Shown piece by piece: positions 1-64,000 of a stretch of DNA of 64,000 nucleotides (position 1 is the stretch's first letter; the number at the start of each line of letters is the position of its first letter). The notes beneath the pieces are model-generated. The model saw only the letters and a list, made by a program, of their open reading frames with translations, was not told the DNA's origin and searched no databases. Position numbers and translations under genes: made by a program. The stretch lies in the NCBI GenBank assembly GCA_900318265.1, contig ONKA01000017.1:43151-107150 (forward strand), given 5' to 3'. Source of the stretch: an uncultured Bacteroidales bacterium. Its GTDB lineage: Bacteria > Bacteroidota > Bacteroidia > Bacteroidales > F082.

Positions 1-256
1 CCAGCTTCAGCATCGACTGCACATTCTTCCCAAAGAACGGAGCCTCAATAGCCAACTCATCAGGATGGTATTCGTTGATGATTTCCAGCACGCGTTCGAA
101 GATCTTTTTCAACTTTAGTGCCTGATTTTCCAACTTCTTCAGGTTGATGACCCCCATAGTGATGAGTTCCATCTGCTTGCCCTGCTCACGGATGACGCCA
201 TAGCCCATCACCATCGTGCCGGGGTCGATGCCCAATATGATCTTTTCCGAGTCCAT
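1..256 (-). CDS. ruvC: RuvC Holliday junction endonuclease, N-terminal part
   Basis: Partial gene running off the left edge; 85 codons are visible from an ATG at 254-256. RuvC is the nuclease of the RuvABC complex and cuts Holliday junctions in recombinational repair. The translation starts MDSEKIILGIDPGTMVMGYG, with the first catalytic aspartate at D11 in the IDPGT motif, and contains AIEAPFFGKNVQSMLKL, whose glutamate (E71) is the second metal ligand. These are the standard RuvC signatures in the expected spacing. A minus-strand TATCTTTG (bases 268-275) lies about 11 bases upstream of the start and fits a Bacteroidetes -7 element, implying a very short leader. The C-terminal catalytic aspartates lie outside the window. 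Confidence 0.95.
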   Translation of the reverse strand, partial: MDSEKIILGIDPGTMVMGYGVIREQGKQMELITMGVINLKKLENQALKLKKIFERVLEIINEYHPDELAIEAPFFGKNVQSMLKL

Positions 257-343
257 TCTTGATTTTTTGCAAAGATAGGCAAAACTTAGTGAATGTGATC
301 CGGCAAAGCGGTTATTATTTTTTTTGAACAATCTGGATGTGCG

Positions 344-364
344 GTATATACCAAAGGTATATAC
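344..364. promoter_or_regulatory. 9-bp perfect palindrome, operator-like
   Basis: GTATATACC-AAA-GGTATATAC is a perfect inverted repeat with a 3-base centre. It lies between ruvC and the sigma factor gene, about 60-80 bases upstream of the -24/-12-like element. Its size and symmetry fit a dimer binding site. The rest of the interval 257-552 holds only the elements listed separately. Confidence 0.45.
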
Positions 365-425
365 ACACAGCTTTCAAAACACTTTTATTAAAAAAAATTC
401 TTGTCCACTGTGATTTTTGATTTTT

Positions 426-440
426 TTGGCCCGATTTTTG
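426..440 (+). promoter_or_regulatory. -24/-12 (sigma54-like) element 1
   Basis: TTGGC-CCGATTT-TTG has the TTGGC-N7-TTG layout of a sigma54 promoter (consensus TTGGCACG-N4-TTGCW), but the base after TTG is T instead of the usual -12 C. Two further copies with identical spacing precede the second sigma gene and the RpoN-like gene. Transcription would start near 452. Confidence 0.5.
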
Positions 441-470
441 TATTTATAAGGCACTCTGCAATTAAAGATT

Positions 471-497
471 ATGACCCTCGACCTATCGGTTCCTTAG
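471..497 (+). other. possible leader mini-ORF (8 codons)
   Basis: ATG ACC CTC GAC CTA TCG GTT CCT TAG encodes MTLDLSVP. The ATG sits in the same AAAGATT-ATG context as real starts in this window, for example 3167. The leader of the second sigma gene has the same context followed by ATG AAA TAG at 10632-10640. A role in translational control is only a suggestion. Confidence 0.3.
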
Positions 498-552
498 TGT
501 TGGCTTCGATAGTTATGCTCTGGTTTTGACCCTTGTTAAACGAGATAATAAT

Positions 553-1260
553 ATGATATTCAATAATTTAATTAACAAAAACAAGCCTATGAAAGACAAT
601 TCTACTCTTATCAATGGCACCTTGAGCTGCCGCAACCTCGAAACCATTACCCCCAATCAAAGCCAACTCATTCAAGCAAACTACGATTTGGTTGGTATTC
701 TTGCTCGGAAACTTATCAAGCGGTATCAAAAATGCTCGTGGGTGACGGTTGATGACCTTGTCAGTGCGGGTGATGAGGCCTTGGTCAATGCCACACAAAG
801 TTATGACCCCTCTCGTGGGGCTAATTTTCGAACCCATGCTTCGCATTGCATTTGGAATGATATGTTGGCTGAAATTAGAAGCTTGTTTCCTGTTAAAATG
901 TCTGACAAACAACGCGAATCGGTTTCTATTATCAGGTACGATGCATACGATTTTGATTGGGATAGCCCCAATCCCTCGTTTTTTGACAAGATTCAAGCAA
1001 AGGGTATGTATTGCAACTGGGATTGGGAACACGAATGTCAATTGGAGAAACTAAACAGGGCGGTGTCCAAACTCGAATCGAAAGACCAAACCTTAGTTTA
1101 CAGACGCTATGGCTACGAGGGCGAGCCCATGACGTATAAGCAGATTGCTACCTTGGAACAAGTTACTCCACAAGCTGTTTGCAAACAATTGAATGGGGTC
1201 CATAACAAGCTTCGCGAGCAGGTCTTGGACGAGCAGATCTCTTTCAAACTCTGTGCTTGA
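553..1260 (+). CDS. small sigma70-family sigma factor (sigma A of the local network)
   Basis: About 235 residues. Region 2 is clear: LVGILARKLIKRY, then VDDLVSAGDEALVNATQSYD and FRTHASHCIWNDML, which match core-binding and -10-recognition helices. A region 4 HTH follows near the C-terminus (MTYKQIATLEQVTPQAVCKQ). Region 1.1 and the long region 1.2 of housekeeping sigma factors are absent. The first in-frame ATG is 553; 589 (MKDNST) is an equally good start and would give 223 residues with an N-terminus like that of the second sigma factor. The gene is preceded by a palindrome, a -24/-12-like element and a mini-ORF. Inference: with the factor at 10722 it is a candidate reader of the GGTTGAAAA-N15-CTATA promoters, the first of which begins 20 bases after its stop. 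Confidence 0.85.
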   Translation: MIFNNLINKNKPMKDNSTLINGTLSCRNLETITPNQSQLIQANYDLVGILARKLIKRYQKCSWVTVDDLVSAGDEALVNATQSYDPSRGANFRTHASHCIWNDMLAEIRSLFPVKMSDKQRESVSIIRYDAYDFDWDSPNPSFFDKIQAKGMYCNWDWEHECQLEKLNRAVSKLESKDQTLVYRRYGYEGEPMTYKQIATLEQVTPQAVCKQLNGVHNKLREQVLDEQISFKLCA

Positions 1261-1280
1261 CAAATTTTTTTCAATGCGCT

Positions 1281-1309
1281 GGTTGATAAATCGCTTTTGG
1301 CGCTCTATA
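1281..1309 (+). promoter_or_regulatory. special promoter copy 1 (GGTTGATAA-N15-CTATA)
   Basis: GGTTGATAA at 1281-1289 and CTATA at 1305-1309 are separated by exactly 15 bases. It is one of six copies in the window, all with the same spacing, and this is the only one with T at position 7. Read as -35/-10 it is TTGATA-N17-TATAAG. It drives the AAA+ ATPase gene at 1390. Confidence 0.75.
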
Positions 1310-1315
1310 AGCAGA

Positions 1316-1349
1316 TAGACACGGGGCGCAAGTTTAGCGTCCCTGTCTA
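1316..1349 (+). other. 5' leader hairpin of the AAA+ ATPase mRNA
   Basis: TAGACA (1316-1321) pairs with TGTCTA (1344-1349), and GGGGCGC pairs with GCGTCCC inside it, leaving an AAGTTTA loop. It begins about where a transcript from the promoter at 1281-1309 would start, so the mRNA would carry a stable 5' stem. No T-tract follows, so it is not a terminator. Confidence 0.5.
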
Positions 1350-1389
1350 CACAATAAACAATATAAAGAACCTTTAAAACATCCGCCTT

Positions 1390-3144
1390 ATGAAAAGAAA
1401 GCAAGTCCCCACTTCGTTGGACGAAGACGTGTTCAACCCCATCCCCTACTACGCACAGGCCACACCGGTCAATAAGACGAAACTGAAAAGTATGAGTCTG
1501 CTCGACAAGCTCGAGCAACTCATACAACTGGCACGAGGCTGCCGTTTTGAAGACAAGTTCTTCAAGCTCCACAAATCACTGATTGAGTCGACGGCTGCCG
1601 ACCTTGAACTGACACCAGAAGAGACAGTAATGCTCTGCCCCTTCATTTCTGACTCTGAGAGTACCGTGAACACGCGAGAAATGACGGACTACTTCACTTG
1701 TTCTCCCATAACCATAATGCGTAAGACGGAAAACCTGAAGACACTGACGCACCGCCGCTACATCAGAAAACGCGGGTGCTTTCATGGCAGCGGACCTGCC
1801 TATCAGCTAAGTGAGAAGGCCAAGGCGGCCTTTTGCAACAACCAATCCTTACCTGTTGTCAACACAGCCAATCTGACAGCAGAAGAGTTTATGAAACGCT
1901 TTACTGCCTTGGTGCGTGAAGCAGGTCGTAACGGTCAAATTGACGAAGACGAGCTACTCTACGAGACCATAGAGTTGCTCAACAACAATCCTCAACTGGT
2001 TATCGCACGCAGTATTAACGGATTGAGAATAAATCAATTTGATAAGCTATACCTACTCTATTTTTGCAAACGACTCGTCGTGGACCAACAGATAAGGGTT
2101 CCCCTCGGTCAGCTGGAGTTCCTCTCCACTGACGATATTGATGACGAGTTCCCCATACTGATGAACAACGGAAATCACCCTTTCATCAAGGAAGGAATTC
2201 TAACGCTTACAGGACAAGATGACTTCTTATCAAATAACATCTTCCAACTCACAGACAAGGCCCGCAAGCTCTTCCTCAGCGAATATGACATTATAGCCAA
2301 TGACGAGGAGGAGGATGACGAACACATCAACATTCTCCACTGCAACGATATCAATCCCAAGTCGCTGTTCTACTGCGCAGAAGACCAGGGTCAAATTGAC
2401 ACCTTGCAGCACCTGCTCGAAGACGAGCAGCTGCAAGCCATACGCGAACGCTTGGAGAAGGCCAACCTCCGCAAAGGATTCAACTGCCTCTTCTATGGCG
2501 GTCCGGGCACGGGCAAGACAGAGACAGCCTTGCAACTGGCCCGTATGACGGGTCGCGACATTATGCAGGTCGACATTTCGTCGATACGAGATAAATGGTA
2601 CGGTGAGACGGAGAAGATAGTGAAAAGCATCTTCGAGAGCTATGCCGAGCGTGTGAAGAAATCGAAACACATCCCCATCCTGCTTATCAACGAAGCCGAT
2701 GCGGTCCTCTCGGTGCGAACGAGCGTGGGTGGCAACAACCCCACCCTCGAGAAGACGGAGAACGCGATTCAGAACATCCTTCTCCAAGCTATGGAAGACA
2801 TCGATGGCATTATGATTGCCACCACCAACCTGACCTGCAATCTTGACAGTGCCTTCGATAGACGTTTCCTCTATAAGGTGGAGTTCCACCAGCCCAGTGT
2901 TGAAGCCAAGACCCACATCTGGCAGAGCTTCATCCCGGGCCTTGCCGATGCCGATGCCAACGTGTTGGCCCGCTCCTACAACTTCAGCGGTGGCCAGATT
3001 GAGAACATCGCACGCAAGGTGATGGTTGACCACCTGCTCTTTGGTGGCACCCCTGACCTCAACCACATTGAGGAGCTCTGCTCGAAGGAGCAGATTGCCA
3101 GGAGCAACACGAATAGCCGTAAGCCGATAGGTTTCCGTAGTTAG
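1390..3144 (+). CDS. AAA+ ATPase with N-terminal winged-helix-like region
   Basis: 584 residues. The C-terminal half is a classic AAA+ module: Walker A GGPGTGKT (about 369-376), Walker B LLINEAD (about 434-440, Asn where most families have Asp before Glu), sensor ATTNL, arginine finger in DRRFLY, and a small C-terminal helical domain. The N-terminal 300 residues contain a segment resembling a winged helix (TREMTDYFTCSPITIMRKTE, about 97-116, then a KKG-type wing) and a second such segment before residue 300. The E in Walker B is kept, so hydrolysis is likely. It is transcribed from special promoter copy 1 with a structured leader, and the clan-CD-like gene follows 22 bases after its stop, so the two probably work together. 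Substrate unknown. Confidence 0.8.
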   Translation: MKRKQVPTSLDEDVFNPIPYYAQATPVNKTKLKSMSLLDKLEQLIQLARGCRFEDKFFKLHKSLIESTAADLELTPEETVMLCPFISDSESTVNTREMTDYFTCSPITIMRKTENLKTLTHRRYIRKRGCFHGSGPAYQLSEKAKAAFCNNQSLPVVNTANLTAEEFMKRFTALVREAGRNGQIDEDELLYETIELLNNNPQLVIARSINGLRINQFDKLYLLYFCKRLVVDQQIRVPLGQLEFLSTDDIDDEFPILMNNGNHPFIKEGILTLTGQDDFLSNNIFQLTDKARKLFLSEYDIIANDEEEDDEHINILHCNDINPKSLFYCAEDQGQIDTLQHLLEDEQLQAIRERLEKANLRKGFNCLFYGGPGTGKTETALQLARMTGRDIMQVDISSIRDKWYGETEKIVKSIFESYAERVKKSKHIPILLINEADAVLSVRTSVGGNNPTLEKTENAIQNILLQAMEDIDGIMIATTNLTCNLDSAFDRRFLYKVEFHQPSVEAKTHIWQSFIPGLADADANVLARSYNFSGGQIENIARKVMVDHLLFGGTPDLNHIEELCSKEQIARSNTNSRKPIGFRS

Positions 3145-3166
3145 TAACAATAAACATATAAAGATT

Positions 3167-3697
3167 ATGATAGTGATTCACGTTGACACGATGGAAGACA
3201 CCGCTAGGTTGAAGAAAACCTACGAGGGTCTTGAGAACGTAACCTTATTGTACAACCCCACCAAGGAGGAAGTCATCGCGCAACTAAAGCGCGACGACGA
3301 CCCTTTGGTGATGTGCCTCGGGCACGGGTCCAGTAGCGGTCTGTTCAACAGAGACTGGTTTGGCTATGTTGTTGATCACAGCATGGTCGATCTCTTGAGA
3401 GGCAGGCAGGTGATAGGCATCTGGTGCTTTGCCAGCAGCTTCGCTGAGCGCTATGGCTTGCAAGGCTATTTCACCTCCATGTTTGTCTCCAACATCAATG
3501 AGGCCGAAGGTTTCGGTTTCCCTGACAACACCAATGAGGACATCCTCAACGAGGTCAATCTTTTCTGTGAGACCATCAACACCTACCTGAAAGGAGGCCT
3601 CCCGATGGACGAATGGGTGCCGCGCCTGCAAGCCGGTTGCCACAAGGAAAAGGACTTCGTGAAGTATAACTATGAGGGAATGAGGTATTTTGCATGA
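3167..3697 (+). CDS. caspase/CHAT-like (clan CD) putative peptidase
   Basis: 176 residues, no signal peptide. Two hydrophobic strands each end in a candidate catalytic residue: DPLVMCLGHGSSSGL gives H53-G54, and RQVIGIWCFASSFAERYG gives C87 at a strand end. This strand-HG / strand-C order is the signature of clan CD proteases (caspases, gingipains, CHAT). The family assignment rests on this pattern only; the rest is not recognised. It is 22 bases downstream of the AAA+ ATPase gene and almost certainly co-transcribed with it. A regulated ATPase plus a caspase-like protease is a plausible stress or defence effector pair, which is inference. An inactive Rossmann-like protein is the main alternative. 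Confidence 0.55.
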   Translation: MIVIHVDTMEDTARLKKTYEGLENVTLLYNPTKEEVIAQLKRDDDPLVMCLGHGSSSGLFNRDWFGYVVDHSMVDLLRGRQVIGIWCFASSFAERYGLQGYFTSMFVSNINEAEGFGFPDNTNEDILNEVNLFCETINTYLKGGLPMDEWVPRLQAGCHKEKDFVKYNYEGMRYFA

Positions 3698-3726
3698 AAT
3701 CCACTTTTGGTTATTCTGACCTCCAT

Positions 3727-3755
3727 GGTTGAAAAACCATTATGTTTGTTCTATA
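3727..3755 (+). promoter_or_regulatory. special promoter copy 2
   Basis: GGTTGAAAA 3727-3735, 15 bases, CTATA 3751-3755, followed by AT. Read as -35/-10 it is TTGAAA-N17-TATAAT, a near-perfect E. coli-type promoter. The ATG at 3792 is 36 bases downstream. Confidence 0.8.
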
Positions 3756-3791
3756 ATTACTACGGATCATTCACAAAAAACAACAAAGACT

Positions 3792-4295
3792 ATGATTTAT
3801 CTTGAAGACCCCAACATGAACCCTGCCGAGCTCTTTGAACCGGATAACGAGCTCCCTCCCAAGTTCTCTTTATGGCTGCACGATGATAAAGCCCAATGCG
3901 AGAAAGTCGCCAAAGAGTATGCCAACTCCATGAGAAGACCCAAGTATTACCCACTGTATGAGATGACCTGTGCCAAAGTCGATGTAGAAGAGCGCAAACT
4001 TTTCGATCACCAGAAGGTGGAGGTGGAACTCAACGACGAGGAGTATGTCTACCTGCTTACCCGGGCTCTGCTCTATGGCACTACCTACCGCTTCAGCCAC
4101 CTGCGTCACGAAAACCCTGCCCTGGCACAAAAAGTCTTCACTCAAGCCATGGCTGGCTATCCCGACGACCTGAAGAGCGACGGCGCCCTCTATCAGATTG
4201 CCTTCAGCGAAATGCACGACAACGCCAAGGAAATCTTACAACTGAAGAACTATTTCTTCCCCGGTGATTTGAATAATTCCAGGATCTTCATATAA
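3792..4295 (+). CDS. unknown cytoplasmic protein
   Basis: 167 residues starting MIYLEDPNMNPAELFEPDNE. I chose the ATG at 3792 because the longer frame begins with a TTG inside the promoter copy at 3727. The protein is hydrophilic with no signal peptide or membrane segment. The middle (VEVELNDEEYVYLLTRALLY) and C-terminal half are predicted helical by composition. No family recognised. It has its own special promoter, so it belongs to the same regulon as the AAA+/clan-CD pair. The gene ends 64 bases before sbcD, which has an ordinary promoter. Confidence 0.7.
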   Translation: MIYLEDPNMNPAELFEPDNELPPKFSLWLHDDKAQCEKVAKEYANSMRRPKYYPLYEMTCAKVDVEERKLFDHQKVEVELNDEEYVYLLTRALLYGTTYRFSHLRHENPALAQKVFTQAMAGYPDDLKSDGALYQIAFSEMHDNAKEILQLKNYFFPGDLNNSRIFI

Positions 4296-4311
4296 TCCCG
4301 GAAATAAATAC

Positions 4312-4319
4312 TACCTTTG
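4312..4319 (+). promoter_or_regulatory. vegetative Bacteroidetes -7 element for sbcDC
   Basis: TACCTTTG fits TAnnTTTG and lies 41 bases before the sbcD ATG. This separates sbcDC from the neighbouring special-promoter genes. Confidence 0.6.
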
Positions 4320-4359
4320 CTATCAGAAAACAAAAACATCGAACGAAAAAGTAATAACC

Positions 4360-5529
4360 ATGAAAATATTACACACCAGCGACTGGCACTTAGGACATGT
4401 GCTATACGGCCATGACCGAACCGACGAACAACAAAAGATGCTTGACCAGATGGTCGAGATTGTAGAGGAACAAAAGCCTGACGTGTTTCTGCTATGTGGC
4501 GACGTTTTCCATACGTCACAACCATCGAATGCCATACAGACCACACTGTCAGAAGCACTCGTGAAAATACACAAGGCTAATCCTGAGATGGTCATCGTGA
4601 TGACCGCCGGCAACCACGACAGCGGCACGAAACACGAGATATTCAGAACACCTTGGCGAGCACTGAAAGTATATGCCATCGGACAACTGGAGAAGGAGAA
4701 AGTGGATGAGCATATCATCAAAGTGCCCGGAAAAGGCTTCATCATCGCCATCCCTTATATCAACGAGCGAAATCTCCCAGAAGGATTCTTCCAACAATTG
4801 CTCGACAAAGTGGCCGCCATGAATACAGAAGGATTGCCGGTGGTGATGACCGCCCATACCACGGTGAAAGGTTGCGATTTCTTGGGTCACGACCAAGGCA
4901 CAGAATATGTCGTGGGGGGCATCGACTCGATAGACTTGGAACAACTGGGCGAAGGCTATGACTATCTGGCCTTGGGCCACATTCATCACGGACAATTTAT
5001 CCGTAGCGGGAAACATAACGTAAGATACTCTGGCACCCCGCTGCCCATCAGCTTCGACGAGAACTTTAGCCATTCCGTAAGTATGGTTGAAATCGATAAG
5101 CATGGCGATACTCCAACCGTGACAGAGATTGAAATCAACAATCCTCATCCCTTGGTGACCTTGCCTTCCGAAGGGCTGGCATCATGGGAAACGGCCAAGG
5201 AGCTGTTGAAAAAGTTTCCTGACGACATCCCGGCGTATATCCGTTTGAACGTGGAGATTGACGACTTCCTACCCGTTGAAGCCCAAGCCGAAGCGGTAAG
5301 TCTAGTCGAAGGAAAACAATGCCATGTTTGTCACATCAATGCCAAAAGAAAAACCATCGACCAGACTGAGGCCAAGGTACTGACCGTACAGGAATTTCAG
5401 GCGGAAAAACCCATTGAAATCGCCAAACAGTATGCCAATTACGAAGGCATCAGCTTCGACGAAGAGATGACCGACATGTTTAACGAGATCGTGAATTTGG
5501 TGAACGACGATGCAAGAAACGAAAAATAA
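4360..5529 (+). CDS. sbcD: SbcD/Mre11-type nuclease subunit
   Basis: 389 residues, normal for SbcD. SbcCD is an ATP-dependent nuclease that opens hairpins and processes DNA ends. The metallophosphoesterase motifs appear in order: DWHLG (D8, H10), GDVFH (D48), GNHDS (N85, H86), AHTTV, and GHIHHGQ (about 206-212). It is the first gene of a two-gene operon with sbcC (15-base gap, AGGAGG at 5530-5535 before the sbcC start). Role in the cell: cleavage of palindrome-derived hairpins, which is notable in a genome so rich in palindromic repeats. Confidence 0.95.
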   Translation: MKILHTSDWHLGHVLYGHDRTDEQQKMLDQMVEIVEEQKPDVFLLCGDVFHTSQPSNAIQTTLSEALVKIHKANPEMVIVMTAGNHDSGTKHEIFRTPWRALKVYAIGQLEKEKVDEHIIKVPGKGFIIAIPYINERNLPEGFFQQLLDKVAAMNTEGLPVVMTAHTTVKGCDFLGHDQGTEYVVGGIDSIDLEQLGEGYDYLALGHIHHGQFIRSGKHNVRYSGTPLPISFDENFSHSVSMVEIDKHGDTPTVTEIEINNPHPLVTLPSEGLASWETAKELLKKFPDDIPAYIRLNVEIDDFLPVEAQAEAVSLVEGKQCHVCHINAKRKTIDQTEAKVLTVQEFQAEKPIEIAKQYANYEGISFDEEMTDMFNEIVNLVNDDARNEK

Positions 5530-5544
5530 AGGAGGACAATAACC

Positions 5545-8433
5545 ATGAAACTACAAAAGCTGACCATACATAACATTGCATCGATTGAAGATGCCACAAT
5601 TGATTTTGAAGCACAGCCGTTGGCCAACAGCGAAGTGTTCCTGATTACGGGTAAGACAGGCTCGGGCAAATCGACGATCTTGGACGCCATCTGCTTGGCA
5701 CTATTTGCCGACACCCCAAGATTGGACGGGACAAAGATGCAAGGCGATACAAAAGATGGTACTACTGACATCACAACCAAAGACCCGCGTCAGCTGATGC
5801 GAAGGAATACCGGAGAGGCTTTTGTGTCACTCACCTTCATGGGCAGTAATGGCATACACTACGAAGCCAAGTGGGGTGTTGCGCGTGCTTACAACAGACC
5901 AACAGGAAACCTTCAACCCAAGTCCTGGGAACTGACCAACCTCGATACAAATTATACTTATACCAGAGACAGAGATATCAGCGCTGAGATTCAAGCGGCC
6001 ATCGGCCTCGATTTCAGCCAGTTCTGCCGTACGACATTGTTGGCTCAAGGCGAGTTCACTCGTTTCCTGAACAGCAAGGACGACGAAAAAGCAGAAATTC
6101 TGGAGAAAATCACTGGTGTTGACATCTATTCGAAGATAGGCAAGAAGGTTTTTGAGGTGACTGGTAAAAAGCAAAAAGAATGGGAAACAGCCCAGCAAAA
6201 GATTGAGGGCATGAGCACCATGGACGAAGAAGCCATCGCTGCCAAAAAGGAGGAGATCGCCGGATACGACGCTCAATTGACCCAAGTCAAGAAAGCAGGC
6301 GAGGAGGACAAGGCCAAACTGCAATGGATCAAGACGGATGCCGACTTGGAAAAGGCTGTCGCCACTGCCACTCAAGAGCACCAACAGGCTCAATCCGTAG
6401 TGGAAGGCGACGACTTCAAGCACAAGGAAACATTGGTCCAACAATGGAATGCCACGATTGAAGCCCGCAACTGGCTGGCCGCAATGAGGGGTGCCGAGGA
6501 ATCTATTTCCAAAGGAAAAAAGAAGATCGAGGAATGCGAAAGCACCATGGCCAGCGAGAATAAGAACCTCACGGAAACCCTGCAACCCGCTTTGGAAAAG
6601 GCGCAGAAGGCCGAAAATGGCGCACAAACGGCCTTGGAGCAACAGGCAGCAACACTGAAGACCCAGGAAGCGACACTTGCCGAACTGCATCTGCCCGAAC
6701 TGAGGAAAAAACGCGACGAAGCCAAGGACCTGAAGCGAAACATTGTCACGACCTACGAGCGAATCGAGACCTATAAAAAGGAAAAGGACCGCAGAGAAAG
6801 CAAAACCAAGTTGCTCAAAGATACACTTGCCGACATCGAACAAAAACAGAAAGAGGCAGCAACCATGGATCCGCTCATCCATGACGCCAAGGTGAAGATG
6901 GACGACCGCAAGGCATTGCTCGACAAGCAAAGCGACACCATCGACAAGTTTGCCCAGACCCTGCGCCAGAAACTGCATGTGGGCGACATCTGCCCCGTCT
7001 GCCGACAGGAAATCAAAAGCGAGCTGCCGCATGAGGAAGAATTGGCACAACTCGTTGGAGAACTGAGAGCGGTTTACACCGAGGCCGAGTCGGCGCACCA
7101 AGAACTAGTGAACAAGAAAAACAAGCTGGAGGCTGAGATAAAGGCTGCCAAAACGTCGTACGACAAGGAAAAAGAGGCCTTCGACAAAGACAACACCCTC
7201 ATGATGGCCACCCAAAGAGTCATCGAGGCCTGCAAGATTTGCGGTTTTGAGACCATCGGCCAAGACACCACCGAGAAGCTGGCCACCTTAAAGGCCAACA
7301 CCGAGACACGCCTGCAGGAACTTGAAAACAAGATTGCCGAAGGCGAGAAAAAGGAAAACCTCATCAAGGCCCAAAGAGACGCCCTCGACAAGTCAAACAA
7401 AAACTTGGAGCAACTGAAGAAGGCTTCACAAAAAGCCGAACAAGCCATCAGCGACTGCAAAGGTAGAATTGCCATCGCCGAAGAAGTCAAGAAAAACACG
7501 GAACAGGTGCAGCTGAAACAAGCAACGGACACCTTTAATGCCAACGACCAGCAGTTGAAGACCTTCCTTGGCACTCATCCAGACCTTGACATAGAACGAC
7601 TGACCGCCTTGAATGCCCATTCTTCACAAAACATCAACGAGATTCAAGCCTCGCTTGAAGCCGGCAAAAACAGCGTGCTGAGCAAGAAAACCCTGAAAGA
7701 CGAGGCTGGACGAAAACTGGAAGAGCACAGACTAGTGAAGCCTGAGCTGAAGGAGGAAGACACGGCCGAATTGCTGGAGGTCCGTATCAAGGACAATGAA
7801 AAAACGATGTCTGAAATCTCGGAGAAGAAGGGCGCCATCAACCAGGAGCTGAAGGCCGATGAAGAGAACAAGAAACAGCTTGGCCACCTAAAGGAAGAAG
7901 CCGACAAGAAGCAAGCCGATTATCAGCGATGGTCGCGCATGAACCAACTCATTGGCGATGCAACGGGTAACAAGTTCCGTAAGATTGCCCAGAGTTATGT
8001 GTTGAACAGCCTCATCCATTCGGCCAACCACTACATGAGGACGCTGACCGACCGTTACACGCTGAAAGTAGTGCCAGGCACGTTCGTCATTTCGCTCGAA
8101 GATGCCTATCAGGGCTATGTAAGCCGGGCGGCAAGCACCATCTCTGGCGGAGAGAGTTTCCTCGTTTCCTTGTCGTTGGCTCTTGCGCTCAGTGATATTG
8201 GACAACAATTGGCGGTGGACACCCTTTTCATCGACGAGGGCTTTGGTACCCTCAGCGGTGAACCCTTGCAGAATGCCATCAACACGCTGCGTTCGCTCCA
8301 CACCAAGTCGGGTCGCCATGTGGGTATTATCAGCCACGTGGAAGAGCTGCAAGGAAAGATCCCCGTACAGATTCAGGTGATACAAGAAGGAAACCTCTCA
8401 AGCAGCGAAGTGAAAGTGGTAACCATTGATTGA
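5545..8433 (+). CDS. sbcC: SbcC/Rad50-type ATPase subunit
   Basis: 962 residues. Walker A GKTGSGKST at 36-44, a long Lys/Glu-rich coiled coil interrupted by a zinc hook CPVC (483-486), a second coil, the ABC signature SGGES (about 867-871) and Walker B LFIDEG (about 893-898). This is the full Rad50/SbcC layout. It pairs with SbcD: the ATPase heads hold the nuclease and the zinc hook joins two complexes. The length is at the shorter end for SbcC (often 1000-1050), because of the coil. No frame problem seen. Confidence 0.95.
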   Translation: MKLQKLTIHNIASIEDATIDFEAQPLANSEVFLITGKTGSGKSTILDAICLALFADTPRLDGTKMQGDTKDGTTDITTKDPRQLMRRNTGEAFVSLTFMGSNGIHYEAKWGVARAYNRPTGNLQPKSWELTNLDTNYTYTRDRDISAEIQAAIGLDFSQFCRTTLLAQGEFTRFLNSKDDEKAEILEKITGVDIYSKIGKKVFEVTGKKQKEWETAQQKIEGMSTMDEEAIAAKKEEIAGYDAQLTQVKKAGEEDKAKLQWIKTDADLEKAVATATQEHQQAQSVVEGDDFKHKETLVQQWNATIEARNWLAAMRGAEESISKGKKKIEECESTMASENKNLTETLQPALEKAQKAENGAQTALEQQAATLKTQEATLAELHLPELRKKRDEAKDLKRNIVTTYERIETYKKEKDRRESKTKLLKDTLADIEQKQKEAATMDPLIHDAKVKMDDRKALLDKQSDTIDKFAQTLRQKLHVGDICPVCRQEIKSELPHEEELAQLVGELRAVYTEAESAHQELVNKKNKLEAEIKAAKTSYDKEKEAFDKDNTLMMATQRVIEACKICGFETIGQDTTEKLATLKANTETRLQELENKIAEGEKKENLIKAQRDALDKSNKNLEQLKKASQKAEQAISDCKGRIAIAEEVKKNTEQVQLKQATDTFNANDQQLKTFLGTHPDLDIERLTALNAHSSQNINEIQASLEAGKNSVLSKKTLKDEAGRKLEEHRLVKPELKEEDTAELLEVRIKDNEKTMSEISEKKGAINQELKADEENKKQLGHLKEEADKKQADYQRWSRMNQLIGDATGNKFRKIAQSYVLNSLIHSANHYMRTLTDRYTLKVVPGTFVISLEDAYQGYVSRAASTISGGESFLVSLSLALALSDIGQQLAVDTLFIDEGFGTLSGEPLQNAINTLRSLHTKSGRHVGIISHVEELQGKIPVQIQVIQEGNLSSSEVKVVTID

Positions 8434-8458
8434 TGGGAGAAAAATATTTTCTCTCTTT

Positions 8459-8487
8459 GGTTGAAAAACCCATCGAATCGTTCTATA
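8459..8487 (+). promoter_or_regulatory. special promoter copy 3
   Basis: GGTTGAAAA 8459-8467, 15 bases, CTATA 8483-8487 (TTGAAA-N17-TATAGT). The 67-base leader to 8555 contains a small hairpin (GGGTG 8513-8517, CACCC 8522-8526) and an 18-codon ORF at 8494-8550 (MWQGATGVSS...), which could be a leader peptide. Confidence 0.8.
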
Positions 8488-8554
8488 GTAATTATGTGGC
8501 AGGGCGCCACAGGGGTGTCTTCACCCTCCATTATCAACAAAAAACAATAACACT

Positions 8555-8968
8555 ATGGAGATCCAACTGCTCAACCAAACGGAATTCGCCGAAATGCTCA
8601 AGTCGGCCGGCAACGAAACCCACCAAACCACCTTCGTAAACGACGTGTGGTACGAACAAGTCACCATTGGGGAGGTGACCTATCGTCACAAGCTGCTTTC
8701 GCTCAGAAAGTTGAGCTCGGAGTTGCTCGCCAAGAAAGCCTTCGAGGCCAAACCCTGCGTCGAACCCATCCGTCTGCGCGCCCAAGGCAACGGCCCCGTC
8801 GTGGCCCTTGTCTTCAACACCAAGTCGACAGTATTCTACCACCTCTTGGTCGGCACTAAGAGAGAAATGGCCCAGGCCAAAAGCCTCGTGAACTTCTTCG
8901 CCAAGAGCCTCCTCCCAAAGACCACCAAACAGCCACAGGAAGCCGAAGAGGCTTCCTGCGCGGCCTGA
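8555..8968 (+). CDS. unknown small protein
   Basis: 137 residues starting MEIQLLNQTEFAEMLKSAGN. It is soluble, with no signal peptide. The sequence alternates charged helices (LRKLSSELLAKKAFEAKP) and a hydrophobic strand pair (GPVVALVFNTKSTVFYHLL). It ends in a Lys/Gln-rich tail and CAA. No family recognised. It is driven by special promoter copy 3 and followed after 33 bases by a small membrane protein gene, which may be co-transcribed. Confidence 0.65.
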   Translation: MEIQLLNQTEFAEMLKSAGNETHQTTFVNDVWYEQVTIGEVTYRHKLLSLRKLSSELLAKKAFEAKPCVEPIRLRAQGNGPVVALVFNTKSTVFYHLLVGTKREMAQAKSLVNFFAKSLLPKTTKQPQEAEEASCAA

Positions 8969-9001
8969 AGCACTTTTCATTAACCCTAACACCACAATAG
9001 T

Positions 9002-9256
9002 ATGACTAGCATTATCACCTGGTACATCATCGGAATACTTGTCTCGGCCATAGGCATATTCTCGTACGAATACTTCTACCTCTATGACAAGGAAATCGAG
9101 TACATCTCAACCAAAGAAATCGTCGAGGATGTGTTGCTTTCCTTCCTGTCGTGGCTTATGGTCGTATGGCTCATCATCAGCGTAATCCTCGACATATACA
9201 TGGGATGGCCGTCGAAAGGATACGATCTGAATATCAAGAAAAAGAAAGGTGGTTAA
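9002..9256 (+). CDS. small membrane protein, two helices
   Basis: 84 residues. An N-terminal membrane segment (about 5-22, IITWYIIGILVSAIGIF) and a second one (about 47-67, LLSFLSWLMVVWLIISVIL) flank a charged loop; the C-terminus is Lys-rich (KKKKGG) and probably cytoplasmic. No family recognised. It lies between the unknown gene at 8555 and a lipoprotein gene that starts 6 bases after its stop, so the three may be one transcript from special promoter copy 3. Confidence 0.6.
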   Translation: MTSIITWYIIGILVSAIGIFSYEYFYLYDKEIEYISTKEIVEDVLLSFLSWLMVVWLIISVILDIYMGWPSKGYDLNIKKKKGG

Positions 9257-9262
9257 TTCTAT

Positions 9263-9727
9263 ATGATTATGAAGAAGTTGATACTACTAATTCTGTGGCT
9301 TGTGTTTTTAACGGGTTGTCAGACCCAAACCACAAGGTACATCCATTACCACAACGAGCGCTTCGGCTTCGAGCTGGACTATCCCTCTTTCATGACGATG
9401 GATCCACCGCCTGAGAATGGTGGTGGCATCTCATGTCACGGCAAGGGCTTGGAATTGACAGCCACTGGGGGCTTGGACATGACCTGGATGGATTTGGACG
9501 ACACGGGCTTGACCACCCGTGACCTTTATCCACAAGACGAGGTGTTTTATGTGCACCACGATATTGACACAGCCGGGACGGTCCATTACACAAAAACAGC
9601 TCGTTTTCCCAACACGGACAACGGCGACATCATCCTCACATTACAACTCACTTACCCACAAGGGCAAGCCGACTCAACGACAGTCCATTATATTTTGAAC
9701 AGTTTTTGCTTTCATGGCAATAATTAG
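9263..9727 (+). CDS. lipoprotein of unknown function
   Basis: 154 residues (152 from the alternative ATG at 9269, which gives a cleaner MKKLILLILWLVFLTGCQ signal). The lipobox LTGC predicts a lipid-anchored protein. The mature part starts with an aromatic stretch (YIHYHNERFGFELDYPSFM), similar in style to envelope proteins with a beta-sandwich, and contains YTKTARFPNTDNGDIILTLQ. No family assigned. It is probably the last gene of the run starting at 8555; a TAATTTTGC promoter-like sequence follows at 9729. Confidence 0.65.
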   Translation: MIMKKLILLILWLVFLTGCQTQTTRYIHYHNERFGFELDYPSFMTMDPPPENGGGISCHGKGLELTATGGLDMTWMDLDDTGLTTRDLYPQDEVFYVHHDIDTAGTVHYTKTARFPNTDNGDIILTLQLTYPQGQADSTTVHYILNSFCFHGNN

Positions 9728-9782
9728 TAATTTTGCAAACCATTGTTGTTGAAACAATGGAGAAAGACAAAAAAAGAAAGCC

Positions 9783-10382
9783 ATGATAACATCAAAAAAA
9801 GAAGACAAAGTGGTAAAGGCCTTATTGAATGAAGGTCTTGCTAAATTAAGCAGCGATGGATGCAGCGACGGCGAAGGACCCGATTTTGACCGCGTTTTTT
9901 ATGTATGGGTCGGTATCGGCATGAAGCAATTAACCTTGTGTTATGATTGGGAAAAAGATGATTGTTATTTTTGCACAAGAGGTCATAGACAAGAGCTGCG
10001 TAACGCAATGCCTAAAAGGTTGACGAGTTGGGGTGAATACAACGTGAAGTCTTTCATCTATAACCAGCGTCCATACTTTGATCAAGTCATTGCTGCAACC
10101 AAAACCTTGAACCGGAAACAACTGTTCATATTAGCAGGGGACAATTTCGAAGTTTTATGTTCTCAACCTTCATTTGAGGCCAAGGAGTTTTCTGGACTCA
10201 TCAATCTTATCGTAGAGGATGCGGATTCGTGGAATCTGTATTTTTTCGACAAGGAAAAACGGTTATATGTTTGTGGGGCTTTTCCTAAAGTAGAGCAATA
10301 CCTGATTTCAAAAGGGTATGCCTACGAGAAAGACGAAGACGATCTAATAACCATCCTTGAAGGCGAACAGTTTTGGTTTTAA
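9783..10382 (+). CDS. unknown cytoplasmic protein
   Basis: 199 residues, MITSKKEDKVVKALLNEGLA at the N-terminus, no signal or membrane segment. Strongly acidic and aromatic toward the C-terminus (EDDLITILEGEQFWF). The middle has a Cys pair in DDCYFCTRGHRQ. No family recognised. More AT-rich than the genes on its left, like the sigma and RpoN-like genes to its right. Upstream is TAATTTTG (9729-9736), a vegetative -7, and a short hairpin CCATTGTT/AACAATGG. Confidence 0.6.
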   Translation: MITSKKEDKVVKALLNEGLAKLSSDGCSDGEGPDFDRVFYVWVGIGMKQLTLCYDWEKDDCYFCTRGHRQELRNAMPKRLTSWGEYNVKSFIYNQRPYFDQVIAATKTLNRKQLFILAGDNFEVLCSQPSFEAKEFSGLINLIVEDADSWNLYFFDKEKRLYVCGAFPKVEQYLISKGYAYEKDEDDLITILEGEQFWF

Positions 10383-10451
10383 AAAGAAAACTATATGCTG
10401 GAAAAATGCCGTTGTGTGTTTTACTATGAGCTGGCTTTTTTTGTCGCCTGT

Positions 10452-10480
10452 GGTTGAAAACGGGCTATTATTGTTCTATA
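10452..10480 (+). promoter_or_regulatory. special promoter copy 4
   Basis: GGTTGAAAA 10452-10460, 15 bases, CTATA 10476-10480 (TTGAAA-N17-TATATT). The next annotated gene is the sigma factor at 10722, 241 bases away, so this copy either autoregulates the sigma/RpoN-like locus or makes a short RNA ending near 10550. Confidence 0.75.
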
Positions 10481-10486
10481 TTCCTA

Positions 10487-10560
10487 TAAGAGGATAGCAA
10501 AAGCAAGGATGATAATAGGGTCGTAATAAGAAAAGACATTGCTTTTATTTTTAAATTTTC
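10487..10560 (+). ncRNA. possible small RNA or leader with terminator-like stem
   Basis: Downstream of special promoter copy 4 there is no gene for 240 bases. AAAAGCAA (10499-10506) pairs with TTGCTTTT (10539-10546), followed by ATTTTTAAATTTTCTTTTT. This would close a roughly 60-base RNA. The loop is long (32 bases), so the terminator is weak. The remainder of 10383-10721 holds only a -24/-12-like element and a two-codon mini-ORF (10632-10640). Confidence 0.3.
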
Positions 10561-10578
10561 TTTTTGGTTTGAATTAGT

Positions 10579-10593
10579 TTGGCACAGTTTTTG
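10579..10593 (+). promoter_or_regulatory. -24/-12 (sigma54-like) element 2
   Basis: TTGGC-ACAGTTT-TTG, followed by AA. This is the closest of the three to the sigma54 consensus (TTGGCAC...TTG) apart from A instead of C after TTG. It lies 129 bases before the second sigma gene, with transcription expected near 10605. Confidence 0.55.
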
Positions 10594-10721
10594 AAAAAAC
10601 CAAACAAGTGGTAAAAAACTACATAAAGATTATGAAATAGACTTTCGACACCCTGTCGATTGGTTTTTCGTTCCTCGTTTGTCTTGTTTAATTAACTGAG
10701 TATTAACCAAAAAATTAGTTT

Positions 10722-11318
10722 ATGGAACTTCTTTCCGTCAATTCCAGGCGCGCAGCAGTGTGCAACAACCAAATCGACCTCAAAGAATACGAACACCTTA
10801 TTAAAAAGGTAGCAAGACGCTTAGCCACAACGCACCCCTATGTGGACGAACGCGATTTGTACTCAACGGGATACCTTGCACTTGGCGAAGCCAGAATGCA
10901 ATACAACCCTGAACGTAATGTCAAGTTCAGCACTTTTGCTTCCAAATACCTGAGAGGTAAAATGCTAGACGAAATCAAGCTGTTGACGCAGACGGTTAGA
11001 ATCCTTCAACTTTATGCAGACAAAGTGTGCATAACAAGCTATGAGTATTCCGATTACGAACCCTATTCTATGGAGGCTTACTATGACGAGGAGGAACAAG
11101 AGTGGCTCAAGGAAGCCAAGGCCAGGGCAAAGAAGGCGCTTGGTTTGCTCTCTTCCGAGGAGCGATTGGTTTTTGATTGTCGTATGGGTAAAGTGCCAAT
11201 GACCTATGCCACAATTGGTGGCATACTCAATTGCAGCGCTCAAAATGCACAACAAGAGTACAAGCGTGGTATCAAGAAAATGCGCCGCTTCGTTGAAAGC
11301 GGCGCTATGGCCGCGTAG
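10722..11318 (+). CDS. small sigma70-family sigma factor (sigma B of the local network)
   Basis: 198 residues. Region 2 spans about 26-86: LIKKVARRLATTHPYVDERD, then LYSTGYLALGEARMQYNPER and KFSTFASKYLRGKMLDEI. Region 4 lies at about 146-192 (LLSSEERLVFDCRMGKVPMT, then an HTH with GGILNCSAQNAQQEYKRGI). No region 1.1 or extracytoplasmic anti-sigma partner is adjacent. It is similar in size and layout to the factor at 553, so the two are paralogues. A -24/-12-like element and special promoter copy 4 lie upstream, and the RpoN-like gene follows 90 bases downstream with its own -24/-12-like element. Confidence 0.85.
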   Translation: MELLSVNSRRAAVCNNQIDLKEYEHLIKKVARRLATTHPYVDERDLYSTGYLALGEARMQYNPERNVKFSTFASKYLRGKMLDEIKLLTQTVRILQLYADKVCITSYEYSDYEPYSMEAYYDEEEQEWLKEAKARAKKALGLLSSEERLVFDCRMGKVPMTYATIGGILNCSAQNAQQEYKRGIKKMRRFVESGAMAA

Positions 11319-11358
11319 AAATACATACTATTTATTTCTCCGTTTTTACTACTAATTT

Positions 11359-11373
11359 TTGGCATAGTCTTTG
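11359..11373 (+). promoter_or_regulatory. -24/-12 (sigma54-like) element 3
   Basis: TTGGC-ATAGTCT-TTG followed by AT, 35 bases before the ATG of the RpoN-like gene. Same spacing as the elements at 426 and 10579. Suggests the RpoN-like protein acts on its own promoter. Confidence 0.55.
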
Positions 11374-11408
11374 ATAACATATAAAACCATTATTAAAATA
11401 GTATAATT

Positions 11409-12317
11409 ATGAAAAAAGAAATCTTCACCTTGTCGATTGCCGACACCAATGAAAACAATGCTTCGCTGAAACTTGATAGCACTTTTGGCGACAAATCTGT
11501 AACCTTTACCGTTCGTGACAAAGACGGAAAATCTTGTGCCACAACGCTGGCTCCTCTCGACCTTCATAAGGTCGTAGATTTCCTAAATGGGCGACTGAAT
11601 GCTGTGGAAGAAAGCCCGTCAAACTATGGTCCTTCGTACACCCCCACGGGCCTTGGACTCTGTGTTTTTGACTACCAAGGCAAGTTGCTCGACACTTATT
11701 ATAACCACAAAAGCCTTGCGCAAGGCATCGAAGGCTACAGCTATGAGCAGTTGGCTGAGGCTTTTGGTGAAGACAAGGCCATTTATGTGCTGTTCACCCT
11801 TTACGATGGCAGTGTTGGTCGTGAGACGCTAGTTAGGGTAATGCAAGCCTGCGTTCAGCTGCAAGGTCGCTTCATTGTTACTGGTGAACCCACCTACTGT
11901 AGTCCAATGACACTTGACGACGTGGCCCAAAAAGCGGGTCTTGACTTCACTACTGTATCGCGTTGTGCACGTGAAAATTCCAAAGAAAAGAAAGAGAATT
12001 CTGAAATAGCAGTAGGTGTCCGAATTTATGGTCCTCGCAAGACTTTCACCCTCGACAACAAGGTGAGCACGCTCGACCATCCATCGCTCTTCGACGAAGG
12101 CATCACCCGCGATGGCTTCCCCGTGTCGCGTCTCGAGGTTTTGGAACGCATTCAGTCTATGATTAACAAAGAGAACAAGCACAAGCCTTTAGGTGACCAG
12201 GATATTACTGACGAGCTTAAAGCCTTGGGCTATGATATTGAGCGCAGGACGGTGGCGAAGTATCGTGGAGAACTGTTGGGGTTGCCTAATTCCAACCAAA
12301 GGAGACAAAACAATTAA
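11409..12317 (+). CDS. truncated RpoN (sigma54)-like DNA-binding protein
   Basis: 302 residues against about 480 for RpoN. The second half matches the RpoN C-terminus: a segment like the last core-binding helix (ETLVRVMQACVQLQGRFIV), the HTH MTLDDVAQKAGLDFTTVSRC from about residue 167, and the RpoN box RRTVAKYRGEL (about 279-289), followed by a SNQRR motif like the canonical SSSQRR. The first 130 residues do not resemble RpoN: the Gln-rich region I that contacts bacterial enhancer-binding proteins is absent, as is most of the core-binding domain. It should therefore bind -24/-12 DNA but may not form an activatable holoenzyme. Three sites of that type precede this gene and both small sigma genes. 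It could be a repressor, a decoy, or an activator-independent sigma. Confidence 0.8.
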   Translation: MKKEIFTLSIADTNENNASLKLDSTFGDKSVTFTVRDKDGKSCATTLAPLDLHKVVDFLNGRLNAVEESPSNYGPSYTPTGLGLCVFDYQGKLLDTYYNHKSLAQGIEGYSYEQLAEAFGEDKAIYVLFTLYDGSVGRETLVRVMQACVQLQGRFIVTGEPTYCSPMTLDDVAQKAGLDFTTVSRCARENSKEKKENSEIAVGVRIYGPRKTFTLDNKVSTLDHPSLFDEGITRDGFPVSRLEVLERIQSMINKENKHKPLGDQDITDELKALGYDIERRTVAKYRGELLGLPNSNQRRQNN

Positions 12318-12462
12318 ACTATATATCCTTGCACCCTTTCTGAAAACGACTTGTATTAAGGATACAATGTATTAGTAGATCATCAAACCGATTTAGGTTT
12401 TTATAGTAGTTTTAATAGTTATTTCTTATTTTTGCAATTTCCAAATAATACAAATAAAAAAT

Positions 12463-15400
12463 ATGGCTGGTATAAGCGAATACTTTATTACAAACACCAA
12501 AGACAGCGACCTCGCTAAGGTTATAAAAGGCATTTTGCCTTCTAAAACTAAGAGTTTGGATATCCTTGTGGGATATTTCTATTTCTCTGGCATCAAGGAA
12601 ATCTATCAAAGCGTCATCGACAAGCCAATGCGAATCCTTGTCGGATTAGAATTGGAACAGGAATTGTTGAAGGAAACAGCGGAATTTGACTTTTTTGTCA
12701 AGAAACTCGCCACGCAAAAGTCATCGACTGAAGCTATTCGGTCTGATTTTAACAAGTCTATGGTTGCTTTGTTCAATAAGTCAAAGTATTTCGAAGACGA
12801 TACACAATTTGAAGCGTTCAAGGTATATTACGAGAAAATCAAGAATGGCTCATTGGAAATCAGAAAAACCAAGGACCCAAGTCACGCAAAGATGTATATC
12901 TTTTCCTATTATGATGAGTTATGTGAAAATGGTCTGACCCCTGGAACAGTTATAACAGGCTCTAGCAATTTGACATATAGCGGACTAAGAGACAACAACG
13001 AAATCAATGTCAGATTTCATGCCAAGCCCGAATATGACAATGCTATGGAAATCTTTAATGCGCTTTGGGATGATGCTTATGTGTTGGTTGACAAAGATCA
13101 TATAAAGGATTTTGAAGATGGCGTTATTAAGCATGTTTGGTTTGAAAAGCTCCCCACGCCGTATTTGCTTTTCTTGCGTGTCTTGAATGAGTATTTCTCT
13201 ATTGACGATTCAAAACGAATCCATACCCCTAACGAGATTACGAAGGGTGAATTCTTTGATTTGAAGTATCAAACCGATGCCATCCGCCTTGGACTTGATG
13301 CCATCGAAAAGCATAATGGTGTAATTATTGCTGACGTGGTGGGTTTGGGCAAGAGTATCATTGGCTCTACCATAGCCAATAACCTTGATTTGAGGACTAT
13401 CATTATTGCGCCCCCACACTTGAAAGCTCAATGGGAAGAATATGTACAGGATTTTGGTTTGCGACACACAGCTGTTTTTAGCAATGGATTGATTGAAAAT
13501 GCAATAGACTATTATCACCAAAAAACAATTAATTCCAGAAACAATGAACCTTGGCTTATCGTTTTAGACGAAGCGCACAATTATCGCAACGACACCACGA
13601 AGGATTATGCCATGCTTCACGAATTGTGCCAAGGCAACAAAGTGATGCTACTGACCGCCACCCCCTTCAACAACGCCCCTTCCGATATTTATGCTTTAAT
13701 AAAACTCTTCCAAATTCCAACAAAATCCACACTGAGTACCGTAAATAACCTTGGCGAGGAGTTTAGGGAACTTATCGCCCGTTATCGCAAGCTCAAGGAT
13801 TCATATCGCACAAAAGATGGTGTTGTAATGCAAATAGCCGTTGACCCAGCCGTAGCATCTCCTGACGAGTTTGCCATTTATGAGTCAGAGATACAAGCTA
13901 TTGCAAAACGCATCCGCATGATTATTGAACCTGTGGTGGTACGTCGTTCAAGAATTGACTTGAAAAAAATCGAAGACTATGCTGAGGATTTGAAGCACCA
14001 AGGTATTGAGTTTCCAAAAGTTAATGACCCACAACTGCTTGAGTATGATTTGGGCGAGTTGACAGAGCTGTATATCAACACCTTACATGCCATTTCACCA
14101 AAATCAAGCGACAACAAACCTAGTGCCACTGCTGAAATAGTTGAAGCTTCAAACGAGGCATTCGACGACCAATACGACGATGTCGAAGAAACGCCTCCAT
14201 CATTAGAGGAGAACAAGGAAAATATTGGTTTCAAGGCCACTCGCTACCAACCTATCCTATACATTAAGCCTGGCATGGAGAAAGGAAAGACTTATGCGGA
14301 AATTGTCAAAAAACTGGTTGAAGATGCCGGGTTTGACTATGAGCTTTTCATTGGTACCCAAACCAACTTGGCAAAATTCATGCGCACCTTGTTGGTCCGT
14401 CGTTTCGAAAGTTCCCAATATGCTTTCAAGAAGTCTGTCGAAAGTATGCTTGACAATTGTTTGAACATTATGAACTGGATTAAAGAGCGAAAGGCTGTTC
14501 CGGTTTTCAAAAAAGGTTCTTTACCCGATATCAAGGTGCTTTATAGGTCAAGCAATGATACATTTGCCGAAGACATTATTGCTAACTTACAGGACAAGGG
14601 GTTGTTTGAGATTCCGACCAAATACTTGAAAGATGAGTTCATGACCGATTTGAAGCATGACATTCAATTGCTCGAAAAAGTGATGAAAGATTGGAGCAAA
14701 GTGACAAGCGACCCCAAGCTCGAAGGTTTCGTTCATATCCTAAAAGAAAAACTAAAGAGCGAGCCGAATCGAAAAATTGTGGTTTTTAGTCAGTTTGCTG
14801 ATACGGTCGATTATCTCGACAAACATTTGAAGGCGGCAGGACTACCAGTGTTCTCCTATACCTCTGGTAGCGCCTCAAAAACGAGCAAAGAGACTATCAA
14901 GAGGAATTTTGACGCCGGTTTCAGGAAAGACCAACAAGTTGACGACTACAGTATTCTGTTAGCTACCGATGCCATCTCCGAGGGTTATAACCTGCATAGG
15001 GCTGGTGCAGTCATCAACTACGATATCCCTTACAATCCTACACGAGTTATCCAGCGTGTGGGCCGTATCAATCGAGTCAACTTAAAGGTGTTTGACGAAC
15101 TCTTTATCTTCAACTATTTTCCGACTGCAATTGGCGAGTCTGACACTTCGGTAAAGCGTATTTCCACATTTAAAATGGCTATGATCCATGCCATTATGGG
15201 CGAGGACACCAAAATCTTGACCGAAGACGAAAATCCACATAGCTATTTTGTGGAGCAATACAATAGGGCAATAGCCAAGGATGAACAAGAATCATGGGAT
15301 ACGCCTTATCGTGACCTGCTCAATAAATTGCGTGATTTGCCTGTCATGGACGACGCCATGAATGTGCCATTAAGATGTAAAATACGTCGTTTGACCTCAA

Positions 15401-15906
15401 AGCCTCGTGAAGGTGTCTTGGTGTTTGCCAGAAAAGGCAATGACTTGATTTTCAAGTTTACCAAGAAAGGTGGGACCCCGCAAGACCTCATCCCAGAAGA
15501 AGCCTTGCAATTGCTTGAAGCTAAAGTTGAAGAAATGCCACATCAAGTCAGCGAGCATTTCGGACCCGTCTTTAAGGATTTGCGAGATGCCCTGTTCACC
15601 ACCGACAATGGTGCCGACACCAATAACCGTGCGAAACGGAAAGCCCTTGAGAAACTTCATGTCATGATGCAACGAAGTGCTTGCGACCTTGACTATCTTA
15701 AGGATTTGACGACCGCAATCGAATATGACGCCATTTCAACCTATGTGCTAAGACAAATCGGGAAACTGAAGACCAACCAGTATGCAACCCTGCCTGATTT
15801 CGTCAGCAAAGAATATGTCAGTGCCGTACTAAGGACTTACGACGGCATCGCGCAAGGCGCCGAAACCCTTATTTTTGCCGAAGAAATTGAAAGTAATAAA
15901 GCCTAA
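12463..15906 (+). CDS. PLD-SNF2 helicase of a two-gene restriction-type system
   Basis: 1147 residues. The N-terminal domain is phospholipase-D-like: SHAKMYIF (about 139-146) carries the H-x-K of an HKD site and is followed by TGSSNLTYSGLRDNNEINV, as in PLD-type restriction nucleases. The SF2 helicase follows, with ADVVGLGKS (about 289-297), LDEAHNYRND (about 367), LTATPFNNAP, and the C-terminal lobe ending in QRVGRINRVN (about 863-872). Likely role: ATP-driven DNA translocation with PLD cleavage of unmodified DNA. The methyltransferase gene follows 11 bases downstream, so the two are co-transcribed. AT-rich relative to core genes. Confidence 0.85.
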   Translation: MAGISEYFITNTKDSDLAKVIKGILPSKTKSLDILVGYFYFSGIKEIYQSVIDKPMRILVGLELEQELLKETAEFDFFVKKLATQKSSTEAIRSDFNKSMVALFNKSKYFEDDTQFEAFKVYYEKIKNGSLEIRKTKDPSHAKMYIFSYYDELCENGLTPGTVITGSSNLTYSGLRDNNEINVRFHAKPEYDNAMEIFNALWDDAYVLVDKDHIKDFEDGVIKHVWFEKLPTPYLLFLRVLNEYFSIDDSKRIHTPNEITKGEFFDLKYQTDAIRLGLDAIEKHNGVIIADVVGLGKSIIGSTIANNLDLRTIIIAPPHLKAQWEEYVQDFGLRHTAVFSNGLIENAIDYYHQKTINSRNNEPWLIVLDEAHNYRNDTTKDYAMLHELCQGNKVMLLTATPFNNAPSDIYALIKLFQIPTKSTLSTVNNLGEEFRELIARYRKLKDSYRTKDGVVMQIAVDPAVASPDEFAIYESEIQAIAKRIRMIIEPVVVRRSRIDLKKIEDYAEDLKHQGIEFPKVNDPQLLEYDLGELTELYINTLHAISPKSSDNKPSATAEIVEASNEAFDDQYDDVEETPPSLEENKENIGFKATRYQPILYIKPGMEKGKTYAEIVKKLVEDAGFDYELFIGTQTNLAKFMRTLLVRRFESSQYAFKKSVESMLDNCLNIMNWIKERKAVPVFKKGSLPDIKVLYRSSNDTFAEDIIANLQDKGLFEIPTKYLKDEFMTDLKHDIQLLEKVMKDWSKVTSDPKLEGFVHILKEKLKSEPNRKIVVFSQFADTVDYLDKHLKAAGLPVFSYTSGSASKTSKETIKRNFDAGFRKDQQVDDYSILLATDAISEGYNLHRAGAVINYDIPYNPTRVIQRVGRINRVNLKVFDELFIFNYFPTAIGESDTSVKRISTFKMAMIHAIMGEDTKILTEDENPHSYFVEQYNRAIAKDEQESWDTPYRDLLNKLRDLPVMDDAMNVPLRCKIRRLTSKPREGVLVFARKGNDLIFKFTKKGGTPQDLIPEEALQLLEAKVEEMPHQVSEHFGPVFKDLRDALFTTDNGADTNNRAKRKALEKLHVMMQRSACDLDYLKDLTTAIEYDAISTYVLRQIGKLKTNQYATLPDFVSKEYVSAVLRTYDGIAQGAETLIFAEEIESNKA

Positions 15907-15917
15907 ACCCTACAAAC

Positions 15918-18900
15918 ATGTCCAACTTTGATTTAAAGCAACGCTATAACCGGAATGAGTTTGACAATTTCATCAGGACTTTCCTTCCCGATGATTATAC
16001 AAGAAAGGAAACTCGAGTCACCCCTATTGGGTTTCAACCTCAATATGCGACAGACATCACCTTGATCGGAGTGTGTAAGAGTCTCAACCTTGATGTATAT
16101 GAGATACATCACTCTTCCGTGGCCGATGCCCGTGTGGGGATTGCCAACGACACCTTCAAGTTGTTGCAACACAATTCACTTAACAACAACGCATTAGTGG
16201 CCTTTATTCCCAAAGAAGGCGATGGACAATGGCGTTTCTCGTTGCTTCAGATAGAGTTAGATGCGGTTGAACAGTCCTCGCGTATCAAGCGCAGCTATAG
16301 CAATCCACGTCGCTATTCTTATGTTTTGGGACCCGATGCCCATGTGCGTACTCCTGAGAAATATTTAATTGATACTGGTAAGATACGCGAACGCCGTGAT
16401 GGTAACAAGACCCTTTCGCCTTTTGAGGATTTGCAAAGCCGCTTCTCAGTGGAGGTGCTGTCGAAGGAGTTCTACGATAACTTGTTTAATTGGTATCTCT
16501 GGGCCACACAACATCCTTCAGTCTCGTTTCCCGACAAGGAGGATGCCGATGCGGGTAAGGATAAGAGCGTGAAAGTCATCCGTCTGATTACTCGAATGCT
16601 TTTTGTGTGGTTCATCAAACAGAAGGGATTGGTGCCGAGTTCCTTGTTCGATGTCAACGAGATGAAAAATGTGTTGAAAAATCTTGAACCTGAATCGAGC
16701 ACCAGTTCCACCTACTATAATGCCATCCTCCAAAACTTGTTTTTTGCCACATTGAACCGCCCTGTCGTGGAAGTGGATGAAGATGGGGTAGAAAAAGTGA
16801 GGAAGTTTGCAAAGAATCAAAATGGCGAAGATACCAAAAACTTATATCGTTATGAGGATTTGTTTTCCATTGGCAAGGAAGAGATTGTTAAGTTGTTTGC
16901 CCCCATTCCTTTTCTTAATTCAAGTCTTTTTGATTGTCTTGACAAATCAAAAAAATTGAATAATGTCGAAAAATGCTTTAAGTATGATGGCTTTAGCCGT
17001 AATCCACGGAAGCAAGCCCATGTACCCAACGAACTGTTTTTTGGTAAGGAACAATTCGTCCCACTGAAGGTTGGAGGTGATGTTAAAGAACAGCATGTGC
17101 ATGTGCAAGGTTTGATTAGGCTGTTCGAGCAATACAACTTCACCATCGAGGAGAACAGTCCCCGCGAAGTGGAAGTTTCACTTGACCCCGAACTGTTGGG
17201 GCGCGTGTTTGAGAATCTGTTGGCCGCCTATAACCCCGAAACGGGCGAATCCGTGCGTAAATCCACAGGTTCGTTCTACACCCCACGCGAAATTGTGAAC
17301 TATATGGTGAATGAAAGTTTGGTGGCATACCTAAAGGACAAAACCCAGGTATCTGAAACCGACTTGCGTCTCTTGCTTAGCTACGATGACGACGTGCCTT
17401 CGCTCTCGAACGACCAAAAACAACAATTGGAGAACGCTATAAAAGATTGTAAAGTGCTTGATCCCGCCTGCGGTTCAGGTGCCTTCCCAATGGGTATGTT
17501 GCAGCAATTGGTTCATATGTGGGAAAGGGTTTTCCCCGCCACATCGACAGGATACACATCGAGAAAAGAAGCTATGTACAAGCGCAAGTTGTATTTGATT
17601 GAGCATTGCATCTTTGGCGTCGACATTCAACCTATTGCCATGCTTATTAGCAAGTTGAGGTTCTTCATCTCGTTGATTTGTGAGCAATCCAAGGCCGACT
17701 TCGACCTGAAGAAGCGAAAGGAGAACTATGGCATCAATACCCTGCCTGCGCTTGAAACCAAGTTCGTGGCTGCCAATACATTGATCCCTGCCGCCGTGCG
17801 CGACTTCGACGATGATTGGTCGCAAGACGACAATCTGGTCAAGCTGAAAAATGAGTTGCTCGAAATCCGACACAACAACTTTATCTCGCAATCTTATAGC
17901 AGGAATCAAAGGCTAATAAAAAAGAGCCAAGAAAAGTGCCTGGAGATTTGTGACTACATCATGGAGAACAGCTACAAGCCTAACCAGCAACGCATCGATA
18001 TGCTTGAGGCCCAAATCGCTAAGCTTGAGGCTGAAAAACTGGAATATGCTGGCGAACGCTGGATAGAGGAGGCAGTTGTTGGCGATTTGTTTGGCGATGC
18101 GCCAAAAGAGACAAAGCGTTATGATGCTAATCTGAAAAAGCGCAAAGAGTTTGACAAGGCCATAGAAACATGCCGACAAGACATTGAGAATGAACAACAG
18201 AAATCTAAACCACAGGGGTTTGAAAAAGCAGTAAATGAACTGACCGCATGGGATCCCTACGACCAAAACACTTCTTCACCCTTTTTCGATGCTGAATGGA
18301 TGTTTGGCATTACGGATGGTTTTGATGTTGTGATTGGCAATCCGCCATATATTTCGACAAAAGGGGTAAAAGAGGAGGATAAAAAAGCCTATGAAAAAGA
18401 ATTCGGGTTTTCTGATGATACCTACAACTTGTTTACATTCAAAGGTTTGTCGCTTTCAAAAAGTGGAGGCTCTTTGACTTATATCATTCCTAAGACTTTT
18501 TGGACTACACAGACCAAACGCAACATGCGTAATTTGCTTCTATCAAAGAAAATTAGGTACATCTACGACACAGCAAATCCATTTGAGTCGGTTATGGTTG
18601 ATACCTGTATTTTGCAAGTTGTTAATGCCCCGTATAATCCAAATCATTTAATCCGCTTCCGTGATGGTAGTAAAGATTTGCATTCTCCGATCGTTTTTGA
18701 GCCAGTAAAGCAATCTATGTATATCAATACACAGAACGCGGTGATTTTTAAGCCGACAGAGCTAAACTTGAAAATTTGGAATCTTTATGGCGAAAAAGTA
18801 AAAGCTTTATATGATCAATGGTGGGATAAGATTAAGACCTCTAAGGATATTGAGAAAAACAAAGCGGAACTTGAACGTTATCGTGCCTCGTTAAAGCCTG

Positions 18901-19817
18901 GCGATGTTGCTTTGTTGGGTTGCTTGACTGAAGGAGGGCAAGGTCTTGCCACGGCTAATAATGGCAAATATATTGCTATCCGAAAGTCCTCAAAATGGGC
19001 AGAAAATGTATATGTTTCCCGCCCCAGAAAATTAGCAGAGGCAATCAGTAAGAAAAGCAAAATTAAGGAATATATCGGTAATCTTACGCCACAAGAATTC
19101 CTTGGCCAAAGTACCGAACATCAGATTGCTGACACTTTTGACAAAATCAAAGAGGTGTTTGGTAGGGATATTTTTGGTCAAGGCTATATCTATAAACTTA
19201 TTGATGATGAAGAAATTGCTGATGTGGATGCGTTGACAGAGGATGAAAAAGCAAACGGCATCGACCCTTCAAAACCTTATTATGTGCCATACGACAAAGG
19301 GGATAAAGATGGTAATCGTTGGTATCTTGAAACCCCATTTGCCATCGCGTGGTCCACGGAAAATGTCCATTTTTTGAAGACTGACCCAAAAGCTCGCTAT
19401 CAAGGATACGGGTTCTTCTTTAAGGAGGGATTTTGTTGGACGGATATTAACTCGACTTTTTTGAAGGCGAGATTAAAGGCAAAAGGCGTGTTTGATGTCG
19501 TAAGTATGTCATTGTTTACCCAGACAGAACTTCCAGACTGGTATTATGTCTGCTTAATAAATACAGATTTTATGAGCTTATATGTTGATAATTTCATCAA
19601 CAACACCTCTCATTTTCAAATAAATGATGCGAGACAAACACCTATCGTGATTCCATCGGAAAGCATTTTAAAAAAACTATTTGGATTATTTGGTGAAGCA
19701 CAGGCAATTAAAAAAGACCTTTTTGCGGGAAAACTACACGTTTGTGAGGCTGATGAGCAATTATTGTTGATTCATAGGGATTTAGAATCTGCAATCAATC
19801 TTTTATACACCATATAA
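15918..19817 (+). CDS. Eco57I-type adenine DNA methyltransferase with invertible C-terminus
   Basis: 1299 residues. SAM-binding motif I is LDPACGSGAFPMG (from about 514) and the catalytic motif IV is NPPY (about 807-810), the arrangement of gamma N6-adenine methyltransferases such as Eco57I and PglX. The N-terminal 500 residues are a large helical region with no nuclease motif that I can recognise. The C-terminal 131 residues (from 1169, KEGFCW onward) form the target-recognition end and contain FQINDARQTPIVIPS. Exactly this piece has two inverted alternatives downstream, so sequence specificity is predicted to switch. Its partner is the PLD-SNF2 helicase. The stop overlaps the 3' end of silent cassette 1 by 15 bases on the opposite strand. 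Confidence 0.88.
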   Translation: MSNFDLKQRYNRNEFDNFIRTFLPDDYTRKETRVTPIGFQPQYATDITLIGVCKSLNLDVYEIHHSSVADARVGIANDTFKLLQHNSLNNNALVAFIPKEGDGQWRFSLLQIELDAVEQSSRIKRSYSNPRRYSYVLGPDAHVRTPEKYLIDTGKIRERRDGNKTLSPFEDLQSRFSVEVLSKEFYDNLFNWYLWATQHPSVSFPDKEDADAGKDKSVKVIRLITRMLFVWFIKQKGLVPSSLFDVNEMKNVLKNLEPESSTSSTYYNAILQNLFFATLNRPVVEVDEDGVEKVRKFAKNQNGEDTKNLYRYEDLFSIGKEEIVKLFAPIPFLNSSLFDCLDKSKKLNNVEKCFKYDGFSRNPRKQAHVPNELFFGKEQFVPLKVGGDVKEQHVHVQGLIRLFEQYNFTIEENSPREVEVSLDPELLGRVFENLLAAYNPETGESVRKSTGSFYTPREIVNYMVNESLVAYLKDKTQVSETDLRLLLSYDDDVPSLSNDQKQQLENAIKDCKVLDPACGSGAFPMGMLQQLVHMWERVFPATSTGYTSRKEAMYKRKLYLIEHCIFGVDIQPIAMLISKLRFFISLICEQSKADFDLKKRKENYGINTLPALETKFVAANTLIPAAVRDFDDDWSQDDNLVKLKNELLEIRHNNFISQSYSRNQRLIKKSQEKCLEICDYIMENSYKPNQQRIDMLEAQIAKLEAEKLEYAGERWIEEAVVGDLFGDAPKETKRYDANLKKRKEFDKAIETCRQDIENEQQKSKPQGFEKAVNELTAWDPYDQNTSSPFFDAEWMFGITDGFDVVIGNPPYISTKGVKEEDKKAYEKEFGFSDDTYNLFTFKGLSLSKSGGSLTYIIPKTFWTTQTKRNMRNLLLSKKIRYIYDTANPFESVMVDTCILQVVNAPYNPNHLIRFRDGSKDLHSPIVFEPVKQSMYINTQNAVIFKPTELNLKIWNLYGEKVKALYDQWWDKIKTSKDIEKNKAELERYRASLKPGDVALLGCLTEGGQGLATANNGKYIAIRKSSKWAENVYVSRPRKLAEAISKKSKIKEYIGNLTPQEFLGQSTEHQIADTFDKIKEVFGRDIFGQGYIYKLIDDEEIADVDALTEDEKANGIDPSKPYYVPYDKGDKDGNRWYLETPFAIAWSTENVHFLKTDPKARYQGYGFFFKEGFCWTDINSTFLKARLKAKGVFDVVSMSLFTQTELPDWYYVCLINTDFMSLYVDNFINNTSHFQINDARQTPIVIPSESILKKLFGLFGEAQAIKKDLFAGKLHVCEADEQLLLIHRDLESAINLLYTI
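19419..19440 (+). repeat. inversion site, expressed copy
   Basis: TTTAAGGAGGGATTTTGTTGGA inside the methyltransferase gene at the start of its variable C-terminus. The 19 bases 19422-19440 are repeated perfectly in inverted orientation at 20174-20192, and 20 of the 22 bases at 20553-20574. Confidence 0.88.
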
Positions 19818-20192
19818 AGTACCTACTAACTTATCCATCGCTGTTTCAACTTGTCGCAATTCGGAAAGTTGCTCGTCATTACTATTCTTTTTAATTGCAT
19901 ATGCTTTTAAGAAGAGTTCGTGAATCTGACCAAGATCTTCACGCGATGGAATGAAAATAGGCATCTGCCTAATATCATTGATTTGGATATTAACTGTGCA
20001 ATTAAGATATTCTCTGTAATAATCAAACAACAAGTTGCTATTCAGCAAGGTAATGATATAATAATTTGGCACAGTACTTAACAATGAGCTTAACGACATA
20101 GAACCTACATCATTAACTGATGCAGACTTCATCTTTACCTTCAAAAGTCTAGCTAAGGGATTAAGTACATTATTCCAACAAAATCCCTCCTT
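19803..20192 (-). pseudogene. silent C-terminal cassette 1 of the methyltransferase
   Basis: Promoterless and without its own proper start. Read on the minus strand from 20192 it is open for 129 codons: KEGFCWNNVLNPLARLLKVK, later NIQINDIRQMPIFIPS, ending in LYGV. It aligns with the expressed C-terminus throughout (KEGFCW, QINDxRQ-PI-IPS, AIKK). Inversion between 19422-19440 and 20174-20192 would fuse it in frame to the methyltransferase body. Its stop overlaps the expressed stop tail to tail. Confidence 0.9.
20174..20192 (-). repeat. inversion site of silent cassette 1
   Basis: Perfect reverse complement of 19422-19440 (19 of 19). It starts one base after the stop codon of silent cassette 2 (20194-20196), so the cassettes are packed without spacer. 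Confidence 0.9.
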
Positions 20193-20193
20193 A

Positions 20194-20574
20194 TCAAGAA
20201 AGGCAATACAAATCCATTGTTTTACTGTCTAGATTTGATTGTATGTTTTGTAATGCCTTTTCGTCATTGTTGTGCTTTTTTATAGCGATTGCCTGTTTAC
20301 AGATGTTAGAAAACTCTACGAGCATTTCTTTCTCAGGGACAATGAACGGTAATTGGCGGGCATCGTTTATTTGAAAAGTCTGTGTGTTATTTACAAAATC
20401 ATCGACATAGTGGCTCATAAAGGTCGAGTTGATAATGCTAATTATAAAGGCTTCAGGAACTTTGTCAGTCATACCAAACAGGCTCATACTTTTCACGTCA
20501 TTAATGCTTTTTTGTTTTTTCCTACATTTCAAAAAGGTGGTATTTATGTCACTCCAACAAAGCCCCTCCTTAAA
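20194..20574 (-). pseudogene. silent C-terminal cassette 2 of the methyltransferase
   Basis: Read on the minus strand from 20571 it is open for 125 codons: KEGLCWSDINTTFLKCRKKQ, then NDVKSMSLFGMTDKVPEAF, TFQINDARQLPFIVPE, ending in DLYCLS. It has the same pattern as the expressed C-terminus and cassette 1 but differs strongly in the recognition part. Inversion at 19419-19440 / 20553-20574 would put it in frame behind the methyltransferase body. It has no start codon or promoter of its own. Confidence 0.9.
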
Positions 20575-21191
20575 GCTTTAATAGGTTCTCTTATACCAGT
20601 ATAAGCCATATATCGGTACAAAGTACCTCGTGCTACTTTTATTTTTTGTGCTATTTTTGGAATGCTAATTCCTTTTAAATACTGACGGACAATGAAATCA
20701 TGTTTCGCCTCGCATTTTGCATTAGGTTTTATGTTTCTTTTTCCTTGTTTCCGTCCTAATGGTTTCCCTTCTGATTTCAACCTTCCCAGTGCTTCCTTCG
20801 TTCTTTGGCTGATTAAATTCCTTTCAATCTCAGCCGAGAGTCCAAATGCAAAAGCAAGGACTTTACTCTGTATGTCGTCGCCAAGGCGATAATTGTCCTT
20901 GATGGTCCATACCCGACATTCCTTTTTCATGCATAGGCTCAGAATCTCCATGATCATGAAAAGGCTTCTGCCCAAGCGCGAAAGCTCAGCACAGATGATG
21001 AGGTCGTCTTTCTGCACCTTCTTCAAAAGCCGCCCTAATTCCCGTTTGTCATAGTTTTTCGTCCCACTGATGGTTTCTTCAATCCAGCCATCGATGTGCA
21101 ATTGTTCCCGTTGACAAAAGTTGTTGATTTCGAATCGCTGGTTTTCAACTGTCTGCTTGTCGCTCGAAACGCGAATGTAACCGTAAATCAT
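20544..21191 (-). CDS. serine recombinase / DNA invertase of the methyltransferase shufflon
   Basis: 215 residues. The N-terminal catalytic domain begins MIYGYIRVSSDKQTVENQRF with the nucleophile S9 and R7, and continues with SRLGRS (arginines of the active site) and EIERNLISQRTKEAL (the E helix). The C-terminus has a resolvase-type HTH (SIPKIAQKIKVARGTLYRYM). Size and layout fit small resolvase/invertases such as Hin or Pin. It lies immediately beside the silent cassettes, the usual position for the enzyme that flips them. Its last eight codons overlap an inversion site, so each inversion at that site alters its tail. It is divergent from the gene at 21274. Confidence 0.93.
   Translation of the reverse strand: MIYGYIRVSSDKQTVENQRFEINNFCQREQLHIDGWIEETISGTKNYDKRELGRLLKKVQKDDLIICAELSRLGRSLFMIMEILSLCMKKECRVWTIKDNYRLGDDIQSKVLAFAFGLSAEIERNLISQRTKEALGRLKSEGKPLGRKQGKRNIKPNAKCEAKHDFIVRQYLKGISIPKIAQKIKVARGTLYRYMAYTGIREPIKALRRGFVGVT
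20553..20574 (-). repeat. inversion site of silent cassette 2, inside the recombinase 3' end
   Basis: Reverse complement of 19419-19440 with two differences. The same bases encode the last residues LRRGFVG of the recombinase in another frame. Recombination here would change the recombinase tail: the new reading goes LRRDFVGRILTRLF and then stops. Confidence 0.85.
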
Positions 21192-21242
21192 TTTTCAGTA
21201 GTTTAAATCAAAAAATTACGTGGATTGTTGTTGATTATTTAA

Positions 21243-21250
21243 TACTTTTG
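21243..21250 (+). promoter_or_regulatory. vegetative -7 element
   Basis: TACTTTTG, 23 bases before the ATG at 21274, with TTGTTG about 18-23 bases further upstream. A standard Bacteroidetes promoter for the 21274/21993 genes. Confidence 0.6.
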
Positions 21251-21273
21251 CAGCAGAACTTTCATTTTATACT

Positions 21274-21945
21274 ATGACCAAATTAGAAAAACTCTACACC
21301 TCCATCAAGAACCTTGAGGAACTGGGGCTTGAGCTTACCCCAGAGATGCTGCTCGAATGCGACAAGCTGGAAGAGCAAATCATCAAGGATGAAATCCTTC
21401 CCGCCCTCGGTCAGGACATCGAGCCACGGCTCAGGCAAATCCAACGTCCGCTGGTCTTGGTGGTTGAATACACACCCGAAGACCCCATCAGCGTGAAGTT
21501 GTCGCGTAAGATGAACATTGCTGAAGCCTTGGGGGCTAAGCAAATCACTCCGCCAAGCACGAAAACGGGACAACCTGTCACTTCGACAGAGTCAGCACCA
21601 TTGCCTGCACCTCACGAGCCAACGAAACAGGTCGTCAACCACACCAAAGGACTGAAAGTCACTTTCCGTGATGGCACGGTAATCAACGAGAGCACCGCCA
21701 TAGAGACCTTCAAAAAAGCTCTGGTTAGAATTGGCCTAGACAAGGTTGCTGCCACTTCCATTAAACACGGTGGCTATGGCCTCGTCTCAAAAAACAAAAG
21801 ACCGACAGAAGCTGGTCGCCTCTGGCAGCACAAGATTGGTGATTGGTATGTTTATGTCAACATCAGCAACCAACAGAAAAAGGATGACTTGAAGAAACTG
21901 TCAGACATGTTTGGTTTGGGGCTGGTGATTGAGGATGGGAAATAG
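21274..21945 (+). CDS. unknown protein linked to the Z1 ATPase gene
   Basis: 223 residues. The first 90 residues are helical and acidic, a Pro/Thr/Ser-rich linker follows (about 92-115), and the C-terminal 105 residues look like a compact domain (GLKVTFRDGTVINESTAIET, then TSIKHGGYGLVSKNKR and WQHKIGDWYVYVNIS). I do not recognise the family. The C-terminal segment resembles small DNA-modifying-system accessory domains only in its length and position. It lies 47 bases upstream of the Z1 gene and is probably co-transcribed with it. Confidence 0.65.
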   Translation: MTKLEKLYTSIKNLEELGLELTPEMLLECDKLEEQIIKDEILPALGQDIEPRLRQIQRPLVLVVEYTPEDPISVKLSRKMNIAEALGAKQITPPSTKTGQPVTSTESAPLPAPHEPTKQVVNHTKGLKVTFRDGTVINESTAIETFKKALVRIGLDKVAATSIKHGGYGLVSKNKRPTEAGRLWQHKIGDWYVYVNISNQQKKDDLKKLSDMFGLGLVIEDGK

Positions 21946-21992
21946 GGCAAAATATAACCTAATGAATATTTAAAATCAAATTGCAGTATATT

Positions 21993-24644
21993 ATGGACTT
22001 AAGTAAAATAACAACCGTGGCACAATGTGATGCCGAAATTAAACAACGCAAAGCGGATTTGCTATCGGGTATTATCCCAGCCTATCTCAGAGCTACAGTA
22101 CAAGATGAAATCGACGACCTTGAGGCTCACAAAAATAAACTCTCAGGTCCGATATCCATTTACGATACCCTAAAAAGGAAAATTGGATATAGTCAGGCAC
22201 TCCAGGACTGTATTGATGATACATATAAGAACTTGACAGACCCCAATGCTGAGGACACCTCTATCCCGGGTTTGCTTTTGGGCAGAATACAATCGGGCAA
22301 GACAAGAGCTTTTGTAGGAGTCATGGCAAAAGCTTTTGATAATGGTTTTGATGCCTGCATCGTCCTTACAAAGCCTGATGATGGACTGGTAATGCAAACT
22401 AAGGCAAGACTGGAAAACGATTTCTCAGATTTTCTTGACACCAATTGTTTGTATAGCCAAAATATAGTTGTTGTTTATGATGTAAAGAAGAAGCTAAGCC
22501 TCTCTCCACTTCAATGTAGTTACAAAAGCATTTTTGTTTTACACAAAAACAAAAGGCTCGAGGCAATGAAAAAAACCTTGGATGCTTATTTTGAAAACAA
22601 GAAGGTTTTGATAATCGATGATGAAGCAGACTTCGTGAGTCGCACGTTTTATTGCAAACAAAAACAGGTTACAGGCGGTGTGACAGGTTTTAGAATTGAT
22701 GATTTGTCTAATAATCCCAAAATTGACTGCTATTATCTGCAAGTGACAGCAACACCTTACTCCTTATTACTTCAACCAGACGAAACAATCGTGGTGAACA
22801 ATGGCATTCTTTCTTGTTTTCATCCACGGTTTACTGTCCTTGTTCCAACACATGACCAATATGTTGGCGGCGAGCAATATTATGTGAAGTCATTGAATTC
22901 ACAATCAATGTATTCCTATCTAATGCACTCGATGAGTGATAACTGCCTTGACAGATTGCTTAAGAAAAACGAACACGCTCGTATTACAAAAGCGGCAGCC
23001 ACACATCCCGTTTTTCAAGATCTAAGAGATGCATTGATGAGTTATTTTGTTGGATCAGCCATCAGACGAATTCAAGAAAAAAAGAACAAACAAAACTATA
23101 AAACAAGTTTTTTGATACATTGCGCTACTGAAAAAGGTGATCATACCTATGAAAAGACAATAGTAGACATTATTCTTAACGAATGGCAAAAAGATGTACT
23201 ACAACAACAAGGATCGGGGTTGTTGCAACTATTTACCATTGCATACTATGACATGGTGGCATCTAATCAGGCTGGTAATACGTGTATGGACTCAAAAACA
23301 AATAAAACAGAGTTGTCTAACTTAAACATGCCTACATCTCCTGATGTTTGGAATGAGTTTTTGAATATTTTTAGCAAACAGTCCTATTCTGTATTATGCA
23401 TAAACGGAGACACCACAGATGATCCAAATCTATATGAAAAAGATGGCCAACTAAAGTTGCCATCGTATCTGAATATCTTTATTGGAGGATTTAAAGCTGA
23501 TAGAGGCATTACGATAAATAACATGATTGCCTTCCTCTATGGACGACGTCCACAAAATGGTGGCTCTGCAAATACCATATTACAACACATGAGACAATAT
23601 GGCAATCGGTCGGCTGAAGACATGTCTGTCACAAGATTCCACACCACCAACAGTCTATATCAAAAGTTAAAAGAGATATATGAAACCGATGAGAGTTTGA
23701 GAGTGTTTTTTGAAAAAAACGCAACACCAAGTGTGACATATATAGAATATGATCCAAGGCTTGCTACATATAAGTTATGCAGCCCACAACAAATAAGAAT
23801 GTCTTCGATTCGAGCCTATGGTTCGCTGGCTCGTTTAATTGCGACCCCCGGCTTCCAAACAAAAGACCATAAAACCATATCGCCAATAATTTCGACTATC
23901 GATAATGAATTGTTTAAGTCCCAGGAGAAAACACCTTTTTTGATGGATAAAGCCGATGCATACAGACTCCTTTCTCAAATCAAGTCAACATTCTTATATA
24001 GCAAGGCTTTAAATAACAAACAATATGAATGGGACGAGAAAACCATGATTCAAGCTATTGAAAGACACATCCATCCTGATGGAAGAATTTGGGCTTATTA
24101 TGCAAAAAACAAAGACAATGCACGATTAAAAGGCAAAGGCACTTTTAATGATGCCCCAGAAGATGGTAAAACAGATACACCCATCGCCGAAAAAACTGCC
24201 GTAGATAGACCTTTCCTTATGTTTTTTAGAGAGAATGGTGATATCTCAAAAGGTTGGAACGGAACTCCTTTCTATTGGCCTGTTCTTAGATTACCTCAAA
24301 ACACCCAACCCAACGTTTTTTGCGACGGGGTAATTAATGAGCCGAGAAAAAACGCGCAATTGGTAGTAAAACAATCCAACGGGACTCCGATTGTCGGATC
24401 AGGAGTGGTTGACACCTTGATAGAATGTATTAAAATTGCCGGTCCTGCAAAGGTTGAAAACTTAAACATAAACTATCGTAAAAACAACTTGGTTTATGCT
24501 GCTGGTAGATGTCCAAAGAATTACTCTACTATAGTACCCGGAAAGTACTATATTAGGAAAGGCATTACTGCTTCTACTGCAGAGAGTTTTTTAAACGAAA
24601 TATCTTCCAAGCTAAAGCTTAATTGGATCATTTCTATTGTATAG
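21993..24644 (+). CDS. Z1-domain P-loop ATPase
   Basis: 883 residues from the ATG at 21993; a TTG at 21981 is a less likely start. Walker A GRIQSGKT (about 97-104), Walker B LIIDDEAD (about 206-213), a helicase motif III-like QVTATPY (about 250-256) and the Z1 signature IFIGGFKADRGITINNM near residue 500, followed by a QHMRQYGNR arginine motif. Z1 ATPases are SF2-related proteins found in restriction-like gene sets, often with MORC-type ATPases, methyltransferases or nucleases; no MORC gene is visible here. It presumably works with the 21274 product, and perhaps with the helicase/methyltransferase pair. Confidence 0.85.
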   Translation: MDLSKITTVAQCDAEIKQRKADLLSGIIPAYLRATVQDEIDDLEAHKNKLSGPISIYDTLKRKIGYSQALQDCIDDTYKNLTDPNAEDTSIPGLLLGRIQSGKTRAFVGVMAKAFDNGFDACIVLTKPDDGLVMQTKARLENDFSDFLDTNCLYSQNIVVVYDVKKKLSLSPLQCSYKSIFVLHKNKRLEAMKKTLDAYFENKKVLIIDDEADFVSRTFYCKQKQVTGGVTGFRIDDLSNNPKIDCYYLQVTATPYSLLLQPDETIVVNNGILSCFHPRFTVLVPTHDQYVGGEQYYVKSLNSQSMYSYLMHSMSDNCLDRLLKKNEHARITKAAATHPVFQDLRDALMSYFVGSAIRRIQEKKNKQNYKTSFLIHCATEKGDHTYEKTIVDIILNEWQKDVLQQQGSGLLQLFTIAYYDMVASNQAGNTCMDSKTNKTELSNLNMPTSPDVWNEFLNIFSKQSYSVLCINGDTTDDPNLYEKDGQLKLPSYLNIFIGGFKADRGITINNMIAFLYGRRPQNGGSANTILQHMRQYGNRSAEDMSVTRFHTTNSLYQKLKEIYETDESLRVFFEKNATPSVTYIEYDPRLATYKLCSPQQIRMSSIRAYGSLARLIATPGFQTKDHKTISPIISTIDNELFKSQEKTPFLMDKADAYRLLSQIKSTFLYSKALNNKQYEWDEKTMIQAIERHIHPDGRIWAYYAKNKDNARLKGKGTFNDAPEDGKTDTPIAEKTAVDRPFLMFFRENGDISKGWNGTPFYWPVLRLPQNTQPNVFCDGVINEPRKNAQLVVKQSNGTPIVGSGVVDTLIECIKIAGPAKVENLNINYRKNNLVYAAGRCPKNYSTIVPGKYYIRKGITASTAESFLNEISSKLKLNWIISIV

Positions 24645-24782
24645 TCTAAAAAATTCATCAAGTCAGATTGTACAAATAGAACGAAAAAAGCAAGGATAAT
24701 TAGAAAAACAGGTGGTTCTGTAAAAAGAGAAAAACATTGTTACGAACATGATCAAAGAGGACCTTTAAAAATAAATAAAAAA

Positions 24783-26516
24783 ATGTCACACATTGATTAT
24801 AAAGTAGGCGAATCCTACACTTTTACACCGCAAGAAATCGGTAAAGACTCGCGTGGCAATGAATACTTGGTTCTGCTTGATAAGCAAGGAGAACACGAGT
24901 ATCGAGTGTATCCGCAATTGGTGAAATTTCAGGAAGACAATCTTCCGCAGGAGGTAACAGCATCTGTGAGAAGCATTGACATCCTAGGAAGATTACAATT
25001 TCGTCTGGATGAAGGCGCGATGATTCGTGAGCACTACACTGAAGGCAAATATTATCTTTTCCATATTACCGACACCCGCGACGATCCCAATACCGGCGCT
25101 CACTATTATTTGATTGAAGACGATTTCTCAATGCATCGGTTCTACCGCGACGATTGCGAGGATTATAAGAAAGGCAATGACTGCATTTTGATGGTAAAGG
25201 GATTCAATGAAAAAGGATTCATTAAGTTTGAAGAACCCCAATCCAAAAAAGAGACTGCGCCAATCACAGAACAACCTAACCAAACACAGCCAGAACAACC
25301 AAATCCTAATAATTGGGACAACGCTCCCATTCTGGATATAGGTGATGAGGATACCCATCTGGAGTTCAAGACAAGTATTGTGTTTGTTCCCGGCCAAAAA
25401 AACGTTGCAGATATTGACTCTCAACTCGATAACATCCTTAAAGAATTGTGCGCATTCATGAATACTGACGGCGGTGAACTCTACATCGGAATCCATGATA
25501 AGACGAAACGTATTGTAGGTATCAGCAAGGATTATCCGCATTTAAACGATGGAGACGACCGTTATGCGGGTGATTATGAACAATCTCATGATGGCTATAA
25601 ACTAAAGATTCGAAATACCATCGACCGAAAGTGTACCAGTTTAGCTAATTCATTGATTGACTTCGAGTTTAAAGTGGTCGATGGGGCTGAATATTGCAAG
25701 ATAACGGTCAAGAAAGCCCAACGCCCCGTTTGGCTTAATGGTACCCAGTTGTGGATCAGGCAAGGATGCCGCCTCAAGCAATTGAAAGGTGACGACATCA
25801 GCTTCTTTATCACCGACACCATGAATGTAACCATCCAAAATCAACTGGAGACCGAAGGGGTCAACGCCTCAACTGTATCGCTGACGAAAGAGGAATTGGA
25901 AGAGATGTTGCACAAAATTGTCAATGTACGTAAGCAGATTGACATTCCGTTGCCTCCTCCACCGTCCCTCGACGAAGTGAAAGAGTGGGTAAACTGGCTT
26001 GACGATGGCTCATGGAAGCGCACACGTGAAAAGGCAACCGACAAACAGTATTGCATCCAAGTGCCAGTACCCGAAAAAATCACCGACCCTATGATTTTGT
26101 TTTGCTATGAATCTGGTGCTGTCAACTGTATGAGATATGCGGATTTCAGACGCGGAACGAATATGAAAGTGCTAGAGGTGAGGAAGACATGGAATATGGA
26201 TGCTGGACGACCCATCAACATACTCATTGCACCACCATCAAGTCTGCTGGTGGGTTATAGCGTCGATTATAATGGGTTACAGTATGTGAAATTCCATGAT
26301 ATAACAGATTTCACTCCTACCGCTGCCGCAAAAAACAAAGGCGTGCCTTTTGTTCCATCAGGTTTTCGGATGTTGTGTTTCAAAGTCGTTGATGGCTCTT
26401 ACAGAAAAAAACTGGCACCTCTCCAGCGAACCAAACAACAACGTTCGCAAGATGCTGGTGAGCCACTCGACAGCCCCATCTTCGTCAACGAAATAGCACT
26501 ATTGAATAGTCTATAG
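24783..26516 (+). CDS. AlbA_2 / Schlafen-AAA-like protein with OB-like N-terminus
   Basis: 577 residues. Residues 1-160 are beta-rich with repeated strands (YTFTPQEIGKDSRGNEYLVL), perhaps two OB-like domains. A Gln/Pro linker follows, then an AlbA_2/Schlafen core: HLEFKTSIVF with E194 and K196, and MNTDGGELYIGIHDK around 226-240. Schlafen-type domains include tRNA-cleaving RNases and transcriptional regulators; the acidic residues fit that family but do not prove nuclease activity. The C-terminal 200 residues are not recognised. The gene sits at the end of the defence island without a clear promoter: the 138 bases upstream (24645-24782) hold nothing I can identify. Confidence 0.75.
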   Translation: MSHIDYKVGESYTFTPQEIGKDSRGNEYLVLLDKQGEHEYRVYPQLVKFQEDNLPQEVTASVRSIDILGRLQFRLDEGAMIREHYTEGKYYLFHITDTRDDPNTGAHYYLIEDDFSMHRFYRDDCEDYKKGNDCILMVKGFNEKGFIKFEEPQSKKETAPITEQPNQTQPEQPNPNNWDNAPILDIGDEDTHLEFKTSIVFVPGQKNVADIDSQLDNILKELCAFMNTDGGELYIGIHDKTKRIVGISKDYPHLNDGDDRYAGDYEQSHDGYKLKIRNTIDRKCTSLANSLIDFEFKVVDGAEYCKITVKKAQRPVWLNGTQLWIRQGCRLKQLKGDDISFFITDTMNVTIQNQLETEGVNASTVSLTKEELEEMLHKIVNVRKQIDIPLPPPPSLDEVKEWVNWLDDGSWKRTREKATDKQYCIQVPVPEKITDPMILFCYESGAVNCMRYADFRRGTNMKVLEVRKTWNMDAGRPINILIAPPSSLLVGYSVDYNGLQYVKFHDITDFTPTAAAKNKGVPFVPSGFRMLCFKVVDGSYRKKLAPLQRTKQQRSQDAGEPLDSPIFVNEIALLNSL

Positions 26517-26595
26517 TTTGCTCATGCATTTGCAACATCGAGCCGCTACAAAGGCTTTGTCAAGATGCGCTCAGTATGTGATAGTTGTAAACAAG

Positions 26596-26618
26596 AGGAC
26601 AAAAAAAGTAATTGTCCT
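26596..26618 (+). terminator. weak terminator-like hairpin
   Basis: AGGACAA (26596-26602) pairs with TTGTCCT (26612-26618), followed by TTC only. It is placed 80 bases after the Schlafen-like gene. Confidence 0.3.
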
Positions 26619-26662
26619 TTCAAAGGTCAGGGATGATAGGAGGTACTATAAAACTCCGTGAG

Positions 26663-26736
26663 ACCCATATCTAAACTATTTTATACCCACCTCAGAAAAA
26701 GTTTAGATACGGGTGTAAACTATTTTTGAGGTGGGT
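26663..26736. repeat. interlocked inverted repeats (A-B-A'-B')
   Basis: TATCTAAACT (26668-26677) is complementary to AGTTTAGATA (26700-26709), and ACCCACCTCA (26685-26694) to TGAGGTGGGT (26727-26736). The arms alternate, so both stems can form only as a pseudoknot. Within it a 21-base unit, ACCCACCTCARAAAWAGTTTA, occurs once on each strand, and TAAACTATTTT is also repeated directly. It ends 27 bases before special promoter copy 5. The rest of 26517-26827 holds only a weak hairpin and that promoter. Confidence 0.75.
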
Positions 26737-26762
26737 GTAGTTGTGATTTTTTTTCGACTTCA

Positions 26763-26791
26763 GGTTGAAAAATTCCATCCCCGCCGCTATA
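26763..26791 (+). promoter_or_regulatory. special promoter copy 5
   Basis: GGTTGAAAA 26763-26771, 15 bases, CTATA 26787-26791 (TTGAAA-N17-TATATA). The ATG at 26828 is 36 bases downstream, the same distance as for copy 2. Confidence 0.8.
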
Positions 26792-26827
26792 TACCCATAG
26801 CAAACCGATTCCTAAAACCAGATTACT

Positions 26828-27457
26828 ATGGAACACAACAACGAATCCAAGAACAACTTTTCAGAAGTCTTCACCGGAGAAAACGGCAAAAAGGGCGTGA
26901 AGCTTAGCAACGGTAAGGTGGTAGTCCCTGCGCTTTACGACGAGATTGCCTATACTTACGACAGTTTTGAGGCCGATACCCGTCCCTATGTGGCTATCAA
27001 AGACGGCAACTACGGATTGGTGCTCCCCGACGGCAAGGGGACCGAGCTTACACCGTTTGTCTATGAGGGAATCTTCGCCGTGCCTGAGATTCTCAACCAT
27101 TTCCTTTACAAGAAGGAAAAAGGCAAACGCTTTGGCATCATGGCAATGGACGGCCGCGAAGTCACCCCCTGCAACCTCGATTCCTACAGCTGCGACGGCC
27201 AAACGGTCTATTTCCGCAGCGGCAATCACCAAGGGCTCTGGCAGTGGATTATCGACGAACTGCTGGAACCCATCTACGACGACATCGAAGTTCTCAACAT
27301 TGACGAGGCCACACTGTTCACCCTTAACGGTGAGAAAGGCTATGTGAAGGTCGAAGACCACAGCTTCATCCCGGCGAGTCTGGAAAACACTATGGACGAA
27401 GATGCTTGGCACGACTTGCTGCTTGAGTGCTTCTGCGACCAGTATCTTGATAATTGA
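26828..27457 (+). CDS. WG-repeat-like protein
   Basis: 209 residues, cytoplasmic. Repeating strands of the type NGKVVVPALYDEI, KDGNYGLVLPDGK, and KGKRFGIMAMDGREVTP, then GLWQWIIDELLEPIYDDIE, match the WG beta-repeat (KVNGKWGYIDKxG-like) with degenerate W-G pairs. Such proteins are protein- or nucleotide-binding scaffolds rather than enzymes. First gene of a three-gene operon (20-base gap to the 2H phosphoesterase gene) under special promoter copy 5. Confidence 0.7.
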   Translation: MEHNNESKNNFSEVFTGENGKKGVKLSNGKVVVPALYDEIAYTYDSFEADTRPYVAIKDGNYGLVLPDGKGTELTPFVYEGIFAVPEILNHFLYKKEKGKRFGIMAMDGREVTPCNLDSYSCDGQTVYFRSGNHQGLWQWIIDELLEPIYDDIEVLNIDEATLFTLNGEKGYVKVEDHSFIPASLENTMDEDAWHDLLLECFCDQYLDN

Positions 27458-27477
27458 TTTTTAAGCTCTGATAATTC

Positions 27478-28017
27478 ATGAGCAACTATCTAGAACTCAA
27501 AATACCCATCCGTCAATCGGCCAAGTGGTTCGTAAATCTGCGAAAGGCAATGGCGGAAGCAAAGATCCCGGTGAGATGGCAGCCGGGTGGTTTCCATCTC
27601 ACCGTGGCCTTCATCAGCAACGACCAACCCGTGAAGGCGCTATCTGTAGCATTCGACAGACAACTGTCTGGTCGCCAGGCTCCAGTTCAAACTTTTGACA
27701 AGGTGGACGCTTTCGAAGCAAAAACAGGCGATGAATTCATCCTTCACCTCACTTCGACCCAGTTGTCGCCAACATTGCAAACACTGGTGGACTTGCTGAG
27801 GAAAGAGGCTGTCGATGCGGGTGCTGATATCGAAAACGACTTCATCCTTCACGTCACGCTGGGTAGAATCGATGCAAACAAAGCAACATTGGAACAGGTG
27901 AGGCGGATTGCCGAAAGCATTCAAGTGCCGCCCTTCACACTGCTATTACAAAATGCTGAATACCGTTACTTCAGAGGCAAAAGCATCCAACGCTGGACAA
28001 TGAACCAAAACAATTAA
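27478..28017 (+). CDS. 2H phosphoesterase (LigT / 2'-5' RNA ligase-like)
   Basis: 179 residues. The two catalytic H-x-T motifs are present at the expected spacing: GGFHLTVAF (H40, T42) and ILHVTLGRI (H125, T127). Family members open 2',3'-cyclic phosphates at RNA ends, or ADP-ribose 1'',2''-cyclic phosphate made during tRNA 2'-phosphate removal. The next gene starts 4 bases after its stop and encodes a PARG/macrodomain-related protein, which would fit the second reaction chain. Substrate is inference. Confidence 0.82.
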   Translation: MSNYLELKIPIRQSAKWFVNLRKAMAEAKIPVRWQPGGFHLTVAFISNDQPVKALSVAFDRQLSGRQAPVQTFDKVDAFEAKTGDEFILHLTSTQLSPTLQTLVDLLRKEAVDAGADIENDFILHVTLGRIDANKATLEQVRRIAESIQVPPFTLLLQNAEYRYFRGKSIQRWTMNQNN

Positions 28018-28021
28018 TATC

Positions 28022-28819
28022 ATGACAGACTACAGAACCATCAACCGTCAAGTAATGACCGACACCAAAAGACAGTATGAGTCGGTAGAAGAACTGAAAG
28101 AAGCCGTTAAGAACTCCATCCGTCATCAATATATGGTGACCCAAGAGGAAAACATCGACCAGCCCATCGTGGAGAACAGTCAGACCCTTCATGTCTGCTC
28201 TGGCAAACGCAGCTTTGAGGCGGCCAAAGCCTATAAGGGCAAAAAGACCGCCGTGCTGAACTTTGCGAACAACCACGCCATAGGCGGAGCACCTTTCTCT
28301 GCCGGTGCCCAGGAGGAGTCACTTTGCAGATGCTCCACCCTGCTGCCTTGCCTGGAGGCCATGCGTGAATCTTTCTACAACAAACATATCCGCCAGTATT
28401 TGGCTGGGCAAATCGGTCTCTTGGGTAACGACGACCTGATTTATACGCCCGATGTGGTGGTGTTCAAATCGGACGAGCGCACCGACCCCATCTATCCCAA
28501 AATGATGGAGAAGAACGAATGGTATAAAGTGGACGTGATTACTTGTGCCGCTCCGGAGCTGATGAAGATGCACCACCGCCCCGCCAACTATGAGGAAATC
28601 ATCACCTCCCGCATCAAGAAAATCCTGGATGTCGCTGCCAAAGAGCAGGTCGAGGTATTGATTCTCGGCAAATGGGGTTGTGGCGCATTCAAGAATCCTT
28701 CGGATGTTGTCGCCAAGGTGTTCCGAACCTTGCTGAAAAACTACAATTTCGAAACGGTGGAGTTCGCCCTGGCGTCACAAGGGGATGTCAGCGATTCTCC
28801 TTTTGCATGGATGGGATAA
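28022..28819 (+). CDS. bacterial PARG-like protein (TIGR02452 family)
   Basis: 265 residues. The diagnostic stretch NNHAIGGAPFSAGAQEESLC (83-102) carries the Gly-rich ADP-ribose loop and the QEE motif whose glutamates (E98/E99) are catalytic in poly(ADP-ribose) glycohydrolases. C-terminal ILGKWGCGAFKNPSDVVAKV is the second macrodomain signature. It probably removes ADP-ribose from proteins or nucleic acids. It is the last gene of the WG / 2H / PARG operon, 4 bases after the 2H gene. The start MTDYRTINRQ is the first ATG of the frame. Confidence 0.85.
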   Translation: MTDYRTINRQVMTDTKRQYESVEELKEAVKNSIRHQYMVTQEENIDQPIVENSQTLHVCSGKRSFEAAKAYKGKKTAVLNFANNHAIGGAPFSAGAQEESLCRCSTLLPCLEAMRESFYNKHIRQYLAGQIGLLGNDDLIYTPDVVVFKSDERTDPIYPKMMEKNEWYKVDVITCAAPELMKMHHRPANYEEIITSRIKKILDVAAKEQVEVLILGKWGCGAFKNPSDVVAKVFRTLLKNYNFETVEFALASQGDVSDSPFAWMG

Positions 28820-28879
28820 AGCGCTAAATGCACTGGCCCTGCGTTCAAAAACCCAACTACGCTTTTTATTATCAATTCA

Positions 28880-28908
28880 GGTTGAAAACTCCATGAGTTA
28901 GCGCTATA
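28880..28908 (+). promoter_or_regulatory. special promoter copy 6
   Basis: GGTTGAAAA 28880-28888, 15 bases, CTATA 28904-28908 (TTGAAA-N17-TATAAA). The leader to the ATG at 29018 is about 110 bases with no clear hairpin. Confidence 0.8.
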
Positions 28909-29017
28909 AATCATCTGAAGCGCTAAACAAACTACTTATGGGTTTTCATACCAATTACCCCAATAAAATACGCTGTTATAGCCATGAGAAAACTACCATT
29001 CATAAAAAAACATCATC

Positions 29018-30043
29018 ATGGGAATCATCAAAACAAAAGACGACTTCAAGCATCCCGAAGAGAAAATCCAACTGCTGAACGGCACTGTGCTTGACTGCTA
29101 TCCTTTGGAACAACTAGCCACAGCACCTCGGAGCGACGCAGAAACAGAAGATGAAGAGAAACTCTTTGTGACTAACGCTTTCAGGTTTCTTCGGTATAGA
29201 AACAAAATCATGTCGGACAGCCGCATGTTCCTATGCCCTGTGCCCATACAAAACGGCCTCGTCAACACGGGGACAAGCGGATTTCATCACCCCACCTTGG
29301 GCGTTTACATTGAATGGTGGCTGAACTGCGAAAGCGCCATGATTTGCAGCGGAATAGAAACAAATAAGGTTGTTTACCACATTGCTGGCAGTCCTTTGTC
29401 GGGCAGAAATAGCTGTGGAGTTGTTGACGAAAACGGTAAAACCGAAACGGAATCCATCCATCCGTTCTCTTCGCTGTGGCCAATCTTCATGAGGATCAAC
29501 AACCGTTATGACGAAGCTAAAGGTATGTATCAGGCTTACACATTGGAACAGGTTGTCGAAATCTTGGACGAAGAAAGACTTCCTTTGATTGACGACAAGG
29601 AGTTGGAGATTATATTTCTTAAGAACGCACTTCTAAGGTGGCGATCAGATATTTTTGGTGAAATCAATCGACTGAAAGCCACGATCGATCGGCTCAAATT
29701 CCAGTTGTTTTACGGGCATCGAGACGAATTGAAAGCCATCATGGCAACCTATGAAGAAAAGAAGGAGAAGAAAGAGCAACGAGAGAAGGAAATCAATGCA
29801 GTATGCAAGGAACTGCGCAGAAAATTAAAGTCGGGCGAGATCGACAACAAGCATTACCAGCAGCAACTCACTCCGTTGAAAAAGGAAAAAGAGAACAACG
29901 ATTATTTGCTGCGAGAATACCGCCGATTTGCGCTTGAACCATTGTTTCCCGACTTGGGTTATACCGTATGTGACGCGGAAGCCTTTTTCAAGGATCCTCG
30001 CTCAGCAGGTCCTTTGAAATCCAGTAGAGGCCGGTTTTTCTGA
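29018..30043 (+). CDS. unknown protein with C-terminal coiled coil
   Basis: 341 residues, no signal peptide. The first 200 residues look globular (LFVTNAFRFLRYRNKIMSDS; LGVYIEWWLNCESAMICSG). From about 205 to 300 there is a Lys/Glu/Arg-rich coiled coil (KKEKKEQREKEINAVCKELR), followed by a short tail with Pro and Arg (GPLKSSRGRFF). No family recognised. Single gene under special promoter copy 6; nothing follows in the same direction for 149 bases. Confidence 0.65.
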   Translation: MGIIKTKDDFKHPEEKIQLLNGTVLDCYPLEQLATAPRSDAETEDEEKLFVTNAFRFLRYRNKIMSDSRMFLCPVPIQNGLVNTGTSGFHHPTLGVYIEWWLNCESAMICSGIETNKVVYHIAGSPLSGRNSCGVVDENGKTETESIHPFSSLWPIFMRINNRYDEAKGMYQAYTLEQVVEILDEERLPLIDDKELEIIFLKNALLRWRSDIFGEINRLKATIDRLKFQLFYGHRDELKAIMATYEEKKEKKEQREKEINAVCKELRRKLKSGEIDNKHYQQQLTPLKKEKENNDYLLREYRRFALEPLFPDLGYTVCDAEAFFKDPRSAGPLKSSRGRFF

Positions 30044-30133
30044 AAAAAACTGCAAATCAAAAGTGAAAAAGCAGAAGCGCCGTTTGGCAGTTGATACTAT
30101 TTGGTCAAATAATGCATTTGGTGAATCAACAAT

Positions 30134-30157
30134 TTGGAACAATTTTTGCTACTTTTG
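30134..30157 (+). promoter_or_regulatory. promoter of the repeat-protein pair
   Basis: TTGGA-ACAATTT-TTGCT (30134-30150) matches a sigma54 promoter including the -12 GC, and TACTTTTG (30150-30157) overlaps it as a vegetative -7 without a well-spaced TTTG upstream. Which one is used cannot be decided from sequence. Confidence 0.4.
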
Positions 30158-30192
30158 TTGCCAGAAAGTCAAACCATTAAACAATTAGAAAG

Positions 30193-30606
30193 ATGAAAGC
30201 ATTAAGAATTTTAATCATGGCCATAGCCATCATGATGGCATCGGGCGCGATGGCACAGACGGTCTACAACAGCAGCGGGTCGAGCTGCGGTTCAATCAGC
30301 TCTGACGGTACCGTATACAGCAAAGGCGGCTCCAGCATTGGCAGAATCTACAGCGACGGCACCGTGTACGACAAGAGCGGTTCAAGTATGGGTAAGATTG
30401 ACCGCGACGGTACCTTCTGGAACAAAAGCGGTTCTCGAATTGGTAAGCTCGACAGCGACGGTACGGTACGCAACGCCTCCGGCTCCAGCATCGGCAAGGT
30501 GGAGAGCGACGGCACGGTGCGCAACGGCTCTGGTTCCAGCATCGGCAGAGTGCAGAACGTTCCACGAGAATGGGTGGCGGCCTACTTCTTCTTTTTCTTC
30601 GATTAG
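30193..30606 (+). CDS. secreted tandem-repeat protein 1
   Basis: 137 residues. Signal peptide MKALRILIMAIAIMMASGAMA, cleaved before QTVYNSS. The mature part is seven imperfect units of about 16 residues, each like GSSIGKxxSDGTVRNxS, with Gly, Asp-Gly and Ser at fixed places; this would fold as a beta-solenoid or hairpin array. It ends in REWVAAYFFFFFD. No function known to me. The gene at 30631 is a tandem duplicate 24 bases downstream. Confidence 0.75.
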   Translation: MKALRILIMAIAIMMASGAMAQTVYNSSGSSCGSISSDGTVYSKGGSSIGRIYSDGTVYDKSGSSMGKIDRDGTFWNKSGSRIGKLDSDGTVRNASGSSIGKVESDGTVRNGSGSSIGRVQNVPREWVAAYFFFFFD

Positions 30607-30630
30607 CTTCACCTTTAAACTCATATAACC

Positions 30631-31047
30631 ATGAAAATATTACGCGTTTTAATACTGGCTGCCGGCCTCGTGATGGCATCGGGTGCAATGGCGCAGACCG
30701 TCTACAACAGCAGCGGTTCGAGCTGTGGAAAAATTGAGAGCAACGGTACCATTCGCAACAGTAGCGGCTCCAGTGTCGGCCGCTTCGATAGCGACGGCAC
30801 TATCCGTAACAGCAGTGGTTCCAGCATCGGCAAGATCGATAGGGACGGTACCTTCCGCAATAGTTCGGGCTCGAGCATCGGCAGGCTTGACAGTGATGGT
30901 ACGGTGCGCAACAGCAGTGGCGCCAGCATTGGCAAGGTCGAGAGCGACGGCACAGTGCGCAACAGCTCGGGATCATACTCGGGCAAGGCTCCAGGCATCC
31001 CACGCGAATGGGTGGCTGCCTATTTCTTCTTCTTCCCGTTCTACTAA
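30631..31047 (+). CDS. secreted tandem-repeat protein 2
   Basis: 138 residues, paralogue of the preceding gene with near-identical signal peptide end (GAMAQTVYNSSGSSCG) and the same 16-residue units (GRFDSDGTIRNSSGSSIGKI). The tail REWVAAYFFFFPFY is conserved. The nucleotide repeats are close enough to allow unequal exchange between units and between genes. A strong terminator follows. Confidence 0.75.
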   Translation: MKILRVLILAAGLVMASGAMAQTVYNSSGSSCGKIESNGTIRNSSGSSVGRFDSDGTIRNSSGSSIGKIDRDGTFRNSSGSSIGRLDSDGTVRNSSGASIGKVESDGTVRNSSGSYSGKAPGIPREWVAAYFFFFPFY

Positions 31048-31071
31048 CGGCGTAAAGAAATGCAAAAATGA

Positions 31072-31105
31072 AACGCCTGCCAATGGTTTCGTGGCGGGCG
31101 TTTTT
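31072..31105 (+). terminator. rho-independent terminator
   Basis: AACGCCTGCC (31072-31081) pairs with GGCGGGCGTT (31093-31102, one wobble pair), followed by TTTC. It ends the repeat-protein transcript; radA converges from the other side. Confidence 0.8.
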
Positions 31106-31162
31106 CTTTGCTATAGGTTTTCGTAAGATTTGACTCCGTCGAACGCAGAGCGTTTGCTTCCC

Positions 31163-32536
31163 TTATCCAAACAACTCCGCCCCCAACTCATAAACCGAAG
31201 CCACAGGCACAATCTGAATCTTAAACCGCTTGGTATCCAAGCCTTTGGCGTTATATTTTGAGACAAAAATCTTCTCAAAGCCCAGTTTGTCGGCTTCGGC
31301 AATGCGGGCTTCAATGCGGGTGACAGCGCGGATTTCGCCTGAGAGTCCTACCTCGGCGGCAAAGGCATAACGCGAAGGGATGGGGATGTCGGCATTTGAG
31401 GAAAGCACGGCAGCGATGACGGCCAAGTCGATGGCAGGATCGTCCACGTGGAGACCACCGGCGATGTTCAAGAACACATCTTTCACGGAGAGGCGGAAAC
31501 CTGCACGCTTCTCCAAGACCGCCAGCAACATGTTCATCCTGCGGATGTCGAAACCTGTGGCGGAGCGTTGGGGCGTGCCGTAGGCCGCGCTGCTCACCAA
31601 GGCCTGCGTTTCAATGAGCATGGGGCGTTGCCCTTCCATGGTGGCGGCGATGGCTATGCCGCTCACTTCCTCGTCGCGTTGCGAGAGCAGGATTTCGCTG
31701 GGGTTGGTCACCTCGCGGAGGCCGGTGGCGTTCATCTCGAAAATGCCCAACTCCGAGGCTGAGCCGAAGCGGTTCTTGATGGTGCGTAGGATGCGGAAGC
31801 CATAGTGGCGGTCGCCCTCAAACTGCAACACTGTGTCGACGATGTGTTCCAGAATCTTCGGTCCAGCGATGCTGCCGTCCTTGGTGATATGTCCGATGAG
31901 GAACACCGGCACCTGATATGCCTTGGCGATTTTGTTCATCTCGGCGGCCGTCTCACGGATTTGCGAGAGGCTGCCCGCCGTGGCATCCACGTAGGGCGAT
32001 TCGAGTGTCTGGATGGAGTCGACGATCACAATGTCGGGCTGCACGTTCTTGAAGTGCTTCAGGATCTCTTGGGTGTTGGTCTCGGTGAGGATGAGACAGT
32101 CGGTGTTATGGATGCCGATGCGCTCCGCACGCATCTTGATTTGGGTTTGGCTTTCCTCGCCAGAGATGTAAAGTATCTTTCTGCCCGCTAGTTGCAAGGC
32201 CGTCTGCAAGAGCAAAGTCGACTTGCCGATGCCGGGTTCGCCACCCACGAGAGTGAGGGAACCGAGCACCAAGCCACCGCCAAGTACGCGGTTAAGTTCT
32301 TCATAGGGCAGGATGATGCGTTGTTCCTTGGCGTTGCCAATCTCATTGATAGGCGTAGGCAAGCCTTTGTCCATCTCCAGTCCGACGCTTTTCTTCACCG
32401 ATTTGCTGTCTTTTCCCGTGACGACGGTCTCTTCCACGCAGGTGTTCCATGCGCCGCAGGCGGGACATTTCCCGAACCATTTCGGCGACTCGTTGCCACA
32501 TTCCTTGCAGAAAAAGGCGGTTTTCTCTTTTGCCAT
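31163..32536 (-). CDS. radA: RadA (Sms) branch-migration ATPase
   Basis: 457 residues, the normal length. N-terminal zinc finger CKECGNESPKWFGKCPACGAW, RecA-like core with Walker A GEPGIGKST, the RadA-specific KNRFG motif (TIKNRFGSASELGIFEM), and a C-terminal Lon-protease-like domain (GGLHVDDPAIDLAVIAAVLS). It promotes branch migration in recombinational repair. A REP-like palindrome lies directly upstream (32551-32627). Confidence 0.95.
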   Translation of the reverse strand: MAKEKTAFFCKECGNESPKWFGKCPACGAWNTCVEETVVTGKDSKSVKKSVGLEMDKGLPTPINEIGNAKEQRIILPYEELNRVLGGGLVLGSLTLVGGEPGIGKSTLLLQTALQLAGRKILYISGEESQTQIKMRAERIGIHNTDCLILTETNTQEILKHFKNVQPDIVIVDSIQTLESPYVDATAGSLSQIRETAAEMNKIAKAYQVPVFLIGHITKDGSIAGPKILEHIVDTVLQFEGDRHYGFRILRTIKNRFGSASELGIFEMNATGLREVTNPSEILLSQRDEEVSGIAIAATMEGQRPMLIETQALVSSAAYGTPQRSATGFDIRRMNMLLAVLEKRAGFRLSVKDVFLNIAGGLHVDDPAIDLAVIAAVLSSNADIPIPSRYAFAAEVGLSGEIRAVTRIEARIAEADKLGFEKIFVSKYNAKGLDTKRFKIQIVPVASVYELGAELFG

Positions 32537-32550
32537 AGTGTGTTTGTTTG

Positions 32551-32627
32551 ACGCGGGACTGCGAGACTGCGAGACGCGGGGCGTGATTGTTTTGTCCCGT
32601 GTCTCGTGTCCCGTAGTCTCGTGTCGG
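32551..32627. repeat. REP-like palindrome, family GCGGGAC
   Basis: Arms at 32551-32585 (ACGCGGGACTGCGAGACTGC...) and 32595-32627 (TCCCGTGTCTCGTGTCCCGT...) form an imperfect inverted repeat with short internal repeats of GCGAGACTGC. It separates radA from the divergent gene at 32715. Confidence 0.8.
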
Positions 32628-32675
32628 TTTATGCAGCAAAAATAATAAAAAACAGCAACCCTTTTGTTTTTTTAA

Positions 32676-32683
32676 TACCTTTG
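32676..32683 (+). promoter_or_regulatory. vegetative -7 element
   Basis: TACCTTTG, 31 bases before the ATG at 32715; GGAGG at 32706-32710 is an unusually good ribosome binding site for this window. Confidence 0.6.
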
Positions 32684-32714
32684 TCGCCAATTAGGAATTA
32701 AATCAGGAGGTTGG

Positions 32715-33440
32715 ATGAAAAGACGTCTACTCACCTTTATCGTATGGCTCTTCTCCATGGCGGCATTCGCCCAGCAGGGCGACGTGATGCTGTGTGAGGG
32801 CTTCTACACCCCTTGGCTCGAAGAGGGCTGGGATGCAAAGGGCGACGACTGGGTTGTGTGGTATGTCTCCAACACCACTTTCGCGGGTGGCAAGTCTCAC
32901 GAGATGCAGATGTATCCCGACTTTAACTTCGAAGGTACCACCCGTCTCGTGACGCCTATCGTGGATCTGAACAAATACGATTTCATCAACTTCCAGTTCA
33001 ACCATGCCCTCGAAGCCACACAAGGCAAGATCGATGCCCGCATTGGCATCGGCATCTCGCAAAACGGTGAGGATTGGGAGAGCATCTGGGAGGACACCAT
33101 CGTGGGAAGCATCGCGCAGAGCCAGTATCTGCTTACCTTCGACATGGAGGAATGGGCTACCAAGGAGCCGCAGTTCTGCCTGTATTTCACGGGTCACGGG
33201 GCATACGTCAACAGTTGGTATATCGACAACATTTTCATCTTCGCCTCGAAGAAGAACAAGTATGGCGGCATCGACGACACCGACGAAAATGGCTTCATCG
33301 CCTCCGCGTCGCACGTCACAACCCTGAAGGGCCCCTCGGCGGGAACGATAACCCATTTCTCGAAGATGCGGAAGTCGCGTAACCGCTATGCAAGAGTGGT
33401 GGAGGGACGACAAAAGCGATGGTGGCAGTTCTGGAAATAA
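32715..33440 (+). CDS. secreted beta-sandwich protein (choice-of-anchor J-like)
   Basis: 241 residues. Signal peptide MKRRLLTFIVWLFSMAAFAQ. The mature domain runs from EGFYTPWLEEGWDAKGDDWV to SWYIDNIFIFA, the pattern of the choice-of-anchor J / MAM-like jelly roll (Trp-rich start, 'YIDNI' final strand), usually a carbohydrate or adhesion domain. The last 60 residues are basic and end in RWWQFWK, with no T9SS sorting signal. The CotH gene starts 26 bases after its stop, so they are probably co-transcribed. Confidence 0.75.
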   Translation: MKRRLLTFIVWLFSMAAFAQQGDVMLCEGFYTPWLEEGWDAKGDDWVVWYVSNTTFAGGKSHEMQMYPDFNFEGTTRLVTPIVDLNKYDFINFQFNHALEATQGKIDARIGIGISQNGEDWESIWEDTIVGSIAQSQYLLTFDMEEWATKEPQFCLYFTGHGAYVNSWYIDNIFIFASKKNKYGGIDDTDENGFIASASHVTTLKGPSAGTITHFSKMRKSRNRYARVVEGRQKRWWQFWK

Positions 33441-33466
33441 CTAACAATAACTATCTCAAACTAATC

Positions 33467-35494
33467 ATGAAGAATAGCCTTATAGCCATAATATTTGTTT
33501 TTCTGTCGATGGCGGTCACTGCCCAGACCTTCACCGACAGCAACTTGCCTATCGTGGTCATTGAGACGGATGGGGGTGCCAGCATTCCTGAGGAACCAAA
33601 AATCCTGGCCACGATGAAGATCATTTGGCATCAGGATGGTTCACGCAACTATTTGACTGACATCGACAACCCAGAATATCTCAACTATGACGGACGCATC
33701 GGTATTGAGCGACGTGGCTACTCCTCGCAGATGGTTTCGGACAAGAAGCCTTACGGCCTGACGACACTCCAAGACGACAATGTCTCCAACAACAATGTCA
33801 GCCTCTTTGGGATGCCTGCCGAAAACGACTGGATCCTCAACCCTTTGGCGTATGACCAAACCGGGATGCGCGACGTGCTGGCCTACGAGCTGTCGAACCA
33901 AATCGGCCAATATGCCTCGCGAAGCCAGTATTGCGAGGTGGTTCTCAACGGCAATTATCGTGGCCTCTATGTCTTCATGGAGAAAATCAAGGTGGACAAA
34001 AACCGTGTCGACATTGAGAAGATGGACGAGACCTGTAACCAGTCGCCCGAAGTGACCGGTGGCTACATCGTGCAGGCCAACCGTTCCGATAACGACCCCT
34101 TGGCTTGGAGCATGCAGACTTATCTTTTCAGTTGGTGGGGTCCTGTATATACGGAGTTTCTCCACCATTACCCCAAACACGAAAACATTACCAACACACA
34201 GAACGACTATATCCATGGCGTGTTCCTCGACCTTGAGTCTGTAGCTCACAGCTATAACACCGACATCACAACAGGAATCCCTTCGGTCATCGACATCCCT
34301 TCTTTCGTCGATTTCATGATCATGTCCGAGTTCACTTCCAATGTCGACGTGTATCACCTCAGCACCTTCTTCCATAAGGACCGTTGCGGCAAGCTCCGCG
34401 CCGGTCCCATCTGGGACTATAACCTTGCCTTCGGCTATGATGCCTTTGGCAACCGGAGTGGCTATGATGTATGGCAATTCGATAATCAAGACAACACAGG
34501 ACCGCGTTTTTGGAAAGACCTGTTCGACACGGATGAGTTTCGCTGCTATTTTGCCAAACGCTGGTTTGAGTTGACGGAGGAAGGTATGCCTTTGGATTAC
34601 GACCGCATCTACAACCGTATCGATGAGATTGATGCCGTCATCGCCGAGGCCATCGGTCGCGACAACCAACGCTGGAACCAGATGTCGCAACACGCACAGT
34701 ATGTGAACAACATGAAGAACTGGCTGCAGCAGCGCATCAATTGGCTGAACAGCCATATCGGCTCCACCCAAGGCTGTTCCGATGTCGACCTGCCGCCCTT
34801 GGTCATTTCTAAAATCCATTATCATCCTCAAGACTGGTGGAGCATCGACGGCGACCACCTCGAGTTCATCGAAATCACCAACAACGGCGATGCAGAGGTG
34901 GACTTGACGGGCATCTATTTCCGCGAGTTGGGTCTCACTTACCAATTTCCCGATGGTGCGCATCTTGCTGGCCGACAAGCCGTTGTGATTTGTTCCGATT
35001 CTTTGTTGTTTAGCGAATACTATCACGTAACGCCTTTTGGACAGTACATGCGCAAGCTTGACAACAAGTCAGAGAACCTCGTGCTGGTCGACGCATGGGG
35101 TAACGTCATTGACCAAGTGCATTACTCTGACAGCGAGCCTTGGCCCACGGAAGCCGACGGCAATGGGCCTTTCCTCCAACTCAAGGATTTGGACAGCGAC
35201 AATAGCTTGGCTGAGAATTGGACGATCAGCTATGATTTAACGGGCATTGAAGAAAAGCCTCAGGTGTTGACACACCTTTATCCCAATCCTACTTCGGGAA
35301 TGATACACATTGCTTTGGAAGGGAACGCTATTCATTGTCAAATTCTGGACCTAATGGGTAACACTTTGCTTGAAACATCGCCTTCAAATTCCACTTTTGA
35401 CTTGGATTTGAATGGATGGTCCTCTGGGGTGTACCTAATAAAAATACAAATAGCCGACGGAACGACGGCCTACGAAAAGGTGGTAAAACGTTGA
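33467..35494 (+). CDS. secreted CotH-type protein kinase with lamin-tail domain and T9SS signal
   Basis: 675 residues from the ATG at 33467 (MKNSLIAIIFVFLSMAVTAQ signal peptide); a longer frame upstream lacks a plausible start. A CotH-like kinase region covers about 20-430, with RRGYSSQ near the N-terminus and the metal-binding GPIWDYNLAFGYD. A lamin-tail domain follows (ISKIHYHPQDWW ... LEFIEITNNGDAEVDLTG), and the C-terminus is a type A T9SS sorting domain (HLYPNPTSGMIHI ... GVYLIKI). Predicted to be exported by the type IX system and cell-surface attached. CotH kinases phosphorylate proteins in spore coats; the substrate here is unknown. Confidence 0.85.
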   Translation: MKNSLIAIIFVFLSMAVTAQTFTDSNLPIVVIETDGGASIPEEPKILATMKIIWHQDGSRNYLTDIDNPEYLNYDGRIGIERRGYSSQMVSDKKPYGLTTLQDDNVSNNNVSLFGMPAENDWILNPLAYDQTGMRDVLAYELSNQIGQYASRSQYCEVVLNGNYRGLYVFMEKIKVDKNRVDIEKMDETCNQSPEVTGGYIVQANRSDNDPLAWSMQTYLFSWWGPVYTEFLHHYPKHENITNTQNDYIHGVFLDLESVAHSYNTDITTGIPSVIDIPSFVDFMIMSEFTSNVDVYHLSTFFHKDRCGKLRAGPIWDYNLAFGYDAFGNRSGYDVWQFDNQDNTGPRFWKDLFDTDEFRCYFAKRWFELTEEGMPLDYDRIYNRIDEIDAVIAEAIGRDNQRWNQMSQHAQYVNNMKNWLQQRINWLNSHIGSTQGCSDVDLPPLVISKIHYHPQDWWSIDGDHLEFIEITNNGDAEVDLTGIYFRELGLTYQFPDGAHLAGRQAVVICSDSLLFSEYYHVTPFGQYMRKLDNKSENLVLVDAWGNVIDQVHYSDSEPWPTEADGNGPFLQLKDLDSDNSLAENWTISYDLTGIEEKPQVLTHLYPNPTSGMIHIALEGNAIHCQILDLMGNTLLETSPSNSTFDLDLNGWSSGVYLIKIQIADGTTAYEKVVKR

Positions 35495-35502
35495 TTATTA
35501 TA

Positions 35503-37281
35503 TTACAATTCGTTGCCGAACTTAATGTCCTTCACATTAAGCTGTAGGTTGGTCTTGCCCTGCCAGGTGTTGTATTCCAGATGGTAGCAGATGCTGAAAG
35601 GCTCGCCGTCGTGGATGCGGTCGAAGAGGTCGCCCTTTTGGAAGGCGATGCCCGAGAAAGGAGCCACGCCTTGTTCGGCGTCGCCCACCTGCGATACGGT
35701 GAGTTTTAGGTGACGGTGACCGCCCACAGGACGTGAGCCACCAGCGTCGATGACGTTGTCAGTCCAAAACACGGGCGCCATGTTGCCCGGACCGAAGGGC
35801 GCAAACTGGTTGAGGATGCGCATGAACTTGGGCGTGATGTCAGCAAACTTGATCTTCAAGTCCACCTCAAGTTCGGGCACGAAGTCCTCGTCGACGAGGT
35901 GCTCGCTGACGTAGGCCTCGAAGCGGCGGCGGAACTCGGGCAGGTTCTCGGGCTTCATCGACAGGCCTGCGGCATATTTGTGGCCACCGAAGTGTTCGAG
36001 CAAGTCGGAGCAGTGGTCGATGGCGTCGTAAATATCGAAGCTCTTGATGGAGCGTGCCGAGCCTGTGACCAGGCCGTTGGCACGGGTCAGGACGATGGTG
36101 GGACGGTAATAGTAATCGGTGAGGCGCGAGGCCACGATGCCGATGACGCCACGGTGCCAGCGTTCGTTGAAGACCACGGTGCTCTTGGCGTCTTTCAGTT
36201 CCTGGTCGGCGTCGATCATGCCGAGGGCTTCCTCGGTGATGCGGTTGTCGAACTCGCGGCGTTCGTCGTTGAGGTCGTTGATGGAGGCGGCCAGTTTCTC
36301 GGCGTGTTCCTTCTTGTCGGCGATGAGCAGGCGCACCGAGTCGGAGGCCTTGGCGATACGTCCGGCAGCATTGATACGCGGGCCGATGAGGAAGACCAAG
36401 TCGCTGATGGTCAGCTCTCTGGTGAGCACGTTTTCGTCTTCGTCGAGTTGATCTTCGTCGCGACGGTAGATGTTGGCGTGTTGCAGGATGGCCTCAATGC
36501 CCGGACGGGGTTTCTTGTTGAGTTGCTTCAAGCCGAAGTGGGCCAGCACACGGTTTTCGCCCGTGATGGGCACGATGTCGGCGGCGATACTCACGGCCAA
36601 GAAGTCGAGCAGCTCATACACTTGCTCGATGGTGCCCAGACCTTTCATTGATAAGGCGGTGACCAGCTTAAAGCCCACGCCGCAGCCCGAGAGCTCGTCG
36701 TAGGGATAGTTGCAGTCGGGGCGCTTGGCATCGAGCACAGCCACGGCGTTCGGGATGACATCGCCGGCACGGTGGTGGTCGCAGATGATGAAGTCGACGC
36801 CTTTGGCGTTGGCGTATTCGATGCGTTCCACGGCCTTGATGCCGCAGTCGAGGGCGATGACCAGTTTAAAGCCGTTGTCAGCCGCATAGTCGATGCCTTT
36901 GTAGGAGATGCCATAGCCTTCCTCGTAGCGGTCGGGGATGTAGAACTCGATCTTTTTCTTCTTGAAGAAGGGCTTCAAGTAGGTGTAGACCACCGCCACG
37001 GCCGTGGTGCCGTCCACGTCGTAGTCGCCGTAGATCAGCACTTTCTCGCCCTCTTTGATGGCGCGAAGCACGCGCTCGACGGCCTTGTCCATGTCCTTCA
37101 TGAGGAAGGGATCATGGAGTTGGGAGAGGGAGGGACGGAAGAAAGTTTTGGCCTCTTCGTAGTTGGTAATTCCGCGTTGGACAAGCAAAGTGGCAAGGTT
37201 CTCGTCGATATTGAGCACCTTGACAATCTCGGCAACCTGTTGGTTGTCAACCGATTCATGTAAAATCCACTTTGTTTCCAT
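35503..37281 (-). CDS. recJ: RecJ single-strand 5'-3' exonuclease
   Basis: 592 residues, normal for RecJ. DHH-family motifs: YGDYDVDGTTA (motif I), CDHHRAG (motif III, the DHH), and a DHHA1-type C-terminal domain (EHFGGHKYAAGLSM). It degrades 5' ends of single strands in repair and recombination. The gene converges with the CotH gene, whose stop is 8 bases away. The 262-base gap to purH is AT-rich and holds only promoter-like sequence. Confidence 0.93.
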   Translation of the reverse strand: METKWILHESVDNQQVAEIVKVLNIDENLATLLVQRGITNYEEAKTFFRPSLSQLHDPFLMKDMDKAVERVLRAIKEGEKVLIYGDYDVDGTTAVAVVYTYLKPFFKKKKIEFYIPDRYEEGYGISYKGIDYAADNGFKLVIALDCGIKAVERIEYANAKGVDFIICDHHRAGDVIPNAVAVLDAKRPDCNYPYDELSGCGVGFKLVTALSMKGLGTIEQVYELLDFLAVSIAADIVPITGENRVLAHFGLKQLNKKPRPGIEAILQHANIYRRDEDQLDEDENVLTRELTISDLVFLIGPRINAAGRIAKASDSVRLLIADKKEHAEKLAASINDLNDERREFDNRITEEALGMIDADQELKDAKSTVVFNERWHRGVIGIVASRLTDYYYRPTIVLTRANGLVTGSARSIKSFDIYDAIDHCSDLLEHFGGHKYAAGLSMKPENLPEFRRRFEAYVSEHLVDEDFVPELEVDLKIKFADITPKFMRILNQFAPFGPGNMAPVFWTDNVIDAGGSRPVGGHRHLKLTVSQVGDAEQGVAPFSGIAFQKGDLFDRIHDGEPFSICYHLEYNTWQGKTNLQLNVKDIKFGNEL

Positions 37282-37543
37282 CCAAGTAGTTTTGAATCGG
37301 TAAAAATAATAAGAAAAACAATACGGAAAACGGGAATTTGTAGTTTATACTCAACTTTTCTTTTATAATATTCATTTTCAGCAGATTATTTTTTTGCCTT
37401 TTTGTTCTATTCTACATAACATTTCGTTTTTCAAAAGGTCGGGAATTGTTGAAAAATATGTTCAAAAAAAATGCTTTTGGCTCTTGCGCGGTGTGCATAT
37501 TTTTGATATTCTTGCAGTTTAAAATCACCTAAACTTTCTACCC

Positions 37544-39061
37544 TTGAAAAAGATTAAAACTGCTTTAATATCAGTATTTTATAAAACGGGCATCGACACC
37601 ATCGTCGACTTGTTGAAGCAAAATGGCGTACAGATATACTCCACGGGAGGCACGTACGATTTCATCAAGCCGCTCGACCCCTCAGTGAAGACCGTCGAGT
37701 CGCTCACGGGCTATCCGTCCATTTTGGGCGGTCGCGTGAAGACTTTGCACCCCAAGGTATTTGGTGGCATTCTAGGTCGCACCCAGCTTGAATCGGACCA
37801 AAAGGAGATGCAGGAATATGACATCCCGCCTTTCGACCTTGTCATTGTCGACCTCTATCCCTTCGAGGAGACTGTGGCCAGCACCGACGACGCCAGCAAG
37901 ATCATCGAGAAGATCGACATTGGCGGCATCTCGCTCATTCGCGCTGGTGCAAAGAACTTCAACGACGTGCTCATCGTGCCCTCACAAAAATACTACGGAG
38001 AACTCATCCAGCTGCTCAAAGACCAGCAGGGTGAGACCTCTATCGACGACCGCCGTCGTTTTGCGGCCTACGCCTTTGGCGTGAGTTCGCATTACGACAG
38101 CGCCATCATGAATTGGTTTGTGAAAGATGACGACAACAAGCCGCTGCGTATCACCGAAGAGGAAGGCACCACTTTGCGTTACGGCGAGAACCCGCACCAG
38201 AAAGGCACTTTCTATGGCGACTTGGATGCCATGTTCGAGAAACTGCACGGCAAAGAGTTGTCGTACAACAACTTGCTTGACCTCGATGCGGGTCTCAACC
38301 TCATCCGTGAGTTTGACGAGCCCACTTTCGCCATCCTCAAGCACAACAACCCCTGCGGTTTGGCCTGTCGCCCGACCGTCAAGGAGGCATACGTCGACGC
38401 ATTGGCTGGCGACCCAGTGTCGGCCTTCGGCGGCGTGCTGGTGTGCAATCGCCCCATCGACCTCGAAGCTGTCGAGGAAATCAACAAGCTCTTCATCGAA
38501 GTCATCGTGGCACCCATGTATGAAGACGGTGTACTCGACCTGCTCTTCTCGAAGAAGAACCGCGTCGTGTTGCGCCTGAAAGCCGACCAATACAGACCCC
38601 AGACGGTGAAGACTGCCCTGAACGGCTACCTCGTGCAGGATCGCGACCTCCACACGGAGAGCGCCGCTGACTTCAAGGTCATCACCGAGAAGGCACCTAC
38701 GGCTGCTGAGGTTGAAGACATGGTCTTCGCCAACAAGATTGTGAAGCACAGCCGCAGCAACGCCATCGTCCTCGCCAAAGGCAAGCAACTCTTTGCCTCG
38801 GGCATCGGGCAGACCTCGCGTGTCGACGCCCTGCGCCAAGCCATCGAGAAGGCCCGTTCGTTCGACTTCGACCTCAAAGGTGCCGTCTTGGCCTCCGATG
38901 CTTTCTTCCCCTTCAAGGACTGCGTTGAGCTGGCCCACGAGGCCGGCATCAGCGCCATCGTGCAACCTGGCGGCTCCGTCCGCGACCAGGAATCCATCGA
39001 CTGCTGCAACGAACATGGCATCGGCATGGTGTTTACTGGATATAGACATTTTAGACATTAA
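37544..39061 (+). CDS. purH: PurH, bifunctional AICAR transformylase / IMP cyclohydrolase
   Basis: 505 residues, last two steps of IMP synthesis. The N-terminal IMP cyclohydrolase (MGS-fold) begins KKIKTALISVFYKTGIDTIV, and the transformylase part contains LRYGENPHQKGTFY, FAILKHNNPCGLA and the C-terminal KHSRSNAIVLAK. The start is TTG at 37544: no in-frame ATG exists before residue 89, and the TTG gives the normal PurH N-terminus. It is followed by the mreBCD genes after a REP element. Confidence 0.95.
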   Translation: MKKIKTALISVFYKTGIDTIVDLLKQNGVQIYSTGGTYDFIKPLDPSVKTVESLTGYPSILGGRVKTLHPKVFGGILGRTQLESDQKEMQEYDIPPFDLVIVDLYPFEETVASTDDASKIIEKIDIGGISLIRAGAKNFNDVLIVPSQKYYGELIQLLKDQQGETSIDDRRRFAAYAFGVSSHYDSAIMNWFVKDDDNKPLRITEEEGTTLRYGENPHQKGTFYGDLDAMFEKLHGKELSYNNLLDLDAGLNLIREFDEPTFAILKHNNPCGLACRPTVKEAYVDALAGDPVSAFGGVLVCNRPIDLEAVEEINKLFIEVIVAPMYEDGVLDLLFSKKNRVVLRLKADQYRPQTVKTALNGYLVQDRDLHTESAADFKVITEKAPTAAEVEDMVFANKIVKHSRSNAIVLAKGKQLFASGIGQTSRVDALRQAIEKARSFDFDLKGAVLASDAFFPFKDCVELAHEAGISAIVQPGGSVRDQESIDCCNEHGIGMVFTGYRHFRH

Positions 39062-39070
39062 CGAATGGTG

Positions 39071-39100
39071 GTACAGACGGTGCATGCACCGTCTCTACAA
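39071..39100. repeat. REP-like palindrome, family GTAGAGACGGTGC
   Basis: AGACGGTGCATGCACCGTCT (39075-39094) is a perfect 20-bp palindrome flanked by GTAC/CTAC. Related in form to the elements at 44266 and 52253. Confidence 0.85.
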
Positions 39101-39106
39101 AGGAAC

Positions 39107-39146
39107 AATTAACTGACAACTGAACAACTGACAACTAACAACTGAA
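39107..39146 (+). repeat. simple tandem repeat before mreB
   Basis: Four imperfect copies of AACTGACAACT-like units lie between the REP element and the mreB ATG at 39150. The variable number of such units could affect spacing in the leader. Confidence 0.6.
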
Positions 39147-39149
39147 AAA

Positions 39150-40172
39150 ATGGGAGCATTTTCATTCCTCAACAAAGAAATCGCTATTGACCTTGGTACG
39201 GCCAACACGATCATCATATACAACGACAAGGTAGTCGTTGACGAGCCCTCCATTGTGGCCCTGCAGCGCGACACGAAGAAAATCATCGCCGTCGGCAAGC
39301 GCGCCATGATGATGCACGGCAAGACCCACGAGAACATCAAGACCATCCGCCCGCTGCGTGACGGCGTCATCGCCGACTTCCAAGCCGCAGAATACATGAT
39401 GCGCGAGATGATCAAGATGATCAATTTCAAGAATACCCTGTTCCCGCCCAGCCTGAAGATGGTTATTTGCATCCCTTCGGGTATCACTGAGGTGGAGGAG
39501 CGCGCCGTGAAGGACTCCGCTGAGCAGGCTGGCGCCAAGGAAGTGCGTCTGATCCACGAGCCTATGGCTGCCGCCATCGGTATCGGCATCGACGTGCTTG
39601 AGCCGACAGGTAACATGATCATCGACATCGGTGGCGGTACCTCCGAAATCGCCGTCATCGCTTTGGGTGGCATCGTCAACAACAAGTCCATCCGTATCGC
39701 TGGTGACGACTTCACTGCCGACATCGAAGAGTATATGCGCAAGCAGCACAACATCATCGTGGGTGAGCGCACCGCCGAACGCATCAAGATCGAAGTGGGT
39801 GCCGCCATCCCGCAACTCGACAATCCGCCTGATGACTATGCCGTGCAAGGTCGTGACATGCTGACGGGTATCCCGAAGGAGATCCGCGTCAATTATGCCG
39901 AGATCGCCCATTGCCTCGACAAGAGCATCATGAAGATTGAGACCGCTGTGCTGAACGCCTTGGAGCAGACCCCGCCCGAGCTGTCGGCTGATATCTACCG
40001 CACGGGTATCTACCTCACCGGTGGTGGTGCCTTGCTGCGTGGCCTCGACAAGCGTCTCAACGCCAAGACCAAACTGCCTATCCACGTGGCCGAAGACCCG
40101 TTGCGTGCCGTCGCCCGTGGCACTGGCATTGCCCTGAAGAACTTCGACAGATTCACCTTCTTGATCAAATAA
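39150..40172 (+). CDS. mreB: MreB, actin-like shape-determining protein
   Basis: 340 residues. Actin-type nucleotide motifs: IAIDLGTANTIIIY (phosphate 1), IDIGGGTSEIAVIALGG (phosphate 2) and YLTGGGALLRGLDK (adenosine). MreB forms membrane-bound filaments that direct lateral wall synthesis, so the cell is probably rod-shaped. First of mreB-mreC-mreD; separated from mreC by a REP-like repeat. Confidence 0.97.
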   Translation: MGAFSFLNKEIAIDLGTANTIIIYNDKVVVDEPSIVALQRDTKKIIAVGKRAMMMHGKTHENIKTIRPLRDGVIADFQAAEYMMREMIKMINFKNTLFPPSLKMVICIPSGITEVEERAVKDSAEQAGAKEVRLIHEPMAAAIGIGIDVLEPTGNMIIDIGGGTSEIAVIALGGIVNNKSIRIAGDDFTADIEEYMRKQHNIIVGERTAERIKIEVGAAIPQLDNPPDDYAVQGRDMLTGIPKEIRVNYAEIAHCLDKSIMKIETAVLNALEQTPPELSADIYRTGIYLTGGGALLRGLDKRLNAKTKLPIHVAEDPLRAVARGTGIALKNFDRFTFLIK

Positions 40173-40270
40173 ATGCTGAATGATGAATGCGGAATGCTGA
40201 ATGGTGTTGTATCACGACATTGACTTCGTCGAATCATCGATTTCTGCATTCCACATTCCGCATTCCGAAT
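40172..40270. repeat. REP-like inverted repeat, family TGCTGAATG
   Basis: AATGCTGAATGATGAATGCG... (40172-40203) and the complementary TTCTGCATTCCACATTCCGC... (40241-40270) frame 40 bases. The same unit frames elements at 48563 and 59301. It occupies nearly the whole mreB-mreC gap. Confidence 0.85.
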
Positions 40271-40277
40271 TAAAGAA

Positions 40278-41093
40278 ATGAACAATCTTCGGCGTTTCAT
40301 TCTGAAATATCACTTCGTCATCTTGTTCATCCTGCTCGAGGTGATTTCCATCTTGTTGCTCGCCAACAGCCAACGCTTTCACCGCAACCGCTTGGTGAAC
40401 ACCACCAACGATGCCGTGGGCAAGGTCTATGAGTGGAGCAGCGAGGTGAGTAACTATTTCCGTCTCAACAATGCCAACAAGCAACTGGCCGAAGAGAACG
40501 CCATGCTCCGCCAACAGCTGTCGGTGGTTTACGACACTACAACCTGCACCTACGACATCACCAAAGGCGACACCTTATTTAAATATATCCCTGCCCAGGT
40601 TGTCAACAACAGTACCAACCAGGTCAACAACTACATTATCATCAACAAGGGTTCGCTTGATGGCATTGAGCGCGACATGAGCGTCATCTCCACCGATGGC
40701 ATCGTGGGTGTGGTCACCGACGTGAGCCGCCATTATGCCTCCATCATGAGCTTGCTCCACAGCAAGTGTGTCGTGGGCGTGCGCATCAAGCAGAGCCAGG
40801 AGTTGGCCAGCTTGAAGTGGGAGACCAACAACTACCGCTACGGCATGGTGGAGGATATCCCCACGCACATCCTCTTGGAGAAGGGTGACACCATCTTGAC
40901 CAGTTCCCATTCCTATATCTTCCCTGAAGACCTGATGGTGGGTACGGTGGAGGAGTTCTATCCCACCGCCGTCGATGCCTTGAACAAGGCCAAGGTCAGG
41001 TTTGCAACTGACTTTGCTACGTTGAGGCATGTCTATGTGATTAAAGATTTGCACAAACCCGAGCTCGATTCGCTCAAAGCCAGACTCCAATGA
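40278..41093 (+). CDS. mreC: MreC, rod-shape-determining protein
   Basis: 271 residues. One N-terminal membrane helix (FVILFILLEVISILLLA), a coiled coil (ANKQLAEENAMLRQQLSVVY), and two beta domains with the MreC pattern NNYIIINKGSLDGIERDMSV and GIVGVVTDVSRHYA. It links MreB to periplasmic cell wall synthesis. mreD starts 1 base after its stop. Confidence 0.92.
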   Translation: MNNLRRFILKYHFVILFILLEVISILLLANSQRFHRNRLVNTTNDAVGKVYEWSSEVSNYFRLNNANKQLAEENAMLRQQLSVVYDTTTCTYDITKGDTLFKYIPAQVVNNSTNQVNNYIIINKGSLDGIERDMSVISTDGIVGVVTDVSRHYASIMSLLHSKCVVGVRIKQSQELASLKWETNNYRYGMVEDIPTHILLEKGDTILTSSHSYIFPEDLMVGTVEEFYPTAVDALNKAKVRFATDFATLRHVYVIKDLHKPELDSLKARLQ

Positions 41094-41094
41094 T

Positions 41095-41610
41095 ATGAAC
41101 AAGACCGTGCTACAAATCATCCGTTTCGTCGTGCTCGTGCTCCTGCAGGTGCTGGTCATCAACCACATCCGCCTTGGAGGGTATGTGCATCCTTATATTT
41201 ATTTGGTTTTCGTCATGCTGTTGCCCTTTAGCACTCCAAAATGGCAATTGTTGGTTTTGGGTTTTGCTCTAGGGCTGACCGTAGATTTGTTTACGGGTAC
41301 ACCTGGCCTTCACGCTGGCGCCACCACTTTGATGGCGTTTAGTCGTCCGTCCATCATCAAGTTGATTTCGGGCAACCAGAAATTCGAAAACATCACCGAG
41401 CCCAATATCGGTCAGTTGGGCGGGCTTTGGTTCTTCCGTTATACGCTGTTCTTGGTGCTCATCCACCATTTTGCGCTGTTTTTCCTTGAGTCGTTTAGTT
41501 TCAGGCTCTTCGGACAGGTCTTATTACGCATCCTGCTCAGCGTCCCCGTTTCCATCTTCCTTATCATGATGATCATGTTCATCTTTAAATCGGAAAAGAA
41601 AAGAGAATAA
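41095..41610 (+). CDS. mreD: MreD, rod-shape-determining membrane protein
   Basis: 171 residues with about five membrane segments (LVLLQVLVINHIRLGG; VFVMLLPFSTP; LLVLGFALGLTVDLFTGTPG; and two near the C-terminus). The LTVDLFTGTPGLHAG stretch is typical. It follows mreC directly. In many Bacteroidetes mrdA (PBP2) and rodA follow mreD; here thioredoxin lipoprotein genes follow instead. Confidence 0.88.
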   Translation: MNKTVLQIIRFVVLVLLQVLVINHIRLGGYVHPYIYLVFVMLLPFSTPKWQLLVLGFALGLTVDLFTGTPGLHAGATTLMAFSRPSIIKLISGNQKFENITEPNIGQLGGLWFFRYTLFLVLIHHFALFFLESFSFRLFGQVLLRILLSVPVSIFLIMMIMFIFKSEKKRE

Positions 41611-41629
41611 TATAAATAAATGATTTACA

Positions 41630-42721
41630 ATGAGAAAAAACTTGTTATTTCTGATTACACTCGCGTTTGGTTTGACCGCCTGCAACGAGAGTGCCGATAG
41701 CTTTAAGGTCAATGTCAGCTTGGCCAATGCCAATGCAAAAACCGTTTATTTGCAGAAGTTTGTTGACAACGAACCTATCATTATCGACTCTGCTGTCGTC
41801 AACAACGACCAAGCCGTGTTGACAGCACCCCTCGACAACCCGCAGATTCTTTATGCCTTGAAGGTGAAAGGCAGAAAAGGCTCGATGCCGTTCTTTGCCG
41901 ACAACAAGGACGTTGTGTTTGTGGGCGATATGGACAATCCGCAAGACGTGGAAATCATGGCTTCGGAAACCCAAGCCGAGTTGGATGCCTACAACAAGCA
42001 GGTGAGCCAATACGACAAGCAAATCACGGAGCTTTATATCGCGATGCAGCAGGCCTTTAACAACGAAGACTCAATCCTCCAAGTGGACTCACTCAACAAG
42101 GTTGGCACTGCGCTGATGGAGCAGCAGGACAATTTCCGCGACGATTACATCAAGGCCCACCCCGAGAGCTTCGTTGCGCATTACATCCTCGATGGCGTGA
42201 AGCAGGACTATCCTGTCGACCAGCTGAAGGAAATGGTGGGTGCTTTCACCACCGAATCCATCTATCGCGATCACCTCAATGAATACATCGCCTCACAGGA
42301 ACGCTTGGAGATAGGTCAGCCTTTCATCGACTTCACCTTGTCGACCAAGGCCGGCGAGAAGGTCAGTCTTGCCGAGGTCATTGCCAAAAACAAGATCACG
42401 ATGGTTGACTTCTGGGCTTCTTGGTGCGGTCCTTGCCGTCATGAAAACCCCGTTGTGAAAGCCGCATACGAGAAATTCCATGAGCTTGGTTTCGATGTCC
42501 TCAGCGTCAGTGTCGACCAAGACGAAGCCGCTTGGCTGAAAGCCGTCGAAGAAGACGAATTGCCTTGGACGCAGGTGCGCGACAGCGAAAACAAAGCCAG
42601 CCAAGACTATATGATTTATTATATCCCTGCCAATTTCCTCTATGACCAGACGGGCACCATGGTGGCCAAAGGCTTGAGAGGCGAGGACTTGGAGGCGAAA
42701 TTGTCTGAACTATTGAAATAA
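41630..42721 (+). CDS. DUF4369-thioredoxin lipoprotein 1 (CGPC)
   Basis: 363 residues. Lipoprotein signal MRKNLLFLITLAFGLTAC (lipobox LTAC), an N-terminal DUF4369-like beta domain (FKVNVSLANANAKTVYLQKF), a helical linker, and a C-terminal TlpA/AhpC-type thioredoxin domain with WASWCGPCRHENP (CGPC redox site). Periplasmic disulfide reductant, probably with a role in electron delivery or in envelope protein folding. Begins 19 bases after mreD. A paralogue follows at 42887. Confidence 0.88.
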   Translation: MRKNLLFLITLAFGLTACNESADSFKVNVSLANANAKTVYLQKFVDNEPIIIDSAVVNNDQAVLTAPLDNPQILYALKVKGRKGSMPFFADNKDVVFVGDMDNPQDVEIMASETQAELDAYNKQVSQYDKQITELYIAMQQAFNNEDSILQVDSLNKVGTALMEQQDNFRDDYIKAHPESFVAHYILDGVKQDYPVDQLKEMVGAFTTESIYRDHLNEYIASQERLEIGQPFIDFTLSTKAGEKVSLAEVIAKNKITMVDFWASWCGPCRHENPVVKAAYEKFHELGFDVLSVSVDQDEAAWLKAVEEDELPWTQVRDSENKASQDYMIYYIPANFLYDQTGTMVAKGLRGEDLEAKLSELLK

Positions 42722-42745
42722 GAAAGGGACAAAAGACCTTCAGCC

Positions 42746-42842
42746 TTAGTCGTCATAGCGGGCTTGACCCGCTATCTCCTGAAGAAAAGGGTGTCCCTTC
42801 TTTTTCAGGAGATGGCGGATGTGCCTCCGCCATGACGACTAA
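42746..42842. repeat. REP-like composite palindrome, family GTCATNGCGGGCTTGACC
   Basis: TTAGTCGTCA (42746-42755) mirrors TGACGACTAA (42833-42842). Inside, CTCCTGAA (42777-42784) mirrors TTCAGGAG (42804-42811), and a smaller hairpin lies in each arm (AGCGGGCTTGACCCGCT, GGCGGATGTGCCTCCGCC). Confidence 0.9.
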
Positions 42843-42886
42843 AGAAAAGGTTATAGTACCATATAAAATCGATTAACAACACACTT

Positions 42887-43936
42887 ATGAAAACTGAGTA
42901 TTTTCTATTAGGTTTGGTTTGTGTTGGGCTCTTCGCCTGCACCTCAACCCCTAAGACAGAGACCTTTAAGGTCAATGTGAACCTCGCCAATGCCGACGGC
43001 AAGTTGGTCTATCTGCAAAAGGACGGGCAGACACTGGATTCGGCAGTGATTGCCAACTGGGATGCTGTTTTCAACACACCTGTTTGCAACGATAACGAGA
43101 TGTATAGCATCATGCTGCAAGGCTGGCGTCGTCCCTTCCCGTTCTTCACCGACAATGTTGACGTGACTCTTGAAGGTGATGCGCAAAACCCCAACGCCAT
43201 CTTGGTGAAAGGCTCTGCGTCGCAAGACCGACTCAATGCCTTCACTCAAAGTTATAACGAGCTTGAAGAGAAATTGGAGGCCGACAGCACGATGGCCCAA
43301 GCCGATAAGGACGAAGTCCTGAAGATGCAATGCTTCGACTATGTGTGGGAAAACCCCACCGACCCCGTGGCGCATTATGTGCTTTATCGTTACAAGTGGG
43401 CCTTCGGTCCCTGCGAGCTGCGCACGATGATCGACAACATCCATCATGCCGACAGCACGCTCAGCACCGCCAACCTAAAACTGGCCGAGGAATACGTGGA
43501 GAAGCAAGAGCGCGTGCAAGCGGGTCAACCCATCATCGACTTCACCCAAAACGATGCTGATGGCAATCCTGTGACACTGTCGCAGTTGGCCGAAGGTAAA
43601 CTCCTGCTGGTCGACTTCTGGGCTTCGTGGTGCCCTGACTGCCGTAAGGCTAATCCCGATGTGGTGGCAGCCTATGAGAAATACCACGATCAAGGTTTTG
43701 ACGTGCTCGGCGTTTCGTTCGATACCGAAAAGGAGAAATGGCTTGCTGCTATCGAGAAGGATGGCCTTACCTGGACCCACGTTTCCGACTTGCAAGGCTG
43801 GAACAACGCCGCTGGAGCCTTGTATGCTATCTCATTCATCCCACAGAATGCCCTCATTAAGGACGGCATGATTGTCGCCCGCAACCTGGAAGGGGAGGAG
43901 TTGATGGAGGAGATTGGAAGGCAGTTGGCCAACTAA
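42887..43936 (+). CDS. DUF4369-thioredoxin lipoprotein 2 (CPDC)
   Basis: 349 residues, paralogue of the gene at 41630. Lipobox GLFAC, DUF4369-like domain (FKVNVNLANADGKLVYLQKD), C-terminal thioredoxin domain with WASWCPDCRKANP. The redox site is CPDC instead of CGPC, which should change its redox potential. Periplasmic. The REP element at 42746 separates the two copies. Confidence 0.87.
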   Translation: MKTEYFLLGLVCVGLFACTSTPKTETFKVNVNLANADGKLVYLQKDGQTLDSAVIANWDAVFNTPVCNDNEMYSIMLQGWRRPFPFFTDNVDVTLEGDAQNPNAILVKGSASQDRLNAFTQSYNELEEKLEADSTMAQADKDEVLKMQCFDYVWENPTDPVAHYVLYRYKWAFGPCELRTMIDNIHHADSTLSTANLKLAEEYVEKQERVQAGQPIIDFTQNDADGNPVTLSQLAEGKLLLVDFWASWCPDCRKANPDVVAAYEKYHDQGFDVLGVSFDTEKEKWLAAIEKDGLTWTHVSDLQGWNNAAGALYAISFIPQNALIKDGMIVARNLEGEELMEEIGRQLAN

Positions 43937-43954
43937 TCTTTATTGGTTTTCACT

Positions 43955-44695
43955 TTAGGATATCCTAGCCCACGCCACAAAAGGTGGGTTAGGGTATTCT
44001 TTTTTACTGTATTCCAAAGGTTGCCCGTCGCTGATGCGAAGTATCTTGCCTCCAGCGGCGCGGAGGATGGCATCGGCGGCGGCGGTGTCCCATTCCTTGG
44101 TCTTGCTGTAACAGACATAGACATCGGCGCTGCCTTCGGCCAGACGGGCGAATTTCAGGCTGCTGCCTTGGGTGTCGATGACCAAATCGGGATGGGTTGG
44201 GCGCAATACCTTATTAATATATGCGTCTACCTCGGGTGTGCGGTGCGAACGGCTGACCAAAACCGTGTAGGGACGCACGGCGTGCGTCCGCTGGGTTACG
44301 GGCGGACACACGCAGTGTGTCCCTACAGCGTACCACAATTGATTGGTCACTGGCGCATAAATCACACCCAAGACGGGTTGTTTGTCATCAATCAGGGCGA
44401 TGTTGACTGTGAATTCGCCGTTGCGGTTCACAAATTCGACCGTGCCGTCCAATGGGTCGACGAGCCAATACCGCTTAAATTGGGAACGGTCGGGAGGCAG
44501 GTCTTCCTCGCTGACAAAAGGCAAGCCCGTGGGTTTCAAGATTTCCTTGATGATATTGCTGGCACGAAGGTCAGCCTGGGTGACGGGCGAATCATCGTCC
44601 TTGGTATAGACCTCGAAAGGCTGTGCATACACTTCCATGATGGCCTTCCCTGCTTCGAGGGCTGCATGTTTGGCTAATTCTAGTAGTTGTTCCAT
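43955..44695 (-). CDS. cysQ: CysQ, 3'(2'),5'-bisphosphate nucleotidase
   Basis: 246 residues. Inositol-monophosphatase fold: FVSEEDLPP, the metal-binding DPLDGT (80-85), and the C-terminal KEWDTAAADAILRAAGG. It hydrolyses PAP from sulfate assimilation to AMP. A REP element is inserted within the frame (44266-44327) and is translated as a Cys/Pro/Thr-rich loop (GTHCVCPPVTQRTHAVRP) where orthologues have a short surface loop. TATCTTTGCACCATG sits at the start, implying a nearly leaderless mRNA. Confidence 0.93.
   Translation of the reverse strand: MEQLLELAKHAALEAGKAIMEVYAQPFEVYTKDDDSPVTQADLRASNIIKEILKPTGLPFVSEEDLPPDRSQFKRYWLVDPLDGTVEFVNRNGEFTVNIALIDDKQPVLGVIYAPVTNQLWYAVGTHCVCPPVTQRTHAVRPYTVLVSRSHRTPEVDAYINKVLRPTHPDLVIDTQGSSLKFARLAEGSADVYVCYSKTKEWDTAAADAILRAAGGKILRISDGQPLEYSKKEYPNPPFVAWARIS
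44266..44327. repeat. REP element inside the cysQ coding frame
   Basis: A 25-base arm at 44266-44290 (TGTAGGGACGCACGGCGTGC...) mirrors one at 44303-44327 (...CAGTGTGTCCCTACA) around a 12-base centre; each arm also forms its own hairpin. The frame stays open through it. Family related to 39071 and 52253. Confidence 0.9.
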
Positions 44696-44718
44696 GGTGC
44701 AAAGATAGTTTTTTATTG

Positions 44719-44826
44719 CTTTTGGCCACTGGCTACTGGCAGAATTCCCCTGGCTTTAGGAGATTGCGGATCGAGTCCGCAATGACGCCTTGGGGAAGGG
44801 ATTGCCAGAAGCCAGTGGCCAAAAGC
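44719..44826. repeat. nested REP-like palindrome, family GGCCACTGGC
   Basis: Outer arms CTTTTGGCCACTGGCTACTG... (44720-44742) and ...AGCCAGTGGCCAAAAG (44803-44825) enclose a GGAGATTGCGGATC / GAGTCCGCAATGACG hairpin like one arm of the element at 42746. This looks like one repeat inserted in another. Confidence 0.88.
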
Positions 44827-44908
44827 CAGAAGCATATTTATAATACTGAAAACCAATGATATAATAAAAAATTTTCAAAAAAGTTGGCTTTATCATCTTT
44901 TATTCCAC

Positions 44909-44916
44909 TAATTTTG
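44909..44916 (+). promoter_or_regulatory. vegetative -7 element for topA
   Basis: TAATTTTG with TTGGC about 20 bases upstream (44884-44888), fitting the TTTG-N19-TAnnTTTG pattern; ATG at 44969. Confidence 0.55.
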
Positions 44917-44968
44917 CACGCGAAAATTTTTGGGTTGTAGCTGTACCCTTTAGCGTAAAAATGAGACT

Positions 44969-47290
44969 ATGGCAAAGAATTTAGTTATCGTGGAGTCACC
45001 GGCCAAAGCCAAGACCATCGAAGGGTTTTTGGGCAAAGAATACACGGTGAAGTCGAGTTATGGACATGTGCGCGACTTGAACAAGAATACCTTGAGTGTC
45101 GATATCGAAAACGATTTTGAACCCGAATACGAGATTTCGGACGACAAGAAAGCCTTGGTGGCCGAGTTGCGGAAACTCTCGAAAGCCGCCGACACGGTGT
45201 GGCTGGCGTCCGATGAGGACCGCGAGGGAGAATCCATCTCGTGGCATCTCTATGAAGCCCTCGACCTGAAGAAGAAAGACACCAAGCGTATCGTCTTCCA
45301 CGAAATCACCAAAACCGCCATCCTCGATGCCATCGAGAACCCGCGCGACATCGACATGGGTCTCGTGGCCGCCCAGCAGGCTCGCCGCGTGCTCGACCGC
45401 CTTGTCGGTTATGAGTTGTCGCCCCTGCTGTGGAAGAAGGTGAAGCCCTCGCTGTCGGCAGGCCGTGTGCAGTCGGTGGCCGTGCGCCTCATCGTCGAAC
45501 GCGAGGAAGAGATCAAGAACTTTGTTCAGACAAGCGCCTATCGCATCATGGCGCAGTTCACCTTCATGAAAGACGGACAGGAGTACAGCCTCACCGCTGA
45601 GTTGCCCCACCGTTTCGACACGGAAGAAGAGACCCGCAAGTTCTTGGAATCGTGCGTCAACGCTGGCTATAAGGTGGATTCCATCGAGAAGAAACCGGCC
45701 ACGCGCTATCCCGCACCGCCTTTCACCACTTCCACTTTGCAACAGGAAGCCGCCAGAAAACTCGGTTTCTCGGTCGCCAACACGATGCGCATCGCCCAGC
45801 AGCTCTACGAATCAGGTAAGATCACCTATATGCGTACCGACTCCGTCAACCTCTCGAAGCTTGCCCTCGGCATGGCCAAGAAGGAAATCACGGAGAACTA
45901 TGGCGCAGAATATGTGAAGACCCGCCAATACCAAACCAAGACCAAGGGCGCACAAGAGGCCCACGAAGCCATCCGCCCGACCTACTTGGACCAACATACC
46001 ATCAAAGGCACTGCCGACGAGCGCAAGCTCTATGAGCTGATTTGGAAGCGCACCATCGCATCGCAAATGGCTGACGCTCAGATGGAACGCACCAATGTGA
46101 ACATCGGCATCTCAACTAGCGACAAACAGTTTGTCGCCACAGGTGAGGTCATCCTCTTCGACGGTTTTCTGAAGGTCTACATGGAGAGCTACGATGACGA
46201 CCGCGCTGAAGACACTGCCGCCATCTTGCCGCCCATCGAGAAAGGCACCGTGCTCGACATGGAGAAGATGGAAGCCCAGCAACGCTATACGCGTCACCCG
46301 TTGCGCTACACCGAGGCCAGCCTCGTGAAGAAGATGGAAGAACTCGGCATCGGTCGTCCTTCCACTTACGCCCCGACCATCTCCACCATCCAAAAGCGCG
46401 AGTATGTCACCAAGGGCGATGTGAAAGGAGAACCCCAGTCGTTTAAGATAATTACGTTGAAAAACGGCAAGATTACCGAAAAGATGGGCAAAGAAAACTA
46501 CGGTGCCGAGAAGGGCAAGCTGTTGCCCACCGACATCGGTGTCTTGGTGAACAAGTTCCTGATCCAATACTTCGAGAGCATCATCGACTACAACTTCACC
46601 GCCAACGTGGAGAAGGAATTCGACAAGATTGCCGAAGGCAAACGCAAGTGGAACGCCATGATCAAAGACTTCTACAAAGGCTTCCACAAGCAGATTGTGT
46701 CCACCACGGAGCATTCAGGCAAGTTCAGCGGCGAGAAGATGCTCGGCATCGACCCCGCTACGGGCAAGAAAGTCTACGTGAAGGTCGGTCGTTTCGGTCC
46801 AGTGGCCCAGATTGGCGACACCGAATCGGAAGAGAAGCCGCGTTTCGCTGGCTTGAAGAAGGACATGAGCATCGAGAGCGTGACTTTGGAAGAAGTGCTG
46901 AAGCTTTTCGACTTCCCGCGCAGTCTCGGTGAGTATGAAGGCAAGGAAATCACTGTGGCCGTGGGTCGTTTTGGCCCGTATGTGAAGCACGACAACAAGT
47001 TCTACAGCCTCGCCAAGACCGATAACCCCGCCTTGGTGGACTGCGACCGCGCCGTGGAAATCATTAACGAGAAACGTCAAAAGGACCTGAACAACATCAT
47101 TCGTTCCTTCGACCAAGACCCCGACATGCAGGTGCTGAACGGCCGCTTCGGACCTTACATCGCTTACAAGAAGAGCAACTACAAGATCCCGAAAGGCACC
47201 GAGCCCTCCACCTTGACCTACGAACAGTGCAAAGCCATCGTGGAAGACCCGAAGAACGCACCGAAGAAGAAGGTGGTGAAGAAGAAATAA
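44969..47290 (+). CDS. topA: DNA topoisomerase I
   Basis: 773 residues. TOPRIM domain from NLVIVESPAKAKTIEGFLG with DEDREGE, catalytic tyrosine in KITYMRTDSVNLS (about 287), and two GRFGPYV-type C-terminal zinc-less repeats (VGRFGPVAQIGD, VGRFGPYVKHDN, NGRFGPYIAYKK). Relaxes negative supercoils. Lys-rich end (KKKVVKKK). Confidence 0.97.
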   Translation: MAKNLVIVESPAKAKTIEGFLGKEYTVKSSYGHVRDLNKNTLSVDIENDFEPEYEISDDKKALVAELRKLSKAADTVWLASDEDREGESISWHLYEALDLKKKDTKRIVFHEITKTAILDAIENPRDIDMGLVAAQQARRVLDRLVGYELSPLLWKKVKPSLSAGRVQSVAVRLIVEREEEIKNFVQTSAYRIMAQFTFMKDGQEYSLTAELPHRFDTEEETRKFLESCVNAGYKVDSIEKKPATRYPAPPFTTSTLQQEAARKLGFSVANTMRIAQQLYESGKITYMRTDSVNLSKLALGMAKKEITENYGAEYVKTRQYQTKTKGAQEAHEAIRPTYLDQHTIKGTADERKLYELIWKRTIASQMADAQMERTNVNIGISTSDKQFVATGEVILFDGFLKVYMESYDDDRAEDTAAILPPIEKGTVLDMEKMEAQQRYTRHPLRYTEASLVKKMEELGIGRPSTYAPTISTIQKREYVTKGDVKGEPQSFKIITLKNGKITEKMGKENYGAEKGKLLPTDIGVLVNKFLIQYFESIIDYNFTANVEKEFDKIAEGKRKWNAMIKDFYKGFHKQIVSTTEHSGKFSGEKMLGIDPATGKKVYVKVGRFGPVAQIGDTESEEKPRFAGLKKDMSIESVTLEEVLKLFDFPRSLGEYEGKEITVAVGRFGPYVKHDNKFYSLAKTDNPALVDCDRAVEIINEKRQKDLNNIIRSFDQDPDMQVLNGRFGPYIAYKKSNYKIPKGTEPSTLTYEQCKAIVEDPKNAPKKKVVKKK

Positions 47291-47300
47291 ACAAACGAGA

Positions 47301-47327
47301 GCGGCGGAAGCAATTCTGCCGCTTTTT
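47301..47327 (+). terminator. topA terminator
   Basis: GCGGCGGAA-GCAA-TTCTGCCGC: a nine-pair stem with one G-T and a GNRA tetraloop, followed by TTTTTC. Begins 10 bases after the topA stop. Confidence 0.88.
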
Positions 47328-47390
47328 CTTTGTTTTTTTCATGCAATCCAAATAAATTCCTATTTTTGCAATCTTAATCAGACGCGGTTA

Positions 47391-47470
47391 GCGTCACTGC
47401 GAGGTACGAAGCAGTCTAGATATGAAACTTATACCCTAGATTGCTTCGTCGTTCCTCCTCGCAATGACGC
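47391..47470. repeat. REP-like palindrome, family GCGTCANTGCGAGG
   Basis: GCGTCACTGCGAGGTACGAA... (47391-47419) mirrors ...TTCCTCCTCGCAATGACGC (47436-47470). It fills the gap between the topA terminator and the DHS-like gene. Confidence 0.88.
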
Positions 47471-47529
47471 AAAGCGACGACAAGCAAAAAACTTAATCTT
47501 TGAATTTTAAATCTTAAATCTGAAATACA

Positions 47530-48564
47530 ATGGAGAAAAAAGACTTACTGAAAGACGTTGTCGAACATATCGACATTAAGAAGTATGACTCGACCGAACT
47601 CATCAATGCCATGCGCAAGATGTCGTTCACCTCGCGCGACACCGCTCGTGCCGCCGACATCCTCTGCCAGATGATTGCGGAGAAGGACTGCACCAACATC
47701 CTCACCATCGCTGGTTCCACCTCGGCCGCCGGCTGCATGCAGGTGTATGTGGAGATGGTCAGAAACAAGATGGTTGACGCCGTGGTCAGCACGGGTGCCA
47801 GCATCATCGACATGGACCTCTTCGAAGCCCTTGGCTACAAGCACTACATCGGCACGAAGGAGAATGTCATCCCCGACACCAAACTGCGTGAACTCTACAT
47901 CGACCGTATCTACGATACCTTCATCGACGAGGAAGAGCTGCAAGCCTGCGACCAAGCCACCTGCGACGTGGCCGACACGCTGGAGTGCCGTCCCTACAGC
48001 AGCCGCGAGTTCCTCTATGAGGTCGGCAAATGGCTGGCCAACGGTCATGGCGTGAAGAAGGAAAGCCTCATCCAGACCTGCTATGAGTGCGGCGTGCCGA
48101 TCTTCTGCCCCGCCTTCAGCGACAGTTCGGCTGGCTTCGGCATCGGTAAGCACCAGTGGCTCCGCAAGAAAGCCGGCAAGCCTTATGTCAGCATCGACTC
48201 GGTGGCCGACTTCCTCGAACTCACCGAAATCAAGATGAACAGCCCGCAATCGGGCCTCTTCATGGTTGGTGGCGGCACGCCCAAGAACTTCGCACAGGAC
48301 ACTGTTGTTTGCGCTGAAATCTTGGGTCACGAAGTGCCTATGCACAAATATGCCATCCAGATCACCGTGGCCGACGTGCGCGACGGTGCCTGCTCATCAT
48401 CAACGTTGCTCGAGGCTGGCTCATGGGGCAAGGTGAGCGAAGAGCTCCAACAGATGGTCTATGCCGAAGGCACCACCGTTATCCCCGCCATCGTCAGCTA
48501 CGCCTACCACAACGCACCGTGGCGTGAGCGTGAGTATAAGAACTGGCAGAAACTTTATAAATAA
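47530..48564 (+). CDS. deoxyhypusine synthase-like protein (polyamine-linked)
   Basis: 344 residues. DHS fold with NAD-binding motifs TIAGSTSAAGCMQVYVEM and VDAVVSTGASIIDMDLFE, and the catalytic lysine in AGSWGKVS (K301). Bacteria lack eIF5A, so family members act as homospermidine synthases or in other spermidine-dependent transfers; the exact reaction is not clear. The arginase-fold gene follows after a REP element, and a peptidylarginine deiminase gene follows that. Confidence 0.85.
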   Translation: MEKKDLLKDVVEHIDIKKYDSTELINAMRKMSFTSRDTARAADILCQMIAEKDCTNILTIAGSTSAAGCMQVYVEMVRNKMVDAVVSTGASIIDMDLFEALGYKHYIGTKENVIPDTKLRELYIDRIYDTFIDEEELQACDQATCDVADTLECRPYSSREFLYEVGKWLANGHGVKKESLIQTCYECGVPIFCPAFSDSSAGFGIGKHQWLRKKAGKPYVSIDSVADFLELTEIKMNSPQSGLFMVGGGTPKNFAQDTVVCAEILGHEVPMHKYAIQITVADVRDGACSSSTLLEAGSWGKVSEELQQMVYAEGTTVIPAIVSYAYHNAPWREREYKNWQKLYK

Positions 48565-48667
48565 TGCTGAATTAGGAATTATGAATGCTGAATGGGAGCA
48601 AAGCCCAGAGCGCATTGCACCATTCAGCATTCTTCATTCAGCATTCCACATTCATCATTCAGCATTA
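48563..48667. repeat. REP-like inverted repeat, family TGCTGAATG
   Basis: AATGCTGAATTAGGAATTAT... on the left and ...CATTCATCATTCAGCATT on the right, with TGAATGGGAG / CATTCAGCATTCTTC inside. Same family as 40172 and 59301. It separates the DHS-like and ureohydrolase-like genes. Confidence 0.85.
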
Positions 48668-48671
48668 ATAA

Positions 48672-49847
48672 ATGGACATCAGCATCTTCCTTGAACCCGT
48701 CGCTGAGAAGTGTTTCAGCACGGTCTATCGTCCAGGAAAGAAGACCTTGGGCGAGAGTATCGACATCTATCGCAACGAGGAGACATTTCCTGACCTCGAA
48801 GGCGTGGATTTGGCCATCATCGGCGTCAAGGAGGAACGCGGTGCGGTCGACAACAAAGGCTGCGCCGACGGTGTGGACTACATCAGAAAAGCCCTCTATC
48901 CGCTTTTCAACCATTGGCCCCAACTTCATATCATTGACTTGGGCGACATCAAGATCGGGAAAGAACTCAACGACACCCATTATGCCGTTAATCAGGTGCT
49001 TACCGAACTGATGAAGAATAAGATTGTGCCTATCGTCATCGGTGCGGGACAAGACCTCACCTATACGATGTACCAAGTGTATGAGCCTACGGGCAAACTC
49101 ATCAACATCGCTGCCGTCGACCCCATGTTCGACATCGGCAACGACAAGGAAGCCCTCAACTCACATTCCTATCTCAGCCATATCATCCTGCATCAGCCCA
49201 ATTTCCTGTTCAACTTCACCAATATCGGTTATCAGTCGTATTATGTTGACACAGAGAATATTGAACTAATGAAACAGCTGCTCTTCGACGCCTATCGTTT
49301 GGGCAGCATCAAGCAAAACATCGAACAAACCGAGCCGCTCATCCGCAACGCCAACCTCTTAAGTTTCGACATCTCAGCCATCCGTGCCGCCGACGCACCG
49401 GGTGTAAAGAACGCTTCGCCTAACGGTTTCAACGGCGAAGAGGCTTGCCGCATGACACGCTATGCCGGACTGAGCTATAAGCTCTCGTCCATTGGTTTCT
49501 TCGAATACAACCCACATTACGACATCAACTCGCGCACGGCCAATCTCATCGCCGAGATGATCTGGTATTTCATCGAAGGCTTCTCCAGCCGTCAGGACGA
49601 CATCCCCACCTTGGAAAGCAACGATTTCAAGCGATACATCGTACAAATCAGTGACAATCAAAATGATATAGTCTTTTTGTGCCATAAGATTACGGGCAAG
49701 TGGTGGATGGACATGTCGTTCCTGCAAAACGACGACCAACGCTATGAGCGACATCATTTCATCCCCTGCTCCAAGGAAGACTACGACCAAGCCATGCGCA
49801 ATGAATTGCCCGACAAATGGTGGCAGTTCTACCAGAAGTTGATGTGA
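48672..49847 (+). CDS. ureohydrolase-fold (arginase/agmatinase) protein with altered metal site
   Basis: 391 residues. The fold is recognisable (IVPIVIGAGQDLTYT; NIAAVDPMFDIGNDKE; LLSFDISAIRAADAPG), but the Mn-ligand motifs differ from arginase: GGDHS reads GAGQD (124-128), DAHxD reads DPMFD (150-154), and SFDxDxxDP reads SFDISAIRAAD. Two His ligands and one Asp are missing, so a binuclear Mn site is unlikely. It may be a pseudoenzyme or have another metal or role. It starts 5 bases after a REP element and follows the DHS-like gene, suggesting an arginine/polyamine link. Confidence 0.8.
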   Translation: MDISIFLEPVAEKCFSTVYRPGKKTLGESIDIYRNEETFPDLEGVDLAIIGVKEERGAVDNKGCADGVDYIRKALYPLFNHWPQLHIIDLGDIKIGKELNDTHYAVNQVLTELMKNKIVPIVIGAGQDLTYTMYQVYEPTGKLINIAAVDPMFDIGNDKEALNSHSYLSHIILHQPNFLFNFTNIGYQSYYVDTENIELMKQLLFDAYRLGSIKQNIEQTEPLIRNANLLSFDISAIRAADAPGVKNASPNGFNGEEACRMTRYAGLSYKLSSIGFFEYNPHYDINSRTANLIAEMIWYFIEGFSSRQDDIPTLESNDFKRYIVQISDNQNDIVFLCHKITGKWWMDMSFLQNDDQRYERHHFIPCSKEDYDQAMRNELPDKWWQFYQKLM

Positions 49848-49936
49848 TTTTTTGGGATTCGCTTCGCGAAGAAATACGCAGTAAGATTGTGATTTGATTT
49901 TTGAAAGATTTCTTGCCGTAGGCAATCCCAAATTAG

Positions 49937-49944
49937 TATCTTTG
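49937..49944 (+). promoter_or_regulatory. vegetative -7 element
   Basis: TATCTTTG, 18 bases before the ATG at 49963. Confidence 0.6.
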
Positions 49945-49962
49945 CCGCAAATTTTTCGAACT

Positions 49963-52248
49963 ATGAAAAAAGCACTATCTATTTTCACTCTATTACTCTT
50001 GATGGCCGCTACTATGCAAGCCCAAGAGAAGAAACCCGATTGGATGAGATGGCACTATCTCTCCGAAGCAGAGATGTACGACACCTCGCGTGGCATGAAC
50101 TTCGTCGAGACCGACCCGCCAACGGGCACACCACGTTTCGTGGCCGAGTTTGAGCCCATGCAAGGCGTGATGATCCGTTATCCCTTGGGCATCCCTACGA
50201 GCCTTGTGGCGCAACTTTCCAATAACTGCATGGTGTATTGCATCGTCAGCACTTCGCAGCAAAACCAAGCCCAAAACAGCTTCCAAAGCGCAGGCGTCAA
50301 CATGAGCAATGTGACCTTCGTCAACGCTCCGACCGACTCCTATTGGGTGCGTGACTATGGCCCGTGGTATATCTTTGAGGACCGCGAACCTGCTATCGTC
50401 GACAATGTCTACAACCGCCCGCGTCCCAACGACGACAATATCTCGGGCGTGTTTGCCAACTTCTGGCAGATCCCCATGTACGGTATGAACCTCCAGCATA
50501 CTGGTGGCAACATGATGGAAGACGGTCGTGGCCATGGCGTGAGCGATGACCTTGTGCTGAATGAAAACAACCACAACGAAACCAACGTCCGCAACAAGAT
50601 GCGCGACTACCTCGGTATCGACCCGTATCATATCACCATCGACCCGCAAGGCGACTACATCGCCCACGTCGACTGCTGGGGCAAGTACCTCGCTCCCGAC
50701 AAGATTTTGATTGCGCAACTGCCGCAAAGCAACCCCCGCTACCAGTATTACGAACAAGTGGCCGAATACTTTGAAACCACCAACTGCTGCTGGGGCTATC
50801 CTTACCATGTATATCGCGTACAGGAACCTGGTGGCTACACTTTAGCCCCCTACACCAACAGCCTCATCCTCAACAAGACCGTCTATGTGCCGATGGGCAG
50901 CAACAGTACCTACAACAACGACGCCATCGCTGTTTATCAAGAGGCCATGCCTGGCTATACCATTGTCGGTGTGAATGGCGGCTCGGCCGGTTGGGAGAAC
51001 ACCGATGCCCTGCACTGCCGTACCCGTGGCGTGATGGACTTCCACATGCTCTTTGTCGACCATCGTAATGTGCTTCACGGTGAGCAAGAATGGCAGGATT
51101 CTATCCCTGTGGTTTCCAAGTTCATTGCCTACAGCGGTGCCAACTTGAAGCAAGACTCACTCCTTGTGTATTACAGCATTGACGGCGGCACTTACCAAAC
51201 AGCCCACATGACCGCTACGGGCAACCCCGACGAATATGTCGGCTACATCAAAGGCTACCAAGGCGAATCGGAGATTGACTACTATGTGTTTGGTGCCGAC
51301 GAATCGGGACATCGCTACACGCAGCCCGTCTTCGCCGACCTCGACCCGCACCATTTCACTATGGCAGCACATGAACCTCCTATGCCGCAGGGCGAATTGG
51401 TGATTACACCGGACACGCTGTGGTTCACCCAAATGGGACAGGAAAGACAATTTAATATCATCAACGAAACAAACGAAGCTGTCACCATCATCGATGTGGT
51501 GCCCGAAGCACCTAGTTTCAATCTTTGGGACAACACTTTCCCGTACACTCTGCAACCTGGGGAAACGCTTGTGGTTACCATAAACTTCCAATCCGCACCT
51601 GGTAAAGACACCTACATCCCTTACGAGATTCTAGTTCAGACCACATTGGGCGACAGAATTGTGATGGGCATGGTGCTGAACACCTCACTTGATAGTGGTT
51701 TTGTGATTGTGGGTGCGCCCGTTTTGGAATTCAACGACCCAGGCGACAGTCCTCAACAAGCGTGCATGCAAAATCGTTTCTTTGGTAGCCAGATTCCAGT
51801 CAAAGTGCTTTCTGTTACCGAAAACGGCACGGACTATTTGAGCTTTGAGCCTCATGGTACCTTGCCTTACACTGTGGGACCAGCAGATTATTTCTACCTT
51901 GACGTGTATGTCAATGCCATGGTAAAAGGCTATGAAGTCACCACCTTTACGGTTCAGACCGATCAAAATGACTGCACTTATAGTGTCGCTATCAACGAAG
52001 ACCTTTTGAGCGTCACCGAACTCTCTGCCGAAGCCAAACTCTATCCCAACCCGACCACGGGCCAATTCACCGTGGAAGGCGCCAATGTGGCCAAGGTGGA
52101 GGTCTATAACCTTGTCGGACAGAAGATACACGAGGCCGAAGGCCAAGTAGTCAATATTGACGCCGCCAATTGGCACAAGGGCATCTATCTGGTTAATATC
52201 ATTGAACAGAATGGTGCTGTGGTGGCCAAGAAATTGGTGGTGAAATAA
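49963..52248 (+). CDS. secreted PPAD-like peptidylarginine deiminase, T9SS cargo
   Basis: 761 residues from the ATG at 49963 (signal peptide MKKALSIFTLLLLMAATMQA). The catalytic domain has RDYGPW (D131), YNRPRPNDD (R152, R154), HTGGN, IAHVDCWGK (H235, D237) and TDALHCRTRGV (C352). These match the guanidino-group-modifying fold and, in spacing, the P. gingivalis PPAD residues D130, R152/R154, H236 and C351; the two arginines bind a C-terminal carboxylate in PPAD and are absent from agmatine deiminases. Beta-sandwich domains follow, and the end is a type A T9SS sorting domain (KLYPNPTTGQFTVEG ... IYLVNIIEQNG). It should convert C-terminal arginines of peptides to citrulline outside the cell. 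Confidence 0.88.
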   Translation: MKKALSIFTLLLLMAATMQAQEKKPDWMRWHYLSEAEMYDTSRGMNFVETDPPTGTPRFVAEFEPMQGVMIRYPLGIPTSLVAQLSNNCMVYCIVSTSQQNQAQNSFQSAGVNMSNVTFVNAPTDSYWVRDYGPWYIFEDREPAIVDNVYNRPRPNDDNISGVFANFWQIPMYGMNLQHTGGNMMEDGRGHGVSDDLVLNENNHNETNVRNKMRDYLGIDPYHITIDPQGDYIAHVDCWGKYLAPDKILIAQLPQSNPRYQYYEQVAEYFETTNCCWGYPYHVYRVQEPGGYTLAPYTNSLILNKTVYVPMGSNSTYNNDAIAVYQEAMPGYTIVGVNGGSAGWENTDALHCRTRGVMDFHMLFVDHRNVLHGEQEWQDSIPVVSKFIAYSGANLKQDSLLVYYSIDGGTYQTAHMTATGNPDEYVGYIKGYQGESEIDYYVFGADESGHRYTQPVFADLDPHHFTMAAHEPPMPQGELVITPDTLWFTQMGQERQFNIINETNEAVTIIDVVPEAPSFNLWDNTFPYTLQPGETLVVTINFQSAPGKDTYIPYEILVQTTLGDRIVMGMVLNTSLDSGFVIVGAPVLEFNDPGDSPQQACMQNRFFGSQIPVKVLSVTENGTDYLSFEPHGTLPYTVGPADYFYLDVYVNAMVKGYEVTTFTVQTDQNDCTYSVAINEDLLSVTELSAEAKLYPNPTTGQFTVEGANVAKVEVYNLVGQKIHEAEGQVVNIDAANWHKGIYLVNIIEQNGAVVAKKLVVK

Positions 52249-52252
52249 TCCT

Positions 52253-52278
52253 AGTAGAGACGCGATTCATCGCTTCTC
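52253..52278. repeat. REP-like palindrome, family GTAGAGACGCGAT
   Basis: GTAGAGACGCGATTCATCGC (52254-52273) continues with an imperfect mirror TTCTC. Related in form to 39071 and 44266. Confidence 0.7.
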
Positions 52279-52291
52279 GTTGAAAAACTTA

Positions 52292-52330
52292 AGAATCCCC
52301 GAACATGTGTCGGGGATTCTTTATATTTTT
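52292..52330 (+). terminator. rho-independent terminator
   Basis: AGAATCCCCG (52292-52301) pairs perfectly with CGGGGATTCT (52311-52320) around a 9-base loop, followed by TTATATTTTT. Ends the PPAD-like gene. Confidence 0.9.
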
Positions 52331-52355
52331 GCGCATAAATCAAAGATTAATACCA

Positions 52356-52859
52356 ATGAAAAGAATCATCCCCATCCTCTTTTGTTGCCTCGTGGCCTTG
52401 GCCGCCTGCCAGAAGAAAAACGCCCCGCTATTTCGCGGCGACTACAGCTTCAAGACCTCAGGCAGCGTCGTTTTAGATGAAATTGTTGCCGATGGCGAGA
52501 CAGGCGACTCGTTCACCGTCAGCCTGCCTAATGAGATAGGACAGTTGGAAATCAGTGACTTGGATAACGGCAAGGACAGCGTCCTTGTGGTGATGAACAC
52601 CATGGGCGGCGAGGTTGTGGTCACCCATGCCTTCTGCAAGGACAACGAGATCTTCCTTCGCGACTTCAAAAAAAACACGCTGCTCTTCACCGGCGACTCG
52701 CTCACTTTGAAAAACGACCTGCGCGTCAAGGCATCTGGACAGATGTACGAGGACAACACGCTCATCCTCAACATGGTTTACGAAGGTGAAGCCGAGACTA
52801 ATGACCGCAGTTTCAAAATTTATGGCGATGACATCCGCATGGCGGCGATAAGGAACTAA
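52356..52859 (+). CDS. small lipoprotein upstream of the RND pump
   Basis: 167 residues from the ATG at 52356 (MKRIIPILFCCLVALAACQK, lipobox LAAC); a longer frame from 52305 runs into the terminator. The mature part is beta-rich with no recognised family (GDYSFKTSGSVVLDEIVADG). The MFP gene starts 4 bases after its stop, so it belongs to the efflux operon. Confidence 0.75.
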   Translation: MKRIIPILFCCLVALAACQKKNAPLFRGDYSFKTSGSVVLDEIVADGETGDSFTVSLPNEIGQLEISDLDNGKDSVLVVMNTMGGEVVVTHAFCKDNEIFLRDFKKNTLLFTGDSLTLKNDLRVKASGQMYEDNTLILNMVYEGEAETNDRSFKIYGDDIRMAAIRN

Positions 52860-52863
52860 TGCT

Positions 52864-53904
52864 ATGAAAACGAAACATATCCTTTGGCTCCTTCCCCTTT
52901 TGCTGATAGGCTGCGGCGAAACCGACCCGAGCCAACTCAAGGAGAAGCTCATCGGTGGTCCTGTCGAGGAGCGTGTCATCACAGTGGGTGTGCAGCGTAT
53001 CGACACGGTGGGCGGCTTGGTGCGCAACAGCTATCCAGGCTACCTTGAAGAAGGCAACACAGTCGACATCAGCTTCAAATATGGCGGCACCTTGCAGTCG
53101 CTTAATGTAAAAGAAGGCAGTACGGTGCGCAAGGGACAGGTGCTAGCTCGTGTGTCCTCGCCGCAAATGGAAAGCACGCAACGCTCTGCACAAGCCACCC
53201 TTGAGCAAGCCCAAGATGCCTACGACCGGTTGAAAAAGGTACATGACAACGGCAGTCTCCCCGAAATCAAATGGCGCGAGATGGTGGCCAACCTCGAGAA
53301 AGCCCAAGCGGCCCTCGACTTGGCTAACGCCATGCTGGCCGACAACATTGTCACCGCCCCCTTTGACGGCACCGTCACCAACCTGAGTGCAGTGAAAGGC
53401 GAGAGCATCACCCCGCTGAAACCCATCATGAGGGTCATCAGCACCGAAGGCTTGGTGGTGAAAATCAGTGTGCCGGAGAATGAAATTGCCAAGGTGCAAA
53501 TTGGTGATGAGGCCCAAATCCTCATCCCAGCCCTTGACAACCGCCGTTGCAAAGGCCATATCCTCGAAAAGAACATGACTTCATCGTTGCTCACGCATAG
53601 CTATCCCGTCAAAGTGCTCATCGATGAAAAAGACGAGGCTTTCACTCCTGGCATGATTGCCAAAGTGGTGTTGAGTGCGGATGTCGACAATGGCATCGTT
53701 GTCCCAGCTAATGCGGTCCTGATTAACAACGACGGCAAGTTCGTTTGGGTAGCGAAAGATGGCTGCGCAACGAGACAAAACATCACCATCTCGGGCTATT
53801 CGGGCACGGGTGTGGTGGTGAGCGAAGGCTTGCATAGCGGCGACATCGTCATCGTGGAAGGATATCAGAAGGTTAGTGAAGGGATGAAGGTGAGATATGA
53901 GTAA
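52864..53904 (+). CDS. RND efflux periplasmic adaptor (membrane fusion) lipoprotein
   Basis: 346 residues. Lipobox LLIGC, then the adaptor layout: barrel-sandwich start (RNSYPGYLEEGNTVDISFKY), lipoyl half-motifs (VKEGSTVRKGQVLARVSSPQ; ADNIVTAPFDGTVTNLSAVK), a coiled-coil hairpin, and a beta-barrel (EIAKVQIGDEAQILIPALD). It links the RND permease to the outer-membrane channel. It overlaps the permease gene by 8 bases. Confidence 0.92.
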   Translation: MKTKHILWLLPLLLIGCGETDPSQLKEKLIGGPVEERVITVGVQRIDTVGGLVRNSYPGYLEEGNTVDISFKYGGTLQSLNVKEGSTVRKGQVLARVSSPQMESTQRSAQATLEQAQDAYDRLKKVHDNGSLPEIKWREMVANLEKAQAALDLANAMLADNIVTAPFDGTVTNLSAVKGESITPLKPIMRVISTEGLVVKISVPENEIAKVQIGDEAQILIPALDNRRCKGHILEKNMTSSLLTHSYPVKVLIDEKDEAFTPGMIAKVVLSADVDNGIVVPANAVLINNDGKFVWVAKDGCATRQNITISGYSGTGVVVSEGLHSGDIVIVEGYQKVSEGMKVRYE

Positions 53905-56900
53905 ATTGAAGGAAAGAGGTATCATCAGCGGCAGCATACGGCGGCAGAAGATTGTTTGGGCGGTCGTGGCGGTCATTGTGGCTTTCGGTATCTATGCCCT
54001 CGTCGACATGAAGAAGGACGAGTTTCCGGCCTATACCATCCGCTTGGGCATCGTGGCGGGCGTGTATCCAGGCGCCAACTCCGAGGAGGTGGAAGCCCAG
54101 CTTACCAAGCCCTTGGAACAGCTGCTGTTTGAAATGCCCGAGGTGGACCGTAAGAACACCTATTCCGTCACCAAGGAAGGGATGTGCTATATCTACACCA
54201 GCCTCGACGAGTCGGTGAAAGACAAGGACATTGCATGGTCGAAGATACGGCATAAGATCAACGAATCCAAGGCTTTGAATTTTCCTGCGGGCGTGTTGGC
54301 CATCGCCGTCATCGATGACTTCGGCAACACCTCTTCGCTACTTATCGCCATGGAGTCGGCCGACAAGACCTACCGCGAGATGCACGACTACACCGACGAC
54401 CTCACCCACCGTCTGCGCGCCATCCCCGAGATGGGCAATGTGCGCGTGATGGGCGAGCAAAACGAGGAGATTGCCGTCATCATCGATAAGGAAAAGCTTT
54501 CGTTCTACGGCATCAGCCCCAACACGCTGATGTTGCAATACGCCTCGCAAGGCCTGCTGACCACCACAGGCACCATGCAGAGCGACGACTTCGACCAACC
54601 GCTGCACATCGAGAACCCCATGGTCAGCGAGCAGGAACTCGAAGAGCAAATCATCTATTCCGATGCGGCGGGCAACACCATCCGCCTGCGCGATGTGGCC
54701 ACCGTCGAACGCCGTATGGCCGAGTCGTCCAAAGTGGTCAACTTCAACGGCAACGACGCCTTGATTATCAGCGTGGAGATGCGCAAGGGTTACAACATTG
54801 TGGCCTTCGGAAGGGAAGTGGAGAAAGTGCTTTCCGAGTTCAAGTCCACTTTGCCCGACAGCGTGAAGCTCTACCGCATCACCGATCAACCCAAAGTGGT
54901 GCAAAAATCGGTGAGTTCGTTCCTCCGCGACCTGCTTATCTCCATGATTGTGGTCATCGTAGTCATGCTGTTGCTGTTCCCCTTCCGCACGGCGCTCATC
55001 GCCAGTTCGGGATTGCCTATATGCACGGCATTCAGCATTGGTATGATGTATCTCTTTGGCATTGAGTTGAATACCGTTACCTTGGCGGCACTCATTGTCG
55101 TGCTCGGTATGATTGTGGACGACTCCATCATCAACATCGATGGCTATATCGACAAGTTGAGCCAAGGCTACAAGCCCTTCGATGCAGCCGTGAGTAGCGC
55201 CCGTGAGCTCTTCATGCCCATGTTCATCGCCACCGCCGCCATCGCCTGCATGTTCTTCCCGATGACGCGCATCATCACGGGGCCATTGGGCGAGTTCGTG
55301 CAGCTCTTCCCTTGGACCGTGGCCTTCTCGCTGATGGCATCCTTGGCCTACGCCATGCTCGTCATCCCTGGACTTGAGATCATGTTCATCAAGCCGGAAG
55401 ACAAGCCGCGGCATAATGGCTTCGTGAGGGCACAGATGCGGTTTTTCGGTTTCCTGCAACGCATCTACGACAAGATGCAGAGCCATTGTTTCAAACACCC
55501 GTTGTTTACCATCGGTATGGGTATCGGCTCTATCGTCCTGGGCGTGCTGATGTTCTTGGCCTTGCATGTGCAGATGATGCCTATGGCTGAGCGCGACTGC
55601 TTTGCTGTTGAAATCCGTCTGCCCGAAGGCAGCAGCCTCGAATCCACAACGAAGGTCAGCGACTCGTTACAACACTTGATGTTGGCCGACAAGCGCGTCA
55701 CCTCCGTGACGGCCTTCATCGGCGAGAGCGCACCGCGTTTTCATGTGACCTACTCACCCAGCATACCCGCGTCCAACCTCTCGCAGCTGGTTGTCAACAC
55801 CACATCGAAGAAGACCACCGAAGCCTTGCTGAAAGAATGGGACGACAAGTATTCCTATTACTTCCCAGAGGCATACGTGCGTTTCCGCCAACTTGACTAT
55901 CAAGCCGTTTCAACGCCTGTCGAGGTTTATGTCTATGGCGATGACTACAGCAAGACCGCTCCCGTAGCGCAGCAAATCAAGGACTATATGCTTACCCTTG
56001 ACAAGGAATTGCGCTGGGTGCACACCGATTACGACGAGCAGTTGTCATCGGTGAAAGTGACCATGAAACCCGAGGAATGTGCCCGGTTGGGACTTACCAA
56101 AGGCTTCCTCTCGCTGGATTTGGCCAGCAGCCTCAACGGCCAGCCCTTGACCACCGTTTGGGAAGGCAGTCGAGGCATCCCCGTGCGGTTGTATTCCCAG
56201 CAAAACTACGACCCCAACAACTACGAATCCGTCCAAAACCAACTGATTCCGACCATGGTGCCTGGTACCAATGTGCCGCTCCGTCAGGTGGCCGACATCA
56301 GTCCCGAGTGGCATCCTGCACAGTTGGTGCACCGCAACGGCAAGAACGCCATCACCGTGGCTGCCGACATGAAATTCTGGAAGCCGCAGACGGTGAGCAT
56401 GAAGAAGATACAGCAGTACATCAATACGGAAATCACGCCCAACCTGCCCGAAGGCGTGAGCATCGAATACGGTGGCCTTTCGTCGCTCAACACCAGCGTC
56501 ATCCCACAGTTGCTGAAGAGCCTGATTGCTGCCATTTTGGTGCTATTGGTGTTCCTTGTGGCCTATTTTAAGAAATTGAATCTGGCTATCCTCACCTTGG
56601 GTTCCAGCGCCTTGTGCATGTTCGGCGCTTTCTTTGGCGAGTGGCTCTTTGGCCTCGACTTCGGCATGACTTCTTTGTTGGGTATCGTCAGCTTGATTGG
56701 TATCATCATGAGGAACGGCATTGTCATGTACGAATATGCCGAGACGCTCCGCACCGAGGAAGGCTTGCCCACCAAGGAAGCCGCCATGAAAGCCGGTAGT
56801 CGCCGCATGAGGCCCATCTTCCTGACCTCGGCCACTACCGCTTTGGGTGTGTTGCCTATGATTATCTCGCGCAACCCACTTTGGATGCCCATGGGCGTGG

Positions 56901-56989
56901 TCATCTGCTTCGGCGTGGTGCTTTCGATGGTCATCATTCTGGCCGTGATGCCGGTGATGTATTGGCAAATCTTTAAAAAGAGTAAGTAA
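53897..56989 (+). CDS. RND efflux permease (AcrB/MexB superfamily)
   Basis: 1030 residues, the usual length. Two six-helix halves with the inserted porter domains; N-terminal helix WAVVAVIVAFGIYALVDM, the TM4-type ALIVVLGMIVDDSIINIDGY and the second-half LLGIVSLIGIIMRNGIVMYE are diagnostic. The proton-relay Asp pair is in the VDDSI stretch. In overlap with the adaptor gene, followed by a REP-like element and the outer-membrane factor gene. Confidence 0.95.
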   Translation: MSKLKERGIISGSIRRQKIVWAVVAVIVAFGIYALVDMKKDEFPAYTIRLGIVAGVYPGANSEEVEAQLTKPLEQLLFEMPEVDRKNTYSVTKEGMCYIYTSLDESVKDKDIAWSKIRHKINESKALNFPAGVLAIAVIDDFGNTSSLLIAMESADKTYREMHDYTDDLTHRLRAIPEMGNVRVMGEQNEEIAVIIDKEKLSFYGISPNTLMLQYASQGLLTTTGTMQSDDFDQPLHIENPMVSEQELEEQIIYSDAAGNTIRLRDVATVERRMAESSKVVNFNGNDALIISVEMRKGYNIVAFGREVEKVLSEFKSTLPDSVKLYRITDQPKVVQKSVSSFLRDLLISMIVVIVVMLLLFPFRTALIASSGLPICTAFSIGMMYLFGIELNTVTLAALIVVLGMIVDDSIINIDGYIDKLSQGYKPFDAAVSSARELFMPMFIATAAIACMFFPMTRIITGPLGEFVQLFPWTVAFSLMASLAYAMLVIPGLEIMFIKPEDKPRHNGFVRAQMRFFGFLQRIYDKMQSHCFKHPLFTIGMGIGSIVLGVLMFLALHVQMMPMAERDCFAVEIRLPEGSSLESTTKVSDSLQHLMLADKRVTSVTAFIGESAPRFHVTYSPSIPASNLSQLVVNTTSKKTTEALLKEWDDKYSYYFPEAYVRFRQLDYQAVSTPVEVYVYGDDYSKTAPVAQQIKDYMLTLDKELRWVHTDYDEQLSSVKVTMKPEECARLGLTKGFLSLDLASSLNGQPLTTVWEGSRGIPVRLYSQQNYDPNNYESVQNQLIPTMVPGTNVPLRQVADISPEWHPAQLVHRNGKNAITVAADMKFWKPQTVSMKKIQQYINTEITPNLPEGVSIEYGGLSSLNTSVIPQLLKSLIAAILVLLVFLVAYFKKLNLAILTLGSSALCMFGAFFGEWLFGLDFGMTSLLGIVSLIGIIMRNGIVMYEYAETLRTEEGLPTKEAAMKAGSRRMRPIFLTSATTALGVLPMIISRNPLWMPMGVVICFGVVLSMVIILAVMPVMYWQIFKKSK

Positions 56990-56993
56990 TATG

Positions 56994-57150
56994 TCACAAA
57001 ACCTACAAAACTGTCAAAACTTCATAATAGAAGGTTGGAAAGCAGCCCCTCATTCCGAACTTGGTTCGGAACGGCCTGCTTTCCTGCGGCAACCCGGTTG
57101 GGTGCCGAACACGCTAAAAAACTGTTTTATGGGTTTTGTAAGTTTTGTGA
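56994..57150. repeat. palindromic element inside the efflux operon
   Basis: TCACAAAACCTACAAAAC (56994-57011) mirrors GTTTTGTAAGTTTTGTGA (57133-57150) with one mismatch. Inside are ATTCCGAAC-TTG-GTTCGGAA (57053-57073) and an AAGCAGCCCC...GGCCTGCTTTCC pair. It sits between the permease and outer-membrane factor genes and is inserted without breaking the operon. Confidence 0.8.
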
Positions 57151-57164
57151 TAAAAAGCAATAAT

Positions 57165-58511
57165 ATGAAAAGGATTATCCTTTCAATTTGTTTGATATTG
57201 TTTGTGTTTCCCTTATTTGCCCAACAGCAAGGACCGTTCCGCCTCTCCGTTCAGGACTGTATTGAGATGGCCATGGAGAACAACATCGAACTGAAAAACA
57301 GCCAGTTGGAAATCGACAAGGCGAGGGCAACGAAAAACGAAGCCCGAGCCGAATACTTCCCCACTGTGTCAGCACAAGCCGTGGCTTTCGATGCCTTGAA
57401 TCCGATGCTTACCTTCGGCATCGAGGACATCGACAACGCGCAGTTGAGGCAGCTCCTATATACCCTCTATGCCGAATATGGCGCTAATATGGGCTTGGAC
57501 AAGGAATATTCCTTCGTGCAAAACGGCGTGATGCTCAATGCGATGGCGACAGAACCCGTCTATGCCGGTGGCCGTATCCGCAATGGAAACAAACTCGCCA
57601 AATTGGGTATCGATGCCGCCGAGACCCAAGCAAAAGTGAAGGAAGACGAAGTCTGTCTGCAAACCGAGACACTCTATTGGCAAATCGTGGCCTTGCAAGA
57701 GAAACTGGCCACCTTGGACCAACTCGACCGACTCTTGGATACCTTGGACAAAGACCTGTCGGGAGCCATTGAGGCGGGCTTGGCCATGCCCACCGACCAG
57801 TTCAAGCTGAAGGTGAAGCAAAACGAGAGTCAACTCAACCGCAAGAAAGTCACCGACGGCATCACCTTGCTCAAGATGGCCTTGGCGCAAACCATCGGTG
57901 CCGACTGGCAGACGATGACACTCACCGACACCTTGGGCATGGAGACCGAGCCAACGGCCTACTACAAGCAACCTTATGAAGCAGTTTCGCTGCGCAACGA
58001 AAGCCATCTCCTCGACCTCTCACTGCAAGCCGAGAAACTGAAAAAGAAAATGACCTTGGGCGAGGCCTTGCCTTCACTGTTGGTGGGCGGCAGCACAAGT
58101 TATCACACCATTCTTGAAAACAGCAAACCCAATGCAATGGTCTTTGCCGTGCTGCAAGTGCCTATCACCGACTGGCATAAGACCTCCTTCAAGCTGAAAA
58201 AGCACGACCTCGATGCCGAAATGGCCGAAAACACGCGCCGTGACCTCACCGAGAAGATGGAAATGCAGACCAACCAAGCGTGGTTCAACCTCGAACAGAG
58301 CTGGCTGCGCATTACCATGGCGCAAACTGCCCTCAGCGATGCCGAGGCCAACCTGAAAGTCACGCAGGACTATTACGAGGCTGGACTGGTGGCTTTGTCG
58401 GATGTGCTCGAAGCCCAGACCATGCTCAAAAAAAGCCGCGACGAGCTCACAGACAGCCGCGTGGAGTATAGGATTAATCTGGTGACCTACAGGCAGCTTG
58501 CCAAGGATTAA
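57165..58511 (+). CDS. TolC-family outer-membrane efflux protein
   Basis: 448 residues from the ATG at 57165 (MKRIILSICLILFVFPLFAQ signal peptide); the frame is open upstream to 56991, but that part is the palindromic element. Two alpha-hairpin repeats of the TolC type (LSVQDCIEMAMENNIELKNS; YEAGLVALSDVLEAQTMLKK). Third component of the tripartite pump. Confidence 0.9.
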   Translation: MKRIILSICLILFVFPLFAQQQGPFRLSVQDCIEMAMENNIELKNSQLEIDKARATKNEARAEYFPTVSAQAVAFDALNPMLTFGIEDIDNAQLRQLLYTLYAEYGANMGLDKEYSFVQNGVMLNAMATEPVYAGGRIRNGNKLAKLGIDAAETQAKVKEDEVCLQTETLYWQIVALQEKLATLDQLDRLLDTLDKDLSGAIEAGLAMPTDQFKLKVKQNESQLNRKKVTDGITLLKMALAQTIGADWQTMTLTDTLGMETEPTAYYKQPYEAVSLRNESHLLDLSLQAEKLKKKMTLGEALPSLLVGGSTSYHTILENSKPNAMVFAVLQVPITDWHKTSFKLKKHDLDAEMAENTRRDLTEKMEMQTNQAWFNLEQSWLRITMAQTALSDAEANLKVTQDYYEAGLVALSDVLEAQTMLKKSRDELTDSRVEYRINLVTYRQLAKD

Positions 58512-58576
58512 AGCACTATATCTTTGGGTTTTGCACGATTTTTGTATTTTTGTTGCCTGATTCAAAACTCAATCCA

Positions 58577-59014
58577 ATGAAAAAACTCCTTTTTTTAGTC
58601 CTTTTCATGGCCACGGCCATGCTCGGACAGGCCCAAGTCAGCAAGATGATTGGCCAATGGAACACATACGACGACAAGACGGGTGATCTGCGCTCCACCG
58701 TTAAAATCTATGAAGAGAAAGGCGTGTATGAGGCGGTGATTACCACGCTTTACGAAAAAGATGCCAACGGTAAATACCAAGTGATGAAAGCCCCTTACGC
58801 CAAAGAATACGAAGGCGTGGTCGGCACTCACCTCTTCAAGGAGATGAAGGCTGACGGCGACCAGCTAAAAGGCAAGATATATGACCCTGAAAGCACCAAG
58901 ACTTACAACGCCAAGGTGACTTACAAAGAGAAGACCGACGAACTCAATGTGCGCGGCTCTTTGGACAGGGCCGGACTGTTAGGTCGTTCGCAAGTCTGGA
59001 AACGCAAGAAATAA
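58577..59014 (+). CDS. DUF2147 secreted protein
   Basis: 145 residues from the ATG at 58577. Signal peptide MKKLLFLVLFMATAMLGQAQ. DUF2147 pattern: GQWNTYDDKTGDLRSTVKIY, VGTHLFKEM, and YDPESTKTYNAKVT ... VRGSLDRAGLLGRSQVWKR. A small beta-barrel of unknown function, common in Bacteroidetes. TATTTTTG-type promoter 30 bases upstream. Confidence 0.88.
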   Translation: MKKLLFLVLFMATAMLGQAQVSKMIGQWNTYDDKTGDLRSTVKIYEEKGVYEAVITTLYEKDANGKYQVMKAPYAKEYEGVVGTHLFKEMKADGDQLKGKIYDPESTKTYNAKVTYKEKTDELNVRGSLDRAGLLGRSQVWKRKK

Positions 59015-59029
59015 ACACGGGATTTATTT

Positions 59030-59091
59030 GAACACGGATCGCACGGATTTACACGGAATTCCATCTGTGAAAATCCGTGTCATCCGTGTTC
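59030..59091. repeat. REP-like palindrome, family AACACGGAT
   Basis: GAACACGGATCGCACGGATT... (59030-59056) mirrors ...AAAATCCGTGTCATCCGTGTTC (59070-59091), each with two direct CACGGAT units. Confidence 0.85.
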
Positions 59092-59093
59092 TT

Positions 59094-59255
59094 TTATACA
59101 TCAAATTTGAATTCGGCATCAAACCAACCGGTGTCTTCCTTTAAAAGGTCATATTCTTCGCCCGTGAGGTGATCAATCACATGCACGGTGCCCTTGATGT
59201 CGTCGTAGGTGAAGGTAAACTGTGAGTTTACGTCGTCGGCTTTAGGTACGTCCAT
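59094..59255 (-). CDS. small conserved-looking protein, 53 residues
   Basis: ATG at 59253-59255, TAA at 59094-59096. The protein begins MDVPKADDVNSQFTFTYDDI, has a TFTYDDIKGTVHVIDHLTGE stretch and ends EDTGWFDAEFKFDV. Acidic, no signal peptide. TATCTTTG on the minus strand at 59281-59290 is a fitting promoter, and codon use matches the surrounding genes, which supports a real gene. Function unknown. Confidence 0.65.
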   Translation of the reverse strand: MDVPKADDVNSQFTFTYDDIKGTVHVIDHLTGEEYDLLKEDTGWFDAEFKFDV

Positions 59256-59300
59256 TTTAGGTGTTATCTATAATTGAGGGTGCAAAGATACTAATTAATT

Positions 59301-59760
59301 CTGAATGCTGAATGATGAATGCTGAATGGCAAAGCGATGCTGATTATTTATGCTGGTTTTTTGTTATGGCAGTTAGGATGCTTAATAGCTCTTCACATTT
59401 GTCATTCAGATCATTAAACATTTCATCTGGAAGGTAATCTGTAGCATGGATAATATCAAGCCAATAACTGGTTTCACTTGCTTCTTTCAAAGCAATGCTC
59501 ATTTTGGCATAGAAATCAGGCTTGGTTTGTGCCCTAACCCCTTCTGCTACATTGGCGCCAATGCTGGTTCCAGCACGTAGTACCTGTTTAGACATAACAT
59601 ATTCATGCTTCTCTTCACATAACCATTGGTATGCTCTAATGATATCTATGGCAAAGTCTCTGCTTTTAGTCTTTATGACATTATCTCCCATTTCGTTTTA
59701 TTTTTAATCATTCCACATTCAGCATTCCACATTCAGCATTCCACATTCAGCATTCAGCAT
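59301..59760. mobile_element. four-helix-bundle gene cassette with inverted-repeat ends
   Basis: Left end CTGAATGCTGAATGATGAATGCTGAATG (59301-59328) is complementary to the right end (59709-59760), three units of CATTCCACATTCAG plus CATTCAGCAT. Between them lies only the gene at 59344. Gene-less copies of the same repeat are at 40172-40270 and 48563-48667, so the elements behave like a MITE family with one gene-bearing member. Confidence 0.65.
59344..59691 (-). CDS. four-helix-bundle (S23-like) protein
   Basis: 115 residues, MGDNVIKTKSRDFAIDIIRA at the N-terminus, then ASIGANVAEGVRAQTKPDFY and a last helix LNDKCEELLSILTAITKNQ. This is the small four-helix-bundle family related to the proteins encoded in 23S rRNA intervening sequences. 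Family members occur as stand-alone mobile-looking genes; the role is unknown. Here the gene is framed by inverted repeats. Confidence 0.9.
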   Translation of the reverse strand: MGDNVIKTKSRDFAIDIIRAYQWLCEEKHEYVMSKQVLRAGTSIGANVAEGVRAQTKPDFYAKMSIALKEASETSYWLDIIHATDYLPDEMFNDLNDKCEELLSILTAITKNQHK

Positions 59761-61092
59761 TTAAAGATTCAGCCGTTTATTCAGCGCAGCCGTCTGTTCC
59801 TCAAAACCTTTCTTGCCGAGCAAAGCAAACATATTCTTCTTGTAAGCTTCCACGCCAGGTTGGTCGAAGGGATTCACATCCAGCATGTAGCCGCTGACGG
59901 CGCAGGCCATCTCGAAGAAATAGATCAGTTCGCCGAGCACCTTCTCCGACACCTCGGGGATGACGATACGGAAGTTCGGCACACCACCGTCTTCGTGGGC
60001 CAACACAGTGCCGAGTTCAGCCTTGTGGTTCACCTCGCTGATGCGCTTGCCGGCGATGTAGTTGAGTTGGTCGAGGTCTTCGTTTTCCATCGGGATGCGG
60101 AGCTCGTGGTTCGAGTTCTCGACCGAAATCACCGTCTCGAAGAGGTTACGCAGACCGTCTTGGATGTATTGTCCCATGGAGTGGAGGTCAGTGCTGAAGG
60201 TGACCGAAGCGGGGAAGATGCCCTTGTGCTGCTTGCCGTGGCTCTCGCCGTAGAGTTGTTTCCACCATTCACTGAAATACACCAGACGCGGCTCATAGTT
60301 GACCATGATCTCGTTGGTCAGGCCTTGGGCGTAGAGGGCTTGACGCACCACGGCATATTGCGTGACGGGGTTGTCAAGAGTGGGGCAGGTCTTGCATTGT
60401 TTTTCCATCTCGATGGCACCCTTCACCAAAGCGCGGATGTCGATGCCAGCCATGGCGATGGGCAGCAGACCCACGGGGGTGAGCACCGAGAAGCGGCCGC
60501 CCACGTCGTCGGGGACGATATAGGTCTTGTAGCCCTTCACGTTGGCGAGCTGCTTGAGGGCTCCACGGGCTTTGTCGGTGATGGCGATGATGCGCGAGGC
60601 GGCTTCCTGCTCGCCGTATTTATTGATGATGTGTTGCTTCAGGATGCGGAAGGCGATGGCGGGTTCCGTCGTCGTGCCCGACTTGGAGATGACAGCCAGC
60701 GAATAGTCTTTCTTGTCGAGGATGGCCATGAGGTCGTGGAGATAGTCCTCGCTCATGTTGTGGCCTGCGTAAACGATGAGCGGTTTCTCGCCGGTGAGCG
60801 GAGCGAAGTGGTTCTGCAAGGCTTCGATGACAGCACGGGCGCCGAGATAGGAGCCGCCGATGCCGATGACAACAAAGAGGTCCGACTTTTTGCGCAGGTC
60901 GGCAGCGGTCTTCTCGATGTCGGCCAGCAGACTCTCGTCGATTTCCGAAGGAAGGTTCACCCAGCCGAGGAAGTCGTTGCCCGCGCCGGTCTTATTGAAG
61001 ATGGTTTCATAAACTTCTGAAACTCTTGATTCTAAATTGCTTTTTAGATTTTTGTCCAAAAAGGGTTGGACATGAGTAAGGTCGATTTTCAT
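59761..61092 (-). CDS. pgi: glucose-6-phosphate isomerase
   Basis: 443 residues, short bacterial form. Signatures VIGIGGSYLGARAVIEAL and SKSGTTTEPAIAFRIL, and the catalytic-base region QLYGESHGKQHKGIFP, with C-terminal VNPFDQPGVEAYKKNMF. Interconverts glucose-6-P and fructose-6-P. Single gene, divergent from the response regulator. Confidence 0.96.
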   Translation of the reverse strand: MKIDLTHVQPFLDKNLKSNLESRVSEVYETIFNKTGAGNDFLGWVNLPSEIDESLLADIEKTAADLRKKSDLFVVIGIGGSYLGARAVIEALQNHFAPLTGEKPLIVYAGHNMSEDYLHDLMAILDKKDYSLAVISKSGTTTEPAIAFRILKQHIINKYGEQEAASRIIAITDKARGALKQLANVKGYKTYIVPDDVGGRFSVLTPVGLLPIAMAGIDIRALVKGAIEMEKQCKTCPTLDNPVTQYAVVRQALYAQGLTNEIMVNYEPRLVYFSEWWKQLYGESHGKQHKGIFPASVTFSTDLHSMGQYIQDGLRNLFETVISVENSNHELRIPMENEDLDQLNYIAGKRISEVNHKAELGTVLAHEDGGVPNFRIVIPEVSEKVLGELIYFFEMACAVSGYMLDVNPFDQPGVEAYKKNMFALLGKKGFEEQTAALNKRLNL

Positions 61093-61167
61093 AATTTCTA
61101 AGTGTTAAGATGCTGCGAAGATAAGACAAAATCTTTAAGAATGTGATGGTTATATCAAAAAAAACAC

Positions 61168-61175
61168 TATCTTTG
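61168..61175 (+). promoter_or_regulatory. vegetative -7 element
   Basis: TATCTTTG, 73 bases before the response regulator ATG at 61249. Confidence 0.55.
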
Positions 61176-61248
61176 CGCAACATTTTTGGGCTCTTGCCCG
61201 TTACACGAGCAGTATTTATTTAAATTGTTTTTTAGGAGTTAATCTTAT

Positions 61249-61941
61249 ATGTCACGTTTAAAGATTTTATTGGCCGAAGACGATCGTGGATTAGGTATGA
61301 TTGTCAAGGCTTTCCTTGATGCACAGGGATACCCCACCACCTTATGTTCAAATGGAGAAGAGGCGTGGAACAGCCTGCGCGATGTGCAATATGACTTATG
61401 TATCACCGATGTGATGATGCCTGTGATGGATGGCTTCACTTTGCTGAAGCAGATCAAGGCCGTGCAGCCTATGATGCCCGTCATCGTCCTGACGGCCAAG
61501 AAGGAGCAGGACGATATTTTGGAGGGCTTCAGCTTGGGTGCCGACGATTATATCACCAAACCCTTCAGCATGGACGAGCTGTTGGCCCGCATCAAGGTGT
61601 GGGAACGTTGGTTGACCTACTCGCCGTCCGATACCCCAGCCTGCGAGTTCCGTTTGGGTGGTTTCACCTTCAACGTGCCGCATCTCACTTTGACCAATGC
61701 CAAGGGCGAGGTGCGCAAGCTGACCTCCAAGGAGATGGAGCTGTTGTACATGCTCTGTGAGCACACGGGCGAGACTTTGGAACGCCGCCATGTGTTGCAG
61801 ACTATCTGGGAGGAGGAAAACCGCACCAACGCCCGCTCTATGGACGTCTACATCACCAAGCTCCGCAAATACTTCAAGGATGACCCTGATGTCGACATCG
61901 TGAATGTGCATGGCGTGGGATTCAAGCTGGTGGTGAAGTAA
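61249..61941 (+). CDS. OmpR-family response regulator, orphan
   Basis: 230 residues. Receiver domain with ILLAEDD, the phosphorylated aspartate in YDLCITDVMMPVMDGF, TAKKEQDD (switch Thr), and ITKPF (Lys). The DNA-binding winged helix spans about 135-230 (KEMELLYMLCEHTGETLERR, then SMDVYITKLRKYFKDDPDV). No histidine kinase gene lies next to it, so its kinase is elsewhere. A terminator follows 30 bases after the stop. Confidence 0.94.
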   Translation: MSRLKILLAEDDRGLGMIVKAFLDAQGYPTTLCSNGEEAWNSLRDVQYDLCITDVMMPVMDGFTLLKQIKAVQPMMPVIVLTAKKEQDDILEGFSLGADDYITKPFSMDELLARIKVWERWLTYSPSDTPACEFRLGGFTFNVPHLTLTNAKGEVRKLTSKEMELLYMLCEHTGETLERRHVLQTIWEEENRTNARSMDVYITKLRKYFKDDPDVDIVNVHGVGFKLVVK

Positions 61942-61969
61942 GGCCACAGTCGAAATTGCAAGAAAGAAG

Positions 61970-62009
61970 GACGCAAAGAATCTCGAAAGGGATTGTTGCG
62001 TCTTTTTTT
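61970..62009 (+). terminator. rho-independent terminator
   Basis: GACGCAA (61970-61976) pairs with TTGCGTC (61996-62002), the inner part GAATC/GATT extends it, and TTTTTTT (62003-62009) follows. The next promoter (62011) directly abuts it. Confidence 0.85.
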
Positions 62010-62010
62010 A

Positions 62011-62018
62011 TACCTTTG
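62011..62018 (+). promoter_or_regulatory. vegetative -7 element, nearly leaderless
   Basis: TACCTTTG is only 5 bases before the ATG at 62024, so transcription should start at or next to the start codon. CysQ (TATCTTTGCACCATG on the minus strand) shows the same arrangement. Confidence 0.55.
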
Positions 62019-62023
62019 CAGGC

Positions 62024-63712
62024 ATGAAACGTTACGTTTGGATAGGGTTATTGGTTTTGCTGGCCTTGTCGGCCTGCGACACCACCACGCGCGAGGCGCG
62101 GCGCATGGTGGAGCGTGCCGAGCAGTTGGCCGACACCCTGCCCGACAGCACCGTGCGCCTGATTGACAGCGTGCTGCGCATGCCTGCGAGCTTCAGCGAG
62201 CGGGAGCGCATGGACATGGCCTTGCTGCAGGCCGAGGCCTTGTTTGGCGACCATGGACAGGAAATCTCGCCCGTGATGGATGACGATTTCTTCGACGAGC
62301 ACGCCAACCTCTCCACCAGTCCCGAGCTGGAACATGCCGCCGCCTATTATGCCGGGAAGAAACAATACGCCAAAGCCGCCCATGCGGCACTCTACAGCGG
62401 CTTCGTGCAGCAGCACTACAACGAGAAGGAAGCCGCCATGCGTTCGTTTAAGGAGGCGGAGCAATATGGTAAGCTTGCCACAGACAGCCTCACTGTGGCA
62501 CGGGCAGAGTATTGGATGGGGAAGATGCTGTATAGAGAAGGTAGGGAACAAGAAGCTTTAAATTCATTTATCGTTTCCGAAAGCTATATCGGGAATCATT
62601 ATGGCGAACGAGCTTTGATAGAAAACAGTAAGGCTATAATTTATATTTTGATGAATCAATATGACGATGCGAACAATTGTTTAGAGAGAGGGCTTTCTTG
62701 GACTGAAAAGGATCGTTATGAAAGAGCAAGACTAAAAGTCTTGAACAACCAGGCCGTACTTTGTCGCATACGAGGAAAATACGGTGACGCCATAGCTCAT
62801 CTTAACCAGATGGCAAGTACATCTAATATGGACGAAACAGAAGAGTTTGTTTTTTACCTTAATATGGGCAAAGCATTTCTTTTTGCCAATGAAATGGATT
62901 CTGCAATGTCATATTTCAAACGTGTTGAAACTTTGCTTTCTACCAAAGAAATCCAGGTAGAAACAAAAGCTTCTGCATATGGGGCATTGTCGCAATTTGA
63001 AGAACAGCATGGAGATATTCGGAAAGCACTACAATATAAAGATCAGCGAGAACAACTGTTGTCTAAAGTATTAGCACAGCGGCAAGAACAAGCTGTTTAT
63101 CGTATTCAAAAGCAATATGACTACGAAAGCCTGCAAAACGAGATGAACCGAAAGCTTATCCAAAGGCAACATGTCATAACTTTTTTTGGTGTACTCACCA
63201 TCATTGGTCTAATAGCATTGGCAGTTTCGCAAATACGTTTGGCAAAAACGCGGAAACAAGAAGCCGAGACGAACGCCAACTTGTTCCATTTTATGCAACA
63301 GAACAAATCGTTGGTAGAGAGCAATATGTCGCAAGAGCGAAAGGTTCTTGATGCAACGCAACAATTGTCGGATATGTATTTTGCCAAGTTCAAGACCATG
63401 CAAAAACTCAGTTTTAGCATAGAAAACCCAAAAAACAAAATAGCCCTCAAGGAGTTGGAGAAAGCGGTGTTTGGTGATGGCGAACATTGGGATGGCGTAA
63501 TAGATGTTCTTGACGTGTTGTATCCAGGATTATGGGAGTCTATTACCTTTAAATATCCAGAAATGGAAGAAATGGAACGTCGCGTGTTCATCTTGTCGCG
63601 TTTCAAGCTGTCGCGGATGGAAGAGGCTGCGCTGTTGGGCATCAGCACTAGTGTGCTCGACAAGCTCCGCACGAGGGTTCATAAGATCGTAGAGCAGGAA
63701 AAAAAGCAATAG
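62024..63712 (+). CDS. TPR lipoprotein regulator with membrane helix and C-terminal HTH
   Basis: 562 residues. Lipobox LSAC, TPR-like helices from about 25 to 370 (EHAAAYYAGKKQYAKAAHAA; ALNSFIVSESYIGNHYGERA), a single membrane helix (about 386-404, VITFFGVLTIIGLIALAVS), a coiled coil, and a C-terminal HTH (MERRVFILSRFKLSRMEEAA, then LLGISTSVLDKLRTRV). Periplasmic TPR sensor and cytoplasmic DNA-binding domain in one chain, as in other Bacteroidales regulators. The first 530 bases and the last 150 are GC-rich while the middle (62550-63450) is clearly AT-rich, which suggests a mosaic gene. A 15-bp direct repeat follows downstream. Confidence 0.85.
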   Translation: MKRYVWIGLLVLLALSACDTTTREARRMVERAEQLADTLPDSTVRLIDSVLRMPASFSERERMDMALLQAEALFGDHGQEISPVMDDDFFDEHANLSTSPELEHAAAYYAGKKQYAKAAHAALYSGFVQQHYNEKEAAMRSFKEAEQYGKLATDSLTVARAEYWMGKMLYREGREQEALNSFIVSESYIGNHYGERALIENSKAIIYILMNQYDDANNCLERGLSWTEKDRYERARLKVLNNQAVLCRIRGKYGDAIAHLNQMASTSNMDETEEFVFYLNMGKAFLFANEMDSAMSYFKRVETLLSTKEIQVETKASAYGALSQFEEQHGDIRKALQYKDQREQLLSKVLAQRQEQAVYRIQKQYDYESLQNEMNRKLIQRQHVITFFGVLTIIGLIALAVSQIRLAKTRKQEAETNANLFHFMQQNKSLVESNMSQERKVLDATQQLSDMYFAKFKTMQKLSFSIENPKNKIALKELEKAVFGDGEHWDGVIDVLDVLYPGLWESITFKYPEMEEMERRVFILSRFKLSRMEEAALLGISTSVLDKLRTRVHKIVEQEKKQ

Positions 63713-63763
63713 TTTTCTTCCAAAATCACATTGTTTTTGCATTTGAAATTTGGATTTCAGCTT

Positions 63764-63844
63764 AAAAAAGTTCGGATGTGAAAAATTGGAAATACTTGTA
63801 ATCGAGTTGTTTAAAAGCATTTAAAAATGAAAAAAGTTCGGATG
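63764..63844 (+). promoter_or_regulatory. 15-bp perfect direct repeat, operator candidate
   Basis: AAAAAAGTTCGGATG occurs at 63764-63778 and again at 63830-63844, 66 bases apart, between the TPR/HTH regulator gene and the start of a secreted protein gene. The spacing is about six helical turns, so both would lie on one face. Confidence 0.6.
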
Positions 63845-63944
63845 GCATTTTGGATATGCATCCAAATGTTTATTATTGCACCATAAATCGTTTCACGACA
63901 TGTGTCATTAATCCATATATTGTTAATCACAAAAAACAAACAAA

Positions 63945-64000
63945 ATGAAAAGGCATCTTATAATAATTGTTTTTGCCTTGTCGGCAATAGCGATGCGAGC
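63945..64000 (+). CDS. secreted protein, 5' end only
   Basis: ATG AAA AGG CAT CTT ATA ATA ATT GTT: MKRHLIIIVFALSAIAMRA is a signal peptide. The gene runs off the right edge. It is 232 bases downstream of the TPR/HTH regulator and likely its target. Confidence 0.6.
   Translation, partial: MKRHLIIIVFALSAIAMR

What the first reader, a model, noticed from the sequence alone, without database searches (positions are those of the whole stretch)
1281..28908. Six copies of an E. coli-like promoter (TTGAAA-N17-TATA) with fixed flanks in a Bacteroidetes genome
GGTTGA(A/T)AA-N15-CTATA occurs at 1281, 3727, 8459, 10452, 26763 and 28880, all on the plus strand, all between genes, with exactly 15 bases each time. 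Bacteroidetes vegetative sigma factors use TTTG (-33) and TAnnTTTG (-7), and none of the six copies has that. Read as -35/-10 they are TTGAAA (or TTGATA)-N17-TATAxx. The conserved GG before and C before TATA suggest one dedicated reader. The downstream genes (AAA+ ATPase, clan-CD-like, unknowns, sigma/RpoN locus, WG/2H/PARG operon, coiled-coil protein) would form one regulon, spread on both sides of the defence island.
Basis: partly seen in the sequence, partly recalled or inferred. Interest (0 to 1): 0.9.

Follow-up and report, generated by a model that had tools for sequence, protein, structure and literature searches.

The report
Sigma factor regulon for ADP-ribose repair
A gut bacterium carries repeated promoters of a type unusual for its phylum, and among its relatives they occur almost only where one particular sigma factor gene is also present, which suggests that this factor switches on a set of ADP-ribose-removal and DNA-repair genes together.

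Summary
The six copies are real: 6 exact matches in the window, 0 expected; the 2.98-Mb genome has 7. Across the 99 held genomes of the genus the motif follows one gene, the small sigma-70-family factor at window 589-1260. All 15 genomes with this sigma have at least one site (52 sites, degP look-alike excluded); 9 of the 84 others do (10 sites); Fisher p 6e-12, not corrected for relatedness. The second sigma (10722) is a distant paralogue found only in this genome, so it is not the shared reader. Sites keep a 15-base spacing in the regions examined, carry an unselected upstream T-tract, and stand before 14 gene families: AAA+ ATPase, SbcD, RmuC, PARG, 2H phosphoesterase, unknowns; NADAR and ADP-ribosylglycohydrolase genes lie further along. 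Best reading: an alternative-sigma regulon for ADP-ribose removal and DNA repair with an E. coli-like promoter, in a phylum whose main promoter is TTTG/TAnnTTTG. Corrections: copy 3727 does contain TAnnTTTG; four sigma-minus genomes keep regulon-like sites. Nothing is tested experimentally; direct recognition, ADP-ribose role, sigma-54 control and proteolysis are inferences.

The parts
1281..1309 (+). site 1 (GGTTGATAA form), 21 nt after the sigma stop, 80 nt before the ATG of the AAA+ gene
   Evidence: the close AAA+ gene has a site before it in 12 of 13 genomes (10 exact, G029 one mismatch, G010 N14; G078 none)
3727..3755 (+). site 2, before the 167-aa gene that precedes sbcD-sbcC; spacer holds TATGTTTG
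8459..8487 (+). site 3, before the 137-aa gene
10452..10480 (+). site 4, 241 nt before the ATG of the second sigma gene
26763..26791 (+). site 5, before WG - 2H phosphoesterase - PARG genes
28880..28908 (+). site 6, before the 341-aa coiled-coil-like gene
589..1260 (+). sigma-70-family factor, proposed reader (ORF opens at 526; ATG at 589 chosen from the conserved GCCTATG start)
   Evidence: Pfam Sigma70_r2 2.8e-09, Sigma70_r4 0.0012 below its cut-off; TIGR02937 58.6 bits over 42.9
427..442 (+). sigma-54-like box in the sigma leader (uncertain)
471..497 (+). 8-codon upstream ORF in the sigma leader
1390..3144 (+). AAA+ ATPase, 584 aa
   Evidence: Pfam AAA 4.5e-21
3167..3697 (+). 176-aa protein; clan-CD-like is by eye only
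   Evidence: no Pfam or NCBIfam family
3792..4295 (+). 167-aa protein
4360..5529 (+). SbcD
   Evidence: TIGR00619 145.3 bits over 77.65
5545..8433 (+). SbcC
   Evidence: SbcC_Walker_B and AAA_23 over cut-off
8555..8968 (+). 137-aa protein of unknown function, ends in SCAA
10722..11318 (+). second sigma factor, distant paralogue, found only in this genome
10580..10594 (+). sigma-54-like box before the second sigma (uncertain)
11409..12317 (+). short protein with a sigma-54 DNA-binding domain only
   Evidence: Pfam Sigma54_DBD 4.2e-23
26828..27457 (+). WG-repeat protein
   Evidence: Pfam WG_beta_rep 25.9 bits over 25.6
27478..28017 (+). 2H (LigT-type) phosphoesterase
   Evidence: Pfam LigT_PEase 6e-11
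28022..28819 (+). microbial-type PARG
   Evidence: Pfam PARG_cat_microb 9.5e-23; TIGR02452 126.9 bits over 50
29018..30043 (+). 341-aa protein; coiled coil by eye
   Evidence: no Pfam family over its cut-off

Best explanation
The six sequences are promoters for RNA polymerase carrying the sigma factor encoded at 589-1260: region 4 reads GGTTGAAAA (-35), region 2 reads CTATA (-10), with 15 bases between, and the T-tract just upstream acts like an UP element. The sigma switches on a regulon of an AAA+ ATPase, SbcCD, small unknown proteins and ADP-ribose-removing enzymes; in relatives its sites lie on several contigs. Shown by computation: the motif, its spacing in the regions examined, its place before genes, its co-occurrence with this sigma. 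Inferred: direct recognition, transcript starts, function of the regulon.
For: 0 expected by shuffling. 99 genus genomes: 15 of 15 with the sigma have 1-6 non-degP sites (52), 9 of 84 without have 10; Fisher 6e-12. Reversed pattern: 1 in the 15, 4 in the 84. Of 9 genomes seen only in the second round, the one with the sigma has 6 sites (2 degP-type, 1 inside a 2977-aa ORF), the other 8 have 2 in all. In 650 kb of sigma-plus regions, picked because they held sites, CTATA follows GGTTGAWAA at N15 51 times, N14 once, N16 once. T is 62% at -16..-9 in 32 non-redundant sites against about 30% further up; a T-run of 5 or more in 19 of 32 against 5.2% of 824 windows upstream of ORFs. 45 first genes in 14 families. 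48 of 50 unique contexts outside ORFs of 150 aa or more. Sigma domains.
Against: Sites without a detected sigma: G021 before sbcD, G030 beside sbcCD, G033 before sbcD at 13 of 14 positions, G059 before 137-aa, PARG-like and AAA+ genes; the peptidase-type site is also in sigma-minus G018. G078 has the sigma but one site and none before its AAA+ gene. 7 of 50 sites carry TAnnTTTG at one fixed register, so the housekeeping sigma may read some. Relatedness not modelled. Genomes are incomplete. The sigma's own gene has an exact site upstream in 1 of 14 cases.
Confidence: 0.77

Rival explanations
1. The sites are promoters read by another sigma that usually travels with this one, or by several (the 10722 paralogue in this genome, or the rpoD-like sigma encoded behind degP).
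For: Four sigma-minus genomes keep regulon-like sites; the 10722 sigma matches the family profile at 2.3e-23; other paralogues exist in G031 and G074.
Against: The 10722 sigma was found in 1 of 149 genomes. The rpoD-like sigmas also match in sigma-minus genomes with no exact site such as G051, G039, G011, G034, G020 and G047.
Confidence: 0.12
2. The motif is the operator of a DNA-binding regulator encoded in the same cluster, not a promoter.
For: Bipartite and rigidly spaced; linked to a gene cluster.
Against: Not a palindrome or direct repeat; the sites lie before genes in one orientation (22 of 22 on the sigma's strand near 12 named sigma loci, records that overlap the genus set); T-tract and boxes fit a promoter.
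Confidence: 0.08
3. Ordinary housekeeping promoters or chance.
For: Copy 3727 has TAnnTTTG; sbcD has a TAnnTTTG of its own close by in several genomes (read by eye).
Against: 0 expected; 63 exact sites against 1 reversed in the 15 sigma-plus genomes; 41 of 50 contexts have no TAnnTTTG in 109 nt.
Confidence: 0.03

Closest known systems
Bacteroidetes primary sigma promoter (TTTG at -33, TAnnTTTG at -7; PMC7366714, passages)
   Same: Upstream and downstream box before genes; a few sites carry TAnnTTTG inside
   Different: GGTTGAAAA-N15-CTATA with fixed spacing; 41 of 50 contexts have no TAnnTTTG
Promoter motifs SM4-SM6 of Flavobacterium psychrophilum and PM2 of Bacteroides thetaiotaomicron (PMC9723704, PMC7366714; passages)
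   Same: Alternative-sigma promoter classes within the phylum
   Different: Described there as sigma-54, TAnnTTGY and CGT types; the letters of PM2 were not in the passages I saw, so PM2 is not compared
ECF sigma factors
   Same: Only regions 2 and 4 were matched; TIGR02937 over cut-off
   Different: The boxes lack the CGT -10 that the F. psychrophilum paper takes as an ECF sign; AAA+ partner rather than a known anti-sigma (anti-sigma not searched for)
Orphan ECF sigma AntA, degraded by ClpXP through C-terminal Ala-Ala (PMC7142297, passages)
   Same: Small sigma with a conserved C-terminal dipeptide
   Different: Tail is Cys-Ala (13 of 13 aligned); degradation untested
Bacterial PARG, NADAR and ARH reversal of nucleic-acid ADP-ribosylation; D. 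radiodurans DNA-damage-induced PARG operon (PMC11833690, passages)
   Same: Same enzyme families; PARG beside repair genes
   Different: No sigma-factor control appeared in the passages seen; here the genes share a promoter motif

Membership tests
Sigma-70 family factor (protein 589-1260) | Region 2 | tested here: met
   Pfam Sigma70_r2 37.1 bits over 24
Sigma-70 family factor (protein 589-1260) | Region 4 helix-turn-helix | tested here: met
   Pfam r4 alone is below its cut-off, 18.8 against 24.1; the family profile aligns to region 4 of solved SigA chains and TIGR02937 is over cut-off
Sigma-70 family factor (protein 589-1260) | Sigma fold | tested here: met
   Model of middling confidence (pLDDT 69, pTM 0.42); the 50 rows listed by Foldseek are sigma chains by title, best E 4e-06, TM about 0.3 because the two parts are placed differently
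Sigma-70 family factor (protein 589-1260) | Binds core polymerase and directs initiation | not testable with these tools
   needs in vitro transcription
ECF sigma | CGT-type -10 | tested here: not met
   CTATA at every site by construction of the pattern; near variants keep TAT
ECF sigma | Cognate anti-sigma beside it | not tested
   the neighbour is an AAA+ ATPase
Bacteroidetes primary-sigma promoter | TAnnTTTG at -7 | tested here: not met
   absent within 109 nt in 41 of 50 contexts and in 5 of 6 window copies; present in 3727
Sigma-54 promoter (leader of the sigma gene) | GG at -24 and GC at -12, ten bases between | tested here: inconclusive
   GG-N10-G in most of 13 leaders aligned, C at -12 in 3 of 13, and L064, L066, L067 fit poorly

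The most novel reading that the evidence does not exclude
A cascade in which sigma-54 (perhaps opposed by the DNA-binding-only sigma-54 protein at 11409) turns on the 589-1260 sigma, with a tiny upstream ORF in its leader and a C-terminal Cys-Ala degradation tag as brakes, forms a dedicated response to ADP-ribosylation damage from toxins or phages: it reverses the modification (PARG, NADAR, ARH, 2H phosphoesterase) and mends DNA (SbcCD, RmuC).
Probability: 0.25. Interest if true: 0.85.

Novelty: new variant of a known kind. Interest (0 to 1): 0.6.

Why it matters
It would give a phylum known for non-classical promoters a natural E. coli-like promoter class with a named candidate reader, which bears on how Bacteroidetes polymerase uses -35 elements. 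It would also be a transcriptional programme joining ADP-ribose hydrolases with DNA-break repair, a predicted response to ADP-ribosylating attack.

Tried and rejected
Second sigma (10722) as the shared reader: rejected; among 149 genomes only the own genome holds it, and the two other hits are members of the first sigma's family. As an extra reader in this genome it is not excluded.

degP-type site as a regulon site: set aside. All 25 copies in the genus (11 in sigma-plus, 14 in sigma-minus genomes) were dropped from the main counts. With them the totals are 63 and 24. In one search, 3 of 20 leaders (G011, G039, G051) were not readable because the script took another gene.

Phage origin: 216 candidate stretches in viral contigs, none a relative by tblastn. 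Spread outside the genus: among 393 genomes of the order, 5 of the rows shown being of the genus, only the own genome matched at 1e-20; that search scored at most 7 candidates per genome, so distant members could be missed. MzaA and IetA/IteA defence families: weak matches to general sigma and AAA+ parts only. Autoregulation: an exact site upstream of the sigma in 1 of 14 cases, G058.

Rows dropped: the G071 sigma, split over two contigs, and the G070 second copy with an internal stop were left out of alignment A1, as was G157, found later. Leaders of G010, G078 and G071 were left out of alignment A2. Two of 52 sites had contexts identical to others, giving 50; merging those over 75% alike gave 32. 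One search used the 45 sites with a first gene found and holds no G157 site. Of the 20 one-mismatch hits at N15, 4 are the GGTTGATAA form of the pattern itself, so 16 are true variants.
Full report
What was claimed and what is there. The six copies exist as described and are not explained by base composition (0 expected). With two mismatches allowed the window still has only these six. The genome has 7 exact copies and none of the reversed pattern. At up to 2 mismatches it has 61 against 39 reversed, so weak copies are mostly noise.

I searched the pattern and both sigma proteins in 149 relatives, then the sigma profile and the pattern in all 99 held genomes of the genus. The genus is unnamed in the tool; similar public records are uncultured Bacteroidales or Bacteroidia MAGs, one titled goat abomasum and several bearing RUG numbers, which I recall as rumen genomes. 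The sigma at 589-1260 has family members in 15 of 99 genomes at E 1e-15. Those 15 hold 63 exact sites, 52 without the degP-type, at least one each. The 84 others hold 24, of which 14 are degP-type; the other 10 lie in 9 genomes. Reversed-pattern matches: 1 in the 15, 4 in the 84. In 59 genomes of other families the pattern gave 18 matches and its reverse 12, which is background. Nine genus genomes seen only in the second round are a small held-out set: one has the sigma and six sites (two degP-type, one inside a 2977-aa ORF); the other eight have two sites together. Relatedness between genomes was not modelled, so the p value is only a guide.

Which sigma. The sigma at 10722 was found in the own genome only; its other two hits are members of the first family. 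It matches the family profile at 2.3e-23, so it is a distant paralogue and may be an extra reader here, but it cannot explain the sites of the relatives. The two rpoD-like sigmas also match in genomes with no exact site, such as G051, G039, G011 and G034.

Anatomy of the site. Of 50 unique sigma-plus contexts, 48 lie outside ORFs of 150 aa or more and 45 are followed within 260 nt by an ATG-ORF of at least 100 aa. In 650 kb of sigma-plus regions, picked because they held sites, GGTTGAWAA occurs 84 times; CTATA follows at 15 bases 51 times, at 14 once, at 16 once, at 5 once, at 23 twice and at 30 once. Sixteen true one-mismatch variants occur at 15 bases and none at 14 or 16. A T-tract lies 16 to 9 bases upstream although the search did not ask for it: T is 62% there in 32 non-redundant sites against about 30% further up, and 19 of 32 have a T-run of five or more against 5.2% of 824 windows upstream of ORFs. 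Spacer positions 9 (A, 24 of 32) and 11 (C, 23 of 32) are also biased.

What stands behind the sites. 45 first genes fall in 14 families: AAA+ ATPase, a 137-aa protein, a 167-aa protein ahead of SbcCD, a distant SbcD elsewhere in the genome, coiled-coil-like proteins, a peptidase-like protein, sigma factors, WG, PARG, 2H phosphoesterase, RmuC, a transposase-like protein and two unknowns. Further genes on the same strand include ADP-ribosylglycohydrolase, NADAR and an ADP-ribosyltransferase-like protein, the last below its Pfam cut-off. That they share the transcript is inferred from spacing. Of 13 genomes with the close AAA+ gene (56% identity or more), 12 have a site before it: 10 exact, G029 with one mismatch, G010 with 14 bases; G078 has none. 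In G002 and G064 the order is AAA+ then sigma, with the site before AAA+. In 12 named sigma loci, 11 have at least one site and all 22 sites are on the sigma's strand; these records overlap the genus set.

Results against the reading. Four genomes without a detected sigma keep regulon-like sites: G021 exactly before sbcD; G030 with an exact site beside sbcCD and a 14-base version before sbcD; G033 before sbcD with 13 of 14 positions; G059 before a 137-aa gene, a PARG-like gene (by eye) and an AAA+ gene. In one search, 26 of 30 sbcD loci had a locatable start: among 8 sigma-plus, 5 have an exact site and 1 a 13 of 14 site about 630 nt upstream, and 2 (G157, G071) have none within 1.5 kb; among 18 sigma-minus, 16 have none. 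The peptidase-type site is in three sigma-plus genomes and in sigma-minus G018.

The sigma itself. It has region 2 and a weaker region 4. The AlphaFold model (mean pLDDT 69, pTM 0.42) has two helical parts joined by a low-confidence linker, and the 50 solved structures listed are sigma chains by title. All 13 aligned sequences end in Cys-Ala, and two other sigmas, in G031 and G074, end in Leu-Cys-Ala. An orphan ECF sigma with a C-terminal Ala-Ala is a ClpXP substrate (PMC7142297, passages), so a degradation tag is a reasonable but untested idea. The leader of the sigma gene is conserved among sequences with only 27-43% identity outside the closest pair: a TGGCAC-like box, TTTTTG ten bases on, then AAAGATTATGA and an ORF of 2-8 codons (13 leaders, one of them that of the 10722 sigma). 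It resembles a sigma-54 promoter, but C at -12 is kept in 3 of 13 and three leaders fit poorly, so it is a lead. A protein with a sigma-54 DNA-binding domain in a frame of about 500 aa is present in 25 of 25 genomes searched; short ones occur in 4 of 15 sigma-plus and 0 of 10 sigma-minus genomes.

What is known. PMC7366714 (passages) gives TTTG/TAnnTTTG for the primary sigma and says that classical boxes are absent from this phylum's promoters; it also reports a second motif, PM2, whose letters I did not see. PMC9723704 (passages) describes six motifs: three TAnnTTTG types, a sigma-54 type, TAnnTTGY and a CGT type. Searches for a matching regulon listed none, within an open-access library only. 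PMC11833690 (passages) reports bacterial PARG, NADAR and ARH enzymes that reverse RNA ADP-ribosylation and a DNA-damage-induced PARG operon in D. radiodurans, which makes this mix of genes plausible as a damage response.

Verdict. A real, conserved promoter class with a strong candidate reader: a new variant of the known kind 'alternative-sigma regulon'. The mechanism is inferred; the experiments named would settle it.

Noticed in passing
window 30193-31047: Two tandem, similar secreted-looking proteins of repeated GSSxGKI-type units, both ending in an aromatic-rich tail (AAYFFFF).
   Followed up: no
window 12463-26516: Defence-like insertion between sites 4 and 5: a PLD-plus-SNF2 helicase (HKD+Snf2, DrmD-like matches), a type IIG-like enzyme, a resolvase on the minus strand and a Helicase_II/MzaC-like protein.
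   Followed up: partly
window 427-588 and 10580-10721: The two sigma genes share a leader plan: sigma-54-like box, AAAGATTATGA, a 2-8-codon ORF, then 81-91 nt to the sigma start.
   Followed up: partly
G000 C21:18798 (L270) and 19 other degP leaders (L252-L271): Conserved GCATTAATGA element in the leader of degP followed by an rpoD-like gene, possibly a regulatory element of its own.
   Followed up: partly
window 11409-12317; G029, G074, G078: Short proteins with only the sigma-54 DNA-binding domain, in 4 of 15 sigma-plus and 0 of 10 sigma-minus genomes searched; they could compete at sigma-54 promoters.
   Followed up: partly
L086, L109: Paralogous AAA+ ATPase followed by a PLD-family protein, with an exact site 33 nt before it.
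   Followed up: no
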